NCBI RefSeq assembly: GCF_019704555.1
Contig: NZ_AP024745.1
Span: forward strand, 5,340,501-5,404,500
Direction: 5' to 3'
Source: Actinoplanes sp. L3-i22
Lineage (GTDB): Bacteria; Actinomycetota; Actinomycetes; Mycobacteriales; Micromonosporaceae
DNA length: 64,000 bases
Below, piece after piece: positions 1-64,000 of the stretch. Numbering within the stretch: the first letter of the stretch is position 1; each line of letters starts with the position of its first letter. The notes under the pieces are model-generated. The model made no database searches, was not told the DNA's origin, and saw only the letters and a list, made by a program, of their open reading frames with translations. The translations under genes and the position numbers were made by a program.

Positions 1-898
1 GTGAGGTCACCGGCCCCTGCCGGAAGCGGTCCCGCAGCCGGGTGAACTTCGCCTCGGCGTGGCCGGCGAACGCGCAGTCCGGCCCGGCCTTGTCGCACTC
101 GCGGAAGAAGCCGGCCAGCGCGATCTCGAAGCCGCCGGCCCGCTCGAACTTGTTCGCCAGCCGGTGGTTGGCGCGCTGGTCCGGGTCGACGTTGCCGTCG
201 ATGATGACCGCCCGCACCTTGCTCGGGAACAGGTTGACGTAGGTGGCGCCGATCATCGTCCCGTAGGAGAAGCCGATGTAGGTCAGCGCCCGGTCACCGA
301 CCGCCTGACGCAGCCGGTCCAGATCCTTGGCCACGTTCAGCGTGCTCATGTGGGTCAGCAGCGGGCCGGCGTTGCGCTTGCAACCCTCGGTGTACGCCCG
401 GTTCGCGGCGAGCGTCTCGGCGATCTCCGCCTTGGTGATCGGCACCGCCCGCATCCGGGACAGCAGCGCCTCGGCCTCCTCGTCGGTGGCGAAGCACTGG
501 ATCGGGTCGCTGGCGCCGATGCCCCGCGGGTCGAAGCCGACGAAGTCGAACCGGGCCAGCACCTCGGGCCGCACGATCCGGGCGGCCGCCTGGACCAGCC
601 CGCGACCGGCGCCGCCGGGCCCGCCCGGGTTGACGAAGATCGTGCCGAGCTTGTGCGCCTGGTCGTCGGCGGGCCGCCGGGCCAGCGCGATCGTGGTGGT
701 CGGGCCACCGGGACGGTCATAGTCGAGGGGGACCTGGTAGCTCGCGCAGTCGAATCCCGCCAGGGTGGACTCGGTGCACGCCGACCAGCCGACCGCGGCG
801 GCCGGCCCGGCCTGAGCCGCGCCGGGAACGGCGACCGACGCGGCCACCAGCGCGAGAAGCACGCCGGCCCGGGCGGCGATCGATTGACGTACGGCCAT
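1..898 (-). CDS. Secreted alpha/beta-hydrolase, tripeptidyl-aminopeptidase type (C-terminus beyond left edge)
   Basis: Read on the minus strand from ATG at 898, the frame stays open to the window edge, giving 299 residues without a stop. Residues 1-30 form a signal peptide (MAVRQSIAARAG, a hydrophobic run, then a PGAAQA cleavage region). The mature part has the actinomycete tripeptidyl aminopeptidase pattern: a Cys-containing start (WSACTESTLAGFDCASYQVPLDY), the oxyanion segment NPGGPGGAG, FDPRGIGAS, and a nucleophile elbow GFSYG at about residue 203. The family are secreted serine exopeptidases or esterases that use a Ser-Asp-His triad. The Asp and His lie in the missing part, so activity cannot be judged. 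The gene is divergent from the NACHT gene. The family is sure; the substrate is not. Confidence 0.85.
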   Translation of the reverse strand, partial: MAVRQSIAARAGVLLALVAASVAVPGAAQAGPAAAVGWSACTESTLAGFDCASYQVPLDYDRPGGPTTTIALARRPADDQAHKLGTIFVNPGGPGGAGRGLVQAAARIVRPEVLARFDFVGFDPRGIGASDPIQCFATDEEAEALLSRMRAVPITKAEIAETLAANRAYTEGCKRNAGPLLTHMSTLNVAKDLDRLRQAVGDRALTYIGFSYGTMIGATYVNLFPSKVRAVIIDGNVDPDQRANHRLANKFERAGGFEIALAGFFRECDKAGPDCAFAGHAEAKFTRLRDRFRQGPVTS

Positions 899-1025
899 GT
901 TTTCGCCTTCCGCTGGGAAGCAGAACCAGCCGCCAATCTGTCACACATAGACGAAGATCGTTGCCCTGCTCGGCCTCGCGATCGGCGGTTGACCGCGAGG
1001 CCGGCCGCCCGACATATTGGAGCGC

Positions 1026-3101
1026 ATGAGGCTGCGCCCGGGGCCGCTGCTCGCGCTCGCGGTGGCGTCCGCCTTCGCGCTGGTCGGAAACCTGGCCACC
1101 GGCACCGTTGACATCAACGCGGTGTGGATCAAGTGGACCGTGTGGGGCGCGACGCTGGCGCTCCTGGTCGCCGCCCTGGCTGTCGAACGGCTGAACGCCC
1201 GGGCCTGTCGCGCTGCGCCGCCGGGCGACGCCGAGGTGGAGCGGATCACCGACGAGATGGCTCTCCTGCTGCGGATGCAGTGGAAGGAGGAGGAGACGCG
1301 GCGCAAGGTGCGGGCCCCGGTCGCCCTGCCGGTGAGCTGGCACACGGTGACCGACCGGCGTCTGGTCGATCACTGGGAGAACGTCCGGATCCAACCGCTC
1401 GGCAGCAGCGCCGCACCGCTGTGTCTCGACGGCGGCCTCGACTCGATCCTCGAGGTGTACCGGCGGATCCCGTCCGCGCGTCTGGTGATCCTGGGCCGGG
1501 CCGGCGCGGGGAAGACCGTGTTGTCGGTGCACCTGCTGCTCATGCTGCTCGATGCCCGGACGACGGGCGGGCCGGTTCCGGTCATCTTCCACCTGCGGAC
1601 CTGGGATCCGTCCACGCCGTTGCGAACGTGGCTGGCCGAGCGCCTGGCTGCCGGGTTCCCGCAGCTGGCCGACCCGGTCCCGCTGCTGGATCGAGACCGG
1701 ATCCTGCCGATCCTCGACGGGTTCGACGAGATCAACCCCGGCCTGCACGAGGCGGCCATGCGGACCTTCGACCTCGTGCCCGGACCTCTGGTGCTCACCA
1801 GTCGGCCGGAACAGTTCGCCGAGGCTCTCCGCCGGACCCGTCCACTCGGCTCGGCGGCGGTGGTCCACCTCGACGACCTGCCGCTGGCCACCGTCGCGCA
1901 ATACCTGCCCCGAACCACGCGGCAGACGGCATCGGCGTGGACTTCGGTGTTCGACCGCATCAGCGCCGATCCCGCCAGGCGGGGCGAGAGCAATGTCGGA
2001 TACGCGCTCACCACGCCGCTGATGGTCTATCTCGCACGAACCATCTACTCGGGGACGAGAGATCCCCACGAGTTGCTTGACGCGGCCCGTTATCCGACGG
2101 CGCAGGCGATCGAACAGCATCTGCTCAGCGCCTACATTCCCGCCGTATACGGCGCCGACGGCCCCGAAGGGCGCTGGCTGACCACCATGGCCACGCTGCT
2201 GGAACGCTCCGGGAGCCGAAATCTGGCCTGGTGGCGACTGCGTGACAGCGTCCCCCGGGCGGTCCGGGTCGGTGCCTTCGCCCTCGCGTTCACGATGGTC
2301 CTCGGCTCCCTCCTGTTCGCCGTGGCAGCCGACGCGGGGTGGGACTTCCTTCTCGCCGGGATCCTCAGCATCGTTGTCGGCCCCGCGTTCGGCCTGCCGC
2401 GGAACGGGCCCGCTCCCGTACGGGGCCGCCTTCGCTACGACAGCAAGATGCGGGACACGGTCGAGAACATCGTCGCCTGCACCGCCACCTGCACCGTGTG
2501 TGGCATCGTCTTCGGCGGCATCGGCGCATGGGCCGCCGGCGGCTTGCTGCTCGGAATGGTGATGAGCGCCCCAAGGTCCGCCCTCATCGGAGCGACGATC
2601 GCCGCTCTGGGCGGCGCGGCCCTCGGTATCCGGTTCGGGCCGGCAGTGTTCGAGGCGGTTCTCGGCATGATCGCGGCCGGCGCTCTCGTCGGTGGTTGGA
2701 TCGGTGGCGTCGGCGATATCGCCGACGCCACCGAAGCTCGGATCGACATGGCGTCGGTTGCACACCCGCTGGAATCACTGCGAGCCGACCGGGTCAATGC
2801 CGTCCGGCGGTCACTCGTCGTGGCGGCCACCTTCGACCTGTTGATCTTCGGTCTGATCGGTTGGGATTGGCAGGGCCTCTACCTGACAGGAGTGCTCTCC
2901 GCGCTCGTCGCGGCTCTCGGCACTGCGTGGGTCCAGTGGCTCATCCTCGCGCGGGTCTGGCTTCCCCTGCGTGGTCGCCTTCCCTGGCGGCTTCCCGCGT
3001 TCCTGGCCGACGCCCACGACCGCGGCGTCCTCCGGCAGTCCGGCGGCTTCTTCCAGCTGAGGCATGAACTGCTGCAACGCCACCTCGCCGGGGGTCGTTG
3101 A
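1026..3101 (+). CDS. NACHT-type STAND NTPase with many transmembrane segments
   Basis: 691 residues from ATG 1026; an in-frame TTG lies 9 bases upstream. Two hydrophobic segments at about 7-23 and 35-52 precede a cytosolic NTPase. Walker A is GRAGAGKT (157-164) and Walker B is ILPILDGFDEI (226-236), where the doubled acidic residues after the Walker B aspartate are typical of NACHT. A sensor-like LVLTSRPEQF follows. The last 300 residues contain a series of Gly/Ala-rich membrane helices (about 415-660). NACHT proteins are oligomerising signal NTPases and some bacterial ones defend against phage. No effector nuclease, protease or TIR domain is visible here. The gene stands alone, so its role is unknown. 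Confidence 0.8.
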   Translation: MRLRPGPLLALAVASAFALVGNLATGTVDINAVWIKWTVWGATLALLVAALAVERLNARACRAAPPGDAEVERITDEMALLLRMQWKEEETRRKVRAPVALPVSWHTVTDRRLVDHWENVRIQPLGSSAAPLCLDGGLDSILEVYRRIPSARLVILGRAGAGKTVLSVHLLLMLLDARTTGGPVPVIFHLRTWDPSTPLRTWLAERLAAGFPQLADPVPLLDRDRILPILDGFDEINPGLHEAAMRTFDLVPGPLVLTSRPEQFAEALRRTRPLGSAAVVHLDDLPLATVAQYLPRTTRQTASAWTSVFDRISADPARRGESNVGYALTTPLMVYLARTIYSGTRDPHELLDAARYPTAQAIEQHLLSAYIPAVYGADGPEGRWLTTMATLLERSGSRNLAWWRLRDSVPRAVRVGAFALAFTMVLGSLLFAVAADAGWDFLLAGILSIVVGPAFGLPRNGPAPVRGRLRYDSKMRDTVENIVACTATCTVCGIVFGGIGAWAAGGLLLGMVMSAPRSALIGATIAALGGAALGIRFGPAVFEAVLGMIAAGALVGGWIGGVGDIADATEARIDMASVAHPLESLRADRVNAVRRSLVVAATFDLLIFGLIGWDWQGLYLTGVLSALVAALGTAWVQWLILARVWLPLRGRLPWRLPAFLADAHDRGVLRQSGGFFQLRHELLQRHLAGGR

Positions 3102-3133
3102 TCGGCGGGACGGGTGGCCCTCGCCACGCGTGG

Positions 3134-3155
3134 AAAGGTTGACGCTACAACCTTT
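3134..3155. promoter_or_regulatory. Perfect inverted repeat upstream of the hydrolase gene (MarR-operator-like)
   Basis: Arms AAAGGTTG and CAACCTTT are separated by ACGCTA. The inner part TTGACGCTACAA resembles the two TTGACGTKTCAA sites at 3185 and 4482, which points to a regulator site. The hairpin also follows the NACHT stop codon by 33 bases and ends in TTTT, so a terminator role cannot be excluded. Confidence 0.5.
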
Positions 3156-3184
3156 TCTGCCTACTGTGCGTGAGCAGGCAATAG

Positions 3185-3196
3185 TTGACGTTTCAA
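3185..3196. promoter_or_regulatory. TTGACGTTTCAA site, probable MarR operator
   Basis: The dyad TTGA-CGTT-TCAA lies 15 bases upstream of the hydrolase ATG and overlaps the approach to its Shine-Dalgarno sequence (AAGGAAGG). The near-identical TTGACGTGTCAA lies in the divergent promoter of the MarR gene at 4482, linking the two. Confidence 0.55.
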
Positions 3197-3210
3197 GGAA
3201 GGTGTCGGTC

Positions 3211-3879
3211 ATGGGCATCGGATCCGTTCCGCTCCATCACGCCGCGCCCGTCGTGGCCACCGCCGGGTCGGTGGATCCGGCGGCGCCGCTGGTGGTGCTG
3301 CTGCACGGCCGGGGCTCGCACGAGCGGGAGATCCTCGGGCTGGCCGAGCACCTCCCGGCCGGGGCGGCGTACGCGGCCGTGCGCGCCCCGATCGCCGAGG
3401 GCGGCGGCTACGCCTGGTTCGCCAACCGGGGTATCGGCCGGCCGGTCGCCGCGTCGCTGCGCGCCGGTATGGACTGGTTCCGGGGCTGGCTCGACGGCGT
3501 CGCGCCCGCGGGCCGGCCGGTCGTGCTGATCGGTTTCAGCGGGGGAGCGGCGTTCGCCGGCGGGCTGCTGCTCGACGATCCGGCCCGGTACTCAGGCGCC
3601 GCGATCCTCTACGGCACCCTGCCGTTCGACGCCGGCGTGCCGACCACCGCGGGCCGGCTCGCCGGGGTGCCGGTCGTCGTCGCGCAGGGTGAGCACGACA
3701 CCGTCATCCCGCGTGAGCTGCTCGATCGCACCTGGGACTACCTGCTCGGCGAGTCCGGCGCGCTGGCCACCGCGCGCCGCGACCCGGTCGGGCACGGCAT
3801 CGCGGGGCCCGCGCTGCAGGCGGTCGCCGGCTGGCTGGGCGAGCGCCTGGCGGCGCAGGCCGAGGATCAAAACCATTGA
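3211..3879 (+). CDS. Alpha/beta hydrolase, phospholipase/carboxylesterase (MhqD-like)
   Basis: 222 residues from ATG 3211, preceded by AAGGAAGG. The N-terminal half has VVLLHGRGSHEREILGLAEHLP and the nucleophile elbow GFSGG (about residue 111, after VVLIG). The Asp (GEHDTVIP) and His (VGHGI) of the triad are in the expected C-terminal places. Length and motifs match the predicted carboxylesterase family that includes Bacillus MhqD. The gene is convergent with the MarR gene, and its upstream TTGACG dyads match the operator found beside that gene. It is therefore probably a member of a small MarR regulon for electrophile or quinone stress. The stress type is inferred from the MhqR/MhqD analogy only. 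Confidence 0.75.
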   Translation: MGIGSVPLHHAAPVVATAGSVDPAAPLVVLLHGRGSHEREILGLAEHLPAGAAYAAVRAPIAEGGGYAWFANRGIGRPVAASLRAGMDWFRGWLDGVAPAGRPVVLIGFSGGAAFAGGLLLDDPARYSGAAILYGTLPFDAGVPTTAGRLAGVPVVVAQGEHDTVIPRELLDRTWDYLLGESGALATARRDPVGHGIAGPALQAVAGWLGERLAAQAEDQNH

Positions 3880-3937
3880 GGGGTACGACGTGAAGCCGCG
3901 CGCTGACGACGTACCGTAAGCGGATTTTGATCTTGGG

Positions 3938-4429
3938 TTAGCGGTCGTAGCGGTTGTAGGTGCCGCTCATCCGGGCGTCCGGGTCGAGGCGGCCCAGGAT
4001 GGCGTCGGCGATCGCGGTGAGCTGGGTGATCTGTTCCGGGCTGAGCGCGTCGACGACGTTGGCGCGGACGTTGGCGGCGTGCCCCGGGGCGGTCTCGACG
4101 ACCTTGGTCCAGCCGGACTCGGTGAGCCGTGCGTTGGTCGCCCGGCGGTCCTGCGGGCAGGGGAAACGCTCGATCAGCCGGCGGCTCTCCAGGCGCTGCA
4201 CGACGTGCGAGAGCCGGGGGAGCGTGGCGTTGGTCTGGCGGGCCAATGCGGTCATCCGCAGGGTGCGGTCCGGGGCCTCGGAGAGCATCGCGAGCACGAA
4301 GTAGTCGAACGAGCTCACGTCGGCGTCCCGGCGCAGCTGGGTGTCGAGCACCCCGGGGAGCAGTTCCACGACGGCGACCAGGCGCACCCAGGCCGCGCGT
4401 TCGGCGTCGGTCAGCCACGGCGAGTCCAT
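3938..4429 (-). CDS. MarR-family transcriptional regulator
   Basis: 163 residues from ATG 4429; a GTG at 4471 would add 14 residues but sits directly on its own GGGAGG. The sequence has the MarR winged helix: WLTDAERAAWVRLV start, LRMTALARQTNATLPRLSHVVQRLESRRLIER recognition region and the wing residues CPQDRRATNARLTESG. It is divergent from the flavin oxidoreductase gene with a TTGACGTGTCAA dyad between them, and convergent with the hydrolase gene, which carries the same dyad. Autoregulation and control of both neighbours is the simplest reading. The ligand is unknown; family members often sense phenols or quinones. Confidence 0.85.
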   Translation of the reverse strand: MDSPWLTDAERAAWVRLVAVVELLPGVLDTQLRRDADVSSFDYFVLAMLSEAPDRTLRMTALARQTNATLPRLSHVVQRLESRRLIERFPCPQDRRATNARLTESGWTKVVETAPGHAANVRANVVDALSPEQITQLTAIADAILGRLDPDARMSGTYNRYDR

Positions 4430-4481
4430 GGCCCCATGATCGCGGTAGCGCCCGCGGGCATAAGCAGACACCTCCCGGTGT

Positions 4482-4493
4482 TTGACGTGTCAA
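4482..4493. promoter_or_regulatory. TTGACGTGTCAA dyad in the marR/oxidoreductase divergent promoter
   Basis: The perfect TTGA...TCAA dyad lies 19 bases before the oxidoreductase ATG and about 50 bases before the MarR ATG. Copies at 3185 and, more loosely, 3139 stand in front of the hydrolase gene. The shared motif supports one MarR regulon. Confidence 0.55.
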
Positions 4494-4512
4494 CTACTAG
4501 GGAGACAACACG

Positions 4513-5544
4513 ATGACTGAGCTCGTACTGGGCCTGGACACCTTCGGCGACGTTCCGCGCGACGACGCCGGACAGCCGATCACGCAGGCCGCCGCGATCC
4601 GGCAGGTGGTCGACGAGGCGGTGCTCGCCGACGAGCTCGGCGTCGACGTGATCGCGCTCGGCGAGCACCACCGTCCGGAGTACTCGATCTCCACCCCGGA
4701 GACCGTGCTGGCCGGCATCGCCGCCCGCACCTCGCGGATCCGGCTGGCCTCGGGCGTGACCGTGCTCAGCTCCGACGACCCGGTGCGGGTGTTCCAGCGC
4801 TTCGCGACCGTGGACGCGATCTCGAACGGCCGGGCGCAGGTCATCCTCGGGCGGGGCTCGTTCACCGAGTCGTTCCCGCTGTTCGGGTACGACATGGCCG
4901 ACTACGACACGCTGTTCGAGGAGAAGGTCGAGCTGTTCGCCGCGCTGCTCGAGGAGAAGCCGGTCACCTGGACGGGCACCACCCGCGCCCCGCTGGCCGA
5001 CGCCGACGTGTTCCCGAAGACCGAGTCCGGGCGGCTCGACACCTGGGTCGGCGTGGGCGGCTCGCCGCAGTCGGTGGTGCGCACCGCGCGCTACGGGCTG
5101 CCGCTGATGCTCGCCATCATCGGCGGACAGGCGGAGCGGTTCGCGCCGTACGTCGACCTGTACCGGCGGGCCGCCGAGCAGCTCGGCACGGTCGCGCACC
5201 CGGTCGGCATGCACTCGCCGGGGTTCGTCGCCGACACCGACGAGCAGGCCAAGGAGCTGTGGTTCCCGCACTACAAGGTGCAGATGGACCGGATCGGCGC
5301 GCTGCGCGGCTGGCCGCCGCTGAGCCGGGCGAACTTCGAGGCCGAGGTCGAGGACGGTTCGCTGTACGTCGGTTCGCCGGAGACCGTGGCCCGCAAGATC
5401 GCCAAGTCGGTCCGGGGGCTGGGGGTCGGGCGCTTCGACCTGATCTACACGGCCGGGGCGCAGCCGGTGAGCGCCCGGATGCGCGCGGTCGAGCTGTACG
5501 GCTCGAAGGTGATCCCGATGGTCCGCGACCTGCTCAACGACTGA
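4513..5544 (+). CDS. LLM-class flavin-dependent oxidoreductase
   Basis: 343 residues, ATG 4513 with GGGAGA upstream. It is a bacterial luciferase-like TIM barrel: LGLDTFGD start, DVIALGEHHRPEYSISTPE flavin/active-site segment, SGVTVLSSDDPVRVFQRFATVDAISNGRAQVILGRGS, and a C-terminal SPETVARKIAKSV. Family members are FMN- or F420-dependent monooxygenases or reductases of small molecules. SDDPVRVFQ and the length place it in the large Atu2307/SP_0267-like group without known substrate. It is divergent from MarR and probably repressed by it; with the hydrolase it makes a three-gene detoxification unit. Confidence 0.85.
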   Translation: MTELVLGLDTFGDVPRDDAGQPITQAAAIRQVVDEAVLADELGVDVIALGEHHRPEYSISTPETVLAGIAARTSRIRLASGVTVLSSDDPVRVFQRFATVDAISNGRAQVILGRGSFTESFPLFGYDMADYDTLFEEKVELFAALLEEKPVTWTGTTRAPLADADVFPKTESGRLDTWVGVGGSPQSVVRTARYGLPLMLAIIGGQAERFAPYVDLYRRAAEQLGTVAHPVGMHSPGFVADTDEQAKELWFPHYKVQMDRIGALRGWPPLSRANFEAEVEDGSLYVGSPETVARKIAKSVRGLGVGRFDLIYTAGAQPVSARMRAVELYGSKVIPMVRDLLND

Positions 5545-5609
5545 TCCACCGCCCGGCGGCGCGGCCGAGGGCCGGGACAACATGCATGAGCGTCGATATG
5601 CTGGCGGGC

Positions 5610-8447
5610 ATGAGGCTCAGCCGGATCCTGCTTGTCCTGGCCCTCGTGCTCGCCGGGGGCGGCCTGGCCGGCGCGCCATCGGTGGCGGCGCCCCGGCACC
5701 GCGTCGGCTACGACGCGCACTCGGTGACCGTGGACGGCCGGCGGGTGCTGGTGCAGGCCGCCGAGTTCCACTATTTCCGGCTGCCCAGCCCGGACCTGTG
5801 GCGCGACATCCTGGAGAAGGAGAAGGCGGCCGGGTTCAACGCGATCTCGGTCTACTTCGACTGGGCGTTCCACTCGCCGGCGCCGGGGGTCTACGACTTC
5901 ACCGGCGTCCGGGACGTGGATCGGCTGCTGCGCACCGCGGAGCAGGCCGGGCTCTACGTGATCGCGCGGCCCGGGCCGTACATCAACGCCGAGACCAGCG
6001 GCGGCGGCTTCCCGGCCTGGCTCAAGCTGGTTCCGGGCCGGGCGCGCAGCAGCGCTCCCGGGTACACCGCGGCCTACCGGGACTGGCTCGGTCATCTCAA
6101 CCCGATCATCGCCCGGCACCAGGTGACCCGCGGCGGGTCGGTGCTGCTCTACAACGTCGAGAACGAGTACGCGGTGAACACCGACGCCGCGTACATGCAG
6201 GATCTGCAGGACGTGGCCCGGGCGGCCGGGATCGACGTGCCGATCACCACCAACCTGTGCTGCGACGCCGGGTCGTGGAGTTCGACGTGGGGGTCCGGGC
6301 CGGGGGCGGTGCAGATCCCCGGGGTGGACGACTATCCGCAGTCGTTCGACTGCGGGAACGCCGCGACGGTCTGGGGGCCGTGGGGCGCCGGGCTCACCGA
6401 ACGGGTCCGCGACGACGCGCCGGTCTTCGCCGCCGAGTACCAGGCGGGCGCGATCGACGTGAACAACGCCGGGTACGACGCGTGCCGGGAGCTGACCGGT
6501 GTGGCCTACACCCGGTTCTTCCAGAAGGGCAACCTGATCCTCAGCGGGGCGACGGCGTTCAACTACTACATGGGGTTCGGCGGCACGAACTGGGGCTGGC
6601 TGCCGCAACCCAACGACGTCTACACCTCCTACGACTACGGCGCGGCGATCACCGAGGCGCGGCAGCTCACCGCGAAGTACGACGAGTACAAGCGGCAGGG
6701 CTACTTCCTGCACGCGGTGGCCGGCTCGCTGACCCGGACCGACCCGGCGACCGCGCCGTCGGCGGCCGGGCTGGAGACCGCCGCGCGGGCCAACCCGGCC
6801 GACGGCGCCCAGTTCGTGCTGGTCCGCAACCCGGGCACCGCGGACGTGACGAGCACGCTCGACTGGGGCATGCCCGACGGGCACTACCTGCTGCCGGTGA
6901 CGCTCACCGGGCATGACGCCAAGGTCCTGGTCGGCGGGTACGCCCTCGGCGGCCAGCGGCTGGTGGCGTCCACCTCGGAGATCCTGACGCACGAGACGAT
7001 CGGCGGGCGGGACGTCGCGGTGCTCTACGGCAACGACGGCACCCCGGGCACCACGATCCTGCGCTACGCCGCCGCCCCGCGGGTGACCGTGCTCGCCGGC
7101 CGGGTCACCTCGGCCTTCGACCCGGCCGCCGGTGACCTGCGGCTCGACTACCGGCACACCGGCCTGGCCCGGGTGCTGATCCAGGGTGCCGGGCGCCGCC
7201 CGCTGCTGCTCCTGCTCGGCACGGACGCGGCCGCCGCGTCGTTCTGGCGGGCCGACACCGCCGCCGGTCCGGTGCTGGTGCGCGGTACGGACCTGCTGCG
7301 GTCGGCCACCGCGGTCGCGGGCGCGGTCGCGCTGCGCGCCGACACCGCCGCGGCCGGGCCGGTCGAGGTCTTCACGGCCGCGTCCGCGGTGACCGTCGAC
7401 GGCGACGGGGTCGCCACCCGGCGCACGACCAGCGGCTCCCTGCTGGGGCACCTGCCCGGACCGGAGCGGGTGACCCTGCCGGCGCTGACCGGCTGGCGAC
7501 AGCACGCCGAGACCCCCGAGGCCGCGCCCGGCTTCGACGACTCCGGCTGGACGATCGCCGGCAAGACCACCAGCCTCAGCCCGTTCGTCCCGGTCACGCT
7601 TCCGGTGCTGTTCAGCGACGAGTACGGCTTCCACACCGGCGACGTCTGGTACCGGGGCCGGTTCACCGCCACCGGGGCCGAGACCGCGGTGGACCTGAAC
7701 GCGATCACCGGCAAGCGCGGCAACTACCTGGTCTGGCTCAACGGGCGGTACCTGGGGTCGGCGGCCGGTGGCGTCGAGGCCGACTCGGACGCGCCGGGCA
7801 ACCCGCGGCCCGGGCCGGGCACGTTCCCGGTCCCGGCGGGCCTGCTCGACCCGGGCGCCCCGGCCGTGCTGTCGGTGCTGGTGCAGAACATGGGCCACAA
7901 CGACGACTGGACCGCCGAGGACACCCGGTTCCGGCAGCCGCGCGGCCTGGTCGGCGCCCGGCTCGACGGTTCGGCGGCGCCGATCACCTGGCGGATCCAG
8001 GGCACCGCGAAGGTCGACCCGGTGCGGGGCGGCCTCAACACCGGCGGCCTCTACGGCGAGCGGGCCGGCTGGACCCTGCCCGGTCACCCGGACCGGGACT
8101 GGCCTTCCGCCACGATGACGGTCCCGGCCGGGGTCACCTGGCTGCGCACCGGTTTCCGGCTGGACCTGCCGGCCGGGCAGGACACCTCGGTGGTGCTGCG
8201 CTTCGACGGGACGCCGCCGGCCGGGTACCGCGAGATCGTCTACCTGAACGGGTGGCAGCTCGGGCAGTACGGGGCGGACCTCGGCCCGCAGACCGACTTC
8301 GTCCTGCCGGCCGGTCTGCTGCGCCAGGCCGGCGCCAACACCCTGGCCGTCGCGGTCATCGCCACCACGCCGGGCACCGTCGCCACCCCGCACCTGGCGG
8401 TGGCCGGCGTGCGGCGCGGCGGCGTCCCGGTGCGGGACGTGCCGTGA
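5610..8447 (+). CDS. Secreted GH35 beta-galactosidase
   Basis: 945 residues from ATG 5610; in-frame ATGs at 5586 and 5598 are alternatives. I prefer 5610 because MRLSRILLVLALVLAGGGLAGAPSVAA is then a clean signal peptide. The GH35 core is clear: QAAEFHYFRLP start of barrel, VIARPGPYINAETSGGGFPAWL, the acid/base glutamate in NVENEY (about residue 190), and the nucleophile glutamate in PVFAAEYQAG (about 282). Beta-sandwich domains follow (jelly-roll segments ending GYREIVYLNGWQLGQYG). GH35 enzymes release terminal beta-galactose from glycans. Outside the cell it would trim plant or other galactosides. A strong bidirectional hairpin follows the stop. Confidence 0.9.
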   Translation: MRLSRILLVLALVLAGGGLAGAPSVAAPRHRVGYDAHSVTVDGRRVLVQAAEFHYFRLPSPDLWRDILEKEKAAGFNAISVYFDWAFHSPAPGVYDFTGVRDVDRLLRTAEQAGLYVIARPGPYINAETSGGGFPAWLKLVPGRARSSAPGYTAAYRDWLGHLNPIIARHQVTRGGSVLLYNVENEYAVNTDAAYMQDLQDVARAAGIDVPITTNLCCDAGSWSSTWGSGPGAVQIPGVDDYPQSFDCGNAATVWGPWGAGLTERVRDDAPVFAAEYQAGAIDVNNAGYDACRELTGVAYTRFFQKGNLILSGATAFNYYMGFGGTNWGWLPQPNDVYTSYDYGAAITEARQLTAKYDEYKRQGYFLHAVAGSLTRTDPATAPSAAGLETAARANPADGAQFVLVRNPGTADVTSTLDWGMPDGHYLLPVTLTGHDAKVLVGGYALGGQRLVASTSEILTHETIGGRDVAVLYGNDGTPGTTILRYAAAPRVTVLAGRVTSAFDPAAGDLRLDYRHTGLARVLIQGAGRRPLLLLLGTDAAAASFWRADTAAGPVLVRGTDLLRSATAVAGAVALRADTAAAGPVEVFTAASAVTVDGDGVATRRTTSGSLLGHLPGPERVTLPALTGWRQHAETPEAAPGFDDSGWTIAGKTTSLSPFVPVTLPVLFSDEYGFHTGDVWYRGRFTATGAETAVDLNAITGKRGNYLVWLNGRYLGSAAGGVEADSDAPGNPRPGPGTFPVPAGLLDPGAPAVLSVLVQNMGHNDDWTAEDTRFRQPRGLVGARLDGSAAPITWRIQGTAKVDPVRGGLNTGGLYGERAGWTLPGHPDRDWPSATMTVPAGVTWLRTGFRLDLPAGQDTSVVLRFDGTPPAGYREIVYLNGWQLGQYGADLGPQTDFVLPAGLLRQAGANTLAVAVIATTPGTVATPHLAVAGVRRGGVPVRDVP

Positions 8448-8448
8448 C

Positions 8449-8480
8449 CCGGCTGCGCCGAGGCGGTTCGGCGCAGCCGG
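8449..8480. terminator. Bidirectional hairpin between convergent GH35 and DUF4360 genes
   Basis: CCGGCTGCGCCGA (8449-8461) pairs perfectly with TCGGCGCAGCCGG (8468-8480), leaving a 6-base loop. It lies between two convergent stop codons. There is no U-tract, as is common in actinomycetes. Confidence 0.75.
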
Positions 8481-8489
8481 CGGCGGGGG

Positions 8490-9137
8490 TCAGCAGGTGG
8501 CGAGGCTGAAGTTGAACAGGGTGTCGACGTCGCCGTCGGTGGTGTTCATCGACATGGTGCTGGTGCCGGTGGAGGTTCCGGCGTCGACGCGCAGTTCGGT
8601 GTTGAGGTTGAGGACGCTCTGCGAGCCGCACTCGGCGTAGGCCAGCACCGGGGCGACGTCCCAGGTGGTCCAGAGGCCGGACCACGGGCCGGCGAACGTC
8701 GCGTCCTTGCGCTCGGTGGCCGACGACCCCTGCCAGTAGTAGCTGGTGCGCTGCAGGGCGGTGGCGCCGGACTGCAGGTTCGCCCGGCCGCGGTAGTTGG
8801 CCGAGGCGATCGCGATGGTCCAGCCGTCCGGGATCGTCACCAGGACGCTGAGCTGGCAGTTCTTGCGGCGGTCGACGATGCTGGCGCCGCCGCCGGCCGC
8901 GGCCACGAAGTCCCGGTACCTGACCCGGAACCCGGTGTTGTCGGCGTTGCTCACGACCGAGGCGGTGCCCGGGGCGCATCCGGAGCCGTTGGCGGCGATC
9001 ACCTCGACGGTGATGGCGGCCGCGGCCGCGGCCGCGGTGGCGCCGGTCGCGGGGGCGGCGGCGTGCGCGGGCGTGCCGAGGGGGAGGGCGAGGGCCGTTG
9101 TCAGCACGGCGGCCAGCACGCGATTCCTGTTTTTCAT
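8490..9137 (-). CDS. Secreted DUF4360 protein
   Basis: 215 residues from ATG 9137. Residues 1-26 are a signal peptide ending THAHA-type (GTPAHAAAP). An Ala-rich linker follows and then the DUF4360 domain, with conserved GSGCAPGTA, YRDFVA, RKNCQLSVLV, IAIASANYRGRANLQSGA and the C-terminal TELRVDAGTSTGTSTMSMNTTDG. The Cys pairs suit disulphides. Function is not established for the family; members are found as small secreted proteins in fungi and actinomycetes. A diverged paralogue is transcribed away from it at 9501, and the two upstream regions share GCATCAAGAAT. Confidence 0.8.
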   Translation of the reverse strand: MKNRNRVLAAVLTTALALPLGTPAHAAAPATGATAAAAAAAITVEVIAANGSGCAPGTASVVSNADNTGFRVRYRDFVAAAGGGASIVDRRKNCQLSVLVTIPDGWTIAIASANYRGRANLQSGATALQRTSYYWQGSSATERKDATFAGPWSGLWTTWDVAPVLAYAECGSQSVLNLNTELRVDAGTSTGTSTMSMNTTDGDVDTLFNFSLATC

Positions 9138-9500
9138 GGACTTCCTTCCGGGGCAGAGGACATGCACCGGGCGCGGTTGTCGAGCGCGCCGCGGTATTGA
9201 TTCTTGATGCATTCCAGAACTGTCTACAGCGCATCCGCGCCTACCGTAGTGGCGACCATCCGGGCCGCACAAGCATCGACCGTCCTCGATCTGAAATGCC
9301 TGCACAGCCTGCTCACAGGGTGCAATTTAGGCCAGTAAAAGGGGCAAAACGCCGTACGTTAAGCGGCTTTTATGGGGTTTTCTGCCTTGCAGGCCTCTTT
9401 TTCGAAAGGCATCAAGAATTCCCTCGCGGTGAACTGCCGCTGTTGACTCGCATTGAGTTTCGTCAATAGCTTGAGCCGGTCCGCCCCCGTTCCCGAAGGG
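9138..9500. promoter_or_regulatory. Divergent promoter region of the two DUF4360 genes
   Basis: This 363-base gene-free stretch is locally more AT-rich than its surroundings. GCATCAAGAAT occurs in both orientations: on the minus strand at 9200-9210, 63 bases before the left gene, and on the plus strand at 9409-9419, 82 bases before the right gene. TTGAC (9443-9447) and GTCAA (9462-9466) form a further inverted pair close to the right gene and could include its -35 hexamer. No other gene is visible. Confidence 0.5.
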
Positions 9501-10166
9501 ATGAAAATGAAAAGGTTGTTAACTCATGGCTGCGTGGCGCTGGCGCTTCTGGCGTCATCGCTGCTCATCGCCGCACCGGCGTCCGCGAGAATCATTCTCA
9601 CCGACCCGCCGCCGACCGGCGAGATGTCCATCGAGCTGGTCGCGATGGCCGGCTCGGGCTGCGCGCCGGGCACCGCGGACGTCGCGGTCTCGCCGGACAA
9701 CTCGGCGTTCACGGCGATCTACAGCGCCTACCTGGCGCAGGCCGGACCGAACGTCCCGGTGACCGAGAACCGCAAGAACTGCCAGCTCAACGTGCTCGTG
9801 CACGCCCCGTCCGGGTTCACCTTCGCGATCGCGAAGGTCGACTACCGGGGGTACGGGTACCTGCGCAGCGGCGCGGTCGCCCAGCAGCGGGCGAACTACT
9901 ACTTCCAGGGCATGACGACCGGCAGCTACGCCAACCACCCGATCGCGGCGCCGCTGGACGACAACTGGATCGCCACGGACGAGGTCCCGATCGCGTCCCA
10001 GGTCTTCCGGCCCTGCGGCGAGCAGCGCAATTTGAACATCAACACCGAACTCCGGGTCGCCAAGGGGACCTCGACCGACGTCAGCTACCTGACCATGGAC
10101 TCGACCGACGGCAGCATCGAGACGATCTACCACTTCTCCTGGATGCGCTGCAACACCGGTAAGTAG
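9501..10166 (+). CDS. Secreted DUF4360 protein, paralogue
   Basis: 221 residues from ATG 9501, preceded by GAAGGG; a second ATG at 9507 is equivalent. It has a signal peptide (MKMKRLLTHGCVALALLAS... APASA) and the same domain as its divergent neighbour: GSGCAPGTADVAVSPDNSAFTAIY, RKNCQLNVLVHAPSGFTFAIAKVDYRGYGYLRSGA, LNINTELRVAKGTSTDVSYLTMDSTDG. The four conserved cysteines are kept. The two copies are clearly homologous but well diverged, so the duplication is old. Function is unknown. A 12-bp-stem terminator follows. Confidence 0.8.
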   Translation: MKMKRLLTHGCVALALLASSLLIAAPASARIILTDPPPTGEMSIELVAMAGSGCAPGTADVAVSPDNSAFTAIYSAYLAQAGPNVPVTENRKNCQLNVLVHAPSGFTFAIAKVDYRGYGYLRSGAVAQQRANYYFQGMTTGSYANHPIAAPLDDNWIATDEVPIASQVFRPCGEQRNLNINTELRVAKGTSTDVSYLTMDSTDGSIETIYHFSWMRCNTGK

Positions 10167-10174
10167 ACGACGGG

Positions 10175-10207
10175 GATGGTGGCGGATCCGCAACGTCCGC
10201 CACCATC
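10175..10207. terminator. Terminator hairpin between convergent genes
   Basis: GATGGTGGCGGA (10175-10186) pairs perfectly with TCCGCCACCATC (10196-10207) around a 9-base loop, 9 bases after the DUF4360 stop and just before the beta-helix gene's stop. Confidence 0.75.
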
Positions 10208-10210
10208 GCC

Positions 10211-11902
10211 TCAATGCTGTCGCCGGCGCCGGGAGACCAGCAGGGCGAGCAGGGCTGTCACGCCGAGGGCGGTGCCGCCGAGGGTGGCGAGCAGTGGGCC
10301 GCGCGAGCGTTCCGGCGGCGCGGCCACGCTCGCACCGGCGGCGAGCTGGGTCGCCTTGGTGGTGCCGGCCGCCGACGCGACGGCCGAGGTCACCGCGGCC
10401 GGCGCCGAGGAAGCCGGCGGGACCGGGGTGCGCTGGACCGCGCCGAGGTCGCACGTCGTTTTCGGCCGGGCGGTGCCCCGCTGGTCGGTCGACGGGCAAC
10501 TCCGGCCGGCGCCGAGCACGCCGCTGCCGGCCGCCGGGAGCATGGTCAGCGTCGGGCCGCCGTTGGCGGCCGGCCTGCCCAGCCTCGGGTTCTTCGCGAG
10601 CACGGCCGGGACGCACTTCTGTGAGCTGTCGGCCTTCCCGGCGCCCCACTGCAGGACGTGCGCGCCCCGACCGGGCGCGGAGCAGGTCTGGTTCATGCCC
10701 CACGGGTTGCCGGCCGTGTTGCCCGCGAACACGCTGCTGTCGTAGGTGGCGTTCTTGCCGAAGACCGCCCCGCCGTGCTGGCCGGCGTGGTTGTCCGCGT
10801 AGGTGACGTTGCGGCTGCTGTGCCCGTCACCGAAGAGCGCGCCGCCGAGGTCGCCGGCCCGGTTGCCGTAGAACGTGGTGTTGCTCAGCCGGCAGATCGG
10901 CGGGCAGTCCAGGTAGAAGCCGCCCCCGCCGCCGGGCGTGGTGTTCGACAGCACGCTGGAGTTCTGCACGATCAGCGTGCCGGTCCGGTGCTTGTCGGTG
11001 AGGCCGACGGCGAGCCGCGCGGCGCCGCCGAAGCTGCCGTCGCCGACGGCGTTCCGCACCGTGGTGTTGCCGTCGAACGTGGTCCGGTCGACGATCACCT
11101 GCTGTGGGGCGTACGACCAGACGAACGCCGCGCCGCCGCTGCCGTGCGCGGAGTTGCCACGGAACACCGCGCCGCAGAACCGGATCGTGCCCGGCTCGTC
11201 GGGCGCTGCGGCGCCGTCGGTGAGGATCGCGCCGCCGTTGCCGTACGCCGTCGTGCGGTTCCCGATGAACGTCGAGTTCACCACGGTCAGCCGGGTCAAC
11301 GGGCTGTAGATCGCCCCGCCGCCCTCGGTCGAGCTGTCCGCCGTGTTGCCGCGGAACGTGCTGCCGACCACGGTGAGCCGGCTGCCCGAGCCCATCGAGA
11401 TCGCCCCGCCGGCCTCGGTCGCGGTGTTGCCCTGGAACGTGCTGCCGATCGTCTCGATCCGGTTCCGGAAGTCGCTGATGATCGCCCCGCCGCGGGTCAT
11501 CCCGGCGGTGCCGCCGTTGACCAGGCGCAGGTTCCGTACCGACAGGGTGGCGCCGAGCATCGCGTGCAGGATCCGGCCCGCGTGCCGGCCGTCGAGGGTG
11601 ATCCGGCCCGCGCCGTCGATGACCGTGGTCCTGGTGACCTTGAGCTCGCTGGTCACCGCGATGGTGGCCGGGCCGCCGCAGGCGAACGTGACGTGCCCGC
11701 CGGCCAGCACGGCCCGGCGCAGGGCGGCCTCGGTGCAGCCGGCCGCCGTGCCGGAGCCGACCACCCGGGCGGCGGACGGCACCGGGACCCGCTCCGGGGC
11801 GGCGCAGGCCCCGGCCGCCGACGCCGGTGATCCGGTGCCGGCGACTACCGCGCCGGTCATCAGCACGCAGGCCAGCAGCCGTCCGAGATCTCTCCACTGC
11901 AT
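10211..11902 (-). CDS. Cell-surface right-handed beta-helix protein
   Basis: 563 residues from ATG 11902, which has GGGAG eight bases upstream. A signal peptide (MQWRDLGRLLACVLMTGAVVAG... SPASA) is followed by about 400 residues of parallel beta-helix repeats of the polymorphic outer-membrane/choice-of-anchor type (repeating GGAI..., STFxGNTA, NSTFIGNRT, GGAAFV). A Pro/Ala/Ser linker leads to a C-terminal membrane anchor (LLATLGGTALGVTALLALLVSRRRRQH) without an LPxTG sortase motif. Such helices usually bind or cleave polysaccharide or act as adhesins; no lyase catalytic set is recognisable. It is divergent from an ECF sigma factor carrying a sugar-binding domain, so regulation by extracellular glycan is plausible. 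Confidence 0.8.
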   Translation of the reverse strand: MQWRDLGRLLACVLMTGAVVAGTGSPASAAGACAAPERVPVPSAARVVGSGTAAGCTEAALRRAVLAGGHVTFACGGPATIAVTSELKVTRTTVIDGAGRITLDGRHAGRILHAMLGATLSVRNLRLVNGGTAGMTRGGAIISDFRNRIETIGSTFQGNTATEAGGAISMGSGSRLTVVGSTFRGNTADSSTEGGGAIYSPLTRLTVVNSTFIGNRTTAYGNGGAILTDGAAAPDEPGTIRFCGAVFRGNSAHGSGGAAFVWSYAPQQVIVDRTTFDGNTTVRNAVGDGSFGGAARLAVGLTDKHRTGTLIVQNSSVLSNTTPGGGGGFYLDCPPICRLSNTTFYGNRAGDLGGALFGDGHSSRNVTYADNHAGQHGGAVFGKNATYDSSVFAGNTAGNPWGMNQTCSAPGRGAHVLQWGAGKADSSQKCVPAVLAKNPRLGRPAANGGPTLTMLPAAGSGVLGAGRSCPSTDQRGTARPKTTCDLGAVQRTPVPPASSAPAAVTSAVASAAGTTKATQLAAGASVAAPPERSRGPLLATLGGTALGVTALLALLVSRRRRQH

Positions 11903-11940
11903 GTGTGTGCTCCCGAGGTTCGGTGGGTGGTTCCGTGCAG

Positions 11941-12018
11941 GAGGCTCGGGGGCCGGGCCCGGCATAACGAAAATCTGTTCCTGAGGTTCGGGAGCCGGGG
12001 CCGGCATAGCGAAAATCG
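11941..12018. repeat. Two 42-bp tandem repeats in the beta-helix/sigma divergent promoter
   Basis: Units start at 11941 (GAGGCTCGGG) and 11983 (GAGGTTCGGG) and both end in GGCATARCGAAAATC. They are about 85% alike. On the minus strand each unit carries GATTTTCG-YTATGCCGG, a possible ECF-type promoter or operator in front of the beta-helix gene. Confidence 0.6.
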
Positions 12019-12073
12019 CTGTGAGCGCTGCCACACGGGCGCGGCACCGGTGGTTGCGTAAGGTGCCAGGGCG

Positions 12074-13492
12074 ATGAGAACGATGGACGCCGCCGGGGTG
12101 GCCCGGGTCGCCGCGGCCCGCGCCGGCGACCGGGACGCGCTCGACACGCTGCTGGCCGAGCACCTGCCGCTGGTCTACAACGTGGTCGGCCGCGCCCTGG
12201 ACGGGCACCCGGACACCGACGACGTGGTCCAGGAGACGATGCTGCGAGCCGTCCGCGACCTGCCCGGCCTGCGCGCGCCGGAGAGCTTCCGGTCCTGGCT
12301 GATCGCGATCACCGTGCGCCAGGTGGGCACGCACCGGATGCGGCGGCAGGCCGCCCGGCAGCGCGGCGAGCCGCTGGAGGAGGCCGCGGCGGCACCGGAT
12401 CCGCAGGCCGAGATCGAGAACGTGACGCTGCTGCGGATGCGGGTCTCCGGCCAGCGGCAGGAGGCGGCCGAGGCGAGCCGCTGGCTCGACGACGACGACC
12501 GGACGGTGCTGGCGCTGTGGTGGCAGGAGACCGCCGGGCTGCTCACCCGGGCCGAGGTCGCCGCCGCGCTGGGGCTGTCCGCCGCCCATGCCGGGGTCCG
12601 GGTCCAGCGCGTCCGGGAACAATTCGATTCTTCCCGTACGGTCGTGGCCGCGCTCGCCGCCGACCCGGTCTGCCCGGAGCTGGCGGGGCTGATCTCCGGG
12701 TGGGACGGGGTGCCCGCGCCGGTCTGGCGCAAGCGGCTGGTCCGGCACACCCGGGACTGCCCGATCTGCCCGGCCGCCGACGCCGATCGGATCCCGGCCG
12801 AGCGTCTGCTGGCCGGCGCGACGGCACTGATCGTCCCGCCCGGCCTGCTGAAGAGCGGGCGTACCGCGACGATGACCAAGATCATCGCGGCCGTGGCGGC
12901 AACCGCTGCTGCTGTCACCGCCGCTGTCGTCGTGGTCTACCAGCGCGATCCCGAGCCGCTGGCGACGGCCGCCGAGCCGCCACCGGTGGCGGCGGCCACG
13001 GCCGCGCCCGGCCCCAGCGCGTCGCCGTCCGCCTCGCCATCGCCGGCCCGCCGCGCCGGGACGATCGTGGCGGGCCGGCTCTCGCTGGAGTCGGCCCGCG
13101 GCGGCTACCTGAGCGCCCGCGCCGACGACGTGGCCACGGTGGTGACGGTGGGCAGCGGGTCAGCCCAGCGCCGGGCGGCCACGTTCGTCGCGGTCGCCGG
13201 GCTGGCCGACCCGGACTGCTTCTCGTTCCACACGCTCGACGGCCGCTACCTGCGGCACTACACGCTGCTCGCGTTCACCCACGCCAAGCAGGACAACGAG
13301 CAGTTCCGGCAGGACGCGACGTTCTGCCCGCGGCGGGGCGCGGTGACCGATTCGGTACGCCTGGAGGCGGTCAACTTCGACCACCAGTACCTGCGGTGGA
13401 CCGGGACCGAGCTACGCCTGGCCTACGACGACGGCAGCAGCGGCTTCCGCACCGACAGCACGTTCCGCGTCCGGCCGGCCCGGACGCCCTGA
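12074..13492 (+). CDS. Transmembrane ECF-like sigma factor fused to an extracellular AbfB carbohydrate-binding domain
   Basis: 472 residues from ATG 12074. Sigma region 2 is at about 12-85 (DALDTLLAEHLPLVYNVVGRAL, DDVVQETMLRAVRDLP, FRSWLIAITVRQV) and region 4 at about 135-185 (LDDDDRTVLALWW, AEVAAALGLSAAHAGVRVQRVR). Next comes a small HTRDCPIC Cys pair (229, 232) that recalls the zinc finger of anti-sigma factors, a transmembrane helix at 268-289, and a Pro/Ser linker. Residues 335-472 are an AbfB (arabinose-binding, CBM42-like) beta-trefoil with GRYLRHYTLLAFT, DATFCPRRG and FDHQYLRW. Normally a sigma factor is held by a separate membrane anti-sigma; here sensor and sigma are one chain. It is divergent from a surface beta-helix gene. 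Release would presumably need proteolysis. Confidence 0.85.
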   Translation: MRTMDAAGVARVAAARAGDRDALDTLLAEHLPLVYNVVGRALDGHPDTDDVVQETMLRAVRDLPGLRAPESFRSWLIAITVRQVGTHRMRRQAARQRGEPLEEAAAAPDPQAEIENVTLLRMRVSGQRQEAAEASRWLDDDDRTVLALWWQETAGLLTRAEVAAALGLSAAHAGVRVQRVREQFDSSRTVVAALAADPVCPELAGLISGWDGVPAPVWRKRLVRHTRDCPICPAADADRIPAERLLAGATALIVPPGLLKSGRTATMTKIIAAVAATAAAVTAAVVVVYQRDPEPLATAAEPPPVAAATAAPGPSASPSASPSPARRAGTIVAGRLSLESARGGYLSARADDVATVVTVGSGSAQRRAATFVAVAGLADPDCFSFHTLDGRYLRHYTLLAFTHAKQDNEQFRQDATFCPRRGAVTDSVRLEAVNFDHQYLRWTGTELRLAYDDGSSGFRTDSTFRVRPARTP

Positions 13493-14421
13493 CCGTCCCG
13501 CCGGCCCAGCCAGGTCAGCATCGCCCGATTCGTTTCCGCCGGCTTTTCCTGCTGGATCCAATGCCCGCAATCCAGCGTCAGCACTTCCGCGCCGGGCACG
13601 AATTCCGTCAGCTTCTCGGACGGCTGGATCGTATCCCGCTCGCCGTAGATCATGAGGGTGGGCTGGTGGATGATCGGGTCCACGTCCGCCAGCAGCCGCC
13701 AGTTGCGGTCCAGATTCCGGTACCAATTGATACTGCCCGCGAACCCTGATTCTTCGAAGGCGGCGACGAAAACGGCCAGTTCGTCGTCGCTCATCAAGGG
13801 CTCGCCCCGCGGGGCCTCCGCATTGGCGAGATTGATCATCATCATTCCCGGTTCCGGTGCTGCGAGTGGCACGTTCTTCCGGTACATGTTGCGCAGGAAC
13901 CGGAACGTGTTCTCGTCCAGGACCGCGTCCGCGACGCCCGGCTGCCGGTTGAAGTGGACGAAGTAGAAGTCGCCGCCGAGCACCGCTTCCATGAACTCGA
14001 TCCAGGGCTGTTCGCCCCGCTCCTGGTACGGCAGGCTCAGGTTGATCACCGCGTGCACGCGGTCCGGATGCAGCAGGGTCAGCCCCCACACGACCATCGC
14101 ACCCCAGTCGTGACCGACGAAGGTGGCATTCTGGTATCCGTAGTGATCGAGCAGCGCGACGAGATCACCCGACAAATGTGCGATGTCATAATCCGTCACT
14201 TCGGCCGGCCGGGAAGAATTGCCGTAGCCCCGCTGGTTCGGGACGATGACGTGATAGCCCGCCGCGGCCAGGGCCGGCATCTGATGGCGCCAGGAAAATG
14301 CGTGCTCCGGCCAGCCGTGACAGAGCACGATGGGGTTTCCGGCATTTTGCCGCCCGGCTTCGAAGACTTCGAGCTGCACGCCGTTGACGGAAACCATGGT
14401 CGGCTCAGGAAAATCGATCAT
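13423..14421 (-). CDS. Alpha/beta hydrolase, soluble epoxide hydrolase-like
   Basis: 332 residues from ATG 14421. The family signature is clear: HGWPEHAFSWRHQMPALAAAGYHVIVPNQRGYG, the nucleophile elbow GHDWG with aspartate (about residue 105), and a C-terminal YGERDTIQP and DCGHWIQQEKP that supply the second acid and the histidine. An Asp nucleophile with HGWP is typical of epoxide hydrolases and of haloalkane/fluoroacetate dehalogenases; the cap domain (MEAVLGGDFYFVHFNRQPG) favours epoxide hydrolase. Its 3' end overlaps the sigma factor gene by 70 bases in the opposite direction; the last about 20 residues look like an extension past the usual end. Confidence 0.75.
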   Translation of the reverse strand: MIDFPEPTMVSVNGVQLEVFEAGRQNAGNPIVLCHGWPEHAFSWRHQMPALAAAGYHVIVPNQRGYGNSSRPAEVTDYDIAHLSGDLVALLDHYGYQNATFVGHDWGAMVVWGLTLLHPDRVHAVINLSLPYQERGEQPWIEFMEAVLGGDFYFVHFNRQPGVADAVLDENTFRFLRNMYRKNVPLAAPEPGMMMINLANAEAPRGEPLMSDDELAVFVAAFEESGFAGSINWYRNLDRNWRLLADVDPIIHQPTLMIYGERDTIQPSEKLTEFVPGAEVLTLDCGHWIQQEKPAETNRAMLTWLGRRDGQGVRAGRTRNVLSVRKPLLPSS

Positions 14422-14521
14422 GCCGCCATTCTGCCGACCGAAATAGGTCACCCGATGACCGGTTTGAAAGAAAAGAGCGAACGTCCTACGGCCGGAGCCG
14501 AGCCATGAGACGGTCGTGGTG

Positions 14522-16261
14522 ATGAGAACCTCGCGAGTGCGGCTCGGCTCGGTCGTCGCCGCCACCTCACTGGCCACGTTGGGCGCGGTCGCCCTGGACG
14601 TCGCACCGGCGGCCGCGGCTGCCGGCACCGAGCGGATCAGCGTCAGCACCGCTGGCGTCCAGGGCGACGCCGACAGTGGCCTCGACCTGCCCACCCAGGG
14701 TTCCAGCGACGACGGCCGCTACGTCGTGTTCGACTCGTTCGCCACCGATCTGGTCGCCGGGGACACCAACGACGAGTTGGACGTCTTCGTGCGCGACCGC
14801 CAGGCCGGCAGCACCGAGCGGGTCAGCGTCTCGTCCGCCGGCGTCCAGGGCGACAGCATGTCCGGCATCGCGGCGATCAGCGGCAACGGACGGTTCGTGG
14901 TCTTCACCTCGTCGGCCGACAACCTCGTGCCCGGTGACACCAACGGCACCGGCGACGTGTTCCTGCGCGACCGCTGGTCCGGCACCACCGAACGGGTCAG
15001 CCTCACCGACGGCGAGGCGCCGGGCAACGGCGCGTCGCTGCTGCCCACGGTCTCCGACGACGGCACCCGCGTGGCGTTCATCTCGGCGGCCGACAATCTG
15101 GTCGCGGGGGACACCAACAACACCACCGACGTTTTCGTACGGGATCGGCAGTCCGCCACCACCACCCGGGTCAGCGTCTCCGCCACCGGAGCGCAGAGCG
15201 ACGACTCCTCGGGACTTCCGGCGATCAGCGGTGACGGCGGTTCCGTCTCGTTCACCTCGGGCGCGGACAACCTGGTGGCGGGCGACACCAATGACCAGTC
15301 CGACATCTTCGTCCGCGACCTGCAAGGCTCGACCACCGAGCGGGTCAGCGTCGCCACCGGCGGCGGCCAGGGTTCGAACCAGTCGGCCAGCCGCACCTCG
15401 ATGAGCACCGACGGCCGCTACGTCGCCTTCGAGTCCGAGGCGCCCGACCTGGTCGCCGCGGACACCAACGGCGCCGGTGACGTGTTCGTCCGCGACCGGC
15501 AGAGCGCCACGACCGTCCGGGTCAGCGTCGCCACCGGCGGCGCCCAGGCCGACGCCGACTCGGGCGGCCCGTCGATCAGCGACGACGGCCGCTACGTCGT
15601 CTTCCCGACGGCGGCGACCAACCTCGTCGCCGCCGACACCAACGGCGTCGTCGACATCTTCCTGCGCGACCGGCAGGCCGGCACCACCGAACGGGTGAGC
15701 GTCACCGGCGCCGGCGCGGAGGGCAACGGTGACTCGGACCCCGGCTTCATCAGCGGCGACGGCCATCACGTGGCGTTCAGCTCGTCGGCGAGCAACCTGG
15801 TGGCGGGGGACACCAACAATGCCAGAGACATGTTCGTACGCGACCTCGCCACCGACAACTGCACCATCACCGGCACCGGCGGCAACGACACCCTGACCGG
15901 CACCGCCGGCGCCGACGTCATCTGCGGCCTGGGCGGCAACGACACGATCAGCGGTCTCGGCGGCAACGACACGATCAGCGGCGGTGGCGGCGACGACACG
16001 ATCAGCGGCGGCGGTGGCCGCGACACGATCACCGGCGGTAGCGGCGACGACCTGATCGCCGGCGGCCCGGGCAACGACCACCTGGACGGGCAGGGCGGCG
16101 ACGACGTCGTGGTCGACCACGGCGGCGCCGACACCGCGCTCGGCGGCTCCGGCAACGACCACCTCGACGTGCGCGACGGCGCGGGCGGCGACCTGGCCGG
16201 CGGCGGATCGGGCGCCGACGTCTGCACTGTCGACGGCGGCGACACGGTCAGCGGCTGCTGA
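14522..16261 (+). CDS. Secreted PD40 beta-propeller protein with C-terminal RTX calcium-binding repeats
   Basis: 579 residues from ATG 14522; GTG codons at 14516 and 14519 are alternatives. A signal peptide ([34 protein letters not shown]) precedes seven repeats of about 62 residues built on [58 protein letters not shown], a TolB/PD40-like propeller. From about residue 460 come hemolysin-type nonapeptides ([20 protein letters not shown] and so on) that bind calcium, then a short C-terminal Cys-containing end. The fusion is a secreted Ca-dependent structural or binding protein; no enzyme domain is visible. Confidence 0.85.
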
Positions 16262-16268
16262 CTGCGCC

Positions 16269-16285
16269 GATCGCGGAGCGCGATC
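16269..16285. terminator. Short hairpin after the PD40/RTX gene
   Basis: GATCGCG and CGCGATC flank a GAG loop, eight bases after the stop codon. It is GC-rich and has no U-tract; a termination role is likely but unproved. Confidence 0.45.
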
Positions 16286-16651
16286 TCCGTCAGGTGACGG
16301 ATTCCGCCGGCTCGCCGGGCCGAGGCGCTCGCCCACCTGACCGGAAACGGTCAGCTGCCGGCCGGCGTCGAGAGCACCGAGGTCGCGGCCCGGCTCGGCG
16401 AGGCGTTCGCGGCGGCCCGTCGACGCGCATGGCAGGACGTTGCTCATGCCGTACGCCAAGGTCGTGGTCTTTGATCGGGAAGGCCGGCCCCGGGCGGCCG
16501 GGACCGAACCGCCCGCCGGGCTGGTGGCGGCCCTGATCGATCCGCGGGCCGGCACCCGGCAACCGCACGGGCCCGGCCTGGAGATCGAGACGCCGATCAT
16601 CGTCCCCGATCGCGTCGCCGTGGCCGTTCGAACCCCGAGGACCGCTGCGGC
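16286..16651 (+). pseudogene. Gene-poor stretch with probable coding remnants
   Basis: No intact gene is evident in about 366 bases. One frame from about 16317 reads RAEALAHLTGNGQLPAG then ESTEVAARLGEAFAAARRRA before a TGA near 16472; it lacks a start codon. A second frame from ATG 16446 begins MPYAKVVVFDREGRPRAAG and runs into the end of the ABC permease gene on the other strand. Both look like pieces of decayed genes, possibly one toxin-type protein broken by a frameshift, but I recognise no family. Confidence 0.3.
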
Positions 16652-17428
16652 TCAGGCGTCGGTCTTCTTCAGCCGGTAGGCGGCGCCGGCCAGGGTGGCC
16701 GCGACGTACGCGGCGAAGACCAGCAGCCCGGTCCACGGCCCGAGCGAGCCGTCGGAGGTGTGCAGGGCCATGATCGCGCTGCCGGCGTTGCTGGGCAGGT
16801 AGGGGGAGACCGCCTCGGCGAGCGACCCGGGCAGCAGCATCAGCACCCCGGGCAGGATCAGCAGGGCGCCGGCCAGCACCGCGATGCTGCCCGCGCTGGA
16901 GCGCAGCAGCATCCCGAGCGCGACTCCGAGCACCGCGACCAGCCCCAGGTAGAGGCCGGCCCCGACCAGGGCGCGCAGCACTCCGGCGTCGCCGAGCCCG
17001 AGCGAGGCGCCGTCCAGCAGCGTGCTGCCGACGGTGAACGCGACGATCGCCCCGACGGTCATGACGGTGAACGCGGTGCCACCGGCGATCAGCGCTTTGG
17101 CCCACAGCACCGGCGTGCGGGCCGGAACCGCGGTGAACGTGGCCCGGACCATGCCGGTGGTGTATTCACCGGCGGCGAGCAGCACCCCGAGCACCCCGAC
17201 CGCGAGCGCGGCGAAGGTGCTGCCGGACAGCGCCAGGCTGACCGGATCCGAGCCGGTTCCGGACCGGCCGACCAGCGACGCGATCAGGCCCAGGGCGACC
17301 AGCAGCACCGCCGAGACGCCGGTGGTGATCCAGGTGGAGCGCAGTGACCAGAATTTGGTCCACTCGCCGGCGAGCACGCCTTGGGGCGTGAGCCGGTAGG
17401 CCGGGCGGGGCAGGGTTGCGGTGGTCAT
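16652..17428 (-). CDS. ABC transporter permease (ABC-2 type)
   Basis: 258 residues. It starts with ATG 17428, overlapping the ATPase stop by four bases (ATGA), so the two are translationally coupled. The chain has LTPQGVLAGEWTKFWSLRSTWITTG, typical for the first helix of actinomycete ABC-2 permeases, and six hydrophobic segments ending VAATLAGAAYRLKKTDA. With the ATPase it forms an exporter or a bacitracin/antibiotic-immunity type pump; substrate unknown. Confidence 0.85.
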   Translation of the reverse strand: MTTATLPRPAYRLTPQGVLAGEWTKFWSLRSTWITTGVSAVLLVALGLIASLVGRSGTGSDPVSLALSGSTFAALAVGVLGVLLAAGEYTTGMVRATFTAVPARTPVLWAKALIAGGTAFTVMTVGAIVAFTVGSTLLDGASLGLGDAGVLRALVGAGLYLGLVAVLGVALGMLLRSSAGSIAVLAGALLILPGVLMLLPGSLAEAVSPYLPSNAGSAIMALHTSDGSLGPWTGLLVFAAYVAATLAGAAYRLKKTDA

Positions 17429-18342
17429 CGCGCGAGCTCCAGGTGGCTGACGTATTCGACGGATTCCCGGGTCAGGTCCATGAACGCCTCTTCGAGGGAG
17501 ACCGTGCGCGGGGTCAGTTCGAACAGCGGGATGCCGTGCTCGGCCGCGATCACGCCGATCCGGCGCGGGTCCAGGCCCGCGACGAGCAGTTCTTCCTCAC
17601 CGAGCGGGCTGGCCGTCACGCCGGGGCCGGCGAGCAGCGTGCCCAGCAGTCCGGTGGCGGTCGTGCCGACCTTGACACCGCCGCCGGCGGCCTGCGCGAC
17701 CAGGTCCGCGACGCTGGTGTCGGCGAGCAGTTTGCCGCGGCCGATCACCACCAGGTGGTCGGCGATCAGGGCGACCTCACTCATCAGATGAGAAGACAAG
17801 ACGACGGTACGGCCTTCGCCGGCCAGCCCGGCCAGCAGATTGCGGACCCACAGCACGCCCTCGGGGTCGAGGCCGTTGACCGGTTCGTCGAGCATCACCA
17901 CGGCGGGGTCGCCGAGCAGCGCGGCGGCGATCCCGAGACGCTGCCCCATGCCCAGGGAGAAGTTGCCGACCCGCTTGTTGGCCACCTTGGTCAGGCCGGC
18001 CAGCTCGATCACCTCGTGCACCCGGCGCCGCGGGATCCCGTGCGTGCGGGCCAGGGCGAGCAGGTGGTTCGCGGCGGTCCGGCCCGGGTGCACGGCCTTG
18101 GCGTCGAGCAGCACGCCGATCTCCTGCAGCGGGGAGGCGTGCTCGGGGTAGCGCCGGCCGTTGACCAGGACCTCGCCCGAGGTCGGCGTGTCCAGCCCGA
18201 CGATCATCCGCATGGTCGTCGACTTGCCGGCGCCGTTCGGCCCGAGGAACCCGGTCACCTGACCCGGCCGGGCGGTGAACGACAGCCGGTCGACCACCGT
18301 CTTGTCGCCGTAGCGCTTGGTGACTTCCCTGACCTCGATCAT
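17425..18342 (-). CDS. ABC transporter ATP-binding protein
   Basis: 305 residues from ATG 18342, with GGAGAGA upstream. Walker A GPNGAGKST (about 35-43), Q-loop in the following strand, signature FSLGMGQRLGIA, Walker B AVVMLDEPVNGLDPEG and H-loop SSHLMSE are all intact. The C-terminal segment with FELTPRTVSLEEAFMDLT is typical of the DrrA/bacitracin-export subfamily. It is coupled to the permease downstream. Half-transporters of this kind usually work as two ATPases plus two permeases in the membrane. Confidence 0.9.
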   Translation of the reverse strand: MIEVREVTKRYGDKTVVDRLSFTARPGQVTGFLGPNGAGKSTTMRMIVGLDTPTSGEVLVNGRRYPEHASPLQEIGVLLDAKAVHPGRTAANHLLALARTHGIPRRRVHEVIELAGLTKVANKRVGNFSLGMGQRLGIAAALLGDPAVVMLDEPVNGLDPEGVLWVRNLLAGLAGEGRTVVLSSHLMSEVALIADHLVVIGRGKLLADTSVADLVAQAAGGGVKVGTTATGLLGTLLAGPGVTASPLGEEELLVAGLDPRRIGVIAAEHGIPLFELTPRTVSLEEAFMDLTRESVEYVSHLELAR

Positions 18343-18517
18343 CGGCGGTCTCTCCTCGTGTCCGGGCACCGGTCGTCCCCTTTTCGGCCGCCATCCGCCC
18401 CGCTTGAGGAGCCCTGCCGGCCGTCCGGATCCCATGGTGCCGGGCCGCCGAGGGCACCCGCCTCGTCCAGACGCAGGCAGAACGCCTACTCCGCCGGCGG
18501 TAGTCGCGGCTCCTGAC

Positions 18518-19228
18518 CTACTGCCGGACGGCCCGGGGATCGCCGGCGGCCGGGGGCGCGGTGAGGCCGGCGCTGAGCATCGCCACCAGATCGTCGATCA
18601 GCACACCGATCGGCGCGGGCAGGCTGGACCGTTTGCGCTGGGCCGCGTGGTAGCGGGCCAGCGCGTGAACGGCGCTGGTCAGCGTCACCCACCAGCGTTC
18701 CTCCAGCACCGCGTCCGGGATGTCCGGGACGAGCCGGCGCAGGACGGTCTGCAGGGTGACGACCGACGCGCCGGTGTGGACGTTCCCGCCGAGCCCCTCG
18801 TAGCCGCCCTCCTCGGTGATGTAGAGCGAGAGGAACGTCAGGTAGTAGTTGTCCGGCTGGATGTGGATGGCCAGCGGCCGGACGAACGCGGCGACCACGT
18901 CGGCGACCGTGGGCGGGGTCGTGCCGAGCATCAGCCCGGCGACCAGGTCCACCCGGCTGGCCTCGCTCTGCGCGCCGCGGAACTCCATGATGGCCTTGAC
19001 CACCTCGTCCCGCTCGCCGAAGTGGTACTGCACGACGGCGTGGTTGCGCTGCCCGGCGGCCGCGCCGATGTCGCGCAGCGGGACCGCCGCGATGCCGTGC
19101 AGGGCGAACAGGCGTTCCGCGGCGGTGAGCAGGAGCTGGCGGGTCACTTCGCCCCGGGAGTTCTTGCGCTCCCCGCCGGATCGCGAGGTGCCGCGGCGTG
19201 CTGCCCGGTCGGGCGGAGTCTGGGACAT
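18518..19228 (-). CDS. TetR-family transcriptional regulator
   Basis: 236 residues from ATG 19228, only three bases after the HtaA-domain stop, so it is the last gene of a three-gene operon. The helix-turn-helix is TRQLLLTAAERLFALHGIAAVPLRDIGAAAGQRNHAVVQYHFGERDEVVKAI (about 29-80). The C-terminal ligand domain is long and of a type often found beside lipid or steroid catabolic genes. The likely target is its own operon or nearby genes; the ligand is unknown. Confidence 0.85.
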   Translation of the reverse strand: MSQTPPDRAARRGTSRSGGERKNSRGEVTRQLLLTAAERLFALHGIAAVPLRDIGAAAGQRNHAVVQYHFGERDEVVKAIMEFRGAQSEASRVDLVAGLMLGTTPPTVADVVAAFVRPLAIHIQPDNYYLTFLSLYITEEGGYEGLGGNVHTGASVVTLQTVLRRLVPDIPDAVLEERWWVTLTSAVHALARYHAAQRKRSSLPAPIGVLIDDLVAMLSAGLTAPPAAGDPRAVRQ

Positions 19229-19231
19229 GGT

Positions 19232-19654
19232 TCAGAAATCTATCGGTACGGCGGTGTCGAGCGGCGCAAGGCCGGTGCCGGCCGGGTAGACGTTGCCGAA
19301 CACCGCGACGCCGGCCTCGGTCAGCGTCGGAAGCAGTTCCCGCCCCGGCGGCAGCGTGGCCAGGACCAGCCCGTCGATGCCGAGATGCCCGCCGTCCGGG
19401 CGCAGCACCAGCCGCAGCCCGGTCAGGTTGACGTCGAGCGCGCCGTGATGCGCGCGGAACCGCACCCCGCCGCCGAAGCTCAGCTCCCGGCCCTCCGGCA
19501 CCCGCACCGCGGCGACCAGCGGGAACTCGATGACGTCATCCGCGCCGAGCACGGCGCCACCGGTCACCTCGACGGTGCCGGCGGCGATCACCCGGACGTA
19601 GCGGACGAAGGACGTCTTCACCGCCCAGCGCAGGATCCCGGGCGGCGGGTTCAA
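19232..19654 (-). CDS. HtaA-domain protein
   Basis: 140 residues. The start is probably TTG 19654, which overlaps the stop of the upstream CMD gene (TTGA), implying translational coupling; no ATG or GTG fits before the conserved domain. The sequence LRWAVKTSFVRYV, AGTVEVTGGAVL, GGGVRFRAHHGALDVNLTGLRLVL matches the HtaA domain known from corynebacterial haem-binding surface proteins. Unlike those, this one has no signal peptide and no anchor, so it would stay in the cytoplasm. Its pairing with a CMD/AhpD-like protein suggests a redox or small-molecule-binding role, but that is inference. Confidence 0.7.
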   Translation of the reverse strand: MNPPPGILRWAVKTSFVRYVRVIAAGTVEVTGGAVLGADDVIEFPLVAAVRVPEGRELSFGGGVRFRAHHGALDVNLTGLRLVLRPDGGHLGIDGLVLATLPPGRELLPTLTEAGVAVFGNVYPAGTGLAPLDTAVPIDF

Positions 19655-20229
19655 GCGTCGCGCCGGTGGTCGTCGGGGAACCCGGTCAGGCCCTCGTCGA
19701 GCTGCAGCCCGAGCACGGTGAAGGCGGTGCAGTGCATGTCGTAGGTGCCGACGGTGAACGTGAGGTCGATCAGCTGCTGCTGGGAGAACTGTGCCGTCAA
19801 CTCGCCCCAGGTGGTGTCGGAGACGTTCTTGACCGTGCACATCTCGTCGACGGCCCGCACCACCGCGGCGTCGGCCGGCGACCATTCGGCGGCGTCCGGG
19901 CCCTCGGCGAGCGCGGCGATCTCCGCCTCGGTCAGGAAGCCGGCGGCCTTGCTCATCCAGACGTGCTGGGCCCACTCGTATTCGCCGAAGCCGAGCCAGG
20001 TGGTCCGCAGAATCACCATCTCGCGCACCCGATCCGGGAGAGTCGAGTGGCGCAGGTGCTGAGAAAAGGGCATCCAGCCGCGTACGAAGGCGGGATGCCA
20101 CGCATAGATGCCGAGGATGTTGGCCTTCGGCCGAGGCTGGCCGCTCGTCGGACCGAGGACCGCGAACGCCTCGTCGACCTCGTCGGTCCAGTCCTCGGTG
20201 GGGCGGGGGTTGATACGTGGCTTGGTCAT
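19651..20229 (-). CDS. Carboxymuconolactone decarboxylase family protein
   Basis: 192 residues from ATG 20229. It has the all-helical CMD fold: LPDRVREMVILRTTWLGFGEYEWAQHVWMSKAAGFLTEAEIAAL, with the conserved Glu and His of the EYEWxxH motif but no AhpD CxxC pair. True decarboxylases and peroxidase-type members share this fold; without the Cys pair a peroxidase role is unlikely. It heads an operon with the HtaA protein and TetR. The TnpB element begins less than 90 bases upstream, so the native promoter may have been changed by that insertion. Confidence 0.8.
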   Translation of the reverse strand: MTKPRINPRPTEDWTDEVDEAFAVLGPTSGQPRPKANILGIYAWHPAFVRGWMPFSQHLRHSTLPDRVREMVILRTTWLGFGEYEWAQHVWMSKAAGFLTEAEIAALAEGPDAAEWSPADAAVVRAVDEMCTVKNVSDTTWGELTAQFSQQQLIDLTFTVGTYDMHCTAFTVLGLQLDEGLTGFPDDHRRDA

Positions 20230-20315
20230 CGAATGTCTTCCGTTCGGTGCGTGCGGTTTAAGGTTGTCATGAGACTAGTTGTCGTACGTTCAGGTTGCTC
20301 GGTAGGGTGTCCGGC

Positions 20316-21548
20316 ATGTCCATCGAGACGGTGCGGTTCACCTATCGCCTGCGGCCGGGCCGCATCGCGCAGGCCGCGCTGCTCGAGGAGTGGGGTCGCT
20401 GCCGGTGGCTGTGGAACGAAGCCGTCCATCAGCAGAGGACCGGCCGCAAACCGACGTTCGGCAAGCTGTCGAAGATGCTGACCGAGGCTCGCTCCCGTAA
20501 CGCCTGGCTGCGGGCCGGTTCTTCGGTTGCTCAGCAGCAGACCTTGCGGACCTACGGCATGGCCCTGAGCGCCTCGTTCACGGTCAAGGGCCGGGGTCGG
20601 CCGAAGGTCAAGCGCAAGAGGGACGCGCTGCCGAGCCTGGAGTTCACCACCCGGAGCTTCTCCGTCAAAGGTGGCCGGTTGCGGCTGCCGAACAGGGTCA
20701 GCGTTCCGGTTGTCTGGTCTCGCGACCTGCCGTCCGAGCCGACCAGCGTGCGTGTCTACCGGGACAGCCTCGGCCACTGGTACGCCTCCTTTGTGGTCCG
20801 CCGCGAGAGAGTCGTCGCTCCCGAGGCTGACCTGCCGGGCATCGGTGTCGATTGGGGTGTGAAGACCACCGCCACCACCACCGACCCGGTCTTCGACCTG
20901 CCGCACCTCGGGCATCGCCGCCGCTGCGCGGCGGAACTGGCCAAGGCCCAGCGCAGGATGGCGCGCCGTCGCCGGCCCCAAGGTCAGCCGGCGTCGAAGG
21001 GCTACCAGGCGGCGAGGCGGCAGGCCGCCCGGATCGCGAAGAAAGCGGCCCGGCGGAACACCCACGACGCCCGCGCCTGGGCCAAGAACGTCACCGACCA
21101 CCACGCACTGATCGCGGTCGAGGACTTCAAGCCGAAGTTCCTGGCCAAGAGCACGATGGCCGGTAAAGCCGCCGACGCGGCAATCGGCGCCTGCAAACGG
21201 GAACTGATCTACATGGGTACGCGGGCGGGCCGGAAGGTGGTGCTGGTGCCGCCCGCCTACACCACGATGACCTGCTCCGGGTGCGGCGAGAGAGCCAATC
21301 ACCGCCTCGGACTGGGTGTGCGCATCTTCGAGTGCGCGGCCTGCGGCTACACCGCCGACCGCGACCTCAACGCCGCGAGGACGATCCTCGCCACGGCTGA
21401 ACGCCACCGTGTCAGTGCCGACGACGTCAGACAACTGATCGCCTCCTACCGGGACGGTGGATCAGGTGCGGTCCGAGCTGAAAATCCCGGGCCTCGACTC
21501 GGGAGGGAAAGTCCCCCGGATTCATCCGTGAGGATCGTTAACCGATAA
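20316..21548 (+). CDS. tnpB: TnpB (IS200/IS605-family OrfB), RNA-guided nuclease
   Basis: 410 residues from ATG 20316. The RuvC catalytic residues are intact: Asp in GIGVDWGVKTT, Glu in LIAVEDFKPKF and Asp in YTADRDLNAART. The zinc ribbon CSGCGERANH...CAACG is complete. An N-terminal HTH (RLRPGRIAQAALLEEWGRCRWLWNEAV) is as in the family. There is no TnpA partner, so it is a solitary element. It lies on the plus strand in a set of minus-strand genes, and its stop overlaps the SDR stop by 11 bases. TnpB proteins cut DNA guided by an RNA from the element's right end. Confidence 0.9.
   Translation: MSIETVRFTYRLRPGRIAQAALLEEWGRCRWLWNEAVHQQRTGRKPTFGKLSKMLTEARSRNAWLRAGSSVAQQQTLRTYGMALSASFTVKGRGRPKVKRKRDALPSLEFTTRSFSVKGGRLRLPNRVSVPVVWSRDLPSEPTSVRVYRDSLGHWYASFVVRRERVVAPEADLPGIGVDWGVKTTATTTDPVFDLPHLGHRRRCAAELAKAQRRMARRRRPQGQPASKGYQAARRQAARIAKKAARRNTHDARAWAKNVTDHHALIAVEDFKPKFLAKSTMAGKAADAAIGACKRELIYMGTRAGRKVVLVPPAYTTMTCSGCGERANHRLGLGVRIFECAACGYTADRDLNAARTILATAERHRVSADDVRQLIASYRDGGSGAVRAENPGPRLGRESPPDSSVRIVNR
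21483..21535 (+). ncRNA. Probable omega-RNA scaffold / right end of the TnpB element
   Basis: The stretch has the stem-rich form seen at TnpB right ends: CCCGGGCCTCGACTCGGGAG, then GGAAAGTCCCCCGGA-TTCA-TCCG and GAGGATCG. It overlaps the last codons of tnpB. If the element ends at about 21535, the guide would begin in the last codons of the SDR gene on the opposite strand. The ends are judged by eye only. Confidence 0.55.
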
Positions 21549-22272
21549 AGGAGCCGCCATTGACGCTGACGGTCTGGCCGGTTACGTAGGAGGCCTCGTC
21601 CGAGACGAGGTAGGAGACGGCGGCGGCGATGTCCTCGCCGGTGCCCGTGCGCCCGACCGGGATGAACGTGGCCATCTGCTCGGCCGACGGCATCTTCCCG
21701 GCGTCGCGCTTCTTCTGCACGCTCGGCGTGTCGATCGACGACGGGGCGACGGTGTTGACCGTGACCCCGGTGCGTCCGAACTCCATCGCGAGCGCCTTGG
21801 TGAGCGCCAGCTGCCCGCCCTTGGACGCGGCGTAGTGCGCCATGTTCGGCGCGCCGCGCTGGGCGCTGGACGAGGAGATCAGCACGACCCGCCCCCAGCC
21901 GGCCGCGACCAGGTCGGGCAGCGCGGACTGGACCACGTTGAACGTCCCGGTGAGGTTGATGGCCAGCGTGCTGTTCCACTGGTCGAGGGTCATCTCCAGG
22001 AACGGCTGCTGCAGGGCGACCGCCGCGTTGGCGACGACCACGCTCAGCGGGCCGAGCTCGGATCGGGCCGCTTCGAGGGCGGCGTCGACCTGCGCGCGGT
22101 CGCTGACGTCGGCCCGGTAGCCGGTGATGTCCCGGCCGCCGGTCTGCTCGGCCACGTCGAGGGCCGCGACCTTGAATCCGTCCTTCGCGAGGCGCTCGGC
22201 GATCGCCCGGCCGATTCCGGCCGCGGCCCCCGTCACCACCGCGACGCGTCCAGCTCCCGCCATCAGGCTCAC
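21538..22272 (-). CDS. Short-chain dehydrogenase/reductase
   Basis: 244 residues from ATG 22272. Classical SDR: TGAAAGIGRA nucleotide-binding motif, VVANAAV, catalytic Ser in SSSSAQRGA, YAASKGG with the YxxxK pair (about 150-154), and a C-terminal SVNGGSFIG. An NAD(H) preference is suggested by LDVAE after beta-2. It is divergent from the ferredoxin reductase gene with mirrored TTGACA promoters and IclR-box-like sites between them, so it likely belongs to the catabolic regulon, perhaps oxidising a hydroxylated intermediate. The TnpB right end abuts its stop codon. Confidence 0.85.
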   Translation of the reverse strand: MSLMAGAGRVAVVTGAAAGIGRAIAERLAKDGFKVAALDVAEQTGGRDITGYRADVSDRAQVDAALEAARSELGPLSVVVANAAVALQQPFLEMTLDQWNSTLAINLTGTFNVVQSALPDLVAAGWGRVVLISSSSAQRGAPNMAHYAASKGGQLALTKALAMEFGRTGVTVNTVAPSSIDTPSVQKKRDAGKMPSAEQMATFIPVGRTGTGEDIAAAVSYLVSDEASYVTGQTVSVNGGSFIG

Positions 22273-22297
22273 CTCTCGCCGCTTTCAAGAGAACAAC

Positions 22298-22316
22298 TGT
22301 TCCGTTGCAGAATGTC
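22298..22316. promoter_or_regulatory. IclR-box-like site in front of the SDR gene
   Basis: The 19-mer containing TTCCGTTGCAGA matches the reference box CGTTTCGTTGTAGAGAACG at 11 of 19 positions by eye. It overlaps the -10 region of the SDR promoter, 26 bases before the ATG. An adjacent GAAC-AACT-GTTC dyad lies at 22291-22302. This is the weakest of the boxes listed. Confidence 0.35.
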
Positions 22317-22337
22317 GCGGTGATCGGGCGATGTCAA
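22309..22337 (-). promoter_or_regulatory. Promoter of the SDR gene
   Basis: On the minus strand TTGACA (22337-22332) and CATTCT (22314-22309) are 17 bases apart. It mirrors the ferredoxin reductase promoter on the other strand. Confidence 0.5.
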
Positions 22338-22359
22338 GCAACACGCTGGTCACCCGGCG

Positions 22360-22389
22360 TTGACACCCGATGACGGGCTTGGTGATACT
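22360..22389 (+). promoter_or_regulatory. Promoter of the ferredoxin reductase gene
   Basis: TTGACA at 22360-22365 and GATACT at 22384-22389 (18-base spacing; TGATAC at 17). Two operator-like boxes follow directly downstream. Confidence 0.6.
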
Positions 22390-22396
22390 GAATGCT

Positions 22397-22436
22397 CGTT
22401 GCGTTGTATCGGTATGCCGTTCTCTTCAATGACAAG
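22397..22436. promoter_or_regulatory. Two IclR-box-like sites downstream of the reductase promoter
   Basis: Box 1, 22397-22415, keeps CGTT.CGTTGTA of the reference (12 of 19). Box 2, 22418-22436, CGTTCTCTTCAATGACAAG, matches the reverse complement CGTTCTCTACAACGAAACG at 15 of 19. Both lie between the -10 and the start codon, a repressor position. Confidence 0.55.
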
Positions 22437-22447
22437 GACCGGATTCG

Positions 22448-23659
22448 ATGATCCACGTTGTAATCGTCGGCGCGTCCCTGGCCGGTACGCGGGCCGTGCA
22501 GGGCCTCCGCGCCCTCGGGCACACCGGTCCGGTCACGCTCGTCGGGGCGGAGGCCGAGCTTCCGTACGACCGTCCGCCGCTCTCCAAGTCGTTGCTCACC
22601 AGTGACTGGTCGGCGGCCGCGGTCGACGGGGTCCGGCTGATCACCGCCGCGGAGCTCGACCAGCTCGCCGTCACGGTGAGGCTGGGCGTCGCCGCCGTCG
22701 CCCTGGACACCGCGGCCAGGCTCGTCCGGCTGGCCGACGGGACCGAGGTCGCCTACGACGTGCTGGTCATCGCGACCGGGGCCGCGGCCCGGCCCTCGCC
22801 GTGGAATCCCGGGTCGGGGGTCTACCAGCTGCGGACCCTCGACGACGCGCGGGCGATCGCCGCCCGGCTGGCCCGGAGGGAGCCGGTCGTCGTCGTGGGC
22901 GGCGGCTTCATCGGCACCGAGATCGCCGCCGCCGCGGCCGGTCAGGGCTGTCCGGTGGTCGTCGTCGACCCGCTCCCGGAGCCGATGGCCCGGCTGGTCG
23001 GGCCGGAGATCGCCGGGAGCCTGGCCGGCCTGCACCTGCGCAACGGGGTGCGGACCCGCTTCGGCGCCGGGGTCGTCGGCATCGAGGGCGAGGCCGGCGC
23101 CCTCACGGTTTCGCTGGACACCGGCGAGCGGCTGGCCGCCTCGACCGCCGTGGTGGGGATCGGCTCGGTCCCGGCCGTCGAGTGGCTGGCCGGCTCCGGC
23201 CTCAAGCTCGACAACGGCGTGGTGACCGACCGCTTCCTGCGCGCGGTCGGCGCCGACGACGTGTACGCCGTCGGCGACGTCGCCCGCTGGCCGCACTCCG
23301 GTCGCGGCGTCGAGGTGCGGGCGGAGCACTGGACCAACGCCGGTGATCAGGCGCGCTACGTCGCCGCCGCGATCGTGACGGGCACGCCGGACCCCTACGA
23401 GTCCTCCGACTACGTCTGGTCCGACCAGTACGACTGGAAGGTCAACGCGGTCGGCTGGCGTGACCCCGAGGGCAGCACGGTCGTCATCGGCAGCCTCGAC
23501 GACCTGGGCAAGGTGGCCGTCGTGCACACGGATGCGACAGGCGCCCCGTGCGGCGTGGTCACGGTCAACTGGGTCCGCGCGCTCAACCAGGCCCGCCGCC
23601 GGCTGATGGCGGGGGAGTCGGGGGCCACCATCGCCGAGGCCCTGCGGCAGTTGCTGTGA
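22448..23659 (+). CDS. FAD-dependent ferredoxin/NAD(P)H oxidoreductase (putidaredoxin reductase type)
   Basis: 403 residues from ATG 22448. FAD motif VVIVGASLAGTRAVQGLR at the N-terminus, DRPPLSKSLL typical of rubredoxin/putidaredoxin reductases, a central NAD-binding VVVVGGGFIGTEIAAAAA (about 140-157), and the second FAD motif DDVYAVGDVARWP. The C-terminal domain (EHWTNAGDQARYVAAAI...) is as in CamA-like reductases. It passes electrons from NAD(P)H to small Fe-S ferredoxins, here most likely the P450-linked ferredoxins at 28.0, 39.1 or 61.2 kb. The operator-like boxes upstream tie it to the catabolic genes. Confidence 0.9.
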   Translation: MIHVVIVGASLAGTRAVQGLRALGHTGPVTLVGAEAELPYDRPPLSKSLLTSDWSAAAVDGVRLITAAELDQLAVTVRLGVAAVALDTAARLVRLADGTEVAYDVLVIATGAAARPSPWNPGSGVYQLRTLDDARAIAARLARREPVVVVGGGFIGTEIAAAAAGQGCPVVVVDPLPEPMARLVGPEIAGSLAGLHLRNGVRTRFGAGVVGIEGEAGALTVSLDTGERLAASTAVVGIGSVPAVEWLAGSGLKLDNGVVTDRFLRAVGADDVYAVGDVARWPHSGRGVEVRAEHWTNAGDQARYVAAAIVTGTPDPYESSDYVWSDQYDWKVNAVGWRDPEGSTVVIGSLDDLGKVAVVHTDATGAPCGVVTVNWVRALNQARRRLMAGESGATIAEALRQLL

Positions 23660-23673
23660 AGCAGGCGTGAGCG

Positions 23674-24567
23674 TCAGTCCTGCCAGTGGATGTTTCTCGT
23701 GCCGTTGGCCTCGGCCAGCTGCGCGGGCGTCAACTGACCGTGCCGGAGCTTGGCCCCCGCGAGCCACGTCCCGGTCACCGAGGCCGCGTCAAGATCGGCA
23801 CCCCGCAGGTCCGCACCCTTGAGGATGGCCGCGTCCAGGACCGCCTCCCGGAGCCGGGCGTTCCCCAGGCCGGCCGCTTCGAGGTCCGCGCCGTCCAGGC
23901 GCGCCGCGCTGAGCCACGCCCCCTGCAGGCTCACCCCGCGCAGCCGGCCGTTCGTCAGATGGGCCGCGCGCAGCAGGGCTCCGTCGAACATGGCGTTGGT
24001 GAGATCTACCCCGTCCAGGTAGGCGCCGCGTAGGTCGACCGGAACCGACGATCGACTCAGCGGAGCCCGGCCCAGCACGTTGACCGCCGCCTGCACATCA
24101 GGCCGGAGGGCGGACACCTCGGCCGGGTCCGCCGGCAGGGGACAGGCGGCGCGGACGAACGTGGACAGCACCTCGACGATCGTGCCCGCGTCGCGCGGCG
24201 AGTCGCGCCCGACGCGCTCCAGGGCATAGACCGCACCCACCCGCACCGCGACGTCCTTCTCACCCAGCTGGCCCACGGCCTTCGAGTAACGGTCCGTCAC
24301 CTGGCCGCTGGCGTTGAGAAAATAGGTCCGCCCGGTGAACGTCAGCCCGATCGCGGCCGCGGTGGCGGCCAACAGCGTGACCAGGGTGGACCGCACGTCA
24401 TTCTGGGCCTTCAGTAATTCCGCCGCCGAAATGCCGTCGTCGTGCCCCGCGGTCAGGAGCAGGGGCAAGATCCAAAGAATTGCTACGAGTACGACGACGA
24501 ACGTCAGCGTGAGAGCCAGGACCGCGCGAACCCTCCGCCACCGACGCATCTTCCCCGGCCGATCCAC
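23674..24567 (-). CDS. Membrane protein with pentapeptide repeats
   Basis: 297 residues from ATG 24567. Two N-terminal hydrophobic segments (AVLALTLTFVVVLVAILWILPLLL at about 14-37 and LVTLLAATAAAIGLTF at about 62-77) precede a conserved AVGQLGEKDVAVRVGAVYALERVGRDS helical region. Then come A(D/N)LxGA pentapeptide repeats (VDLRGAYLDGVDLTNAMFDGALLRAAHL ... LKGADLRGADLDAA). This is the architecture of a large actinomycete family without known function. It is divergent from a small sigma factor gene, which may be its regulator. Confidence 0.85.
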   Translation of the reverse strand: MDRPGKMRRWRRVRAVLALTLTFVVVLVAILWILPLLLTAGHDDGISAAELLKAQNDVRSTLVTLLAATAAAIGLTFTGRTYFLNASGQVTDRYSKAVGQLGEKDVAVRVGAVYALERVGRDSPRDAGTIVEVLSTFVRAACPLPADPAEVSALRPDVQAAVNVLGRAPLSRSSVPVDLRGAYLDGVDLTNAMFDGALLRAAHLTNGRLRGVSLQGAWLSAARLDGADLEAAGLGNARLREAVLDAAILKGADLRGADLDAASVTGTWLAGAKLRHGQLTPAQLAEANGTRNIHWQD

Positions 24568-24631
24568 CGTGCCATGCTAGGTGGCGGGCCGGCCGCCTCG
24601 CCAGGTCGCGACCGGGCCGCGGGAGGGTGCG

Positions 24632-25150
24632 GTGACCGACAGGTCCGACGTCGAGAGATACTTCGCCGACTACACGGAGCTGGCGACGTCCATCCTGATG
24701 GCACACGGCGTCCCCGGTTCGGACATTCCTGATCTGATGCAGGAGCTGTGGGCGCTGCTGCTTTCGCATCCACCTCAGGACCAGGCGGCTGCCGCGACAT
24801 TCGTGACCCGGGTCGCGCAGCGGCTGGCTCTGCAGTGGATCCGGCAGAGCGGCCGCGAGTTTCCCCGCGGCCTGCTCGCCGACGTGCCGGCGCCACTTGT
24901 CGACCACACCGACTTCGACGACCTCGGCCTCGGGCTGACCGACGAGGATCTGATCGAGGCGATCCGCCGGCTGCCGCGGCATTGCCAGGTGCTGCTGTTC
25001 ACCCTCCTGGGCGGCCTGCCGGACGGCAACTACGCGCAGCTGTCCCAGGGCGCCGGAATGGCCGTCGGCAGCATCGGCCCGACCCGGCAGCGATGTCTGA
25101 AACGGCTCCGGGAGGACCTGGTCGCCAGGTTCGGGCGCCCCGATCCGTAG
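24632..25150 (+). CDS. Sigma-70 family RNA polymerase sigma factor (ECF type)
   Basis: 172 residues from GTG 24632 with GGGAGGG upstream. Region 2 is IPDLMQELWALLLSHPPQDQAAAATFVTRVAQRLALQWIRQ and region 4 is LIEAIRRLPRHCQVLLFTLLGGLPDGNYAQLSQGAGMAVGSIGPTRQRCLKRLREDL. The region 4 helix-turn-helix, with VGSIGPTRQRCLKRLR, is well formed. No anti-sigma gene is adjacent. The divergent partner is a pentapeptide-repeat membrane protein, a common actinomycete pairing whose meaning is unknown. Confidence 0.8.
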   Translation: MTDRSDVERYFADYTELATSILMAHGVPGSDIPDLMQELWALLLSHPPQDQAAAATFVTRVAQRLALQWIRQSGREFPRGLLADVPAPLVDHTDFDDLGLGLTDEDLIEAIRRLPRHCQVLLFTLLGGLPDGNYAQLSQGAGMAVGSIGPTRQRCLKRLREDLVARFGRPDP

Positions 25151-25177
25151 CCGGAACGGGGCGCAGCCACCCGGCCG

Positions 25178-26401
25178 TCAGGCGACCTGCTCGGCGAGCG
25201 AGTCGGCGAACACCACCCGGTCGGCGATCATCGCGTCGACCTCCGCCTCGGAGAACCCCAGTTCGTCGAGCATGATTCCGGCGGTGTCGGCCCCGAGTGC
25301 CGGCGGATAGACCGGCTGGACCGGCGTGGTGCCGACGAACCGGATCGGGGTCGCCACGTTCTCGAACGCGGCCGCCGCGCACTTCACCTCGATCAGGCTG
25401 CCGTCCCCGGCCGCCCGCGCGTCCTGCATGGCCTCCAGCACGTTCTTCACCGGGGCGGCCGGCACCGACGCCGCCGCGAGCGCCTCCACCCAGTCGGCCG
25501 CGGGCCGCTGGGCGAACCGCGCCTCCAGGATCGCCCAGAGCGCGTGCTTGTTCCGCAGCCGGCTCGCGGCGTCGGTGAAGCGCGGATCGGCGATCAGCTC
25601 GTCGACGCCGAGCACCCGGCACAGGGCCTCCCACATCCGCGGGGTGTTCGCGGTGACGACCAGTTCCCGGCCGTCGCCGCCGCGGAACGACCGGTAGGTG
25701 GCGATCGAGTCGTGGCCGGCGCCCTGCGGTTCCGGCGCGACGCCGTTGAGGTTGGTGTAGAGCGCCTGGTAGGACAGCATCGCGAGCTGCCCGCGCAGCA
25801 TCGACACGTCGATGATCCGGCCGCGGCCGCTCTGCTGGCGGGCCTGCAGGGCGGCCAGCACGCCGATCACCGCGTACAGGCCGGCCACCACGTCGCCGGC
25901 CGGGATGCCGAGGCGGGCGGCCGGGGCGCCCGGGTGCCCGTTGAGGCTCATCACGCCGCTGAGCGCCTGCACGATCATGTCGTAGGCCGGCCGGTCGCGC
26001 AGCTCGCCCTCCTGGCCGAACCCGCTGATCGACGCCCACACCAGGCTCGGGTGCTCGGCGAGCAGGGCGTCCGGGTCCAGGCCGAGCCGGGCCGTCACGC
26101 CGGGCCGGAAGTTCTCGACGACCACGTCGGCCCCGGCGATCAGGCGCCTGAGCACCTCGAGCCCGCGCGGGGTCTTCAGGTTGAGCGCGATGCTGCGCTT
26201 GTTGCGGTTGTTGGCCAGGAAGTACGCGCTCTCGCCGAGCACGGTCGGCCCGACGATCGCCCGGCTGGAGTCGCCGTCCAGGGACTCCACCTTGATCACG
26301 TCCGCGCCGAGGTCGCCGAGCAGCTGGGTCGCCGACGGCCCGGACAGGAACGTGGTCAGGTCGACGACCCGGACCCCGGCCAGCGGCGGCGGCGCGCTCA
26401 C
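25178..26401 (-). CDS. CaiB/BaiF CoA-transferase family protein
   Basis: 407 residues from GTG 26401, which overlaps the thiolase stop by four bases (GTGA). Family III CoA transferase: LAGVRVVDLTTFLSGPSATQLLGDLGADVIKVES, FLANNRNKRSIALNLKTPRGLEVL, the catalytic aspartate in RPAYDMIVQALSGVM (about residue 145), and IPAGDVVAGLYAVIGVLAAL. It moves CoA between carboxylic acids through mixed-anhydride and thioester intermediates. As last gene of the P450-ferredoxin-DUF35-thiolase operon it probably activates an acid produced by ring cleavage, or recycles CoA. Confidence 0.9.
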   Translation of the reverse strand: MSAPPPLAGVRVVDLTTFLSGPSATQLLGDLGADVIKVESLDGDSSRAIVGPTVLGESAYFLANNRNKRSIALNLKTPRGLEVLRRLIAGADVVVENFRPGVTARLGLDPDALLAEHPSLVWASISGFGQEGELRDRPAYDMIVQALSGVMSLNGHPGAPAARLGIPAGDVVAGLYAVIGVLAALQARQQSGRGRIIDVSMLRGQLAMLSYQALYTNLNGVAPEPQGAGHDSIATYRSFRGGDGRELVVTANTPRMWEALCRVLGVDELIADPRFTDAASRLRNKHALWAILEARFAQRPAADWVEALAAASVPAAPVKNVLEAMQDARAAGDGSLIEVKCAAAAFENVATPIRFVGTTPVQPVYPPALGADTAGIMLDELGFSEAEVDAMIADRVVFADSLAEQVA

Positions 26402-27546
26402 GCCGCCTCGAAGATGTGGATCGTGCACGCCCCGTGGTCCAGGCCGGCGGTGCCGCCGCCGGTGACGTGGGTCGCCGCCCAGCGGGCGTCGTCGACCTGC
26501 CGCGCGCCGGCCTGCCCGGTGAGCTGCCAGAACGCCTCGGCGACCTGGGCCACGCCGCTGGCCCCGACCGGGTGCCCCTTGGCGAGCAGCCCGCCGCTGG
26601 GGTTGACCACGACGTCGCCGCCGAAGGTGGTGCGGCCCTCCCGCAGCAGGCTCGCCGCGCTCTGCTTCGCGGTCAGCCCGAACGCCTCGTAGTAGACGAG
26701 CTCGGCGATCGAGAACGCGTCGTGGAACTCGATCATGTCGAGATCGTGCGGTTCGATGCCGGCCTGGGCGTACGCGTCCCGCGCCGACTGATAGGTGATC
26801 TCCGGCTTGGTCATGTCCCGGAAGCCCTCCTCGACCTGTCCGGAGTGCAGCACCGACGCGGCCACCCGGGCGGCCCGGCCGGCGTCCAGCCGGTTGCGGG
26901 CCCGCTCGGAGGCGAGCACGACGACCGCCGCCCCGTCCCCGGTCGGGCAGCACATCAGCAGGGTGAGCGGGTCGGCGACCGGGCGGGCCGCGAGCACCTG
27001 CTCGACGGTGACCTCCTGGCGGTACTGCGCGAACGGGTTGAGCGCGCCGTGCCGGCGGGCCTTCACGCTGACCAGCGCCAGGTCCTCGACGGTGGCGTCG
27101 TTCTCGTACAGGTAGCGGGTGGCCCGCATCGCGTAGACCGCGGGCATCACGATGCCCTGCTTGACCTCGCGGTCCTCGGGGGAGAGCGGCAGGGTGCCGC
27201 CGCCGAACTGGGTGAGCTTCTCCACGCCGATGACCACGGCCACGTCGATCAGGCCCTGCGCGATCGCGGTCGTGGCCTCGTGCACCGCGGTGGCGCCGCT
27301 GGAGCAGGCGTTGTCCACGTTGACGGTGGGGACCGTGCCGAGCCCGATCTCCTTGGTGATCCGCTGGCCGGTCATCATGCCGCCGTAGGAGTGGCCGACG
27401 TAGACCGCGTCGACGTCGGACTTGCGCACCCCGGCGCGCTGCAGGGCGTCGATGAGCGGTGACACGGCCAGGCCCACGTAGGAGGAGCCGCGGTACTTGC
27501 CGAACGGGATCATCGAGGCGGAGATGACGTACACGTCTTCAGTCAT
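26398..27546 (-). CDS. SCPx-type thiolase (lipid-transfer protein family)
   Basis: 382 residues from ATG 27546. Thiolase fold: catalytic Cys in VNVDNACSSGATAVHEA (about residue 82), His in MIEFHDAFSIAELVYYEA and KGHPVGASGVAQVAEAFWQL. Sequence style (DVDAVYVGHSYGG, GVEKLTQFG) is that of SCP-x/Ltp thiolases and steroid aldolases rather than of biosynthetic thiolases. Such proteins often need a DUF35 partner, which lies directly upstream (17-base gap). Role: thiolytic or retro-aldol cleavage of a CoA thioester in the catabolic pathway. Whether it acts as thiolase or aldolase cannot be told from sequence alone. Confidence 0.85.
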   Translation of the reverse strand: MTEDVYVISASMIPFGKYRGSSYVGLAVSPLIDALQRAGVRKSDVDAVYVGHSYGGMMTGQRITKEIGLGTVPTVNVDNACSSGATAVHEATTAIAQGLIDVAVVIGVEKLTQFGGGTLPLSPEDREVKQGIVMPAVYAMRATRYLYENDATVEDLALVSVKARRHGALNPFAQYRQEVTVEQVLAARPVADPLTLLMCCPTGDGAAVVVLASERARNRLDAGRAARVAASVLHSGQVEEGFRDMTKPEITYQSARDAYAQAGIEPHDLDMIEFHDAFSIAELVYYEAFGLTAKQSAASLLREGRTTFGGDVVVNPSGGLLAKGHPVGASGVAQVAEAFWQLTGQAGARQVDDARWAATHVTGGGTAGLDHGACTIHIFEAA

Positions 27547-27562
27547 GGGGGGTCCTTTTCGG

Positions 27563-27955
27563 TCAGGCGCCGGCGGACGGCGTGAAGAACCAGTCGTCGC
27601 CGTCGACGACGAGCTCGACGGGCGCGTCCGGCCGCAGCGGGGCCGGGCCCTCGCGCAGGTCGGCCAGCGTGCGCACGTCGTCGTCGAGGTCGACGTAGCC
27701 GACCGCGCGCACCCCGTCCCCGCCCACGTGCAGCCGGGTGAAGGAGTACAGGACGCCGGTGGCCGGCAGCGGGACGCGCGAGACGGCGCGGCTCACGCAG
27801 GTGCTGCACACGACCCGGGCGCCGATCATCGTCCGGCCGCAGTCGTCGCAGCGGGTGCCGACCAGGCGGCGGCCCACGTCGAAGGTGCCGAGCGGGTCGT
27901 CGCCGTCCAGGTCGGCGATCGGTGTGGAGACCGGAGCCTCGGGCGTGGTGCTCAC
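27563..27955 (-). CDS. DUF35 OB-fold/zinc-ribbon protein, partner of the thiolase
   Basis: 130 residues from ATG 27955; the start overlaps the ferredoxin stop by four bases. A zinc ribbon (CDDCGRTMIGARVVCSTC, about residues 36-53) precedes an OB-fold (GVLYSFTRLHVGG...AVGYVDLDDDVRTLADLRE). DUF35 proteins form complexes with Ltp-type thiolases or aldolases in CoA-thioester catabolism, for example of steroid side chains. Its position immediately before the thiolase fits that partnership. Confidence 0.85.
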   Translation of the reverse strand: MSTTPEAPVSTPIADLDGDDPLGTFDVGRRLVGTRCDDCGRTMIGARVVCSTCVSRAVSRVPLPATGVLYSFTRLHVGGDGVRAVGYVDLDDDVRTLADLREGPAPLRPDAPVELVVDGDDWFFTPSAGA

Positions 27956-28176
27956 GACGTACCCCCCAATTGTTTATCGGACGAGGCACGGGCGAGGGAT
28001 CGGGTCGGGCACACGCTGATCGCCATGTCGATCTTGTCGTCGGGGTCGCCGTGGGCGTCGATGACGACCGCGACGTCGATGTCGTCGAGGTCGAACGTGT
28101 GCGGGGCGTAGAACGTGCACTGGCCCGAGCCCATGCAGCGATCCCGGTCGACGGTGATCTCCGGGTCCGCGCTCAT
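27952..28176 (-). CDS. P450-associated ferredoxin, [3Fe-4S]-type
   Basis: 74 residues from ATG 28176, overlapping the P450 stop (ATGA). Cluster ligands are C-MGSGQ-C (residues 14 and 20) and the Cys in SVCPT; the central position of the first motif is Ser instead of a fourth Cys, as in ferredoxins that serve bacterial P450s. It should carry single electrons from a ferredoxin reductase (22448 or 37246) to the P450 just upstream. Confidence 0.85.
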   Translation of the reverse strand: MSADPEITVDRDRCMGSGQCTFYAPHTFDLDDIDVAVVIDAHGDPDDKIDMAISVCPTRSLARASSDKQLGGTS

Positions 28177-29435
28177 CAGGCGAACTCCAGGTAGAGGTGG
28201 GTGTGGCCGCGGAACTTGTAGCTCTGCATCAGCTCCCAGTGGCGCTCCCCGGCCGGGCCGTGGTGCTGGTCCGAGATGGTGATCCGCTCGGTGCGCGCGA
28301 GCAGCCGCTGGATCGAGAAGACCGCCTCGGCGCGGGCCAGCGGCGCGCCCGGGCAGGTGTGGATGCCGCGGCCGAAGGCCAGGTGCTGGCGGGCGTTGGC
28401 GCGCTTGACGTCGAACGCGCCGGGGTCGTCGAAGACCCGCGCGTCGCGCCCGGCGGCCCCGTGCAGCAGCATCACCACCGTCCCGGGGGCGAGGTCGAGG
28501 CCGCCGATGCTGGTGGCGACCTTGGTGAGCCGGAACGAGCCGCGGATCGGCGCCTCGATGCGCAGCACCTCCTCGATGAACTTGGGCACCAGCGCGGGCT
28601 CGCGGCGCAGCAGGTCCTGCAGCTCGGGGTCCTCGGCGATCCGCGCCAGCGAGATGCCCAGCAGTTGCACGGTCGTCTCGTTGCCGGCCGCGAACAGGTT
28701 CGCGGCGATCCGGGCGACCTGGATCGGCTCGGGCAGCGAGCCGTCCGGGAAGGTGGCCAGGGCCATGCCGGTCAGGATGTCGCCGGCCGGGTCGGCCCGC
28801 CGCTCCTCGATCTGCCGCACGAAGTAGCCGTAGAGCCGCTCCAGGCTGTTGTGCCCGGTCTTCTTCAGCTCGAGGTTGCCCAGCATCGGCGCCTCGGTGG
28901 CCAGCTGATCGATCAGCATCAGGTGATCGGATTCGGGCACCCCGAGCAGGTCGGCGACCGCGAGGATCGCGTAGCGCTTGGCGTACCTCCAGATGAACTC
29001 GACCTCGCCGGCGGGCAGCAGCTCGTCCAGGAACCGGTCCGCGGTGCTGCGCAGGAACTCCTCGTTCTCCTTGAGCCGCTTCGGCGTGATCAGGCCCATC
29101 AGCAGCGCCCGGTGGTCGGTGTGCATCGGCGGGTCGAACGTGACGATCTGGTCGTTGGTCGGGAAGTGCTCCCGGTACCGCTCCAGCAGCTCGGTCAGGT
29201 CGTCGCCGACCAGCTCGACGGGCAGGTCGAGGACCGGGCCGCCGGTCCGGTTGATCGAGGAGTAGACCTCGGGCTGGTGGTAGACCTGCAGCGCCTCCTC
29301 GTAACCGGTGACGATGACGACCCCGTACTTCGACTCGCGCCACACCGGGTGGTTGGCCAGCATGTAGTCGAAATAGGGAGCCGAGTTCGCCGCCACGCCG
29401 GCGTCGGTGAAGTAGTCGATCTCCGCGATGCTCAT
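28176..29435 (-). CDS. Cytochrome P450 (first of three)
   Basis: 419 residues from ATG 29435, which has AGGAAGGGG upstream. Haem-binding loop FGRGIHTCPGAPLAR (Cys about residue 361), ExxR in EEVLRIEAP, and I-helix AAGNETTVQ, where Asn replaces the usual His of AGHET. The N-terminal half has FDPPMHTDHRALLMGLITPKRL, the C-helix region. It is the first gene of a tightly coupled five-gene operon (ferredoxin, DUF35, thiolase, CaiB), which makes it a catabolic hydroxylase. A TTGACA-type promoter and an operator-like box lie upstream. Subfamily and substrate are not assignable from sequence alone. Confidence 0.9.
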   Translation of the reverse strand: MSIAEIDYFTDAGVAANSAPYFDYMLANHPVWRESKYGVVIVTGYEEALQVYHQPEVYSSINRTGGPVLDLPVELVGDDLTELLERYREHFPTNDQIVTFDPPMHTDHRALLMGLITPKRLKENEEFLRSTADRFLDELLPAGEVEFIWRYAKRYAILAVADLLGVPESDHLMLIDQLATEAPMLGNLELKKTGHNSLERLYGYFVRQIEERRADPAGDILTGMALATFPDGSLPEPIQVARIAANLFAAGNETTVQLLGISLARIAEDPELQDLLRREPALVPKFIEEVLRIEAPIRGSFRLTKVATSIGGLDLAPGTVVMLLHGAAGRDARVFDDPGAFDVKRANARQHLAFGRGIHTCPGAPLARAEAVFSIQRLLARTERITISDQHHGPAGERHWELMQSYKFRGHTHLYLEFA

Positions 29436-29461
29436 CCGCTGCCCCTTCCTCATGAGCCTGC

Positions 29462-29480
29462 TGTTTCGCTGTAGCGAACG
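29462..29480. promoter_or_regulatory. IclR-box-like palindrome upstream of the P450 operon
   Basis: TGTTTCGCTGTAGCGAACG matches the reference box CGTTTCGTTGTAGAGAACG at 16 of 19 positions. Its core TTCGCT-GT-AGCGAA is a full dyad around the middle two bases. It lies 27 bases before the ATG, downstream of the promoter. Confidence 0.6.
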
Positions 29481-29505
29481 TCTGTCCTGTTATGCAGCGT
29501 GCTCA

Positions 29506-29534
29506 GGATGGTCCGCACGCTGCGGCAGTGTCAA
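29506..29534 (-). promoter_or_regulatory. Promoter of the P450 operon
   Basis: On the minus strand TTGACA (29534-29529) is followed 17-18 bases on by CCATCC or CATCCT. The -10 is poor; the -35 is exact and mirrors the one for the cyclase gene. Confidence 0.45.
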
Positions 29535-29547
29535 GCCTCGCGGGCCG

Positions 29548-29576
29548 TTGACAGCAATGCGGGCCACATGAAGAAT
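29548..29576 (+). promoter_or_regulatory. Promoter of the cyclase-family hydrolase gene
   Basis: TTGACA (29548-29553), 17 bases, then AAGAAT (29571-29576). An operator-like box begins nine bases downstream. Confidence 0.55.
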
Positions 29577-29584
29577 CCCGAACG

Positions 29585-29603
29585 TATTTCGTTGTAGAGT
29601 AAC
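29585..29603. promoter_or_regulatory. IclR-box-like site in front of the cyclase-family gene
   Basis: It contains TTTCGTTGTAGAG, identical over 13 bases to the reference box at 42646. It lies between the -10 and the ATG at 29628. Confidence 0.6.
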
Positions 29604-29627
29604 GGTGTTCGGTTTAAGGAGAAGCAG

Positions 29628-30593
29628 ATGACCGAGGATCCGCTCGCCCCGTGGCTGCGTGCGATCGCCACGAAGCACGACGCCGAGCGTCACACCGCCG
29701 GAACGCAGTGCCGCGGCTCGGTCGCGCTGATCGACGAGGCGGCCCGCCTGCGCGGCGTCGCCGAGGTCCGCCTCGGAAAGGCGATCTCCCTCGAACGCGA
29801 GGTGGAGACCCGGCCCGCCCAGCTCGCCCGGCTCGCCGAGGCCGCCGCCGAGGAGAAACGGCAGTGGCAGGCGCTGGCCCAGGCCGAGCTCCCGGACGGC
29901 CACGGCTCGGTGGACCTGCAGGTCAAGGTCGGTCTCTACGGCCGCTCGGCGCACGGCGGCGACGTCATCTCCTACGACGCCCACGGCGTGCACAACACCC
30001 ACATGGACGGCCTGGCCCACCTCGGCACCGACGCCACCTGGCACGGCCCGATCCCGGTCGAGAACTCCCGGACCGACGAGGACACCATCGTCAACTGGGC
30101 CCAGCACGGCATCGCCACCCGCGCCGTCCTGCTGGACATCCCCGCGGCTCGCGGCACGGACTGGGTCACCGCCGACCAGCCGGTCACCGCCGACGACCTG
30201 GACGCCGCCCTGACAGTCCCCCTCGAACCCGGCGACGCCCTGCTCATCTACCAGGGCCGCGACCGCTTCGAAGCGGCCGGCCACCGCTACACCCCGGGCG
30301 CGGTCTTCCAGGCCCGCCCCGGCATCGGCGAATCCGGCGCCAAGTGGATCGCCGCCCACGATCCGGGCGTCGTCCTCTGGGACTTCCACGACGCCCGCAG
30401 CAACCCCCGATTCGCCCTGGAGGTCCACTCGCTGATCTTCGCCATCGGCCTCTGCCTGATCGACAACAGCCTGCTCGGCCCGGCCGCCGCCGCCCTCCGG
30501 TCCGCCGGCACCGCCACCGGCCTGCTGGTCGCCGCCCCGACCGCGATCCACCGCTCCACCGGCGTGTTGATCAACCCACTGCTCCTGTACTGA
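29628..30593 (+). CDS. Cyclase-family metal-dependent hydrolase (PF04199 type)
   Basis: 321 residues from ATG 29628, preceded by AAGGAGA. The metal-binding motif HNTHMDGLAHLG (about residues 124-135) is the HxxxHxDxxxH pattern of kynurenine formamidase and related cyclases; a second His-containing stretch VVLWDFHDARSNP and EVHSLIFAIGLCLIDN follow. Family members hydrolyse amides or lactones or open rings. Next to a Baeyer-Villiger enzyme, lactone hydrolysis is attractive but unproved. It is divergent from the P450 operon with shared operator-like boxes. Confidence 0.8.
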   Translation: MTEDPLAPWLRAIATKHDAERHTAGTQCRGSVALIDEAARLRGVAEVRLGKAISLEREVETRPAQLARLAEAAAEEKRQWQALAQAELPDGHGSVDLQVKVGLYGRSAHGGDVISYDAHGVHNTHMDGLAHLGTDATWHGPIPVENSRTDEDTIVNWAQHGIATRAVLLDIPAARGTDWVTADQPVTADDLDAALTVPLEPGDALLIYQGRDRFEAAGHRYTPGAVFQARPGIGESGAKWIAAHDPGVVLWDFHDARSNPRFALEVHSLIFAIGLCLIDNSLLGPAAAALRSAGTATGLLVAAPTAIHRSTGVLINPLLLY

Positions 30594-30678
30594 CGGGTGG
30601 GCTTCAAAATCAAGATCAAATTCTTCATTTCCGACGCTGCGGCCAATAACTGATCGTCGCTCCCGCGGGGACCCTTCC

Positions 30679-30717
30679 GGGCCTCGCAGGGCGCGGGGCG
30701 CCCAAAACGCGAGGCCC
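30679..30717. terminator. Hairpin downstream of the cyclase-family gene
   Basis: GGGCCTCGC (30679-30687) and GCGAGGCCC (30709-30717) are exact inverted arms with a GC-rich, partly self-pairing loop. It lies 86 bases after the stop and before the TetR promoter. Confidence 0.5.
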
Positions 30718-30796
30718 TACAGGGCGATGTCCGTGGGTGGTTGCGGTCAGAACACCAAACCCGTCCACGGGTGAGACTGAGTAGCGTTTGCGAGAC

Positions 30797-30823
30797 CAGT
30801 ACCACATCTGACGTGTAGTACTG
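30797..30823. promoter_or_regulatory. Probable TetR autoregulatory operator
   Basis: Left arm CAGTACCACATC and right arm CGTGTAGTACTG are inverted with two mismatches, centred on a 3-base gap. It ends eight bases before the TetR start codon. Confidence 0.55.
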
Positions 30824-30831
30824 TTTCCCGC

Positions 30832-31440
30832 ATGCAGGGTGAGCGTCGTCCCGGTGCACGTGAGCTCGCCCGCCGTGCCATGCGGGCGCAGATCGCGGAC
30901 ATGGCCCTCGACCTGTTCCTGGACCGCGGCTTCGACCAGACCACCGTCGAGGACATCTGCTCGGCCGCCGGCATCTCGCGCAGCACGTTCTTCCGCTACT
31001 TCCCCTCCAAAGAGGACGTCTTCGCCGGCGAGACCTCGTCCGCCGTCGACGAGATCCTGGACGGCTTGCTCCAGCGCCCGGACGACGAAGCCCCGTGGAC
31101 CGCGCTCCGCCACTCGATGGGCCCGCTCGTCGAGTACTACGCGAGCCGGAGCGAGCGCGCCTTCCGCCTGGCCGCCCTCGCCGTGGCGACCCCGGCCCTG
31201 GCCACCGTCCAGCGGGACAAGCAGGCCAAATTCCACGCCCTGATCACCCCCGAGCTGGCCCGGCGCCTCGGCGCGGACCTGGACGACCCGACCGATCCGC
31301 GCCCCCGGGCCCTCATCGCCGGCGCCCTGGGCTGTCTGGACGCCGCTGTGGCCGCCTGGATCGCCGGCAACGGCAAGCAGCAGCTGGGCCAGCTGCTCGA
31401 CCGCGCGATGGACGCGATCAACCAGCCCGGCGCGAACTGA
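30832..31440 (+). CDS. TetR-family transcriptional regulator
   Basis: 202 residues from ATG 30832. The N-terminal HTH is AMRAQIADMALDLFLDRGFDQTTVEDICSAAGISRSTFFRYFPSKEDVFAG (about 15-65). The C-terminal domain with ALRHSMGPLVEYYASRSERAFRLAALAVATPALATVQRDKQAKFHALI is of the TetR_C acyl-regulator type. The CAGTAC dyad just upstream suggests autorepression. No match to that dyad is obvious in neighbouring promoters, so other targets are unknown. Confidence 0.85.
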   Translation: MQGERRPGARELARRAMRAQIADMALDLFLDRGFDQTTVEDICSAAGISRSTFFRYFPSKEDVFAGETSSAVDEILDGLLQRPDDEAPWTALRHSMGPLVEYYASRSERAFRLAALAVATPALATVQRDKQAKFHALITPELARRLGADLDDPTDPRPRALIAGALGCLDAAVAAWIAGNGKQQLGQLLDRAMDAINQPGAN

Positions 31441-31567
31441 ACGACCGCACACCACCCCTGCGGAACGTTCGCGTCCACGAGTCCGGTTGCCCGGGTCTCC
31501 GCCGCCGAGGTCGAAGGCGCCGGGGTGACCGTCGGCGCGGTCGGCCCCGGCATCTCCGGACTGCCGG

Positions 31568-32518
31568 TTATGCGCCCGGGTAGAGGTGGGACATGAAACG
31601 GCCGCCCCAGTCCATGGTTCCGGTCGGGACGTAGTAGTCCTTCTCGTCGACGATCTCGTCCCAGTGCGCGGCCACCCCCTCCGGCGTCGGCACACCGTCG
31701 GCGGTGTCGAGCCAGCCCGGCGTGAAGCCCAGGAACCACCGGCCGAACCGCCGCGCGCCGGCCACCAGGATCTCGCCGTTGACCGTGCACGACTCGTGGG
31801 CCAGGTAGGCGACCATCGGTGACACGTTCTCGGTCGCCATCGCCGCCGCCCGGGCCGCGTCCATCGGGTTGGCCGTGACCACGTTGGGCTTGGCCGCCGA
31901 CTCGCTGGGCCGGGTCACCGAGTTCGGTGCGACGCAGTTGACCAGGATCCCCTTGGCGGCGCTGCCGAACGCGAGGCTGCGGGTGAACCCGATCAGCGCG
32001 CCCTTCGCCGTCGCGTACGCCAGGTTGTCGGCCAGCCCGAGCATCCCGGTCGACGCGGTCGTGACGACCCGCCCGTACCCCTGCTCCACCATGTGCGGCC
32101 AGGCCGCGCGTGTCGTGTGCCAGGTGCCCCGCAGGTGGACGTCGAGGGTCGGCTCCAGGTTCTCCGCATCGGCCTCGGGGAACCCGGCCCACCGGGAGAT
32201 CCCGGCGTTGTTGACCACGATGTCGATCCGCCCGAACTCGCGTACCGCCCCGTCGACCAGGGCCTGACACCCGGCCTCGGAGCCCACCGAGTTGGTGTCG
32301 GCGACCGCGATCCCACCGGCGGCGACGATCTCCGCGACGACGTCGTTGGCCGGCCCGGTGTCGCTGCCCGCACCCTCCTTCGAGCCGCCGAAGTCGTTGA
32401 CGACGACCTTCGCGCCGCGGGCGGCCAGGAGCAGGGCGTGCGCCCGGCCGAGCCCGCGCCCGGCGCCGGTCACGACGGCCACGCGGCCGTCGAATCGAAG
32501 TTGCTCAGAAGCGTCCAT
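31568..32518 (-). CDS. Short-chain dehydrogenase, MFE-2/3-hydroxyacyl-CoA dehydrogenase-like
   Basis: 316 residues from ATG 32518. LRFDGRVAVVTGAGRGLGRAHALLLAARGAKVVVNDFGGS is the beginning of the dehydrogenase domain of peroxisomal-type multifunctional enzyme 2, including the long loop VNDFGG...G.....A..VV.EI. The YxxxK pair is in LAYATAKGALIGF, and the longer than usual C-terminus (GARRFGRWFLGFTPGW...) is also seen in that group. It is expected to oxidise a 3-hydroxyacyl-CoA or a related alcohol with NAD+. It is divergent from the Baeyer-Villiger monooxygenase, so both probably serve the same pathway. Confidence 0.85.
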   Translation of the reverse strand: MDASEQLRFDGRVAVVTGAGRGLGRAHALLLAARGAKVVVNDFGGSKEGAGSDTGPANDVVAEIVAAGGIAVADTNSVGSEAGCQALVDGAVREFGRIDIVVNNAGISRWAGFPEADAENLEPTLDVHLRGTWHTTRAAWPHMVEQGYGRVVTTASTGMLGLADNLAYATAKGALIGFTRSLAFGSAAKGILVNCVAPNSVTRPSESAAKPNVVTANPMDAARAAAMATENVSPMVAYLAHESCTVNGEILVAGARRFGRWFLGFTPGWLDTADGVPTPEGVAAHWDEIVDEKDYYVPTGTMDWGGRFMSHLYPGA

Positions 32519-32675
32519 CGGTCTCCCTTTTCCTCACGTGTGCTCAGATCCTACGACCGCAATCAGCTTGAAACTTGCTACGAACGTACTGGAAGTCTTC
32601 AACTTTTGAGCACAGCGGCTTATATTTCGTCGCAGGACGCCGGGACGGCGGCCAGGGACGAGCGAGGGTGGGCCA
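32519..32675. promoter_or_regulatory. Divergent promoter region, SDR / Baeyer-Villiger monooxygenase
   Basis: It is relatively AT-rich. Inverted TGTGCTCA (32539-32546) and TGAGCACA (32607-32614) enclose a stretch with CTACGAACG. TTTCGTCGCAG at 32625-32635 partly resembles the IclR box (9 of 19). No clear -35/-10 pair stands out, and the operator assignment is weak. Confidence 0.35.
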
Positions 32676-34310
32676 ATGACTGGGCGGACCGACAACGACG
32701 TTGACGTGGAAGTGCTGGTGATCGGGGCCGGCGTGGTCGGCATCTACGCGCTCTACCGCGCGCTCGACGCCGGATTCACGGCGCGGACCCTCGAAGCCGG
32801 CGACGGCGTCGGCGGGGTCTGGTACTTCAACCGGTACCCGCAGGCGCGCTTCGACTCGGAGAGCTACACCTACGCGTACATCTTCTCGAAGGACCTGTTC
32901 GACGAGTGGCGCTGGACGGAGGAGTTCGCCACCCAGCCCGAGATCGAGAGCTACCTCAACTTCGTCGTCGACCGCTTCGACCTGCGCGAGCACATCCACA
33001 CCGGCCAGCGGGTCACCTCGGCCGAGTACGACGAGCCGGCCAACGTCTGGACGGTGACGACCGCCAGGGGCGACGTCGTCCGCGCCCGCTGGATCATCTC
33101 GGCCACCGGCGGCCTCTCCGTCCCGCACTACCCGGAGATCGACGGCCTGGACGACTTCGACGGCCTGGCGTACCACACCGGAGACTGGCCGCACACGCCC
33201 GTGGACTTCACCGGCAAGCGCGTCGCCATCATCGGCAACGGCCCCAGCGGCGCCCAGCTGCTCCCGGCCATCGTCGACATCGTCGCGTCGGTCGACCTCT
33301 ACCAGCGCACCCCGACCTGGACCACCCCGCTCAACAACGCCCCGCTCACCGACGAGCGCCACCAATGGCTCAGCGAGAACTGGGACACCGTGGTCACGAC
33401 ACTGACCACCTCGCCGTCGGGCTTCCTGCACGCGCCGGCCGGCAAGTTCTCCACCGCCGACACCGCCGAGCAGCGGCAGGCCTTCTTCGAGACGATCTGG
33501 CGGGCACCCGGCTTCGGCAAGCTGACCATGAACTACTACGACATGACCACGAACCGCGAGCTCAACCTGGAGTTCTGCGAATTCCTGGCCGGCAAGATCC
33601 GCGGCATCGTCGAGGACCCGGTGACCGCCGAGCGGCTGATCCCCACGGACCACCTGTTCGGCGCCAAACGGCCGCCGTTCGTGGCGAACTACTTCGAGTC
33701 GTTCAACAAGCCGGCCGCGTCGCTGATCTCGCTCCGGGAGACCCCGATCGTGCGGGTCGACGCGACCGGCATCGAGACCACCGAGACGCACCGCGACTAC
33801 GACATCATCGTGTACGCGACCGGCTTCGACTTCGGCACCGGAGCGCTCACCCGGATGGGCGTACAGGGACGTGCCGGTCTTGATCTGAGCAAGGACTGGG
33901 AAGACGGCCCGGCCGACTTCGGCGGCTTCAGCGCCCACCGGCTGCCGAACTTCTTCTTCCCCGGCGGCCCGCACGGCGCCGGTGGCGGCAACTATCCGCG
34001 CTACTCCCAGGACCAGGTCGACTGGATCCTGTCGACGCTGATCCACGCGCGCGAGCACGGCTTCGACGTCTTCGAGCCCACGCAGGACCACCAGGACGCG
34101 TGGATGTCCATGATCGAGACGCTGGCCCCGAAGTCGATCTTCTCGGCCGAGCACAGCCACTACTACGGCGCCAACGTCCAGGGCAAGCCCCGCAAGTTCC
34201 TGCTCAACCCGGGCGGGCGCCCCAAGCTGCACGAAATGCTCGGCGAGATGTCCTCGACCGAGAACTACACCGGTGCGTTCGGAAAGGTCGTCAACGATGT
34301 CCACGCCTGA
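32676..34310 (+). CDS. Baeyer-Villiger monooxygenase (class B flavoprotein)
   Basis: 544 residues from ATG 32676 with GAGGGTGGG upstream. FAD motif VLVIGAGVVGIYALYRA, the segment DGVGGVWYFNRYPQARFDSES characteristic of cyclohexanone-type monooxygenases, the BVMO fingerprint FDGLAYHTGDWP (F-x-G-x3-H-T-x2-W-P, about residues 157-168), and the NADPH motif VAIIGNGPSGAQLLPAI are all present. DIIVYATGFDFGTG near 370 is also standard. The enzyme inserts oxygen next to a ketone, giving an ester or lactone, with NADPH and O2. In this setting a cyclic ketone is likely. It overlaps the following EthD-type gene by 14 bases. Confidence 0.92.
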   Translation: MTGRTDNDVDVEVLVIGAGVVGIYALYRALDAGFTARTLEAGDGVGGVWYFNRYPQARFDSESYTYAYIFSKDLFDEWRWTEEFATQPEIESYLNFVVDRFDLREHIHTGQRVTSAEYDEPANVWTVTTARGDVVRARWIISATGGLSVPHYPEIDGLDDFDGLAYHTGDWPHTPVDFTGKRVAIIGNGPSGAQLLPAIVDIVASVDLYQRTPTWTTPLNNAPLTDERHQWLSENWDTVVTTLTTSPSGFLHAPAGKFSTADTAEQRQAFFETIWRAPGFGKLTMNYYDMTTNRELNLEFCEFLAGKIRGIVEDPVTAERLIPTDHLFGAKRPPFVANYFESFNKPAASLISLRETPIVRVDATGIETTETHRDYDIIVYATGFDFGTGALTRMGVQGRAGLDLSKDWEDGPADFGGFSAHRLPNFFFPGGPHGAGGGNYPRYSQDQVDWILSTLIHAREHGFDVFEPTQDHQDAWMSMIETLAPKSIFSAEHSHYYGANVQGKPRKFLLNPGGRPKLHEMLGEMSSTENYTGAFGKVVNDVHA

Positions 34311-34614
34311 CCCTCGTCGCGAGGCGCTGCTGGCCCTCAGCAACCCCATCGAAGGCAAAGACGAAGAATTTCGTACGTGGTACTGGGGCACCCACATCCC
34401 GGAAATCCTCGCGCTGCCCGGCTTCGTGGCGGCCCACCGCTACCGGGTCCCGGACGCGGTCACGCTCGGGGCGCCGCACCGGTACGCCACGCTCTACGAG
34501 GTGGACGGCTCGGCCGACGAGGCCCGCACCCTGCTGTTCACCTCAAACCTGACCACCAGCGACGCCCTCGACGTGGCAACCGCCGTAGTCCTCCCCGTCG
34601 CCGCCGCCGACTGA
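34297..34614 (+). CDS. Small EthD/ferredoxin-like alpha-beta barrel protein
   Basis: 105 residues from ATG 34297, starting 14 bases inside the monooxygenase gene, so the two are coupled. FRTWYWGTHIPEILALPGFVAAHRYRV resembles EthD-type dimeric alpha-beta barrels (YxxxHxPxxxxLPG...RY). Such proteins are often accessory or lactone/ring-processing partners in oxidative catabolic operons, but no reaction can be assigned. Its last 72 bases are overlapped by a phosphotransferase-like gene on the other strand. Confidence 0.65.
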   Translation: MSTPDPRREALLALSNPIEGKDEEFRTWYWGTHIPEILALPGFVAAHRYRVPDAVTLGAPHRYATLYEVDGSADEARTLLFTSNLTTSDALDVATAVVLPVAAAD

Positions 34615-35400
34615 GCCACCCGGGCCGGTTTTGATCCGATACGCCGACCACTGAGCCGTCCAGGCCGCGAGGTCACGCATCCACGGCGCCGTCGATCCGG
34701 CCGACTTGGACGCCCACTTCGCCGCGTTCTTCGCCGCGAAGTGGTCCAGGACCACCGGATCGGCGGACCGCCACGCGGGTTGGCGCGCCAGCCATCGGTC
34801 AGCCTGCTCGGGGGTATGGCCGGCGCCGATCAGCCACGGCGTGAGCATGGCCGGCTCGACCCACGGTGCTGCCCTGGTCGCCATCGCCCAGTCGACGATG
34901 CGCAGGCCGTGCCGGGTCACGATCAGGTTGGCCGGGCCGAGGTCGGTATGCACGAGCGTGTCGCCGCTCATCGCCGGATGGTCGAACCCGAGCCGCGCTT
35001 GCGGGCTGAACAGCGGCACATCGGGTGCCGGGGTCTCCCCGAGAACCGTCAGTGCCCCGCCGAGGAGCTCCAGACCGGGACTGCCCGGGGACAGGTCGGC
35101 GTGCGGGCCCGCGCAGTGCTCGAAGCCCACCGCCAGCCAGCCGGCCGCCTCGAAGTGCCAGGCGACCGCGGGTGAGTGCGGCCCGCTGACGGCCTCGCTC
35201 ACCCGCCGCTCGAATCGCAGCGACCGGACACCGAAGTCGCTGCGGGCCGCCTTGACGAACACCGTGCCACTCGTCCCGGTGACGGTCGCGGCTATCTCCG
35301 CGTGGTCACCGGTCGTGGCGGGGACGACACGAAGTCCGCCGACGCGGTCGGCCACCTCTTTCGTGACGGCCTCGGGCAACGCGGTCCAGTCAATGCGCAT
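34543..35400 (-). CDS. Aminoglycoside phosphotransferase-family kinase-like protein
   Basis: 285 residues from ATG 35400. The APH/choline-kinase pattern is seen in GTVFVKAARSDFGVRSLRFERRVSEAV (Lys and Glu of the N-lobe), the catalytic loop LVHTDLGPANLIV (about 149-161) and the metal-binding IVDWAMATRAAPW. The substrate may be a small hydroxylated compound or antibiotic. The C-terminal about 24 residues (GPGGSVGGGDGEDYGGC...) lie antisense to the EthD-type gene and look like read-through, so the functional end may be earlier. It seems unrelated to the flanking catabolic genes. Confidence 0.75.
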   Translation of the reverse strand: MRIDWTALPEAVTKEVADRVGGLRVVPATTGDHAEIAATVTGTSGTVFVKAARSDFGVRSLRFERRVSEAVSGPHSPAVAWHFEAAGWLAVGFEHCAGPHADLSPGSPGLELLGGALTVLGETPAPDVPLFSPQARLGFDHPAMSGDTLVHTDLGPANLIVTRHGLRIVDWAMATRAAPWVEPAMLTPWLIGAGHTPEQADRWLARQPAWRSADPVVLDHFAAKNAAKWASKSAGSTAPWMRDLAAWTAQWSAYRIKTGPGGSVGGGDGEDYGGCHVEGVAGGQV

Positions 35401-35522
35401 CGATCAGGTAGCCCTCTCAGATCCCCGGATTCGGCGGGCAGCAGGACCTCGCCTCGCCATCCCGGAACTCGGGGGTCGATGTGGTAGCCGGTCGCCTTGA
35501 GCGCCTGGCGGATCTACTCCAT
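35401..35522 (-). pseudogene. Possible gene remnant with an early stop
   Basis: On the minus strand ATG 35522 is followed by GAG and a TAG stop; beyond it the frame reads IRQALKATGYHIDPRV then PGWRGEVLLPAESGDLRG with protein-like character. It could be the tail of a small lost gene. No family is recognised and chance is possible. Confidence 0.25.
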
Positions 35523-35665
35523 GCTCGCCGTCGGAATCGGCACGTGGTGGACGAATCCTCCCGCAATCTGCTCGCAGGCCGACTGAGTCGGGGGAGCGGG
35601 CCGGGGTGTCCCAGGCCGTGGAATTCGGCGGGGATGCCTTGGCCCCGGCCTCCTACGCTGCGCGC

Positions 35666-36238
35666 ATGACCGACACCTCCCTGCTGCCCGCCGCGGTGGC
35701 CGTCGCCTATCGCCGGGCCGAGACCGCCGGGTTCGGCTACTCCAGCGAACCGCTCGCCGGGCAGCTGCTGGCGACGCTGAGTGCCGCCGTGCGCCCGGGC
35801 GGCCGGATTCTCGAACTCGGCACCGGGGCCGGCGCCGGCCTGGCGTGGATCGGTCACGGCCTCGGCGATCGCCGGGATGTCGAGGTCGTCTCGGTGGAGT
35901 TCGACAAGAGCCTGGCCACCGCGGTCCGGGAGGCCGGTCTGCCGGACCGGTTCGAGGTCCGCGTCGGTGACGCCGAGGCGCTGCTGCCGGAGCTCGGCAC
36001 CTTCGACCTGGTCTTCGCGGATGCCCCGGCCGGGAAGTGGACCGGCCTGGACCTGACCATTGCCGCGCTCGCCGACGGCGGGGTGCTGTTCGTCGACGAC
36101 ATGGACCCGGGCCGGTACGCCGAACCGGAGCACCGGGCGGTGGTCGACGGCATCCGGCGCACGCTCACCGGGCACGACGCGCTGGTCGCCACCGACCTCC
36201 CGGTGGGCAGCGGATTCATCCTGGCCGTCCGCCGCTGA
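35666..36238 (+). CDS. SAM-dependent O-methyltransferase-like protein
   Basis: 190 residues from ATG 35666. Class I methyltransferase: LSAAVRPGGRILELGTGAGAGLAWIGHGL (motif I about 37-60), VVSVEFDKSLATAVREAGL, VRVGDAEALLPELGTFDLVFADAPAGKW, and GGVLFVDDMDPG, as in the catechol O-methyltransferase-like family. A 265-base gap separates it from the upstream gene. Substrate unknown; there is no clear link to the surrounding pathway. Confidence 0.8.
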   Translation: MTDTSLLPAAVAVAYRRAETAGFGYSSEPLAGQLLATLSAAVRPGGRILELGTGAGAGLAWIGHGLGDRRDVEVVSVEFDKSLATAVREAGLPDRFEVRVGDAEALLPELGTFDLVFADAPAGKWTGLDLTIAALADGGVLFVDDMDPGRYAEPEHRAVVDGIRRTLTGHDALVATDLPVGSGFILAVRR

Positions 36239-36292
36239 CCGGAAGCGGAAGATCGCGTTCCGCTCAACCGGTCGGACCCGGCCTACAACGCG

Positions 36293-37114
36293 TCAGCCGC
36301 CGGCCTTCGCCGACTCGGGGCGGGCGCCGGTGAAGCGCCGGGTCAGCAGCGCCGCCGCCTCCTTGACGAGCGCGGTCATCTCGGCCGTCCGGGTGGCGTT
36401 GAAACGCGTCTCCGGAATGGTGATGCCGACATCGCCGATCACCGCGTCGGCCGGCCCCAGCACCGGGGCGGCGATGGCGATCGCCCCGTCGATCCGCTCC
36501 CCGTGCGACAGCGCGTACCCGTCCCGCCGGATCTGGGCCAGCCGCTCGGCCAGCTTGTCCGCGTCGACCAGCGTCCGCTCGGTGAGCGCGTCCAGCGCCC
36601 CGTGGATGATCTGATCCTGCACGTCGGCGGGCAGGAAGGCGAGGATCGCCAGCCCGCTGGCCCCGGCGTGCAGCGGCAGCCAGACGCCCTGGGGCACCGT
36701 GTACCGCAGCGGGTGCGGGGACTCGACCGAGACCGCGAACATCAGCCGGCGGCGCTGTTCGTTGTAGACCGCGAAGAACGACGACTCGCCGCTCTCCTTG
36801 CTCAGGTCGGCCAGCACGTCGGTGGCCGCCTCGCGGATCGGGAAGCGGGTGCTGGCGGTCCAGGCCAGGCGCAGGAACTCCATGCCCAGGCGGTAGTTGC
36901 CGGCCGGGGTGCGCGACACCATCCCCAGCTCCTCCAGGTCGCCGAGCAGCCGGTGGGCGGTGCTGGCGCTGACCCCGAGACGGTTGCCGAGCTCGCGCAC
37001 GCCGTAGGACGGCTCGCCGCTGTCGACCATCAGGGTGACGATCTCGATCCCGCGCGCCAGGGGATGACGCTGCCGGTCGGGGGCGCTCGGCGCTCCGGTT
37101 GCCTGCGTGTCCAC
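36293..37114 (-). CDS. IclR-family transcriptional regulator, candidate controller of the catabolic locus
   Basis: 273 residues from GTG 37114 with AGAGGAG six bases upstream; no ATG fits. The winged helix is ARGIEIVTLMVDSGEPSYGVRELGNRLGVSASTAHRLLGDLEELGMVSRTPAGNYRLG (about 22-78). The C-terminal effector domain includes LPLHAGASGLAILAFLP, GYALSHGERIDGAIAIAAPVLGPADAVIGDVGITIPETRF. IclR proteins control aromatic, terpenoid and other catabolic operons. A box GGTTCTCTTAAACAAAACA 46 bases upstream is alike to those near the P450, reductase, MFS and ALDH promoters, which suggests autoregulation and a shared regulon. Confidence 0.88.
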   Translation of the reverse strand: MDTQATGAPSAPDRQRHPLARGIEIVTLMVDSGEPSYGVRELGNRLGVSASTAHRLLGDLEELGMVSRTPAGNYRLGMEFLRLAWTASTRFPIREAATDVLADLSKESGESSFFAVYNEQRRRLMFAVSVESPHPLRYTVPQGVWLPLHAGASGLAILAFLPADVQDQIIHGALDALTERTLVDADKLAERLAQIRRDGYALSHGERIDGAIAIAAPVLGPADAVIGDVGITIPETRFNATRTAEMTALVKEAAALLTRRFTGARPESAKAGG

Positions 37115-37159
37115 GTCCTGCTCCTCTGCCTGTCCGGGAATCCCGCTCAGTCGAATGGC

Positions 37160-37178
37160 GGTTCTCTTAAACAAAACA
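37160..37178. promoter_or_regulatory. IclR-box-like site in front of the iclR gene
   Basis: GGTTCTCTTAAACAAAACA matches the reverse form of the reference box, CGTTCTCTACAACGAAACG, at 14 of 19. On the minus strand TAGTGT, a possible -10, ends one base before it. Confidence 0.55.
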
Positions 37179-37203
37179 CTAGCAGGGCGGACGTACGACG
37201 AAA

Positions 37204-37227
37204 GCCCCGCACCGATCGGTGCGGGGC
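37204..37227. terminator. Terminator of the ferredoxin/reductase operon
   Basis: GCCCCGCACC-GATC-GGTGCGGGGC is a perfect 10-bp stem with a four-base loop, 18 bases past the reductase stop. On the minus strand it is followed by TTTCGTCG. It insulates the iclR promoter. Confidence 0.8.
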
Positions 37228-37245
37228 CTCTTCGCGGGTGGCCGG

Positions 37246-38556
37246 TCAGGCGATGCCGGCCGCCGCCAGCATGCTCGCCGTGTCGTGCAGCTTGACCCGG
37301 TCGCGCCCGTGCGCGGCGCCCAGCCGCGCCTCGGCGGCCTCGATGCGCTGCCAGCGGTCCCAGCCGACCACCGGTACGCCGCGCGAGCGCAGCAGGTCGT
37401 CGACCGGCCCGCCGGCCAGGTCCCGATCGAGCAGGGCGGGAGCGTCGGCCAGGAGGCTGGCCACGGTCTCGCTCGCGCACAGGCGATTGGTGCCGATCAC
37501 GCCGCTGGGTCCGCGCTTGGCCCAGCCCACGACGTAGAGCCCGCCGGCCCGGTCGACGCGGGAGTCGGCGTGCGGGATCGTCCCGGTGGCGTCGTCGAAG
37601 GGGGCGCCCGGCAGCGGCGTGCTGCGGTAGCCCACCGCCGGCAGGACCAGGCCGGCGTCGATCTCCTCGACGACGGTGGGATCGCTGGTGCGGGCCAGGC
37701 GCACCGTCCGCACGCCGGTGTCGCCGGTGAACTCGATCGGGGTCCGGTCGAACAGCAACCGGATGCGCCGGTCGCGGCCCGCCGGCTCCCGGTCGGCGAT
37801 CTTCTGCAGCGAGGCGAGCAGCCGCTTGGTGGCCGGCTCACCGGCGACGCGAGAGAGCTCGGCGTCGGGCAGCGCCAGGTCCGCGGGCTCGACGATCAGG
37901 TCGGCGCTCGGCACCGCGGCCAGTTCGAGCAGCTCCTTGTTGGTGAACCTGGCGAACCGCGGGCCGCGGCGCCCGACGACGGTGACCTCGCGGACCGCGT
38001 GCCCGGCCAGCGCGTCGATCACGTGCTCGGGCACGTCGGTGCGGCGCAGCTCGTCCGGGGTACGGACCAGCATGCGCGCCACGTCGAGCGCCACGTTGCC
38101 GACGCCCACGACCATGGCCCGCTCGGCGGCCAGCAGCGCGGTGTCGAAGGTCGCGTCCGGGTGGCCGCTGTACCAGGACACGAAGTGCCGGGCGGGCAGG
38201 ACGCCGGGCAGGTGCTCGCCGGGGACACCGAGCCGGCGGTCCAGCGGCGCGCCGGCGGCCAGCACCACGGCGTCGTAGCGGGCACGCAGCTCGTCGAGGC
38301 CGAGGTCGGCGCCGACTGTCACGTTGCCGAGGAACCGCACGCGGGGGGACTCGAACGTCTCGGCCAGCGCGGCGACGATCGACTTGATCTTCTGGTGGTC
38401 CGGCGCGACGCCGTACCGGACCAGGCCGAACGGGGTGGGCAGGCGCTCGAACACGTCCACCGCGACGTCCCGGTCGGCCTCCTCGGTCAGGATCTGCGCG
38501 CAGTACAGGCCGGCCGGGCCGGAGCCGACGATCGCGACACGCAGCGGGCGGGCCAT
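37246..38556 (-). CDS. FprA-type ferredoxin/adrenodoxin-NADP+ reductase
   Basis: 436 residues from ATG 38556, overlapping the ferredoxin stop (TGATG). FAD motif RVAIVGSGPAGLYCAQIL, RLPTPFGLVRYGVAPDHQKIK (adrenodoxin reductase signature), NADP motif MVVGVGNVALDVARMLVR and C-terminal YVVGWAKRGPSGVIGTNR are all in place at the family's length. It passes electrons from NADPH to the FdxA-type ferredoxin encoded just upstream and perhaps on to the P450s. This gives the locus a second reductase besides the putidaredoxin-reductase type at 22.4 kb. Confidence 0.9.
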   Translation of the reverse strand: MARPLRVAIVGSGPAGLYCAQILTEEADRDVAVDVFERLPTPFGLVRYGVAPDHQKIKSIVAALAETFESPRVRFLGNVTVGADLGLDELRARYDAVVLAAGAPLDRRLGVPGEHLPGVLPARHFVSWYSGHPDATFDTALLAAERAMVVGVGNVALDVARMLVRTPDELRRTDVPEHVIDALAGHAVREVTVVGRRGPRFARFTNKELLELAAVPSADLIVEPADLALPDAELSRVAGEPATKRLLASLQKIADREPAGRDRRIRLLFDRTPIEFTGDTGVRTVRLARTSDPTVVEEIDAGLVLPAVGYRSTPLPGAPFDDATGTIPHADSRVDRAGGLYVVGWAKRGPSGVIGTNRLCASETVASLLADAPALLDRDLAGGPVDDLLRSRGVPVVGWDRWQRIEAAEARLGAAHGRDRVKLHDTASMLAAAGIA

Positions 38557-38876
38557 CAGCTCCCCTGGGGCGGCAGCTGAACGACGTAGTCGACGTCGTG
38601 CTCGATCCGGCCGAGCTTGCGGGCGCCCTTGAGCGGGCCGGTCGCCTCGAAGAACTCGGCGTTGAGGTCGAGGAACTTCTCGTCCTCGCCGGCCAGGTCG
38701 CCGTCGAAGCGGATCGCCGACATCGGGCACACCTCTTCGCAGGCGCCGCAGTCGATGCACTGGTCCGGGTTGATGTACATCATCCGGGCGCCCTCGTAGA
38801 TGCAGTCGGCCGGGCAGACCTGGATGCAGCTCTTGTCCTGAACGTCGACGCAGCCCTGCGTCACCACGAAGGTCAT
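38556..38876 (-). CDS. Seven-iron ferredoxin (FdxA type)
   Basis: 106 residues from ATG 38876 with GGAGAAG upstream. First cluster CVDVQDKSC...CP (3Fe-4S) and second CIDCGACEEVCP (4Fe-4S) follow the FdxA order, and the C-terminal tail EFFEATGPLKGARKLGRIEHDVDYV is that of actinobacterial 7Fe ferredoxins. It is the natural partner of the FprA-type reductase in the same operon. Confidence 0.9.
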   Translation of the reverse strand: MTFVVTQGCVDVQDKSCIQVCPADCIYEGARMMYINPDQCIDCGACEEVCPMSAIRFDGDLAGEDEKFLDLNAEFFEATGPLKGARKLGRIEHDVDYVVQLPPQGS

Positions 38877-38925
38877 GTTCTTCTCCAACGGAACGTATGT
38901 CACACACAACGGGACGGGCTCCGGT

Positions 38926-38946
38926 CGTACCGAAGCAAGGTTTTGA
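38926..38946. repeat. Short intergenic repeat, copy 1
   Basis: CGTACC, then G, then AAGCAAGGTTTTGA. The same 21 bases with one change occur at 62111-62131, 23 kb away and also between genes. A looser relative (CGTACCGTAAGCGGATTTTGA) lies at 3910-3930. Function unknown. Confidence 0.45.
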
Positions 38947-39007
38947 CGGCCCGGCCCGGTGGCCGCAGCAGTGAGTGGCCGAACGGGATGGATGTTCGGT
39001 TGAGCGG

Positions 39008-39205
39008 TCAGTCGGCGAGCGAGAGGGCGCGGCCCGGGCAGACGTTGACCGCTTCCCGGGCCCGGGCGAGTCCGGCGTCGTCGTGCGGTTGCGCGCGGAG
39101 CAGGACGACCAGGCCGTCGGCGTCGTCCTGGTCGAAGGCGTCCGGGTCGACCAGGACGCACTGCCCGGAGCCGACGCAGCGGTCCCGGTTGGCCTCGAGG
39201 TGCAT
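39008..39205 (-). CDS. P450-associated ferredoxin, [3Fe-4S]-type (second)
   Basis: 65 residues from ATG 39205, two bases after the P450 stop. Ligands are C-VGSGQ-C and the Cys in NVCPG. It should donate electrons to the P450 encoded directly upstream in the same operon. Confidence 0.85.
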   Translation of the reverse strand: MHLEANRDRCVGSGQCVLVDPDAFDQDDADGLVVLLRAQPHDDAGLARAREAVNVCPGRALSLAD

Positions 39206-39207
39206 GC

Positions 39208-40377
39208 TCACCACGCCACCTGCAGCTCGTTGACGCCGTAGTTCGGGCCGTTCTCCTTGAACGGGATCTCGTCGAACGGCACCGCCAGCCGCAGCGTGGG
39301 CATCCGGCGCAGCACGGTGGCGAGGACGATCTCCAGCTCCAGGCGGGCGAGGTTCTGGCCGAGGCACTGGTGCGGGCCGAACCCGAACGCGAGGTGGTTG
39401 CGGGCCAGCCGGGTGAAGTCGAGGTCGTCCGGCTCGGGGAAGACCGATGCGTCCCGGTTCGCGGTGTGGGCGAGCCCGAACACCACCTCGCCCTCCCGGA
39501 TCAGGACGCCGCCGATCTCGATGTCGGCCAGTGCGAGGCGCTGGTGCCCGACCTCGGCGATGGTGAAGTAGCGCAGCAGCTCCTCCACCGCGCCGACGGT
39601 GATCGCCGGGTCGTCGCGGAGCGCCTGCAGCTTCTCGCGCCGGTCCAGCAGGGTGGCGATGGACAGCGAGATCATGTTCGCGGTGGTCTCGTGCCCGGCG
39701 ATCAGCAGCAGGAACCCGATCGGGCCGAGGTCCTCGGGGGCGACGCCGGCGGCGAGCTGGCGGGTGAGCAGGTCGTTGCCCGGCTCCTTGAGCTTCTGCT
39801 GGACCAGGTCGGCGAGGTAGCCGCGCAGGTTGGCGACGGCGGCGCCCTTCTGCTCCGGGGTCGTGTCGATCCGCGAGAAGTTCGCGCTGTTCTCCTGGAA
39901 GAAGGCGTGATCCGTGTACGGCACCCCGAGCATCTCGGAGATGACCATCGACGGGATCGGCAGCGAGAGCGCCTCGACCAGATCGGTGTGCGCCGGCCCG
40001 GCCAGCATCGCGTCGATGCTCTCGTCGACCATCTGCTGGATCCGCGGCCGCCAGGCGGCCAGCCGCGACACGGTGAACTCGCCGATCAGCGAGCGGCGCA
40101 GCGCGGTGTGCTCGGGCGGATCCATCTCGATCAGCCCCGGTTTGTAGTCCGGCCCCATGTGGGCCATGTGCGCGGGGTGCCGCGGGTCGCGACGGTCCGA
40201 GCTGAACCGGGTGTCCATCAGCATGGCCCGGACGTCCTCGTGCCGGGTGAGCACCCAGAGCTCGCGGCCGTCGGGCCGGCGCACCCGGCTGATCGGGGCC
40301 TCGGCCTGCAGTTTCACGTGATCGGCCGGCGGCCGGTAGGGCTCCGTACGGGTGAACGAGATCGTCGGTGACGTCAT
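39208..40377 (-). CDS. Cytochrome P450 (second of three), CYP105-like
   Basis: 389 residues from ATG 40377, which has CCAGGAG eight bases upstream; an in-frame ATG at 40419 is less well placed. Haem loop FGFGPHQCLGQNLAR (Cys about 339), ExxR in EELLRYFTI, I-helix IAGHETTANM, and PPEHTALRRSLIGEFTV of the C-helix are all intact. The pattern resembles CYP105-like soluble actinomycete P450s. It forms a two-gene operon with its ferredoxin. The upstream sequence has only a poor match to the IclR box, so its control is uncertain. The TetR gene at 40.5 kb is divergent and is an alternative regulator. Confidence 0.9.
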   Translation of the reverse strand: MTSPTISFTRTEPYRPPADHVKLQAEAPISRVRRPDGRELWVLTRHEDVRAMLMDTRFSSDRRDPRHPAHMAHMGPDYKPGLIEMDPPEHTALRRSLIGEFTVSRLAAWRPRIQQMVDESIDAMLAGPAHTDLVEALSLPIPSMVISEMLGVPYTDHAFFQENSANFSRIDTTPEQKGAAVANLRGYLADLVQQKLKEPGNDLLTRQLAAGVAPEDLGPIGFLLLIAGHETTANMISLSIATLLDRREKLQALRDDPAITVGAVEELLRYFTIAEVGHQRLALADIEIGGVLIREGEVVFGLAHTANRDASVFPEPDDLDFTRLARNHLAFGFGPHQCLGQNLARLELEIVLATVLRRMPTLRLAVPFDEIPFKENGPNYGVNELQVAW

Positions 40378-40493
40378 GGCGGGCTCCTGGGAGGCGCTAA
40401 GCTGTAAACGGAAGGTCATCGTCCGGTTATCTCTGCGAGGCTAATCACACGATGCCGTCCCCGGCCATACTTTTCGACAGGGGATTTTAAAAA

Positions 40494-41144
40494 TTGGCTA
40501 GCGAGTCGACGATGCGCGCGGACGCCCGGCGCAACCTGCAGCAGATCATCGCGACGGCGATGCGGATGTTCGGCGAGTCGGGCCTGGACGTGCCGATGGA
40601 GGCGATCGCCCGCCGGGCCGGCGTCGGCGTCGGCACGTTGTACCGGCGCTTCCCGGACCGTGGCGAGCTGGTCGCCGCGGTCGCCGCGCACGCCTTCCGG
40701 GCCGTGCTGGAAGACCTGCGGGCCGCGTCCCGGGAGTCGGCGAGCGCCTGGGACGCGCTGGTCCGGTTGCTGACCGGTTCGGAGAACCTGCTCCTGACGA
40801 TTCATCTGGCCTTCCTGTCTCCGCAGGTCTGGACCCCGGTGCACGCCGCGCCGGAGTCCCGCGACGTGCACCGGGAGATGATGGGCGCGCTGGACGCCCT
40901 GGTGCGCGACGCGCAGCGGGAGGGCGCGATCCGCGCCGACGTCGGTTCCGGGGACGTGCTGAGCCTGGTGTCGCTGGTGCTCGGGTCGCCGCTCGCGGCC
41001 GCCGATCCGGCCGGGCGGGTCCGGGCGCAGCGGTGGCTGCGTCTGGTGCTCGACGGGCTGCGCGCGGACCCGGGGAGCACGCTGCCCGGGTCCGCGGTCA
41101 CGCTCGGGGATCTGGGGGTCGCCGAATTGAGCCTGCGTGATTAA
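40494..41144 (+). CDS. TetR-family transcriptional regulator
   Basis: 216 residues from TTG 40494, with AGGGG ten bases upstream; ATG 40512 is an equally possible start. HTH: ADARRNLQQIIATAMRMFGESGLDVPMEAIARRAGVGVGTLYRRFPDRGELVAAV (about 9-63). The C-terminal domain (TetR_C_33-like) has AFLSPQVWTPVHAAPESRDVHREMMGALDALV. It is divergent from the P450-ferredoxin pair and convergent with the MFS gene. It probably represses the P450 pair. Confidence 0.85.
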   Translation: MASESTMRADARRNLQQIIATAMRMFGESGLDVPMEAIARRAGVGVGTLYRRFPDRGELVAAVAAHAFRAVLEDLRAASRESASAWDALVRLLTGSENLLLTIHLAFLSPQVWTPVHAAPESRDVHREMMGALDALVRDAQREGAIRADVGSGDVLSLVSLVLGSPLAAADPAGRVRAQRWLRLVLDGLRADPGSTLPGSAVTLGDLGVAELSLRD

Positions 41145-41153
41145 AACAGTCGT

Positions 41154-42626
41154 TCATGCGGAGAGATGGGTCAACTGACCTTGCGACTCCGCCTGGCCGA
41201 GGTCGCCGGCCGTCTCGCCGAGCGTGCCCTTGCGGATGAACAGCGCCACCACGAAGGCCAGCACCGCGCCGACCGCGATGATCGCGAACAGGATGTTGTA
41301 GCTGGCATGGGTGCTGAACGGGGTGCCCTGGATCAGGTGCTGGGACAGGATGGTCGTCCCGACCGAGGTGCCGACGGCCGCGAACGCGTTCTGGGTGACC
41401 ATGTAGAAGCCGGACACCTCGCTGGTGTTCTCGCCGTGCACGCCCTCGACGATCAGGTTCGGCAGCGAGCTGAGCATGAATCCGGTGGCGCAGGTCAGCA
41501 CGAGCTGCGAGACGATCCACCCGGCGACCGTGCCGAGCAGCAGGGCCGAGAGGACCGCGGCGGCCAGGCCGAACGCGGCGCCGATCAGGAACGCGTTGCG
41601 CGAGCGCCCGCCGCGCGAGAGCCGGCCGCTCAGCGGGGCGATCGCGAAGCCGAGCAGCGAGCAGGCGAACGAGATGTCCCCGGCGACCCCGGCGCTCAGG
41701 CCGAGGCCGACCGGCGCGATCTTCGGCATCTGCATGACCAGCTGGCCGAGGAAACCGGAGATGCCCAGCGTGCCGAAGGAGACCAGCATCGTGACGACCA
41801 GGGTCAGGCCGATCTTGCGCGAGGCGAAGTACCGGACGTTGAGCAGTGGGTTGTCGTGGAAGTACTCCCAGGCCACCCAGGCGGCCAGCACCAGCAGGCC
41901 GCCGGCGATGAAGCCGAGGGTCTTGCCGCTGTCCCAGCCCCAGTTGCTGCTCTCGTGGATGCCGTACATGGCCAGGGCGATGCCCGGCGCGAACAGGATG
42001 CCGCCGAGCCAGTCGATCTTCGCGAAGCCGGTCCGGCTGACCGCCGCCGGCAGCAGGACCGCGCCGGCCGCGGTGACCAGGGCGAGCACCAGGGAGACCA
42101 CGAAGATGTAGTGCCAGCCCCAGGCGTCGTAGATGTTGCCCGCGACGATGTTGCCGGCCGCGCCACCGCACATCGCCGCGCCGGCGACCGTGGCCACCGC
42201 GACCGGCAGGTTCCTACGCGGCAGGTTCTCGCGCAGGATGCCGACGCAGAGCGGGACCAGGCCACCGGCCAGGCCCTGGATCGACCGCCCGGCGATCAGC
42301 ACGGCCAGGCTGTGCGCGAACAGGCTGACCGCCGAGCCGACCACTGACGCGAGCAGCACGACGATCAGGACGTTGCGACGGCCGAAGGCGTCTCCGAGGC
42401 GACCGCTGATGGCCGCCGACGCGGCGCCGACCAGGAGGAACCCGGTGAGGATCCATCCGGCGGCACTGGGCGTGGAGTGGAACTGCTCGATGATCCCGGG
42501 CAGTGCGGTGTACATCATCGTCGCCTCGAACGAGCTGACGACCGCGGCCAGGATCAGGATCGTGATGATCAGCGCGGGGGCGCGCTGGGCCCGCGGCGGC
42601 GCCGTCGGGCCAAGGGAATCTGCCAT
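41154..42626 (-). CDS. MFS transporter, DHA2-like (about 14 TM)
   Basis: 490 residues from ATG 42626; ATG 42641 is an alternative. APALIITILILAAVVSSFEATMMYTALPGIIEQF is the first helix with motif D1-like LPxI; GRLGDAFGRRNVL is motif A and LIAGRSIQGLAGGLVPLCVGI is motif B of the drug:H+ antiporter family. About 14 hydrophobic segments are visible. In a catabolic locus it may import the substrate or expel toxic intermediates. Three operator-like boxes lie in the gap to the divergent ALDH gene, so it is probably induced together with it. Confidence 0.88.
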   Translation of the reverse strand: MADSLGPTAPPRAQRAPALIITILILAAVVSSFEATMMYTALPGIIEQFHSTPSAAGWILTGFLLVGAASAAISGRLGDAFGRRNVLIVVLLASVVGSAVSLFAHSLAVLIAGRSIQGLAGGLVPLCVGILRENLPRRNLPVAVATVAGAAMCGGAAGNIVAGNIYDAWGWHYIFVVSLVLALVTAAGAVLLPAAVSRTGFAKIDWLGGILFAPGIALAMYGIHESSNWGWDSGKTLGFIAGGLLVLAAWVAWEYFHDNPLLNVRYFASRKIGLTLVVTMLVSFGTLGISGFLGQLVMQMPKIAPVGLGLSAGVAGDISFACSLLGFAIAPLSGRLSRGGRSRNAFLIGAAFGLAAAVLSALLLGTVAGWIVSQLVLTCATGFMLSSLPNLIVEGVHGENTSEVSGFYMVTQNAFAAVGTSVGTTILSQHLIQGTPFSTHASYNILFAIIAVGAVLAFVVALFIRKGTLGETAGDLGQAESQGQLTHLSA

Positions 42627-42645
42627 TCTCGCCTCTTTCATTCGG

Positions 42646-42664
42646 CGTTTCGTTGTAGAGAACG
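42646..42664. promoter_or_regulatory. IclR-box reference copy, MFS side
   Basis: CGTTTCGTTGTAGAGAACG, a pseudopalindrome with arms CGTT and AACG, 20 bases before the MFS start codon. Other copies were found by comparison with this one. Confidence 0.6.
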
Positions 42665-42666
42665 CG

Positions 42667-42685
42667 TGATCTCTACAACGTGATC
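42667..42685. promoter_or_regulatory. IclR-box-like site, inverted copy
   Basis: It contains CTCTACAACG, exactly inverse to the core of the adjacent reference box, which makes a head-to-head pair with two bases between. It abuts the -10 of the MFS promoter. Confidence 0.55.
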
Positions 42686-42686
42686 G

Positions 42687-42715
42687 AGTGTGTTGGAGGT
42701 AACAATGGCTGTCAA
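42687..42715 (-). promoter_or_regulatory. Promoter of the MFS gene
   Basis: Minus strand TTGACA (42715-42710), 17 bases, CACACT (42692-42687). Confidence 0.5.
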
Positions 42716-42759
42716 GGACGTGTTACGGGAGGCGACCTTCCAGGCCCACGTCCTTGACA
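42710..42759. repeat. Perfect 13-bp inverted repeat spanning both divergent -35 elements
   Basis: TGTCAAGGACGTG (42710-42722) and CACGTCCTTGACA (42747-42759) are exact inverse copies with a 24-base spacer. Each arm ends in the TTGACA of one of the two divergent promoters. Confidence 0.75.
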
Positions 42760-42782
42760 GTGACCAGCCGTAGTCCGATGCT
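42754..42782 (+). promoter_or_regulatory. Promoter of the aldehyde dehydrogenase operon
   Basis: TTGACA (42754-42759), 17 bases, GATGCT (42777-42782). Confidence 0.55.
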
Positions 42783-42805
42783 GTTCGTGTTTACAATGAA
42801 ACAGT

Positions 42806-42824
42806 CGTTCTACTAAAGGGAACG
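42806..42824. promoter_or_regulatory. IclR-box-like site in front of the aldehyde dehydrogenase gene
   Basis: CGTTCTACTAAAGGGAACG; arms CGTTC and GAACG are exact inverse copies. It matches the reverse reference box at 13 of 19 and lies nine bases before the start codon. Confidence 0.5.
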
Positions 42825-42832
42825 GTGGTCGG

Positions 42833-44329
42833 ATGTCCAGCGAACTCCGCGCTGATCAGCGGGACGCCGAGGTGCCGCTGCGGCACCCGGAGAGGTTCTT
42901 CATCGACGGGCGGTGGGTCGCACCGGCCTCGGCCGCGAGCTTCGGCATCGTGGACCCCGCCACGGAGGAGCTCTACTACCGCGTGTCGCTCGCCGGCGAG
43001 GCGGACATGTCGGCGGCCATCGCGGCGGCCCGCACCGCGTTCGACCGCACCGGCTGGTCGCTGCTGCCCCCGGCCGAGCGCGCCGCCTGGGTGCACAAAC
43101 TCGCCGAGGGCCTGCGGCGCCGGGCGGACGACGCCGGGCTGCTCTGGACCCGGCAGGTCGGCGTCCTGCACACGATGGCGGTCGCCTCGATGGCCCGGGT
43201 CGGCGCCACCTACGACTTCTACGCCGACCTGGCCGCCGACTTCGAGTGGGCGACCCGGCACACGCCGATGCAGGGCGGCTTCGGCGCGGTCGTGCGCGAG
43301 GCGATCGGCGTGGTCGGGGCGATCGTCGCCTGGAACACGCCCGCCTCGCTGATCGCCTACAAGGTCGCGCCGGCCCTGGTCGCCGGCTGCACGGTCGTCG
43401 TCAAGGCGCCGCCCGAGGCGCCCGGCGAGGCCTACGTGCTGGCCGAGGTCGCCGAGGAGATCGGCCTGCCGGCCGGCGTGCTCAACGTGCTGACCGCCGA
43501 CCGGGAGGCCTCCGAGCTGCTGGTCCGGGATCCGCGGGTCGACAAGATCGCCTTCACCGGCTCCAGCGCGGTGGGCCGGCGGATCGCGAGCATCTGCGGC
43601 GAGCGGGTGGCCCGCTACACCCTCGAACTGGGCGGCAAGTCGCCGGCGATCATCTTCGACGACTACGACCTGGACACCGCGGCCAAGGCGCTGGCCGCCG
43701 CCGAGTGCACGCTCAACGGGCAGGTGTGCGCGTCACTGACCCGGATCATCGTGACCCGCGACCGGCACGACGCGTTCGCCGAGGCGCTGGCCGGCCACTT
43801 CAGTGCGGCCCGGATCGGCGACCCGTTCGACCCGAACGCGCAGATCGGGCCGCTGGCCATGGAGCGCCAGCGCGACCGGGTGGAGAGCTACATCCGGAAA
43901 GGTGTGGCCGAGGGCGCCAAGCTGATCGGCGGTGGCGGCCGGCCCAAGGACTTCGACCGCGGCTACTACCTCGAGCCGACCGTCTTCGCCGGCGTCGACA
44001 ACCAGTCGACGATCGCTCAGGAGGAGATCTTCGGCCCGGTGCTGAGCGTCATCCCGGCCGACAGCGAGGAACATGCGATCGAGCTGGCCAACCAGACCGT
44101 CTTCGGCCTCAACGCGTCGGTCTTCACCAACGACATCGACCGCGCTTACCACGCGGCGCGGCGGATCCGCTCGGGCACGGTCGGGCACAACGGCTTCCGC
44201 AGCGACCCGCGGATGGGGGTCGGCGGCGTCAAGCAGTCCGGCTTCGGGCGCGAGGGCAACCGGGACGGCCTGCTGCCGTACCTGGAGCCCAAGAGCGTGA
44301 TCCTCGACCAGATCCCGGCCGGTTTCTAG
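42833..44329 (+). CDS. Aldehyde dehydrogenase (NAD-dependent)
   Basis: 498 residues from ATG 42833. ALDH superfamily: WNTPASLIAYKVAPALVAGCTVVVKAPPEAPGEA (cofactor site), general base Glu in LELGGKSPAII (about 266) and nucleophile Cys in NGQVCASLTR (about 300), with EEIFGPVLSVIP further on. It turns an aldehyde into the acid. It is the first gene of an operon with the mycofactocin-coupled SDR 12 bases downstream, so alcohol to aldehyde to acid oxidation in sequence is a natural reading. Operator-like boxes link it to the IclR set. Confidence 0.92.
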   Translation: MSSELRADQRDAEVPLRHPERFFIDGRWVAPASAASFGIVDPATEELYYRVSLAGEADMSAAIAAARTAFDRTGWSLLPPAERAAWVHKLAEGLRRRADDAGLLWTRQVGVLHTMAVASMARVGATYDFYADLAADFEWATRHTPMQGGFGAVVREAIGVVGAIVAWNTPASLIAYKVAPALVAGCTVVVKAPPEAPGEAYVLAEVAEEIGLPAGVLNVLTADREASELLVRDPRVDKIAFTGSSAVGRRIASICGERVARYTLELGGKSPAIIFDDYDLDTAAKALAAAECTLNGQVCASLTRIIVTRDRHDAFAEALAGHFSAARIGDPFDPNAQIGPLAMERQRDRVESYIRKGVAEGAKLIGGGGRPKDFDRGYYLEPTVFAGVDNQSTIAQEEIFGPVLSVIPADSEEHAIELANQTVFGLNASVFTNDIDRAYHAARRIRSGTVGHNGFRSDPRMGVGGVKQSGFGREGNRDGLLPYLEPKSVILDQIPAGF

Positions 44330-44341
44330 AAGGAGAGAGCT

Positions 44342-45199
44342 ATGTCAGGACGTCTTGAGGGCAAGGTCGCCTTCATCACCGGCGCCGCCCGGGGGCAGGG
44401 CCGCACCCACGCGGTCCGGCTGGCCCGCGAGGGCGCCGACATCATCGCGGTCGACCTGCTCGACACCATCGACACGGTGCCCTATCCACTGTCCCGAAAA
44501 GACGATTTCGAGGAGACGGTACGGCAGGTCGAGGCGCTCGGCCGCCGGATCGTCGCCACGCCGGCCGACGTGCGGGTGCCGGCCGACCTGGCGGCCGCGG
44601 TCAGCGCGGGCATCGCCGAGTTCGGCCGCCTGGACATCGTGGTCGCCAACGCCGGCATCCTGACCATGGGGTCGGACACGGTGAAGGCGTTCCTCGACGT
44701 CGTCGACGTGAACCTGGTCGGCGTGTTCAACACCGTCGCCGCCGCCGAGCCGCACCTGCAAGCCGGGGCCTCGATCATCCTCACCGGTTCGACCGCCGCG
44801 CTGCTGGTCGGCACGGTCGACCGGGGCGGCCCCGGCGGTCTGGGCTACGCGCACGCCAAGCGGCACGTCGCCCGGCTCGGCCACGACCTGTCCCGGGTCT
44901 TCGCGAGCCGCCGGATCCGGGTCAACGTGGTGCACCCGACCAACGTGCACTCCGGAATGATGGACAACGACTTCATGTACCACGCCTTCCGGCCCGACCT
45001 GGCGAACCCGACCGGTGAGGACATGCTGCCCGCCCTGGTCGACAAGTCGCCGATGGGTGTGCCGTGGCTCGAGCCGGAGGAGGTCTCCGAGGCGGTGCTC
45101 TACTTCGCCTGCGACGAGTCGAAGTGGGTCACCGGCCAGCAGCTCAAGCTCGACGGCGGTCAGCTCGGCCCGGTCACCGACCCGGGAGTCCCCGCCTAA
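44342..45199 (+). CDS. Mycofactocin-coupled SDR-type alcohol dehydrogenase
   Basis: 285 residues from ATG 44342 with AAGGAGAG upstream. MSGRLEGKVAFITGAARGQGRTHAVRLAREGADIIAVDL is close to the signature start of mycofactocin-coupled SDRs, and the family's extra segment after beta-2 (DTIDTVPYPLSRKDDFEETVRQVEALGRRI) is present. Catalytic Ser lies in TGSTAALL and the YxxxK pair in GYAHAKRHV. Enzymes of this group bind NAD so tightly that mycofactocin is thought to be the external electron acceptor. The position directly before the mycofactocin genes agrees. Substrate would be a secondary or terpenoid-like alcohol. Confidence 0.9.
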   Translation: MSGRLEGKVAFITGAARGQGRTHAVRLAREGADIIAVDLLDTIDTVPYPLSRKDDFEETVRQVEALGRRIVATPADVRVPADLAAAVSAGIAEFGRLDIVVANAGILTMGSDTVKAFLDVVDVNLVGVFNTVAAAEPHLQAGASIILTGSTAALLVGTVDRGGPGGLGYAHAKRHVARLGHDLSRVFASRRIRVNVVHPTNVHSGMMDNDFMYHAFRPDLANPTGEDMLPALVDKSPMGVPWLEPEEVSEAVLYFACDESKWVTGQQLKLDGGQLGPVTDPGVPA

Positions 45200-45224
45200 C
45201 CCGCCTAACCCGCCGAACGCGTCG

Positions 45225-45254
45225 GAGCCAGGGTGCCTCAGGGCGTCCTGGCTC
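45225..45254. terminator. Hairpin after the ALDH-SDR operon
   Basis: GAGCCAGG (45225-45232) and CCTGGCTC (45247-45254) pair around a 14-base loop; TTGGTGTTT follows. It separates the operon from the second mftD. Confidence 0.6.
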
Positions 45255-45291
45255 TTGGTGTTTGCGCTGCTCAGAGTGCCAAAACTACTTA

Positions 45292-45306
45292 TGGCACGTG
45301 GTGCCA
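45292..45306. promoter_or_regulatory. Probable MftR operator in front of the second mftD
   Basis: TGGCAC-GTG-GTGCCA is a perfect 6-3-6 palindrome followed by AAAAT. It lies 44 bases before the start codon. The only close relative I found is at 52094, in the mftA/mftG gap. A half site GTGCCAAAA precedes it at 45277. Confidence 0.65.
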
Positions 45307-45349
45307 AAATAGCGTACGGTCATCGCAGAAGAGAAAGGGTGACAGCGCG

Positions 45350-46528
45350 ATGGCGAGCACACGAGACTGGTTCGAGACGGTGGCCGAGGCCCAGCGGCGG
45401 GCGAAGAAGCGCCTGCCCCGCGGCGTCTACCTGGCGCTGGTGGCCGGCGCCGAGGCCGGCGTCACGATGGACGACAACGTCGCCGCGTTCAGCGAGCTGC
45501 GGTTCCGGCCGCACGTCGCCGACCTGCCGGAAAAGCGGAGCCTGGCCACCACCGTGATGGGCCAGGAGGTGAGCCTGCCGGTGCTGATCTCGCCGACCGG
45601 CGTGCAGGCCGTGCACCCCGACGGCGAGCTGGCGGTGGCCCGGGCCGCCCGCGACGCCGGCACCGTCATGGCGCTGTCCTCGTTCGCCTCCAAACCGGTC
45701 GAGCAGGTCGGTAGGGAGAACGACAAGCTGCTGTTCCAGTCGTACTGGGTGGGCAGCCGCGACGACGTGCTGGCCCGGGCCGAGCGGGCCCGCGCGGCCG
45801 GCGCCAAGGGCCTGATCGTCACCGTGGACTGGGTCTTCGGCTACCGGCGGGACTGGGGGAGTCCGTACATTCCGGAGCGGATCAACCTGAAGGCGATGCT
45901 GCGCTACGCCCCGCAGGTCGCGCCGAAGCCCGGCTACCTGTGGACCTGGCTGCGCAGCGGGCACCTGCCCGACCTGGGCGTGCCCAACCTGGGCGCCCGC
46001 GAGGCGCCGGTGCCGACCTTCTTCGGCGCCTACGGCCAGTGGATGGGCTCGGCGCAGCCGACCTGGGAGGACCTGGCCTGGCTGCGCGAGCAGTGGGGCG
46101 GCCCCTTCATGGTCAAGGGGATCACCCGGCCCGACGACGCGCGCCGCGCGGTGGACATCGGCGCCACCGCGATCTCGGTCTCCAACCACGGCGGCAACAA
46201 CCTCGACTCCACCCCGGCCAGCATCCGCAACCTGCCCGCGGTGGCCGACGCGGTCGGCGACCAGATCGAGGTGCTGCTCGACGGCGGCATCCGGCGCGGC
46301 AGTGACGTGGTCAAGGCCCTCGCGCTGGGCGCGAAGGCCGTCCTGATCGGCCGCGCCTACCTGTGGGGGATGGCGGCCGGCGGCCAGCGCGGCGTCACCA
46401 ACGTCCTGGAGATCATCCGCCAGGGCATCGACGAGACCCTGCTCGGCCTGGGCAGATCCTCGATCCACGAGGTCACCCGCGACGACGTCATCGTCCCCGA
46501 CGGCTTCACCCTCAACGTCAAAAACTGA
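45350..46528 (+). CDS. Second MftD-like FMN-dependent alpha-hydroxy-acid dehydrogenase-family protein
   Basis: 392 residues from ATG 45350. It is clearly a paralogue of the MftD at 49.3 kb: WFETVAEAQRRAKKRLPRGVYLALVAGAEAG, ISPTGVQAVHPDGELAVARAA, SSFASKPVEQV, SNHGGNNLDSTPASIRNLPAV (with the active-site His) and LLDGGIRRGSDVVKALALGAKAVLIGRAYLWG. MftD oxidises the AHDP core of premycofactocin to the keto form. The copy lies outside the mft operon on the other strand, but behind a copy of the likely MftR operator. It could be a backup MftD or have shifted to a related substrate. AYGQW... GYRRDWGSP differs from the operon copy's SHGRDWGSP. Confidence 0.88.
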   Translation: MASTRDWFETVAEAQRRAKKRLPRGVYLALVAGAEAGVTMDDNVAAFSELRFRPHVADLPEKRSLATTVMGQEVSLPVLISPTGVQAVHPDGELAVARAARDAGTVMALSSFASKPVEQVGRENDKLLFQSYWVGSRDDVLARAERARAAGAKGLIVTVDWVFGYRRDWGSPYIPERINLKAMLRYAPQVAPKPGYLWTWLRSGHLPDLGVPNLGAREAPVPTFFGAYGQWMGSAQPTWEDLAWLREQWGGPFMVKGITRPDDARRAVDIGATAISVSNHGGNNLDSTPASIRNLPAVADAVGDQIEVLLDGGIRRGSDVVKALALGAKAVLIGRAYLWGMAAGGQRGVTNVLEIIRQGIDETLLGLGRSSIHEVTRDDVIVPDGFTLNVKN

Positions 46529-46627
46529 TTTCGGTACGCGGTCAGCCCCCGCCCGTCGCCCCCGGAGGCGTGGATCCTCGTGTGCGAGGATTCACGCGAC
46601 GGGCGTGGCCGACGGAGTGGAGCGAGC

Positions 46628-47245
46628 GTGGCGGAGCCGGCGACCGGTGCGGTCCGGAGTGGGCGGCCGCGGGTCGCGTCGCGGGCCGAGCTGGAGCGCA
46701 TCGGGTTCGCGCTGTTCGAGCGGCAGGGCTTCGACGACACCACGATCGACGACATCGCCACCGCGGCCGGCATCGGCCGCCGTACCTTCTTCCGGTATTT
46801 CGCCTCCAAGAACGACCTGGTCTGGGGCGAGTTCGAGGAGCAGCTGACCCGGCTGCGGGCGCTGCTCGACGAGGTTCCCGCGGACGTGCCGATGATGGAC
46901 GCGATCCGGCACGCGGTGATCGAGTTCAACCGGTTCGACAGCGCGGTCGTGCCCTGGCACCGCCGCCGCATGGAACTCATCCTGCGGGTGCCCGCGCTGC
47001 GCGCCGACTCGACGTTGCGCTACCTCTCGTGGCAGAAACTGATCACCGAGTTCATCGCCGGGCGCACCGGGCAACCCGCGGACGGCCCGGTGCCGCGACT
47101 GGCCGGCAACCTCGCGCTGACGACCAGTGTCACCGCCTACGAGCTGTGGCTGGAGGACGAGTCCGCGGACCTGACCGGGCTGCTCGACACGCTGTTCACC
47201 CGGCTCGCCGGCGCCTTCCGGGACGTGCCCGAGGTGCGCAGCTGA
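46628..47245 (+). CDS. mftR: Mycofactocin regulator MftR (TetR family)
   Basis: 205 residues from GTG 46628 (GGAGTGGAG upstream); an ATG at 46580 would add 16 residues. HTH: ASRAELERIGFALFERQGFDDTTIDDIATAAGIGRRTFFRYFASKNDLVWGEFEEQL. The FFRYFASKND..WGEF stretch and the following VIEFNRFDSAVVPWHRRRMELILRVPALRADSTLRYLSWQKLI resemble known MftR proteins over their whole length. MftR represses mft genes and responds to long-chain acyl-CoA in mycobacteria. Its likely sites here are the TGGCAY palindromes at 45292 and 52094. Its 3' end overlaps mftF by 109 bases, convergent. Confidence 0.88.
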   Translation: MAEPATGAVRSGRPRVASRAELERIGFALFERQGFDDTTIDDIATAAGIGRRTFFRYFASKNDLVWGEFEEQLTRLRALLDEVPADVPMMDAIRHAVIEFNRFDSAVVPWHRRRMELILRVPALRADSTLRYLSWQKLITEFIAGRTGQPADGPVPRLAGNLALTTSVTAYELWLEDESADLTGLLDTLFTRLAGAFRDVPEVRS

Positions 47246-48621
47246 GGCAGCAGCGCCTTTACCGATCGGCCACGAAGAGCCGACCACCAGACCCCGCTTC
47301 CGTACGCGATGTCGTCGAGCCGATGGGCCAGCCAGTACCGCGGTGGGTCGAGGTCGATCCGCCCGCCGTTCGCGTACTCCAGGAGCACGTCGGCGACCAC
47401 GGCCACCGCGGTCGCGCGGCGCACCCGCTTCGACACCAGGCAGCCCGCCACGGTCGCCGGCCACCAGTGCCGGGTGAGCAGGGCGCCGGTCTGCAGCAGC
47501 GTGCCGACCGCGCCACCGGCGGTGAGCCGCACGCCGAGCCCGGCCGACTCCTCGACGTCGAGCTTGCGGGCGATCCGCACCGCGGTCACCCCGCAGATCG
47601 CCGCCGCGACCGGAAGTGACCATCGGCGCTGAGCGAGCAGGGCAACCGTGAGGGCAGCGCTCCACGGCGCGACGATCGCCGGGGCGACCGACTCCGGGTG
47701 GCGCACGGCCAGAGGGTGCGCGCCGGTGCCGTAGACGAGCTTGCGAGTGAACCAGTCGCCGAACCTCGCCCGGTGCTCGTGCGCGGCGGCGACCGACGGC
47801 TCGAACCGGACCCGCCAGCCGGCGGCGACCGCGCGCCAGCCGAAGTCGACGTCCTCGGCGACCCGCATGTCCTCGTCGAACCCGTCGGCGATCGCCGCCA
47901 CCCGGGCGATCGAGCAGGCGGTCGACGCCCAGGACACGTAGGAACCGGGCCGGACCGAGGCGGGCCGGGCCCCCAGATCCAGCGAGCCCCGCGCGTTCTC
48001 GAAGCGCCCGATCCAGGTGTGCGACGACGGGGTGTGCAGTCCGGTGATGCGGGGGACGGCCACCGCCGTACGCGGGTCATGGAAGTGTTTTAGAAGGGTT
48101 TGCACGGTGTTCTCGCCGAGCACGATGTCGGAGTCGACGAACGCCACGAACGGCGTGGTCACCTCGCGCAGGCCGGCGTTGCGGGCGCCGGCCGGGCCGA
48201 GATTGCGGGGCAGCGCGATCAGGCGCGCGCCGTGCCGGGCGGCGACCGCCGCGATGCCGGCCCGATCCTCCGACGCGTCGTCCACGACGATCACCTCGTG
48301 GCCCGGGCCGATACTGGTCAGCAGACGGTCGAGCGGCCGCGGCCGGTCGTGCACCGGGATGACATAGGTGCAGCGCGGATCCGGGTGTGGCGGCAACTCC
48401 TCGACCAGGGGATGCGCGATCGCGAGTTCGAGCAGGCGGTCGGCGAGCGTGGCGCTCGCGGCGTCGCGGACCCGCAGCTTCCGTCCGGTGAACAGCTTCT
48501 GCGCGCGCGGCGTCAGCCGCAGCAGATGGGTGGTCGGCGCGCCGCCGAGCAGCGCGCGGCCGTTGTCGACGAGCCGGGTCTTCTCGTCGAGCACGACGAC
48601 GAAACCGATCGGGAGGGTCAT
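47137..48621 (-). CDS. mftF: Mycofactocin glycosyltransferase MftF
   Basis: 494 residues from ATG 48621, overlapping the mftE stop (ATGA). GT2 family: TYVIPVHDRPRPLDRLLTSIG, IVVDDASEDRAG, NLGPAGARNAGLREV, FVDSDIVLGENT (DxD) and GFDEDMRVAEDVDFGWRAV. It adds beta-1,4-glucose units to mycofactocin. The N-terminal about 85 residues (LPIGFVVVLDEKTRLVDNGRALLGGAP) are typical for MftF. The last about 37 residues run antisense to mftR and are Ser-rich; they look like an extension past the conserved end. Confidence 0.92.
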   Translation of the reverse strand: MTLPIGFVVVLDEKTRLVDNGRALLGGAPTTHLLRLTPRAQKLFTGRKLRVRDAASATLADRLLELAIAHPLVEELPPHPDPRCTYVIPVHDRPRPLDRLLTSIGPGHEVIVVDDASEDRAGIAAVAARHGARLIALPRNLGPAGARNAGLREVTTPFVAFVDSDIVLGENTVQTLLKHFHDPRTAVAVPRITGLHTPSSHTWIGRFENARGSLDLGARPASVRPGSYVSWASTACSIARVAAIADGFDEDMRVAEDVDFGWRAVAAGWRVRFEPSVAAAHEHRARFGDWFTRKLVYGTGAHPLAVRHPESVAPAIVAPWSAALTVALLAQRRWSLPVAAAICGVTAVRIARKLDVEESAGLGVRLTAGGAVGTLLQTGALLTRHWWPATVAGCLVSKRVRRATAVAVVADVLLEYANGGRIDLDPPRYWLAHRLDDIAYGSGVWWSALRGRSVKALLPQLRTSGTSRKAPASRVNSVSSSPVRSADSSSSHSS

Positions 48622-49316
48622 GCCGTCACCAACCTTCCACGGGAGTCGGGGGCGAATCTGCTGATGCGCCGGATCGTGGCCGTGACCAGCGCGTCCAGCA
48701 GGTCACGGCCCTCGTCGGCGGACGCACCGGCCGGATCGCCGAGCACGCCGTTCGGTGCTACCGACCGGACTCCGCCGTTGACGAGCTCCGGCATCAGCTC
48801 GGCCAGCGGGCGGGTGTTCCCGGCGGCCGCGGCGGCCACTCGGACCTGGTCCGGGGCCAGGTGCAGCATCACGGCGGTCTCGGAGCGGCCGGCGTGCGCG
48901 TCGCCGGGGAACGCGCACGGCGTCCAGGCGACGTGGTGCCCCTCGGCCCGCAGCATCGTGACCGCGTTTTCGAGCGTGCGCACGTTGCCGCCGTGACCGT
49001 TTACGAACACCACCCGGTCGGCCCACAGCGCCAGCGAGCGCATCGTCTCGATCAATACCAGCCGCAGCGCCTCGTGCCCGATCGAGATCGTGCCGGGGAA
49101 CCCCGCGTGTTCGCCGCTGTTGCCGAACGCGATCGCCGGCGTGACCAGGGCTCCGGGTAGGTCGGCGGCGGTCCGCTCGGCGACGGCGCGGGCGATGACG
49201 GTGTCGGTGGTGAACGGTAGGTGCGGGCCGTGCTGCTCGGTCGAGCCCACCGGGACCAGGACCAGCGAGCCGGCGGCGGGCACCTCGGTCCACACGGCGC
49301 GGGCCAGCTCGGTCAT
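48618..49316 (-). CDS. mftE: Mycofactocin peptidase MftE (creatininase family)
   Basis: 232 residues from ATG 49316, coupled to mftD by an ATGA overlap. Metal-binding residues are in GSTEQHGPHLPFTTDT (Glu, His, Asp), FGNSGEHAGFPGTISIG and VNGHGGN. MftE cuts the modified precursor to release the C-terminal Val-Tyr derived AHDP. Length and motif order are normal for the family. Confidence 0.93.
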   Translation of the reverse strand: MTELARAVWTEVPAAGSLVLVPVGSTEQHGPHLPFTTDTVIARAVAERTAADLPGALVTPAIAFGNSGEHAGFPGTISIGHEALRLVLIETMRSLALWADRVVFVNGHGGNVRTLENAVTMLRAEGHHVAWTPCAFPGDAHAGRSETAVMLHLAPDQVRVAAAAAGNTRPLAELMPELVNGGVRSVAPNGVLGDPAGASADEGRDLLDALVTATIRRISRFAPDSRGRLVTA

Positions 49317-50473
49317 GGGATCGTCCGTCCTAGGGTGCGGGTGAAGCCGTCCGGGATCACCAGGTCGTCCGGTCCCAGGTCCCCGGGCGAGGCGTGGCCC
49401 AGTCCCAGGACCGCCGAGTCGAGGCCACCGCGCAGGATGTCCAGGACGTTCTCCACACCGGCCGGACCGTTCGCCGCGAGGCCCCACAGGTAGGCGCGGC
49501 CGATCAGGACGGCTTTCGCGCCGAGCGCGAGGGCTTTGGCCACGTCGCCGCCGCGCCGGATCCCGCCGTCGAGCAGCACCTCGACCTGGTCGCCGACGGC
49601 CGCGGCGATCGAGGGCAGCAGCCGGATCGTCGCCGGGGTGGTGTCCAGGTTGTTGCCGCCGTGGTTGGAGACCGACAGCGCGGTGACGCCTGCGTCGACC
49701 GCCCGGCGCGCGTCGTCGACCCGGCTGATCCCCTTGAGCAGGATTGGCCCACCCCACTGCTGCGCCAGCCAGGCGACGTCCGCCCAGGTGGGCGGCGTCG
49801 CCTGTTGCCACCGCCGGTAGGCGTCGAAGAAGGTCGTCGAGCCCTGGTTGGGGGTGGTCAGGTCCGGGATCCGCCCGGCCCGCGCGAACCGCCACAGCCA
49901 GCCCGGGTGCCGCAGCACGCCGGGAGCCATCCGCAGCATCGTCGCGAAGTCGACCTTCTCCGGGATGACCGGGCTGCCCCAGTCGCGGCCGTGCGAGAAC
50001 GACCAGTCCAGGGTGATGATCAACGCCCGGCACCCCGCCGCCCGGGCCCGATCCACGCGCTGGAGAAGCGTGTCCCGGTCGGCGCTCCAATGGATCTGGA
50101 ACACGGTGTCCGGGTTGGCCGCGACGACCTCTTCGACCGGCTTCGACGCGAAGTCGCTCAGGCTCATGATCACGCCACGGTTCGCGGCGGCGCGGGCGAC
50201 CGCGACCTCGCCGTCCGGGTGCACGGCCTGCACCCCGGTCGGCGAGATCAGCACCGGCATGGACGTCCGCATGCCGAGCACGGTCGTGGACAGGTCCCGC
50301 TGCGCGTGCTGGCCGGCGACCCGCGGGGCGAAGCCCAGCTCGCCGAACGCGGCGACGTTGTCCGCGACGGTGCGGCCGGCCTCCGAACCGGCCAGCAGCG
50401 CGCCGTACACGACGTACGGCAAATTCTTCTTTGCCTGTCGTTGTGCCTCGGCGACCGATTCGAACCAGGGCAT
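49313..50473 (-). CDS. mftD: Mycofactocin dehydrogenase MftD
   Basis: 386 residues from ATG 50473, which overlaps the mftC stop by one base (TGATG). FMN-dependent alpha-hydroxy-acid dehydrogenase fold: MPWFESVAEAQRQAKKNLPYVVYGALLAGSEAG, ISPTGVQAVHPDGEVAVARAA, TLDWSFSHGRDWGSP, the active-site His in SNHGGNN and GGIRRGGDVAKALALGAKAVLIGRAYLWGL. It forms the alpha-keto amide of premycofactocin. It has one paralogue at 45350. Confidence 0.93.
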   Translation of the reverse strand: MPWFESVAEAQRQAKKNLPYVVYGALLAGSEAGRTVADNVAAFGELGFAPRVAGQHAQRDLSTTVLGMRTSMPVLISPTGVQAVHPDGEVAVARAAANRGVIMSLSDFASKPVEEVVAANPDTVFQIHWSADRDTLLQRVDRARAAGCRALIITLDWSFSHGRDWGSPVIPEKVDFATMLRMAPGVLRHPGWLWRFARAGRIPDLTTPNQGSTTFFDAYRRWQQATPPTWADVAWLAQQWGGPILLKGISRVDDARRAVDAGVTALSVSNHGGNNLDTTPATIRLLPSIAAAVGDQVEVLLDGGIRRGGDVAKALALGAKAVLIGRAYLWGLAANGPAGVENVLDILRGGLDSAVLGLGHASPGDLGPDDLVIPDGFTRTLGRTIP

Positions 50474-51630
50474 CAGCGCAGGTCCGCACCGGCCAGTGGC
50501 GACTCCGCGCAGGCGCTGACCGGCGGACGGGAGATGGTGACCCGGACCTTGCGGTGCGAGTGGTCGCCGGACGGCTTGGGCACCGCGCCGCGGTTGGCCA
50601 GCATCGCCTCGCCGTAGCCCTGCACGCATTCCGGGTCCGGCCCGTCCAGCGGCAGCCCGGTGAAGAACTTGGCCGCCATGCATCCGCCCTTGCAGGTGTC
50701 GAAGAACGCGCACGAACTGCACGCCCCGCCCTGCTGCGGCTCGCGCAGCCGCCGGAACAGCGCCGACTCGCGCCACACCGTCGCGAAGCCGCCCTCGCCG
50801 CGGACGTTGCCGGCCAGGAACTCGTCGTGGATCGCGAACGGGCAGGCGTACACGTCACCGACCGGGTCGATCAGGCACACCACCCGGCCCGCGCCGCACA
50901 GGTTGAGCCCGGGCAGCGGATCGCCGAACGCCGACAGGTGGAAGAACGAGTCGCCGGTCAGCACCTGCTCGCCGTTGGCCACCAGCCAGTCGTAGAGCTC
51001 GCGCTGCTGGTGCGGCAGCGGGTGCAGGTCGTCCCAGACGTCGGCGCCGCGGCCCGAGGGGCGCAGCCGGGTCAGGCGCAGCTGCGCGCCGTACCGGTCA
51101 GCGATGTCCTTGAATTCATCCAGCTGCGCGATGTTGTGCCGGGTGCACACCACCGACAGCTTGAAGTTCTTCATGCCGGCCGCGGCCAGGTTCGCCATCG
51201 CCCGCATCGCCGTCTCATAGGACCCATTTCCGCGTACGGCGTCGTTCACCTCCGCGGTCGCGCCGTCGAGCGAGATCTGCACGTCGACGTAGTCGTTGCC
51301 GGCCAGTCGCCGGGCGATCGCCGGGGTGATCCGCACGCCGTTGGTGGAGAACTTCACGCCCACGTGGTGCTCGGTGGCGTAGTCCAGCAGCTCCCAGAAG
51401 TCGGCGCGCACGGTCGGCTCGCCGCCGCCGATGTTGACGTAGAAGACCTGCATGGCCTCCAGCTCGTCGATGACCGCCTTGGCCTCGGCGGTGCTCAGCT
51501 CGCGCGGATCACGCCGGCCGGAGCTGGACAGGCAGTGCGTGCAGGACAGGTTGCAGGCGTAGGTGAGCTCCCAGGTCAGGCAGATCGGGGAGTCGAGGCC
51601 GTACTCGAAGAGATCCACCAGGGCGGTCAT
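50473..51630 (-). CDS. mftC: Mycofactocin radical SAM maturase MftC
   Basis: 385 residues from ATG 51630, overlapping the mftB stop (ATGA). The radical SAM cluster motif is CNLSCTHC (Cys 26, 30, 33), followed by GGGEPTVRADF. The C-terminal SPASM domain holds further cysteines (CGAGRVVCLIDPVGDVYACPF, CSSCAFFDTCKGGC). MftC decarboxylates the terminal Tyr of MftA and joins it to the preceding Val. All cluster ligands are present. Confidence 0.95.
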   Translation of the reverse strand: MTALVDLFEYGLDSPICLTWELTYACNLSCTHCLSSSGRRDPRELSTAEAKAVIDELEAMQVFYVNIGGGEPTVRADFWELLDYATEHHVGVKFSTNGVRITPAIARRLAGNDYVDVQISLDGATAEVNDAVRGNGSYETAMRAMANLAAAGMKNFKLSVVCTRHNIAQLDEFKDIADRYGAQLRLTRLRPSGRGADVWDDLHPLPHQQRELYDWLVANGEQVLTGDSFFHLSAFGDPLPGLNLCGAGRVVCLIDPVGDVYACPFAIHDEFLAGNVRGEGGFATVWRESALFRRLREPQQGGACSSCAFFDTCKGGCMAAKFFTGLPLDGPDPECVQGYGEAMLANRGAVPKPSGDHSHRKVRVTISRPPVSACAESPLAGADLR

Positions 51631-51911
51631 GGCTGCGGGCCCCTTTCGGTCAGCATGGACGATTCCGCGAGCACCGCGAGGGCTCGCGCGTACCGGGGGA
51701 GGTCGCCGACACCGGCGGCCTGGCAGGCGGCCCGCGCGCTCGGCGCGTCCGCGAGCTCCTGCACGACGGCGAGCAGCCCGCGGTCCTTGAGGAAGGACAG
51801 CTTGCGGGTGCCGAAGTGGTACAGCAGCGCCCCGAAGGGCTCGGGCCGCACCGAGACCTGCGGGTGCAGGTCCCAGGCGCGGTCCAGGTCGAAGACCGAG
51901 GCGACGGACAT
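51627..51911 (-). CDS. mftB: Mycofactocin chaperone MftB
   Basis: 94 residues from ATG 51911, ten bases after the mftA stop. VFDLDRAWDLHPQVSVRPEPFGALLYHFGTRKLSFLKDRGLLAVVQELADAPSARAACQAAG is the RiPP recognition element-type fold that binds the MftA leader and presents it to MftC. It overlaps the mftC start. Confidence 0.92.
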   Translation of the reverse strand: MSVASVFDLDRAWDLHPQVSVRPEPFGALLYHFGTRKLSFLKDRGLLAVVQELADAPSARAACQAAGVGDLPRYARALAVLAESSMLTERGPQP

Positions 51912-51921
51912 GGCGCGGGGT

Positions 51922-52050
51922 CTAGTAGACGCCGCACATGCCGTCGATGGAGACCTCTTCGACCAGGTCGTCGGCCTCGATCAGGGCCTCGGCCGGGACC
52001 TGCTCGGCGACGATCTCGGCCGGGTTGTCGGCAGTCTTCTGCTCGTCCAT
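51922..52050 (-). CDS. mftA: Mycofactocin precursor peptide MftA
   Basis: 42 residues from ATG 52050 with AGAGGAG seven bases upstream. An acidic leader (MDEQKTADNPAEIVAEQ...EEVS) ends in the invariant core IDGMCGVY; the last Val-Tyr become the cofactor. It is too short for most gene callers but codon use, ribosome site and position before mftB make it certain. The likely MftR operator is centred 51 bases upstream. Confidence 0.97.
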   Translation of the reverse strand: MDEQKTADNPAEIVAEQVPAEALIEADDLVEEVSIDGMCGVY

Positions 52051-52093
52051 GATTGCTCCTCTGCCAGGGCGGATACCGTTGTTGCGAGATTAA

Positions 52094-52108
52094 TGGCATG
52101 CGGTGCCA
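52094..52108. promoter_or_regulatory. Probable MftR operator between mftA and mftG
   Basis: TGGCAT-GCG-GTGCCA, followed by AAAAT, matches the palindrome at 45292 with one arm change. It stands in the divergent gap and could block both mftA and mftG. Confidence 0.65.
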
Positions 52109-52118
52109 AAATGGAAGG

Positions 52119-53504
52119 GTGGAGAAGACCGAACCTGCTGACGTCGTGGTGATCGGGGCGGGCGCCGCCGGTGCCGTGCTGGCCGCGCGCCTGAGCGAGG
52201 ACCCCGGCCGGGTCGTGCTCGTCCTGGAGGCGGGCCCGCTGGAACAGGACCCCGGACTGCTCGACGCCCGCCGCGTCCCCGGGGCGCAGCCCGGGCATCC
52301 GGCCACCGTCGACTACCCGGTGAACCTGATGCCCGGGCGCCCCTGGATCGTGCCGCGCGGGCGGATCCTCGGCGGCTCGACGACGGTCAACGGGGGCTAC
52401 TTCATCCGCGCCCGGCACGCGGACTTCACCCGCTGGGCCGAGCCGGCCTGGGCGTACGACCGGGTACTGCCGTTGATGCGCCGGCTGGAATCCGGGCCGA
52501 TGCCGATCCGCCACGCCCGCCTGGAGCATCCCGCCGCCGTGGCGTTTCAGCGGGCCGCCGCCGCTCTCGGGTTCCCGGCGGAGCCGGACAAGAACCAGCA
52601 GGGGGCGCCCGGGTTCGGCCCGGTGCCGTGCAACGTCGTCGCCGGGATCCGGCGGAACGCCGGGCTCGCCTATCTGCCCGCCGAGGTGCGCGCCCGGCCC
52701 AACCTGACCGTCCTCGGCGGGTGCCGGGCGACCCGGATCCTGACCGGGAGCGGCCGGGTCACCGGCGTGCTCACCGCGCACGGCACCGTCGCGGCCGGAT
52801 CGGTCGTGCTCAGCGCCGGAGCGTTCGCCACCGCGCAGTTGCTGCTGCTGTCCGGCATCGGGCCGCGGGACGACCTGGAGCGCCTGGGGATCCCCGTGGT
52901 GCGCGACGCGCCCGGCGTCGGCGCCGGGTTCAGCGACCACCCCCACGTGGTGCTGCCGTGGGACATGCCGGCCGATCCGGGCGGCTCCTGGCTCGGCGGG
53001 TGCCTGCACCTGAACTCCAGCGACGCCGCCGGCGGTCCGGGCAACCTGGAGATCCTGCAGTCGCTGGACCCGCCGGCGTTCCTGGTGGCCGATCAGACAC
53101 CGAGCCGGACCGGGACGCTGCGGCTGCGGTCGTCCGATCCGGATCAGCCGCCGGTGATCGACTACGGCTACCTCGGCACCCCGGCCAGCCGTCGCCGGCT
53201 GCGCGAGGCGGTGCGGGTCACCGCCGAGATCGCCGGCGCCCGGCTGCGCGGGCCGGCGCCCGCGACCCTGCGCGACGACCGGGCGCTCGACGAGTGGATC
53301 CGGGCGCATCTCGGGACCGCCCAGCACACCTGCGGCACGGCCCCGATGGGTCCGGTCGCCGATCAGTACGGCCGGGTGCACGGCGTCGACGGCCTGCGCC
53401 TCGCCGACACGTCACTGCTGCCCGACGCGCCGATGCGCGGACCGGCCGCCACCGCCGTCCTGATCGGCGAGCTGATCGCCGACGCCGTCCGCCGCGATTG
53501 GTGA
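52119..53504 (+). CDS. mftG: MftG-type GMC oxidoreductase
   Basis: 461 residues from GTG 52119; ATG 52098 is in frame but lies within the operator palindrome. FAD motif DVVVIGAGAAGAVLAARLSED, GRILGGSTTVNGGYFIRARHADFTRWAE, LSAGAFATAQLLLLSGIGP and the C-terminal QHTCGTAPMG...GLRLADTSLLPDAPMRGPAATAVLIGELIAD are typical GMC. MftG links mycofactocinol oxidation to the respiratory chain. It is divergent from mftA and its 3' end overlaps the XRE regulator gene by 93 bases. Confidence 0.9.
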   Translation: MEKTEPADVVVIGAGAAGAVLAARLSEDPGRVVLVLEAGPLEQDPGLLDARRVPGAQPGHPATVDYPVNLMPGRPWIVPRGRILGGSTTVNGGYFIRARHADFTRWAEPAWAYDRVLPLMRRLESGPMPIRHARLEHPAAVAFQRAAAALGFPAEPDKNQQGAPGFGPVPCNVVAGIRRNAGLAYLPAEVRARPNLTVLGGCRATRILTGSGRVTGVLTAHGTVAAGSVVLSAGAFATAQLLLLSGIGPRDDLERLGIPVVRDAPGVGAGFSDHPHVVLPWDMPADPGGSWLGGCLHLNSSDAAGGPGNLEILQSLDPPAFLVADQTPSRTGTLRLRSSDPDQPPVIDYGYLGTPASRRRLREAVRVTAEIAGARLRGPAPATLRDDRALDEWIRAHLGTAQHTCGTAPMGPVADQYGRVHGVDGLRLADTSLLPDAPMRGPAATAVLIGELIADAVRRDW

Positions 53505-54314
53505 GGCGAGATCGCGGAACACCTGGTGGGTCCGGGAGCCCGGGGCGGCGCAGTAGGCGATCAGCCGCTGGCCGGTCTCCGGGATGTGCAGGACCTGGCA
53601 CTCGTACTCCAGCGGCCCCAGCCTCGCGGTCCGCACCTTCTTGGTGATCGCCCGGCGGACCTCGATGTCGTGCTCGGCCCACATCGCCGCGAACCGTGGC
53701 GCGGTGCCGAGCAGCTCGGTGACCAGGGCGGCGAGCCCGGCGTCCCCGGGATGCCGGGCGTAGGCGGCGCGCAGGTCGGCGACGGTCGACCGGGTGAACG
53801 CGTCCGCCGACCCGCTGTCCCAGCGCTCGTGGTCGACGTCGTGCCCGAACAGCCAGCGGATCATGTTCCGGTCACCGCGACCGGGATCGAGAAGATCACC
53901 CATGACGTACGGGGCCAGGCCGTTCCAGGCGAGGATGTCGTACTTGGCGTCGACGACGTACGCGGGTGTCGCCGGCAGCCCGTCCAGCAGGTAGCGGATC
54001 GCCGTGGGAATCTCGGTCGACGGGCCGCTCGCCCGCGGGGGAGTGACCCCCGCGACCCGGAACAGGTAGTCACGCTCGTCCCGGTTCAGTAGCAACGCCC
54101 GGGTCAGCGCGGCCAGGATCTGCCGCGACGGATTCGGCCCGCGGCCCTGCTCCAGCCGGATGTAGTAGTCGATCGACATGCCGGCCAGCTGCGCCACCTC
54201 CTGCCGGCGCAGCCCGGGCGTGCGCCGGCGCGACCCGTCCGGCAGCCCGACGTCACCGGGTCGCAGCCGGGCCCGCCGTGATCGCAGGAACGCCGCCAGC
54301 TCCGCCCGGTCCAT
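53412..54314 (-). CDS. XRE-family regulator with MmyB-like ligand domain
   Basis: 300 residues from ATG 54314. The N-terminal HTH is FLRSRRARLRPGDVGLPDGSRRRTPGLRRQEVAQLAGMSIDYYIRLEQGRGPNPSRQILAALTRAL, followed by the PAS-like MmyB domain (AYVVDAKYDILAWNGLAPYVMGDLLD... NMIRWLFGHD). Members bind small lipids or other ligands and often control a divergent SDR, as here at 54416. The last about 30 residues are antisense to mftG and may be read-through. Confidence 0.88.
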   Translation of the reverse strand: MDRAELAAFLRSRRARLRPGDVGLPDGSRRRTPGLRRQEVAQLAGMSIDYYIRLEQGRGPNPSRQILAALTRALLLNRDERDYLFRVAGVTPPRASGPSTEIPTAIRYLLDGLPATPAYVVDAKYDILAWNGLAPYVMGDLLDPGRGDRNMIRWLFGHDVDHERWDSGSADAFTRSTVADLRAAYARHPGDAGLAALVTELLGTAPRFAAMWAEHDIEVRRAITKKVRTARLGPLEYECQVLHIPETGQRLIAYCAAPGSRTHQVFRDLASPIAADGVGDQLADQDGGGGRSAHRRVGQQ

Positions 54315-54415
54315 CGCCCAAGGATGCCCCGGTGGCCGCCCCGGAAGGTGGTATCGGTTGTACCAGCATCGGGTGATCCCTGCCTCGCGCCGCCCGGGCC
54401 GCGCAGGATCGCGGC

Positions 54416-55135
54416 ATGACGAAGATCGCGCTGGTCACCGGCGCCAACAAGGGAATCGGGTACGAGACCGCCCGGCTGCTCGCCGAGCAGGGCATGACGG
54501 TGCTGGTCGGGGCGCGCGACGAGGAGCTCGGCGCGACCGCCGCGGCGGCGCTCGGCGCGCGGTTCGTGCGGCTCGACGTCAGCGACGACGACTCCATCGC
54601 CCGGGCGGCCGAGCTGGTCGCCGCCGAATACGGCCGGCTGGACGTGCTGGTCAACAACGCCGGCATCACCGGCAGCGTCGAGGGCGCCCGGGGCGGCCCG
54701 AGCCGGACCAGCCGGGCGGCGCTGCGGCAGGTGTTCGAGACGAACGTCTTCGGCCTGGTCGCGGTCACCAACGCGTTCCTGCCGCTGCTGCGGAAGGCGG
54801 ACGCCGCCCGGATCGTCAACGTGTCCAGCGAGGTCGGCTCGTTCACGTCGATGACCGACCCGGCGAACCCGCTCTCCGGGATGGCGGCGATCGTCTACCC
54901 GACGTCCAAGACCGCGGTCAACATGATCACCGTGATGTACGCCAAGGAGCTGGCCGGCACCGGGATCAAGGTCAACGCCGCGGTCCCCGGGCACTGCGCC
55001 ACCGACCTGACCCGCCACACCGGCGACCGCAGCGCCACCGACGGCGCCACGGTCAGCGTCCACCTCGCCACCCTCCCGGCCGACGGCCCCACCGGCCGGC
55101 TCCTCACCGACGGCGGCCGCCAACTTCCCTTCTGA
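54416..55135 (+). CDS. Short-chain dehydrogenase/reductase
   Basis: 239 residues from ATG 54416. TGANKGIGYETARLLAEQGMTVLVGARDEE, LVNNAGITG, and YPTSKTAVNMIT with the YxxxK pair belong to the carbonyl-reductase-like classical SDRs (NADPH preference suggested by the Arg after beta-2). It is divergent from the XRE regulator, a frequent actinomycete pair in which the regulator controls the SDR. Substrate unknown. Confidence 0.88.
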   Translation: MTKIALVTGANKGIGYETARLLAEQGMTVLVGARDEELGATAAAALGARFVRLDVSDDDSIARAAELVAAEYGRLDVLVNNAGITGSVEGARGGPSRTSRAALRQVFETNVFGLVAVTNAFLPLLRKADAARIVNVSSEVGSFTSMTDPANPLSGMAAIVYPTSKTAVNMITVMYAKELAGTGIKVNAAVPGHCATDLTRHTGDRSATDGATVSVHLATLPADGPTGRLLTDGGRQLPF

Positions 55136-55159
55136 CCCGGCCGGCACCCCCGCACCGCT

Positions 55160-58100
55160 TCACCGGGTGGTTCGGATGCCCAGGTTTCGCCGCGGACGAT
55201 CGGTGCGGATCATGCTGGGCGTCACCCGGATGGCGATCAGCCCGGACGGGCCGCCGGCCATGATGGTGTCGCCGCCGACCACGGCGACGGACCAGACCGC
55301 GGGGCCGATCTCGATCACCTCGCCGACCCGGCCGTCGAGGTCCCAGATGGCGATCGCCCCGCCGTAGCTGCCGGTGACCACCACGGGACGGTCGTGCAGG
55401 CGGGTCACGACGACATCGCTCAGGCGCAAGCCGTGTCCGTCGTCCAGGGTGGTGTCGGCCAGGAGCGTGCCGTCCGCGGCGTCCCAGACGTGCACATGTG
55501 CCTGCGCGCCGACGCCGACGGCGACCGTCCGCCCGCCGATCCGGCCGGTGCTGATGCGCCAGATATCCGTGCCGGACCGGCATCCGTCGGCGAGTTTCCC
55601 GGCACAGAGCTCACCTTTGTCCAGGTCGACCGTCGTGATCCGGTTCCCGCCGGGCACGACCGCGACGTTGCCGATCGATGCCACCGATCTGACGAGGCCC
55701 CCGACGTCGACGGTCGCGAGCTCCTGCCGCAGCTGGTCCGGATCCCAGATCTGCAGGAGACCGGTCCTGGTCATCACCATGATCCGGCCCGGGGCCGTGC
55801 CCAATGCGGAGATCTGGCGCGGCTCACACGCGGTGAACCGGCGCCGGGTCTCGAGCGTGGCGACCTTGATGAGGTGCACGCTGCCGTCGGCCATTGCCAG
55901 CGCGAGGTCTTCCGGGCCGGGACCGGGATTGCGGGCCATCGGCGACAGGTCCTCGCACGGGGCGGGACGGGCGGCGACCGTGTGGCCGTTCGCGGGATCG
56001 AGGAGCAGGAGATGCTCACCGGTCGAAGCGAGCAGGCGTTCCTGGCCGTCTACGGGTATCGGCAGCAGCTGGCCGACGCCGAAGCCATGACGGGTCTCGG
56101 TGGTCCCGCCGGGGTACCAGATCCGCGTCGCGCCGTCGCCGCCACAGGTAGCCGCCACGGGACCGCCGGACAGGCTGAGCGTCGCGACGCCGGCGACGCC
56201 ACCCTCGTGCGCGGCGATCTCCTGCGCCACGGGCCGACCGTCGGGCCAGGTCCACAGCCGCAGCCGTCCGTCGCCGCCGCCCGCCCACAACAGGCCGCCA
56301 CCGATGGTCAGCGCCGTCGTGCCGATGCCGGGGCCGGTGAGGTCGTCGCCTACTCCGCGGCCGGTCAGGATGTCCCGCCGGATGATCGGGCGGTCCAGCC
56401 GGCCCCCGAGCACAGCCACGGCACGTCCGCCGGCCTCGCCGAGCGCACCCGACCACACGGGTCCGTCCGGGTCGGCGATACCGTCCTCGAAGGCCTGGAA
56501 GGGAACGCCGTACCGGGTCCCGGCCAGCAGATCGAGCGTTTCGACCGTCCCGTGCCGGTCGACCAGCAGCAGCGGGCGATCCACCACCACCGCGGCGGCG
56601 AGCGGCCGGGATCCGGCCGGAAGGCGGAGCAGTGGTCCGGCAGGCTCCGCGCGCTGCGGATCCCAGAGCCGGGCGGTTTCGGCACCCGCCAACAGCAGAA
56701 AATCCCTGCCCCGGTACGCCATCGGGGCGCAGTAGTTCGGCCGGTCCACCTCAGCCCGGGGAGTCCAGGGTTCGACGCCCCGGCTGTCCAGGTCGTATCG
56801 GCTCATGCTGCCGTCGTTGCCCAGGATGACGATGCCGCCGGGGACGGGCGCCGCCCAGCGTGCTGGCGGGCGAGGCTCGGGAAGGAAGACGGGCATGATC
56901 TGTTCCGGTGTTATCCGCCACGCGCTGATCCGGCTCTCGGAGTGCGCCACGATCAACCCGGCTCCGACTGCCACGCCGCGGACCGGGTGGGCCTGGGAAC
57001 CGATCAGGCCGCTTCCGCCGGTGATGGCGTGCCATCGGGCCCACGGCACCGACCAGGGCAGTCGCAGCGGCAAGGCGCCGAGTTCGTCGGCGAGGTCGTC
57101 CGCGCCGAGCTTGCGTGCCGCCATCTGCAGGTAGGCCGCGCGCTCGCCGTCCTCGTGGACGAACAGCATCCGGCCCGCGCGCTGGACCACGTCGATGACG
57201 GCCTGGATCGCCGCGGTGGGTGGTCCCTCGGTCCGGTCGTAGACCGGCAGGTATCCGATCACCTGGTCGGGATCTGTCGCGACCAGGAACAGCGGATCGG
57301 TGAGCAGGCCGGTGATCTCGCGTGCGGCGGACGCGTGGGCGGCCAGGTGCAGGCGGACGTACTCACCGGCGGACAGCCAGTCGGGTCCGCTGCCGTCGGC
57401 CTGGGCCGGCACGTGCCTGATCAACGTGCGCATCACTACCCGGTGCGCGGCGCGGACGTCCATCCGGGCGGTGACCAGCCCCCGTAGGTGTTCCCGCAGA
57501 GCCTCGTGGAAGAGCCGGAAGGTGCGGTCGGTGACGTCCAGCAGGTGAACCGCCCGGCGCTCACCGAGCAGCCACGCCACGTCCTGTGCCGTGTAGCGGT
57601 CCGTGCCGAGTTCGGTTGCCAGCGCGGCCCACACGACGGGGTCGCTCAGACCGGCGCCCTCGGCGAAGGCCAGCGGAACCAGAAGATCGCGTACCCGCCT
57701 GCGCTCATCCCCGAATGCGGCCAGGTAGCGCTCCATCGCGGCATCGACCGAGTCCGGAAACTGTTCAGGCGAATCGTCGGTGGCCTGCGGCAGGGCTGCC
57801 AGCGTCAGACAGGTCAACTGCACGACCAGGAAGTTCGTGCCGGCGCGCCGGGCCAACGCGCCCGCCACGCGGTCCGCGAGCTCGGGCTCGTCCCGGTACG
57901 GCGAGGACACCCCGGGCTCGTCCTCGGCGGTCAGACACCGCCGGCCGTACTCGGCAAGGTCCACCTGCTCGAAGTAGGCGGGAGCTTCCAGCGGCAGTTC
58001 CACTGCGTGCGGGCCACAGCGGCGCAGCAGCGTGCGGTCGGGGCCGGTGCGCATACCGAGCAGGAGGCACAGACGCCACGCCGCCGCCCCCGCGGCCAGC

Positions 58101-58825
58101 GGTTCGAGCAGATCGGAGATGAGCTGCTCCGGGTCCTGGGCCTCGTCGATGGCGTCGACCACGATCCCGTAGACCGGCCGCGTCGCGTCGCGCGGCACCG
58201 CCGTCAGCAGCTCCTCGGCGGTCCGGACCGGCCTGCCCAGGTCGTGGCCGATGGCGGCGGCGACCTGATCGGTCGTCCGGCCGCGGGCATGCACGGCGCA
58301 GTGGACACTTCCCGGCGGTGGCACCAGGCCCGGTTCGTCCGGCACCTGGCCGGCAGGCACGTCTCGGCGCAACACGGCGTGCCCGAACGTCACCACCCGG
58401 CCCAGCACCGCGGATTTACCTGTCCCCGGGCCGCCGGTCACCACGCGTACCCGGAAATCGTCGGGGGACTCGCGCGCCAGCCATGCGGTGAGTTCCCGCA
58501 GCACACGCTGTCGTCCGGTGAAATACCACTGTTGGCGGAACGACGACGGCGTGACCCCTCGGCCCCGGGTCACGAAGTGCCGCCGGGTCGCGTCCATCGC
58601 CTCACCTGCCAGCCGGCGGCGATCCAGGCGCGACTCGGCGAGCACCAGCAGAATCGGCAGCGCGAACGCGAGAACGACGACGCTCAGCCAAAGGGTGATC
58701 GTGACGGCGCCGGGATCCTGTGCGCCGGAGAGCTCTGCCATCGCCGCGACCGCAACGCCGACGCCCGGGACCATGGCGAGCCACCACCGGCCCCTCCCGC
58801 TACGACTGCGTGATGCAGGGGACAT
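55160..58825 (-). CDS. STAND NTPase with N-terminal membrane helices and C-terminal beta-propeller
   Basis: 1221 residues from ATG 58825; GTG 58852 is a longer option. Two hydrophobic segments (about 14-30 and 44-63) anchor it. The NTPase has Walker A GGPGTGKS (131-138) and Walker B GIVVDAIDEA (220-229), then AP-ATPase-like helical regions. From about residue 620 to the end there are WD40-like blades (IWDPDQLRQ, RIWYPGG, IAIWDLDGRVGEVI). STAND proteins sense a trigger through the repeats and oligomerise. No effector domain is visible, so output may pass through the membrane or partner proteins. It stands alone. Confidence 0.85.
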   Translation of the reverse strand: MSPASRSRSGRGRWWLAMVPGVGVAVAAMAELSGAQDPGAVTITLWLSVVVLAFALPILLVLAESRLDRRRLAGEAMDATRRHFVTRGRGVTPSSFRQQWYFTGRQRVLRELTAWLARESPDDFRVRVVTGGPGTGKSAVLGRVVTFGHAVLRRDVPAGQVPDEPGLVPPPGSVHCAVHARGRTTDQVAAAIGHDLGRPVRTAEELLTAVPRDATRPVYGIVVDAIDEAQDPEQLISDLLEPLAAGAAAWRLCLLLGMRTGPDRTLLRRCGPHAVELPLEAPAYFEQVDLAEYGRRCLTAEDEPGVSSPYRDEPELADRVAGALARRAGTNFLVVQLTCLTLAALPQATDDSPEQFPDSVDAAMERYLAAFGDERRRVRDLLVPLAFAEGAGLSDPVVWAALATELGTDRYTAQDVAWLLGERRAVHLLDVTDRTFRLFHEALREHLRGLVTARMDVRAAHRVVMRTLIRHVPAQADGSGPDWLSAGEYVRLHLAAHASAAREITGLLTDPLFLVATDPDQVIGYLPVYDRTEGPPTAAIQAVIDVVQRAGRMLFVHEDGERAAYLQMAARKLGADDLADELGALPLRLPWSVPWARWHAITGGSGLIGSQAHPVRGVAVGAGLIVAHSESRISAWRITPEQIMPVFLPEPRPPARWAAPVPGGIVILGNDGSMSRYDLDSRGVEPWTPRAEVDRPNYCAPMAYRGRDFLLLAGAETARLWDPQRAEPAGPLLRLPAGSRPLAAAVVVDRPLLLVDRHGTVETLDLLAGTRYGVPFQAFEDGIADPDGPVWSGALGEAGGRAVAVLGGRLDRPIIRRDILTGRGVGDDLTGPGIGTTALTIGGGLLWAGGGDGRLRLWTWPDGRPVAQEIAAHEGGVAGVATLSLSGGPVAATCGGDGATRIWYPGGTTETRHGFGVGQLLPIPVDGQERLLASTGEHLLLLDPANGHTVAARPAPCEDLSPMARNPGPGPEDLALAMADGSVHLIKVATLETRRRFTACEPRQISALGTAPGRIMVMTRTGLLQIWDPDQLRQELATVDVGGLVRSVASIGNVAVVPGGNRITTVDLDKGELCAGKLADGCRSGTDIWRISTGRIGGRTVAVGVGAQAHVHVWDAADGTLLADTTLDDGHGLRLSDVVVTRLHDRPVVVTGSYGGAIAIWDLDGRVGEVIEIGPAVWSVAVVGGDTIMAGGPSGLIAIRVTPSMIRTDRPRRNLGIRTTR

Positions 58826-58896
58826 ACGCCGATCGTAGGGAGGAGGGGCCACCGCGCGTAGTTGCCGGATTTCGAAGCGTCAGCAATGGTGGTAGG

Positions 58897-59646
58897 TCAT
58901 CCGAGGGCGAAGGTGCGCTCGTCGGGAGCGGCCTTGCGCAGGGCCAGGATCTGCCGGGCGAACTCGCCGACCGGCACGCGCAGGGGCAGGTCGGCCACGT
59001 CGACCGCGTCGGCGATCACCGACGCCGCCTCCTCGGTGGAGATCATGCCGGGGAAGGTGGTCTGGGCGTGCAGGTCGGCGTACGCGTCGTCGGGCCCCCG
59101 CAGCTCCCGCGGCGAGTCGAGCGCCCCGCTGGCGACCGGGCCAGGCTGCAGCAGCCCGACCGAGATCCCGTGCGCGGCGGTCTCCTGGGCCAGTGACTCG
59201 GCGAGCGCTTCGAGGGCGAACTTCGAGGCCGAGTACGCCCCGTCGAGGGGGAACGCGATCCGCCCGTTGATGCTGGACACGTAGAGGACGCGGCCGCTGC
59301 CCCGGCGGCGCATCTGCGGCAGCACGGCCCGGGTCGCCCGGATCGCGCCGACGGTGTTCACGTTGATCAGGTTCAGCAGTTCGTCGGCGGGGGTCTCCTC
59401 CACGGCGGACCGGAAGTACTGGGCCGAGTTGGAGATCAGCACGTCGACCTGGCCGGCCGCGGCGACGGCGGCGTCCACCGAGGCCTGGTCGCTGACGTCG
59501 AGCGCCAGCCGGGTGTCGACGTCGAGGTCGGCAATCGCGGACCGGCTGCGGGCGGTGGCGATCACCCGGTGGCCGCGCTTGGCCAGCTCGATCGCGGTGG
59601 CCCGGCCGATGCCGCTGGAGGTGCCGGTAATGAGTACAGCTGCCAT
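58897..59646 (-). CDS. Short-chain dehydrogenase/reductase
   Basis: 249 residues from ATG 59646. TGTSSGIGRATAIELAKRGHRVIATARSRSA, LISNSAQY, SSINGRIAFPLDGAYSASKFALEALAESLAQE (catalytic Ser, YxxxK). It is of the classical NADPH-type. Its promoter region carries three phased copies of a GTTCTGTACT-N4-CGTCAAGAAC-like motif, so it seems tightly regulated. It is divergent from the third P450. Confidence 0.87.
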   Translation of the reverse strand: MAAVLITGTSSGIGRATAIELAKRGHRVIATARSRSAIADLDVDTRLALDVSDQASVDAAVAAAGQVDVLISNSAQYFRSAVEETPADELLNLINVNTVGAIRATRAVLPQMRRRGSGRVLYVSSINGRIAFPLDGAYSASKFALEALAESLAQETAAHGISVGLLQPGPVASGALDSPRELRGPDDAYADLHAQTTFPGMISTEEAASVIADAVDVADLPLRVPVGEFARQILALRKAAPDERTFALG

Positions 59647-59672
59647 GGTTCTCGTTCTCCCTGGTGAAAGGT

Positions 59673-59761
59673 GTTCTGTACTGGTTCGTCAAAAACATAC
59701 CTCGGTTCTGTACTGAAGCGTCAAGAACTGGGGATGTGTTCTGTACTACACCGTCAAGAAC
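59673..59761. promoter_or_regulatory. Three phased operator-like repeats between SDR and P450
   Basis: Copies at 59673-59696, 59705-59728 and 59738-59761 share GTTCTGTACT, a variable middle, and CGTCAARAAC. Outer arms GTTCT and AGAAC are inverted in copies 2 and 3. Start-to-start spacing is 32 and 33 bases, about three helical turns, so all would face the same side of the DNA. TTGACG on the minus strand within the copies could also serve as -35 for the SDR gene. Confidence 0.65.
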
Positions 59762-59830
59762 GCGCTGCCGTGGGTGCCGTGCCGCCGTCGACCGCGTGCA
59801 CGCCCGGGATTTCAAGCACTTGACTTAAAC

Positions 59831-59856
59831 CGGGATCGGCGCGTTGACTGATCCCG
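59831..59856. promoter_or_regulatory. Inverted repeat upstream of the third P450
   Basis: CGGGATC (59831-59837) and GATCCCG (59850-59856) flank a 12-base spacer containing GTTGACT, 60 bases before the P450 start. It may be an operator overlapping a -35. Confidence 0.4.
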
Positions 59857-59915
59857 ACGAAGGGCAGAAATCCGCCCCAACGCCTCGGCACTGCTGTATC
59901 GAGGAGGTTATTCCC

Positions 59916-61127
59916 ATGGCGCACGAAACCGCTGCCGCCTTCCCCATGGCACGAGCCCCGCAATGCCCGTTCGATCCGCCCCCTGACCTGCGTGAACTCC
60001 AGGAGCAGGCGCCGCTGACCCGGGTCCGGCTCTGGGACGGGTCCACACCCTGGCTGGTCACCCGGTTCGCGGAGCAGCGCACGCTGCTGGCCGACCCCCG
60101 GCTCAGCTCCGACCCGGCCCGGCCCGGCTATCCGTCGCCCTCCCCGGCGCGGCCGGCCGGCGGCACCGGCAGCAACATCGGCTTCATCCTGATGGACGAC
60201 CCGGAGCACGCCCGGCTGCGCCGCATGGTGACCGCTCCGTTCGCGATCAAGCGGGTCGAGGCGCTGCGGCCGGCCGTCCAGAAGATCGTCGACGACCTGA
60301 TCGACGACATGCTGGCCGGGCCGAATCCGGCCGACCTGGTCGAAGCGTTCGCCTTGCCGGTCCCGTCGCTGGTCATCTGCGCGCTGCTCGGCGTCCCGTA
60401 CACCGATCACGACCTGTTCCAGGGCCACAGCCGCAACCTGATCAGCCGCAGTGTCCCGCCCGAACAGCGCGGCGCGTCGTTCCAGGCTCTGCACGACTAC
60501 CTGGACCAGCTGCTCGAGCGGAAGCTCGCCGAGCCCGCCGACGACCTGCTGTCCCAATTGGTCGCCCGCGTGCGAGCGGGCGAGCTGAAACGCTCCGACG
60601 CCGCCGGTATCGGTGTGTTGCTGCTGGTCGCGGGCCACGAGACCACCGCCAACATGATCGCGCTGGGCACCCTGGCCCTGCTTGAGCACCCCGGCCAGCT
60701 GGCCCTGCTGCGCGACAGCGACGACCCGAAACTGGTGGCCGGCGCCGTCGAGGAACTGCTGCGCTACCTCAACATCACCCATACCGGCCGGCGCCGGGTC
60801 GCGCTGGACGACATCGAGATCGCCGGCGTCACGATCCGCGCGGGCGACGGCCTGATCATGGCCAACGACATCGGTAACCGTGACCCCGGCGTCTTCCCGG
60901 ATCCCGGCCGTCTCGACGTGACCCGCGACGCCCGCCGGCACGTCGCCTTCGGCTTCGGTGTGCATCAGTGCCTCGGTCAGCCCCTGGCCCGGCTGGAGCT
61001 CCAGGTCGTCTACAGCACGCTCTACCGGCGCGTCCCGACCCTGCGCCGGGCGACCGCCCTGGAGAGCATCCCGTTCAAACACGACGGCGCCGTGTACGGC
61101 GTCTACGAGCTACCGGTGAGCTGGTGA
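59916..61127 (+). CDS. Cytochrome P450 (third of three), CYP105-like
   Basis: 403 residues from ATG 59916 with GAGGAGG upstream. Haem loop FGFGVHQCLGQPLAR (Cys about 351), ExxR in EELLRYLNI, I-helix VAGHETTANM, C-helix DPEHARLRRMVTAPFAI. It is clearly related to the P450 at 39.2 kb (compare LGVPYTDH and FKENGPNYGVNEL with FKHDGAVYGVYEL). It forms an operon with a ferredoxin six bases downstream. No IclR box is seen; control through the phased repeats upstream is more likely. Confidence 0.92.
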   Translation: MAHETAAAFPMARAPQCPFDPPPDLRELQEQAPLTRVRLWDGSTPWLVTRFAEQRTLLADPRLSSDPARPGYPSPSPARPAGGTGSNIGFILMDDPEHARLRRMVTAPFAIKRVEALRPAVQKIVDDLIDDMLAGPNPADLVEAFALPVPSLVICALLGVPYTDHDLFQGHSRNLISRSVPPEQRGASFQALHDYLDQLLERKLAEPADDLLSQLVARVRAGELKRSDAAGIGVLLLVAGHETTANMIALGTLALLEHPGQLALLRDSDDPKLVAGAVEELLRYLNITHTGRRRVALDDIEIAGVTIRAGDGLIMANDIGNRDPGVFPDPGRLDVTRDARRHVAFGFGVHQCLGQPLARLELQVVYSTLYRRVPTLRRATALESIPFKHDGAVYGVYELPVSW

Positions 61128-61133
61128 GAACTG

Positions 61134-61334
61134 ATGAAGGTCACCCTGGATCAGGACAGGTGCGTCGCCTCCGGCCAGTGCGTGATGGCCGCGCCGGAGG
61201 TCTTCGACCAGCGTGACGAGGACGGCGTCGCGGTGCTGCTCGCCACCGAGCCCGATCCGGTTCATCTCGAGGACGTGCGACAGGCCGCCGCGGTGTGCCC
61301 GGCCGTCGCCATCCGTGTCACGGCCGGCGACTGA
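61134..61334 (+). CDS. P450-associated ferredoxin, [3Fe-4S]-type (third)
   Basis: 66 residues from ATG 61134. Ligands C-VASGQ-C and the Cys in AVCPA. Partner of the upstream P450; no reductase is next to it, so it likely shares one of the two reductases of the locus. Confidence 0.88.
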   Translation: MKVTLDQDRCVASGQCVMAAPEVFDQRDEDGVAVLLATEPDPVHLEDVRQAAAVCPAVAIRVTAGD

Positions 61335-61432
61335 CCCGCCGCGCGGCCGGGCCGGCGTCCGGTCGCGCGCCGCCGGGGCGTCGGCGGGAGGATGGAGGCG
61401 CCCGGAACACCTGAGCGCACCTGGGGGACGCT

Positions 61433-62092
61433 GTGAAGCTCCTGCTGACGTCCGGCGGCGTGACCAATCCGAGCATCCGCGACGCGCTCGTGCGACTGCT
61501 CGGCAAGCCGATCGCCGACTGTCATGCCCTGGTCATCCCGACCGCGCAGTGGGGTCACCCGAGGTGCGGGCCGGCCTCGGTGCGCGGGCTGGTGGCCGCC
61601 GAGTCCGGCTTCGCGCACTTCACCGGCCTGGGCTGGGCGTCGCTCGGGGTCCTCGAGCTCACCGCGCTGCCCACCATCGGCGAGCAGCGCTGGGAGCCCT
61701 GGGTCCGGCAGGCCGACGTGCTGCTGGCCGACGGCGGCGACGCGACGTACCTGAGTCACTGGATGCGGGAGTCCGGGCTGGCCGGGCTGCTGCCGTCCAT
61801 GCCGGACCAGGTCTGGGTCGGGGTCAGTGCCGGCAGCATGGTGATGACGCCGCGGATCGGCGACTACTTCGTCGAGTGGCCCGATGCTCCGGACGACCGC
61901 ACCCTGGGGGTCGTCGACTTCTCGATCTTTCCGCACCTGGACGCGTTCCCGACGAACACGCTCGCGCACGCGGAGCGGTGGGCCGCCGGCCTCGGTGTCC
62001 CGGCCTACGTCATCGACGAGCAGACGGCGATCACGGTGGTGGACGGCTCGGTCGAGGTGGTCTCGGAGGGCCGGTGGACGAAGCTCGGCTGA
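61433..62092 (+). CDS. Peptidase E-like protein (family S51)
   Basis: 219 residues from GTG 61433 with GGGGGA upstream. The nucleophile Ser is in WVGVSAGSMVM (about residue 126), and DVLLADGGDATYLSHWM and FSIFPHLD agree with the S51 fold. Peptidase E cuts Asp-X dipeptides; many actinobacterial relatives are of unknown specificity. Single gene, cytoplasmic. Confidence 0.8.
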   Translation: MKLLLTSGGVTNPSIRDALVRLLGKPIADCHALVIPTAQWGHPRCGPASVRGLVAAESGFAHFTGLGWASLGVLELTALPTIGEQRWEPWVRQADVLLADGGDATYLSHWMRESGLAGLLPSMPDQVWVGVSAGSMVMTPRIGDYFVEWPDAPDDRTLGVVDFSIFPHLDAFPTNTLAHAERWAAGLGVPAYVIDEQTAITVVDGSVEVVSEGRWTKLG

Positions 62093-62110
62093 GCGGGCGC
62101 CGGCTCACGC

Positions 62111-62131
62111 CGTACCCAAGCAAGGTTTTGA
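62111..62131. repeat. Short intergenic repeat, copy 2
   Basis: CGTACC, then C, then AAGCAAGGTTTTGA; 20 of 21 bases equal those at 38926-38946. It lies between the peptidase E stop and the next gene. Confidence 0.45.
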
Positions 62132-62212
62132 TCGTCGAAACCCGCACGTGACATCGGCGTGATCGTCGTGCGAAGCTACCCATCGGTAACTTCAGTGACG
62201 AAGGGCGGCACC

Positions 62213-63100
62213 ATGACCAGCGCGACCGAACCCGCGGCGATCGATCACGCGCTGGTGCGCCACACCTGGCGGGTGGCCGAGCCGCTGCACGGCATGATCT
62301 ATTTCGTGCCCGAGGGGCCGGAGCGCTACGCCGCGCTCGGCATCGGCGCCCGCGAGGGCTATTTCGCGTCGCGGGCCGCCGCTCTGGGCGCCGTCGGCGC
62401 CGGCCCGGTCGTCGCCACCTTCTTCAACTTCAACCCGCGCCTGGTTGCCGCCGCCCTGCCCGCGGCCTGGGCAAAGGCCACCCCGGAGGCGATGCTGGCG
62501 GCCCGGCTGGACGCCGCCGGCGCGGCCCTGACCCGCGGTCTCGGCGACGCGGTGCACGGCCCGGAGGTGGCCGAGGCCGCCGAACTGGCCCGCCGGGCCG
62601 CCGAATCCGTCGCCGATCGTCCCGAGGGCCGCCCGCTGTTCGCCGCGCACGCCGCGCTGCCCTGGCCGGACCAGCCGCATCAGGTGCTCTGGCAGGCGCA
62701 GACGCTGCTGCGGGAGTTCCGCGGCGACGGGCACGTCGCGGCGCTGCTGCTCGCCGGGCTGACCGGGCTGGAGGCGCTGGTGCTGCACGCGGCCTCCGGT
62801 GACGTGCCGGAACGCTTCCTGCGCCGCAGCCGGGGCTGGAGCCAGGAGCAGTGGGACGGCGCCGTCGACGAGCTGCGGCACCGCGGGCTGATCGAGGCCG
62901 GCGAGCCGGTCCTGAGCGAGGCCGGCCGGGCGCAGCGCGCCGAGATCGAGGCGGCCACCGATCGGCTCGCCGCTCCCGCGTACGCGATCCTCGGCGTCGA
63001 GGGCTGCAACCGGCTGGCCGAGCTGGCCCGTCCACTGAGCCGGGCGATCGTCGCCGCCGGGCTGTTGAACGTGGACAACGCGATCCGCAAGGAGGGGTAA
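62213..63100 (+). CDS. SCO6745-family protein
   Basis: 295 residues from ATG 62213. ALVRHTWRVAEPLHGMIYFVPEGPERYAALGIGAREGYFASRAAALGAVGAGPVVATFFNFNP is typical of this actinobacterial family, and the C-terminal half has a MarR-like winged-helix arrangement (GWSQEQWDGAVDELRHRGLIEAGEPVLSEAGRAQRAEIEAATDRL). Function is unknown. A strong hairpin begins directly after the stop. Confidence 0.75.
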   Translation: MTSATEPAAIDHALVRHTWRVAEPLHGMIYFVPEGPERYAALGIGAREGYFASRAAALGAVGAGPVVATFFNFNPRLVAAALPAAWAKATPEAMLAARLDAAGAALTRGLGDAVHGPEVAEAAELARRAAESVADRPEGRPLFAAHAALPWPDQPHQVLWQAQTLLREFRGDGHVAALLLAGLTGLEALVLHAASGDVPERFLRRSRGWSQEQWDGAVDELRHRGLIEAGEPVLSEAGRAQRAEIEAATDRLAAPAYAILGVEGCNRLAELARPLSRAIVAAGLLNVDNAIRKEG

Positions 63101-63131
63101 CCCCCGGATAACCCGGGGGGCGATCCGGGGG
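63101..63131. terminator. Hairpin after the SCO6745-like gene
   Basis: CCCCCGGAT (63101-63109) and ATCCGGGGG (63123-63131) pair exactly; the loop contains a further CCCGGGGGG. It starts at the base after the stop codon. Confidence 0.65.
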
Positions 63132-63219
63132 TCTGCACCATTCTGCGGAGGCGCTCTGAGCAGCAGGATTGGTCCTGTCAGCAAGACCAGGGAACATCCC
63201 GGCAGACAGGACAGAGACC

Positions 63220-63501
63220 ATGTGGCAGAGCAGCTACTCCTACGACGACAGCCAGACCTCCGCCTCCAGCGCGGCGGAGAGCTACCAGGGCCACTGCGGC
63301 ACCGACGACTCCCAGCACCAGGATTCCCACCAGCAGGACTCCCACCAGCAGGACTTCCAGCACCAGGACTTCCAGCACCAGGACTTCCAGCACCAGGACT
63401 TCCAGCACCAGGACTTCCAGTACGAGGAGCACTACGAGTACCAGGAGTTCCACTACTACCACGCCGAGCACCACGTCGACTCGTCCGCGTTCTGCGGCTG
63501 A
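63220..63501 (+). CDS. Small His/Gln/Asp-rich pentapeptide-repeat protein
   Basis: 93 residues from ATG 63220. Residues 31-68 are DSHQQ and DFQHQ repeats; the tail ([20 protein letters not shown]...FCG) is rich in His, Tyr and Glu. There is no signal peptide or membrane helix. The His and acidic residues could bind metal ions, or the chain could be a low-complexity assembly region. No family is recognised. Composition (almost no Ala, Gly, Leu) is far from normal for this genome, but codon choice stays GC-rich. The next gene starts 17 bases on, so they are co-transcribed. Confidence 0.75.
63310..63423 (+). repeat. 15-bp tandem repeats encoding DFQHQ / DSHQQ
   Basis: About seven and a half units; the clearest are four consecutive copies of CACCAGGACTTCCAG. 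Near-identity at DNA level points to recent expansion by slippage. Confidence 0.8.
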
Positions 63502-63518
63502 CCGGCGGGAGGGGCCCG

Positions 63519-64000
63519 ATGACGATCACCGTCGAGCACGACGAACTGCGGGAGCTCGTCCGGCTGGTCCGGCAGGGTGCCGAGGCCAACGCGCGACCCG
63601 ACCTGATCGCCCGGCTGTCGGCGGGCCCCGTGACCGCCGATCAGGTCATCCGGTCCCTGCAGTCACTGGAGATCGACCTGCGCAACCGCCGTGCCGGGCT
63701 GTGCGAGCCGGGCCGTGGCGCCCGGCTCGCCGCCGAGGCCGGGCACGCCGAAACCCGGCTTCGCCGGTTCCGGGATCATTGCTCGCGCTGGCCCCGCACG
63801 CTCGCCGATGCGGTGGGCACGGCCGATTCGGATTTGGGGTACGGGCTTCAGCGCCACGTCCGTGCCCTCGTCGACGAGGGCACCGCGATGATCGCGGCCG
63901 GTGCCCAGCGTGCTGACGTCGACCGCTGGCTGCAGTACCGACTGGCCGCCGAGGTGACCGAATGTGATCGCACCCTGCGCCGGACCGCGCAGACCATCAC
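63519..64000 (+). CDS. Helical protein of unknown function (cut by right edge)
   Basis: ATG 63519 has GGGAGGGG upstream. 160 codons are open to the window edge: MTITVEHDELRELVRLVRQG start, then LIARLSAGPVTADQVIRSLQSLEIDLRNRRAGLC and RLRRFRDHCSRWPRTLADAV. It looks like an all-helical, charged, cytoplasmic protein. I do not recognise a family. Because it directly follows the His/Gln-rich gene, the two probably act together. Confidence 0.65.
   Translation, partial: MTITVEHDELRELVRLVRQGAEANARPDLIARLSAGPVTADQVIRSLQSLEIDLRNRRAGLCEPGRGARLAAEAGHAETRLRRFRDHCSRWPRTLADAVGTADSDLGYGLQRHVRALVDEGTAMIAAGAQRADVDRWLQYRLAAEVTECDRTLRRTAQTI

Follow-up and report, generated by a model that had tools for sequence, protein, structure and literature searches.

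A predicted IclR regulon with eight tandem palindromic operators in a catabolic gene cluster of Actinoplanes sp. L3-i22

The 64,000-nucleotide stretch of Actinoplanes sp. L3-i22 DNA analysed here (referred to as the window) carries eight copies of a 38-bp element consisting of two 17-bp palindromes of the GTTCYGTTSAACRGAAC type with centres 21 bp apart. All eight pairs lie within approximately 20 kb and are intergenic, without overlap with called genes. We consider it likely that the IclR-family regulator whose gene lies at 36293-37114 uses these elements as its operators and represses eight promoters through them, including its own. The analysis yields a precise regulator-operator map for a catabolic cluster, and the operator DNAs are usable as EMSA probes.

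Tandem palindromes as the operator unit

The initial annotation had taken a single 19-bp box as the recurring unit. The boxes that it listed were all recovered: the reference box CGTTTCGTTGTAGAGAACG at 42646 was exact in the window scan, and its relatives had identities of 16/19 (29462), 15/19 (22418), 14/19 (37160 and 29585, the latter including 13 contiguous identical bases), 13/19 (42667 and 42806), 12/19 (22397) and 11/19 (22298). At a threshold of at least 13/19, the window contained 11 matches, seven of them from this list, with 22397 and 22298 falling below the cut. Of the other four, 36755 (14/19) falls within iclR coding sequence; the remaining three are 49447, 48588 and 38877, of which the last alone belongs to an operator. 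Since three of these four extra matches proved to be non-operators, the weaker single boxes alone are at noise level. The partner boxes at 29484, 22398, 37140 and 42786 are likewise weak when taken alone (scores 5.4-7.5). The single box was thus replaced as the unit by the tandem pair, and the list turned out to be incomplete, as it lacked the operator at 38878 and the partners at 22278, 29484, 29607, 37140 and 42786. Single-box scanning was dropped as the main test because 13-14/19 matches arise by chance and because an IUPAC palindrome gave 26 places versus 13 in the control.

The pairing at 21 bp separates signal from noise, since the eight window pairs scored 19.6-36.9 and the next place 13.3. 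The same eight were the top eight places in the 64-kb window (15.5-29.9; next place 8.8) with an other-family matrix, built from five operators of genus g319. A further model, R1, was trained on 17 operators outside the window and run on the 12.01 Mb genome. The outside operators had been chosen with a matrix containing seven window boxes, so that they are not wholly independent of the window. The operators are as follows (pair score/score with the other-family matrix):

22278-22315, minus strand: operator 1, boxes 22278-22294 and 22299-22315, before SDR1 (21538-22263); 19.6/17.3; R1 whole-genome E 0.038; orthologues in W. consettensis (21.4) and, weakly, A. palleronii (9.7)
22398-22435, plus strand: operator 2, boxes 22398-22414 and 22419-22435, before FdR (22448-23659); 23.7/28.0; counterparts in W. 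consettensis, A. palleronii and both g319 genomes
29463-29500, minus strand: operator 3, boxes 29463-29479 and 29484-29500, before P450a (28176-29435); 21.7/17.3; R1 whole-genome E 0.41
29586-29623, plus strand: operator 4, boxes 29586-29602 and 29607-29623, before the cyclase-family hydrolase (29628-30593); 31.5/28.4
37140-37177, minus strand: operator 5, boxes 37140-37156 and 37161-37177, before iclR itself; 31.4/27.9; R1 whole-genome E 0.55
38878-38915, minus strand: operator 6, new, directly before the start codon of the 4Fe-4S ferredoxin (38876), followed by the FprA-type reductase (to 37246); 21.1/15.5; R1 E 0.69 in the window-only search; orthologues in W. consettensis (35.4) and A. palleronii (15.0)
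42647-42684, minus strand: operator 7, reference box and its inverse, before the MFS transporter (41154-42626); 36.9/29.9; R1 E 0.0019, the best match in the genome
42786-42823, plus strand: operator 8, boxes 42786-42802 and 42807-42823, before ALDH (42833-44329) and SDR3 (44342-45199); 28.0/29.8; R1 whole-genome E 0.60

Every gene group that the initial annotation had named as served has an operator, including the iclR gene itself (37140-37177). For operator 1, that annotation had given 22298 only and rated it as weak. Symmetrised over the 62 boxes that make up 31 operators in five genomes, the consensus reads, in percent, G67 T80 T73 C65 C54 G53 T86 T66 N A66 A86 C53 G54 G65 A73 A80 C67. It agrees with the IclR group-1 palindrome GTT-11-AAC, and the centre distance of 21 bp with the tandem spacing of 18-22 nt that is a trait of a subset of the IclR family.

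Genomic background and the candidate regulator

It is highly improbable that the repeats reflect a chance likeness of A+T-rich promoter DNA in a genome of 71% G+C. Some single boxes at 13-14/19 are plainly due to chance, e.g. 36755 in coding DNA, and 300 permuted matrices still placed a mean of 2.41 (maximum 7) of the eight known operators among their top eight places, probably because the operators are A+T-rich. Chance is contradicted by the exact 21-bp spacing, at which the other-family matrix found eight places compared to 0-2 at each of the remaining 14 spacings between 17 and 31 bp, by the location of 8/8 outside called genes, by the recovery with a matrix from another family and by the confinement of the pairs to a single 20-kb part of the 12.01 Mb genome. 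In 1000 symmetry-keeping column permutations, a mean of 0.39 places reached 15.5 or more and no run reached eight.

Genome-wide, R1 reported nine rows at E<=10 (150 of 164 first-look candidates scored), corresponding to five places, all in the cluster, with E values of 0.0019-0.65. In this way, five of the eight operators were recovered, three of them at E 0.4-0.6. The operators at 22398 and 29586 were reported neither genome-wide nor in the window-only search, and in the latter 38878 ranked below a match at 38981-39007, which is outside the eight. With up to three mismatches from the reference box, there were two places in 12.01 Mb, both in the cluster (control: one); the looser IUPAC palindrome with up to two mismatches had 3 of its 26 whole-genome places in the cluster. 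The genome-wide scan that the initial annotation had put forward for refuting the regulon was thus carried out with both a pattern and a model, and neither result spoke against the regulon.

The cluster encodes the following regulator:

36293-37114, minus strand: iclR, IclR-family regulator of 273 aa with GTG as start codon and the candidate repressor acting at the eight operators

The protein has an N-terminal PF09339 HTH_IclR domain (35.9 bits, cut-off 22) and a C-terminal PF01614 IclR_C domain (106 bits, cut-off 24). Within the genus, R1 matches at E<=0.1 occurred in 3 of 67 genomes, which are the three with an IclR orthologue, and under the same strict filters, which lose weak matches, no sites were found in the 64 genomes without one. 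Orthologues were present in 3 of 354 genomes of the own family and in 2 of 401 of family f8, both of which gave usable loci; a scan of named genomes gave two loci, and among 396 genomes drawn over the phylum only the own genome had an orthologue at E<=1e-75. In the four other IclR-bearing genomes, all 41 R1 rows at E<=2 fell on the cluster contigs. Five of these places are outside the R1 training set (G014:C107 4091, 9898 and 10043; G1034:C573 41444; G941:C15 6224), and the one at G1034:C573 41444 sits between relatives of the MFS and cyclase genes, both operator-bearing in the window. Rearranged clusters in another family have kept the operators before the same genes; in G941, no clear pair was seen in the region upstream of P450a.

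The boxes could also be operators of a different regulator (a TetR of the cluster, MftR or an IclR paralogue), with iclR merely a target, a reading that we regard as quite unlikely. Genes for TetR1, TetR2 and MftR lie in or beside the cluster, L029 has two TetR-family genes of its own, the genome has 13 places matching this IclR of which 12 are paralogues, and similar motifs are read by other IclR proteins (PMC8222616). However, among the window regulators compared (IclR, TetR1, TetR2 and MftR), only IclR was matched by tblastn (E<=1e-8) in L029 and L030, both of which retain the operators, and R1 sites are absent from the 64 genus genomes without the orthologue at the above threshold and filters. 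MftR has a different published operator, which is matched at 45291-45307. In addition, the main box before iclR, TGTTTTGTTTAAGAGAA, is identical over all 17 bases in three genomes.

Promoter positions and regulated genes

The initial annotation had placed each box of the three divergent gaps between a TTGACA-type promoter and the start codon, a repressor position, and most of the positions predicted here would suit a repressor. In the predicted geometry, 6/8 operators have a TTGACA hexamer in front of them (spacing 17-18) and either cover the predicted start point or follow closely after it, between -13 and +40, among them:

Operator 2: TTGACA-18-GATACT, operator at +2 to +39
Operator 3: TTGACA-18-CATCCT, operator at -2 to +35
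Operator 4: TTGACA-17-AAGAAT, operator at +3 to +40
Operator 7: TTGACA-17-CACACT, operator at -4 to +33
Operator 8: TTGACA-17-GATGCT, operator at -3 to +34

Neither before iclR nor before the ferredoxin gene was a usual promoter recognised. Over 42600-47400, a scan with stricter settings gave no promoter, including before the MFS and ALDH genes; the -10 hexamers are weak. Members of the PcaU/PobR type of the IclR family have activator or dual roles. That IclR acts mainly as an activator at these sites, or in a dual role, is unlikely in our view: the PcaR/PcaU/PobR family is among the closest NCBIfam models (below cut-off), a solved relative, 5hpf, is named an activator, and the weak -10 hexamers and the empty strict scan point in the same direction, but at 6/8 operators, judging by the predicted start points, a bound tetramer should block transcription. 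Repression by IclR would proceed as follows. Two IclR dimers, forming one tetramer, would bind the two palindromes of an operator two helical turns (21 bp) apart and, at most of the eight promoters, cover the transcription start or sit just downstream of it, thereby blocking RNA polymerase. Release of IclR by an effector, most probably the substrate itself or a metabolite formed early from it, would switch on uptake or export by the MFS transporter, hydroxylation by the P450 together with its ferredoxin and reductases, oxidation of alcohols and aldehydes by the mycofactocin-coupled SDR and ALDH, hydrolysis by the cyclase-family enzyme and thiolytic cleavage linked to CoA. The genes proposed to be under the operators are:

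21538-22263, minus strand: SDR1 (PF13561/PF00106), conserved in L027, L029 and L030
22448-23659, plus strand: FdR, HcaD-like ferredoxin--NAD reductase (PF07992, PF14759; best NCBIfam model NF042949, below cut-off); relatives with 79% (L027), 82% (L049), 71% (L029) and 69% (L030) identity
25178-26395, minus strand: type III CoA-transferase (PF02515), behind P450a; 5' end from the matched domain
26398-27546, minus strand: BbsB-like thiolase (NF053628, below cut-off); best solved relative 7pxp, benzoylsuccinyl-CoA thiolase
27563-27955, minus strand: OB-fold/zinc-ribbon thiolase partner, BbsA/ChsH2-like (PF01796, PF12172; NF053627, below cut-off)
28176-29435, minus strand: cytochrome P450a, CYP150-like; best solved relative 6dcd, Cyp150A6
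29628-30593, plus strand: cyclase-family hydrolase (PF04199)
37246-38550, minus strand: FprA-type NADPH-ferredoxin reductase (1lqt FprA, E 1e-98); matched part only, 5' end provisional
38556-38876, minus strand: 4Fe-4S ferredoxin of 106 aa, from the ORF and the cysteine pattern read in the sequence
41154-42626, minus strand: MFS transporter, DHA2/EmrB-like (PF07690; TIGR00711, below cut-off)
42833-44329, plus strand: aldehyde dehydrogenase, ALDH (PF00171)
44342-45199, plus strand: mycofactocin-coupled SDR3 of carveol dehydrogenase type (TIGR03971, 319.8, above the cut-off of 300); best solved relatives named carveol dehydrogenase

About 220 bp separate P450a from the OB-fold, thiolase and CoA-transferase genes that follow on its strand and probably belong to its operon. 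P450a matched Cyp150A6 with 397 bits over 415 residues (next best 167); CYP family names require more than 40% identity to a family member, and the likeness is given here in bits. The thiolase subunits scored 341 and 49.4 bits against BbsAB equivalog cut-offs of 750 and 250, respectively. For the cyclase-family protein, no relative of known structure was found at E<=0.001.

Pathway reading and comparison with known systems

The proposal that the boxes join the scattered genes into one pathway is partly right. BVMO and SDR2, which the clusters conserve together with these genes, have a different conserved palindrome at 32607-32622 and no IclR operator in their gap. The second P450 (39208-40419) and its TetR were likewise put aside as regulon members for want of such an operator. 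More than one regulator is therefore involved. It counts against the proposed regulon that BVMO, SDR2 and the second P450 are without the operator while being probable members of the same pathway. We also put aside the second mftD (start 45350) as part of the IclR operon, as a terminator-like hairpin at 45224-45255 (one found versus 1.3 expected in shuffles) and the MftR-type palindrome intervene.

The substrate is probably an alicyclic, terpenoid-like ring compound. More tentatively, and with rather less than even confidence, we suggest that the regulon marks an undescribed pathway that spread among actinomycete families by transfer and breaks down a cyclic compound of terpenoid or ionone type. 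The steps would be CYP150-type hydroxylation, mycofactocin-dependent alcohol oxidation, Baeyer-Villiger ring expansion, hydrolysis and cleavage of the CoA ester by a BbsAB-type thiolase; the substrate would be sensed by IclR, and the adjoining MftR operator would supply the cofactor via the second mftD. If so, substrate and cofactor supply would be under two adjoining regulons. One switch would tie the P450, its electron partners, the mycofactocin-linked dehydrogenase, the CoA-transferase and the thiolase, genes that are otherwise annotated singly, into a single pathway that occurs in two or more families of actinomycetes, and screening for the IclR effector would indicate the substrate.

In the beta-oxidation of benzylsuccinate, BbsEF serves as CoA-transferase and BbsAB as thiolase. 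The cluster resembles this system in having a type III CoA-transferase beside BbsB/BbsA-like proteins, but its thiolase subunits are below the equivalog cut-offs and lie beside oxygen-dependent enzymes.

The regulon is well supported and of an IclR kind already known; in the open-licence PMC literature covered (mostly titles and abstract openings, otherwise main texts), no description of this particular set was found. One paper that mentions both IclR and mycofactocin deals, in the passages concerned, with other pathways. According to Suvorova and Gelfand 2021 (PMC8222616), the family includes a GTT-11-AAC class, and tandem sites 18-22 nt apart are given for 94 orthologous groups. The operators described here share with that class the 17-bp palindrome of the GTTYCRYW3RYGRAAC class, the 21-nt tandem, the location near gene starts and a small catabolic regulon; the main text of PMC8222616 does not contain the words P450 and monooxygenase, and this group could be in its supplementary tables. 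NpdR of Rhodococcus opacus HL PM-1 (2,4,6-trinitrophenol catabolism) is likewise an actinomycete IclR-family repressor with a similar motif, GTTCMRYATMRTGAWS, but it belongs to another pathway, is likened here by motif and family, and is presented in the relevant passage of PMC8222616 without a tandem 21-bp operator. CYP150A5 of Mycobacterium marinum converts beta-ionone to 4-hydroxy-beta-ionone, as stated in part of PMC6237146, the main text of which does not contain the word IclR. It is a related enzyme whose substrate may differ, and its ferredoxin has 61 residues compared to 106 here, but as a CYP150 with a ferredoxin it parallels P450a, whose nearest relative of solved structure is Cyp150A6.

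Pairs of palindromes as the proposed regulatory unit

In the initial annotation, nine copies of a 19-bp palindromic box had been assigned to a candidate IclR regulon; all nine were present, with the similarity stated there or close to it. A genome-wide check for matches to the reference copy at 42646 was run on the source chromosome, a single contig of 12.01 Mb with the window at 5340501-5404500, and returned two places with three or fewer mismatches (control: one), both in the cluster, position 29462 being the sole one besides the reference copy. This IclR is shared with the close relatives Winogradskya consettensis and Actinoplanes palleronii. When the intergenic gaps were aligned with both (the P450/cyclase gap with W. 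consettensis only), the boxes appeared as conserved islands within diverged DNA, and in two more distant loci the matches to a 17-bp matrix occurred as pairs, 21 bp apart. The repeated unit is a pair of palindromes. Pair scoring of the window gave eight such operators, none of which overlaps a called gene (0/8).

Operators (38 bp, by start position) with the genes that they precede, and the proposed regulator
22278, SDR1
22398, ferredoxin reductase FdR
29463, P450a
29586, cyclase-family hydrolase
37140, iclR
38878, 4Fe-4S ferredoxin/FprA
42647, MFS transporter
42786, ALDH/SDR3
36293-37114, minus strand, IclR

The boxes listed initially stood, but the partner boxes of five of the eight operators were absent from that list (22278, 29484, 29607, 37140 and 42786), and the operator at 38878 was wholly new relative to it. 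W. consettensis has eight operators ahead of the corresponding genes, after which the scores fall from 21.4 to 8.4. In A. palleronii, four operators were found in one contig stretch (at least 15.0; next 2.7), and three clear operators (at least 22.2) plus a weak fourth (9.7; next 7.3) on another contig.

Specificity and conservation of the operator

A matrix was built from only five operators of two genomes, G1034 and G941, of genus g319, which belongs to another family and is, by inference from Rhodococcus relatives, Rhodococcus-like. On the window, the top eight places of this matrix were the eight operators, with scores of 15.5-29.9 (next 8.8), and eight places were obtained at a spacing of 21 bp versus zero to two at each of 14 other spacings between 17 and 31 bp. 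Among 1000 symmetry-keeping permutations, four had a place equalling the five best and none had eight places at the lower threshold; in a separate set of 300 permutations, an average of 2.41 of the top eight places (maximum 7) were still known operators.

In addition, we used R1, a sequence-only covariance model trained on 17 operators from outside the window in both orientations; these had been chosen with a matrix containing seven window boxes, so that the test is not wholly independent. On the whole genome, where 150 of 164 first-look candidates were scored, R1 reported nine rows representing five distinct places, all in the cluster (E 0.0019-0.65), and left the operators at 22398, 29586 and 38878 unreported. 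Across the genus, with stricter filters and E≤0.1, 3 of 67 genomes matched, namely the three with an IclR orthologue; the orthologue search covered all 67 (2/60 at E≤1e-60 or 3/354 at E≤1e-75). In the four other IclR-bearing genomes, R1 gave 41 rows at E≤2, every one on a cluster contig; 17 of the operators there had trained the model and five places were new to it. When run on the window, R1 also matched 38981-39007, at 10.8 bits and E 0.044; this place, outside the eight and in the gap ahead of the ferredoxin gene, might be a second site for this unit or a chance match.

The IclR proteins of G1034 and G941 are 55-57% identical to that of the window, and their clusters contain, in a different gene order, homologues of SDR1, SDR2, BVMO, CoA-transferase, thiolase and its OB-fold partner, P450a, FprA and ALDH (55-85% identical) as well as FdR (71 and 69%, respectively). 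Relatives of the IclR with at least 57% identity also occur in Streptomyces, Nocardia, Streptacidiphilus, Micrococcaceae and other groups. Operators are located in the SDR1/IclR gap and ahead of FdR in both, and in the P450a/ALDH gap of G1034; pair scoring revealed no clear pair upstream of P450a in G941. Two R1 places in these genomes were outside the training set: G1034:C573:41444 has an MFS relative (53%) on one side and a cyclase relative (69% over 167 residues) on the other, both genes being operator-bearing in the window too, and G941:C15:6221 lies ahead of an ORF. The recognition-helix region reads STAHRL in five of five orthologues and in a second IclR of G941, which is 54% identical. 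The locus of the latter, L031, was left out of R1 training and has a weak tandem pair upstream of IclR (L031:9680-9717; score 19.0, second in the locus); this regulator may read a shifted motif.

Promoters and the proposed repression

Upstream of SDR1, FdR, P450a, cyclase, MFS and ALDH, we recognised TTGACA, a spacing of 17-18 bp and a weak -10-like hexamer, with the operators falling in the range -13 to +40 relative to the predicted start, a position where a repressor would block initiation. A stricter promoter scan (9 of 12) of 42600-47400 detected none, including ahead of MFS and ALDH. The operator of the ferredoxin gene directly adjoins its start codon, and the upstream DNA gave no recognisable promoter; the iclR operator would be positioned for autoregulation. 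The two helical turns between the palindromes would suit a tetramer binding with both of its dimers on the same face of the DNA, as PMC8222616 describes for the family. As an explanation of the operators as a whole, repression by IclR is probable; our confidence is no higher because of the null result of the stricter scan and the room left for an activator. An IclR-type palindrome at G000:C1:8558711-8558727 (genome, contig, positions) is separated by roughly 0.6 kb from a further IclR paralogue (8557357-8558088) and possibly serves as the operator of that paralogue.

Predicted target genes, neighbouring elements and known systems

The nearest solved structure to P450a is Cyp150A6, and both the 4Fe-4S ferredoxin with the FprA-type reductase and the HcaD-like reductase could feed it. 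SDR3 is a mycofactocin-coupled SDR of the carveol dehydrogenase type. Behind P450a, after a gap of ~220 bp, follow a type III CoA-transferase and a BbsAB-type thiolase pair. The cluster BVMO resembles phenylacetone monooxygenase and OTEMO, the latter an enzyme of camphor breakdown. Our best guess is an alicyclic, terpenoid-like substrate.

BVMO has its own element in place of an IclR operator: the SDR2/BVMO gap contains a different palindrome, TRAGC-N6-GCTTA, at 32607-32622. This was found in the corresponding gap in four of four cases (window, W. consettensis and the g319 IclR loci L029 and L030); in the window alone, with one mismatch, three matches versus 1.1 expected were not significant (three reached in 11 of 100 shuffles). 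The pathway likely has a second regulator.

Other genes in and beside the cluster
20295-21548, TnpB/IS605 OrfB-type gene at the cluster edge, with a Cas12f1-like TNB domain
23674-25150, pentapeptide-repeat gene and sigma-factor-like gene, between FdR and CoA-transferase
45233-53504, mycofactocin genes adjoining the regulon: MftD twice (62% identical), MftR, MftF, MftC, MftB, MftG-like

Since a tblastn search of the W. consettensis stretch at E≤1e-8 detected neither the pentapeptide-repeat nor the sigma-factor-like gene, 23674-25150 is likely an insertion. Ahead of the second mftD (start 45350), a palindrome at 45291-45307 is conserved in W. consettensis and fits the MftR operator T-N2-GGCA-N5-TGCC-N2-A as described in PMC8728441; a similar one lies at 52093, beside the mft genes. 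Palindromes of this type numbered four versus 1.8 expected (four reached in 13 of 100 shuffles).

We found no account of this regulon in the main text of open-licence papers. For the IclR family, both this class of motif and the tandem placing of sites have already been published (PMC8222616). The predicted regulon has strong comparative support.
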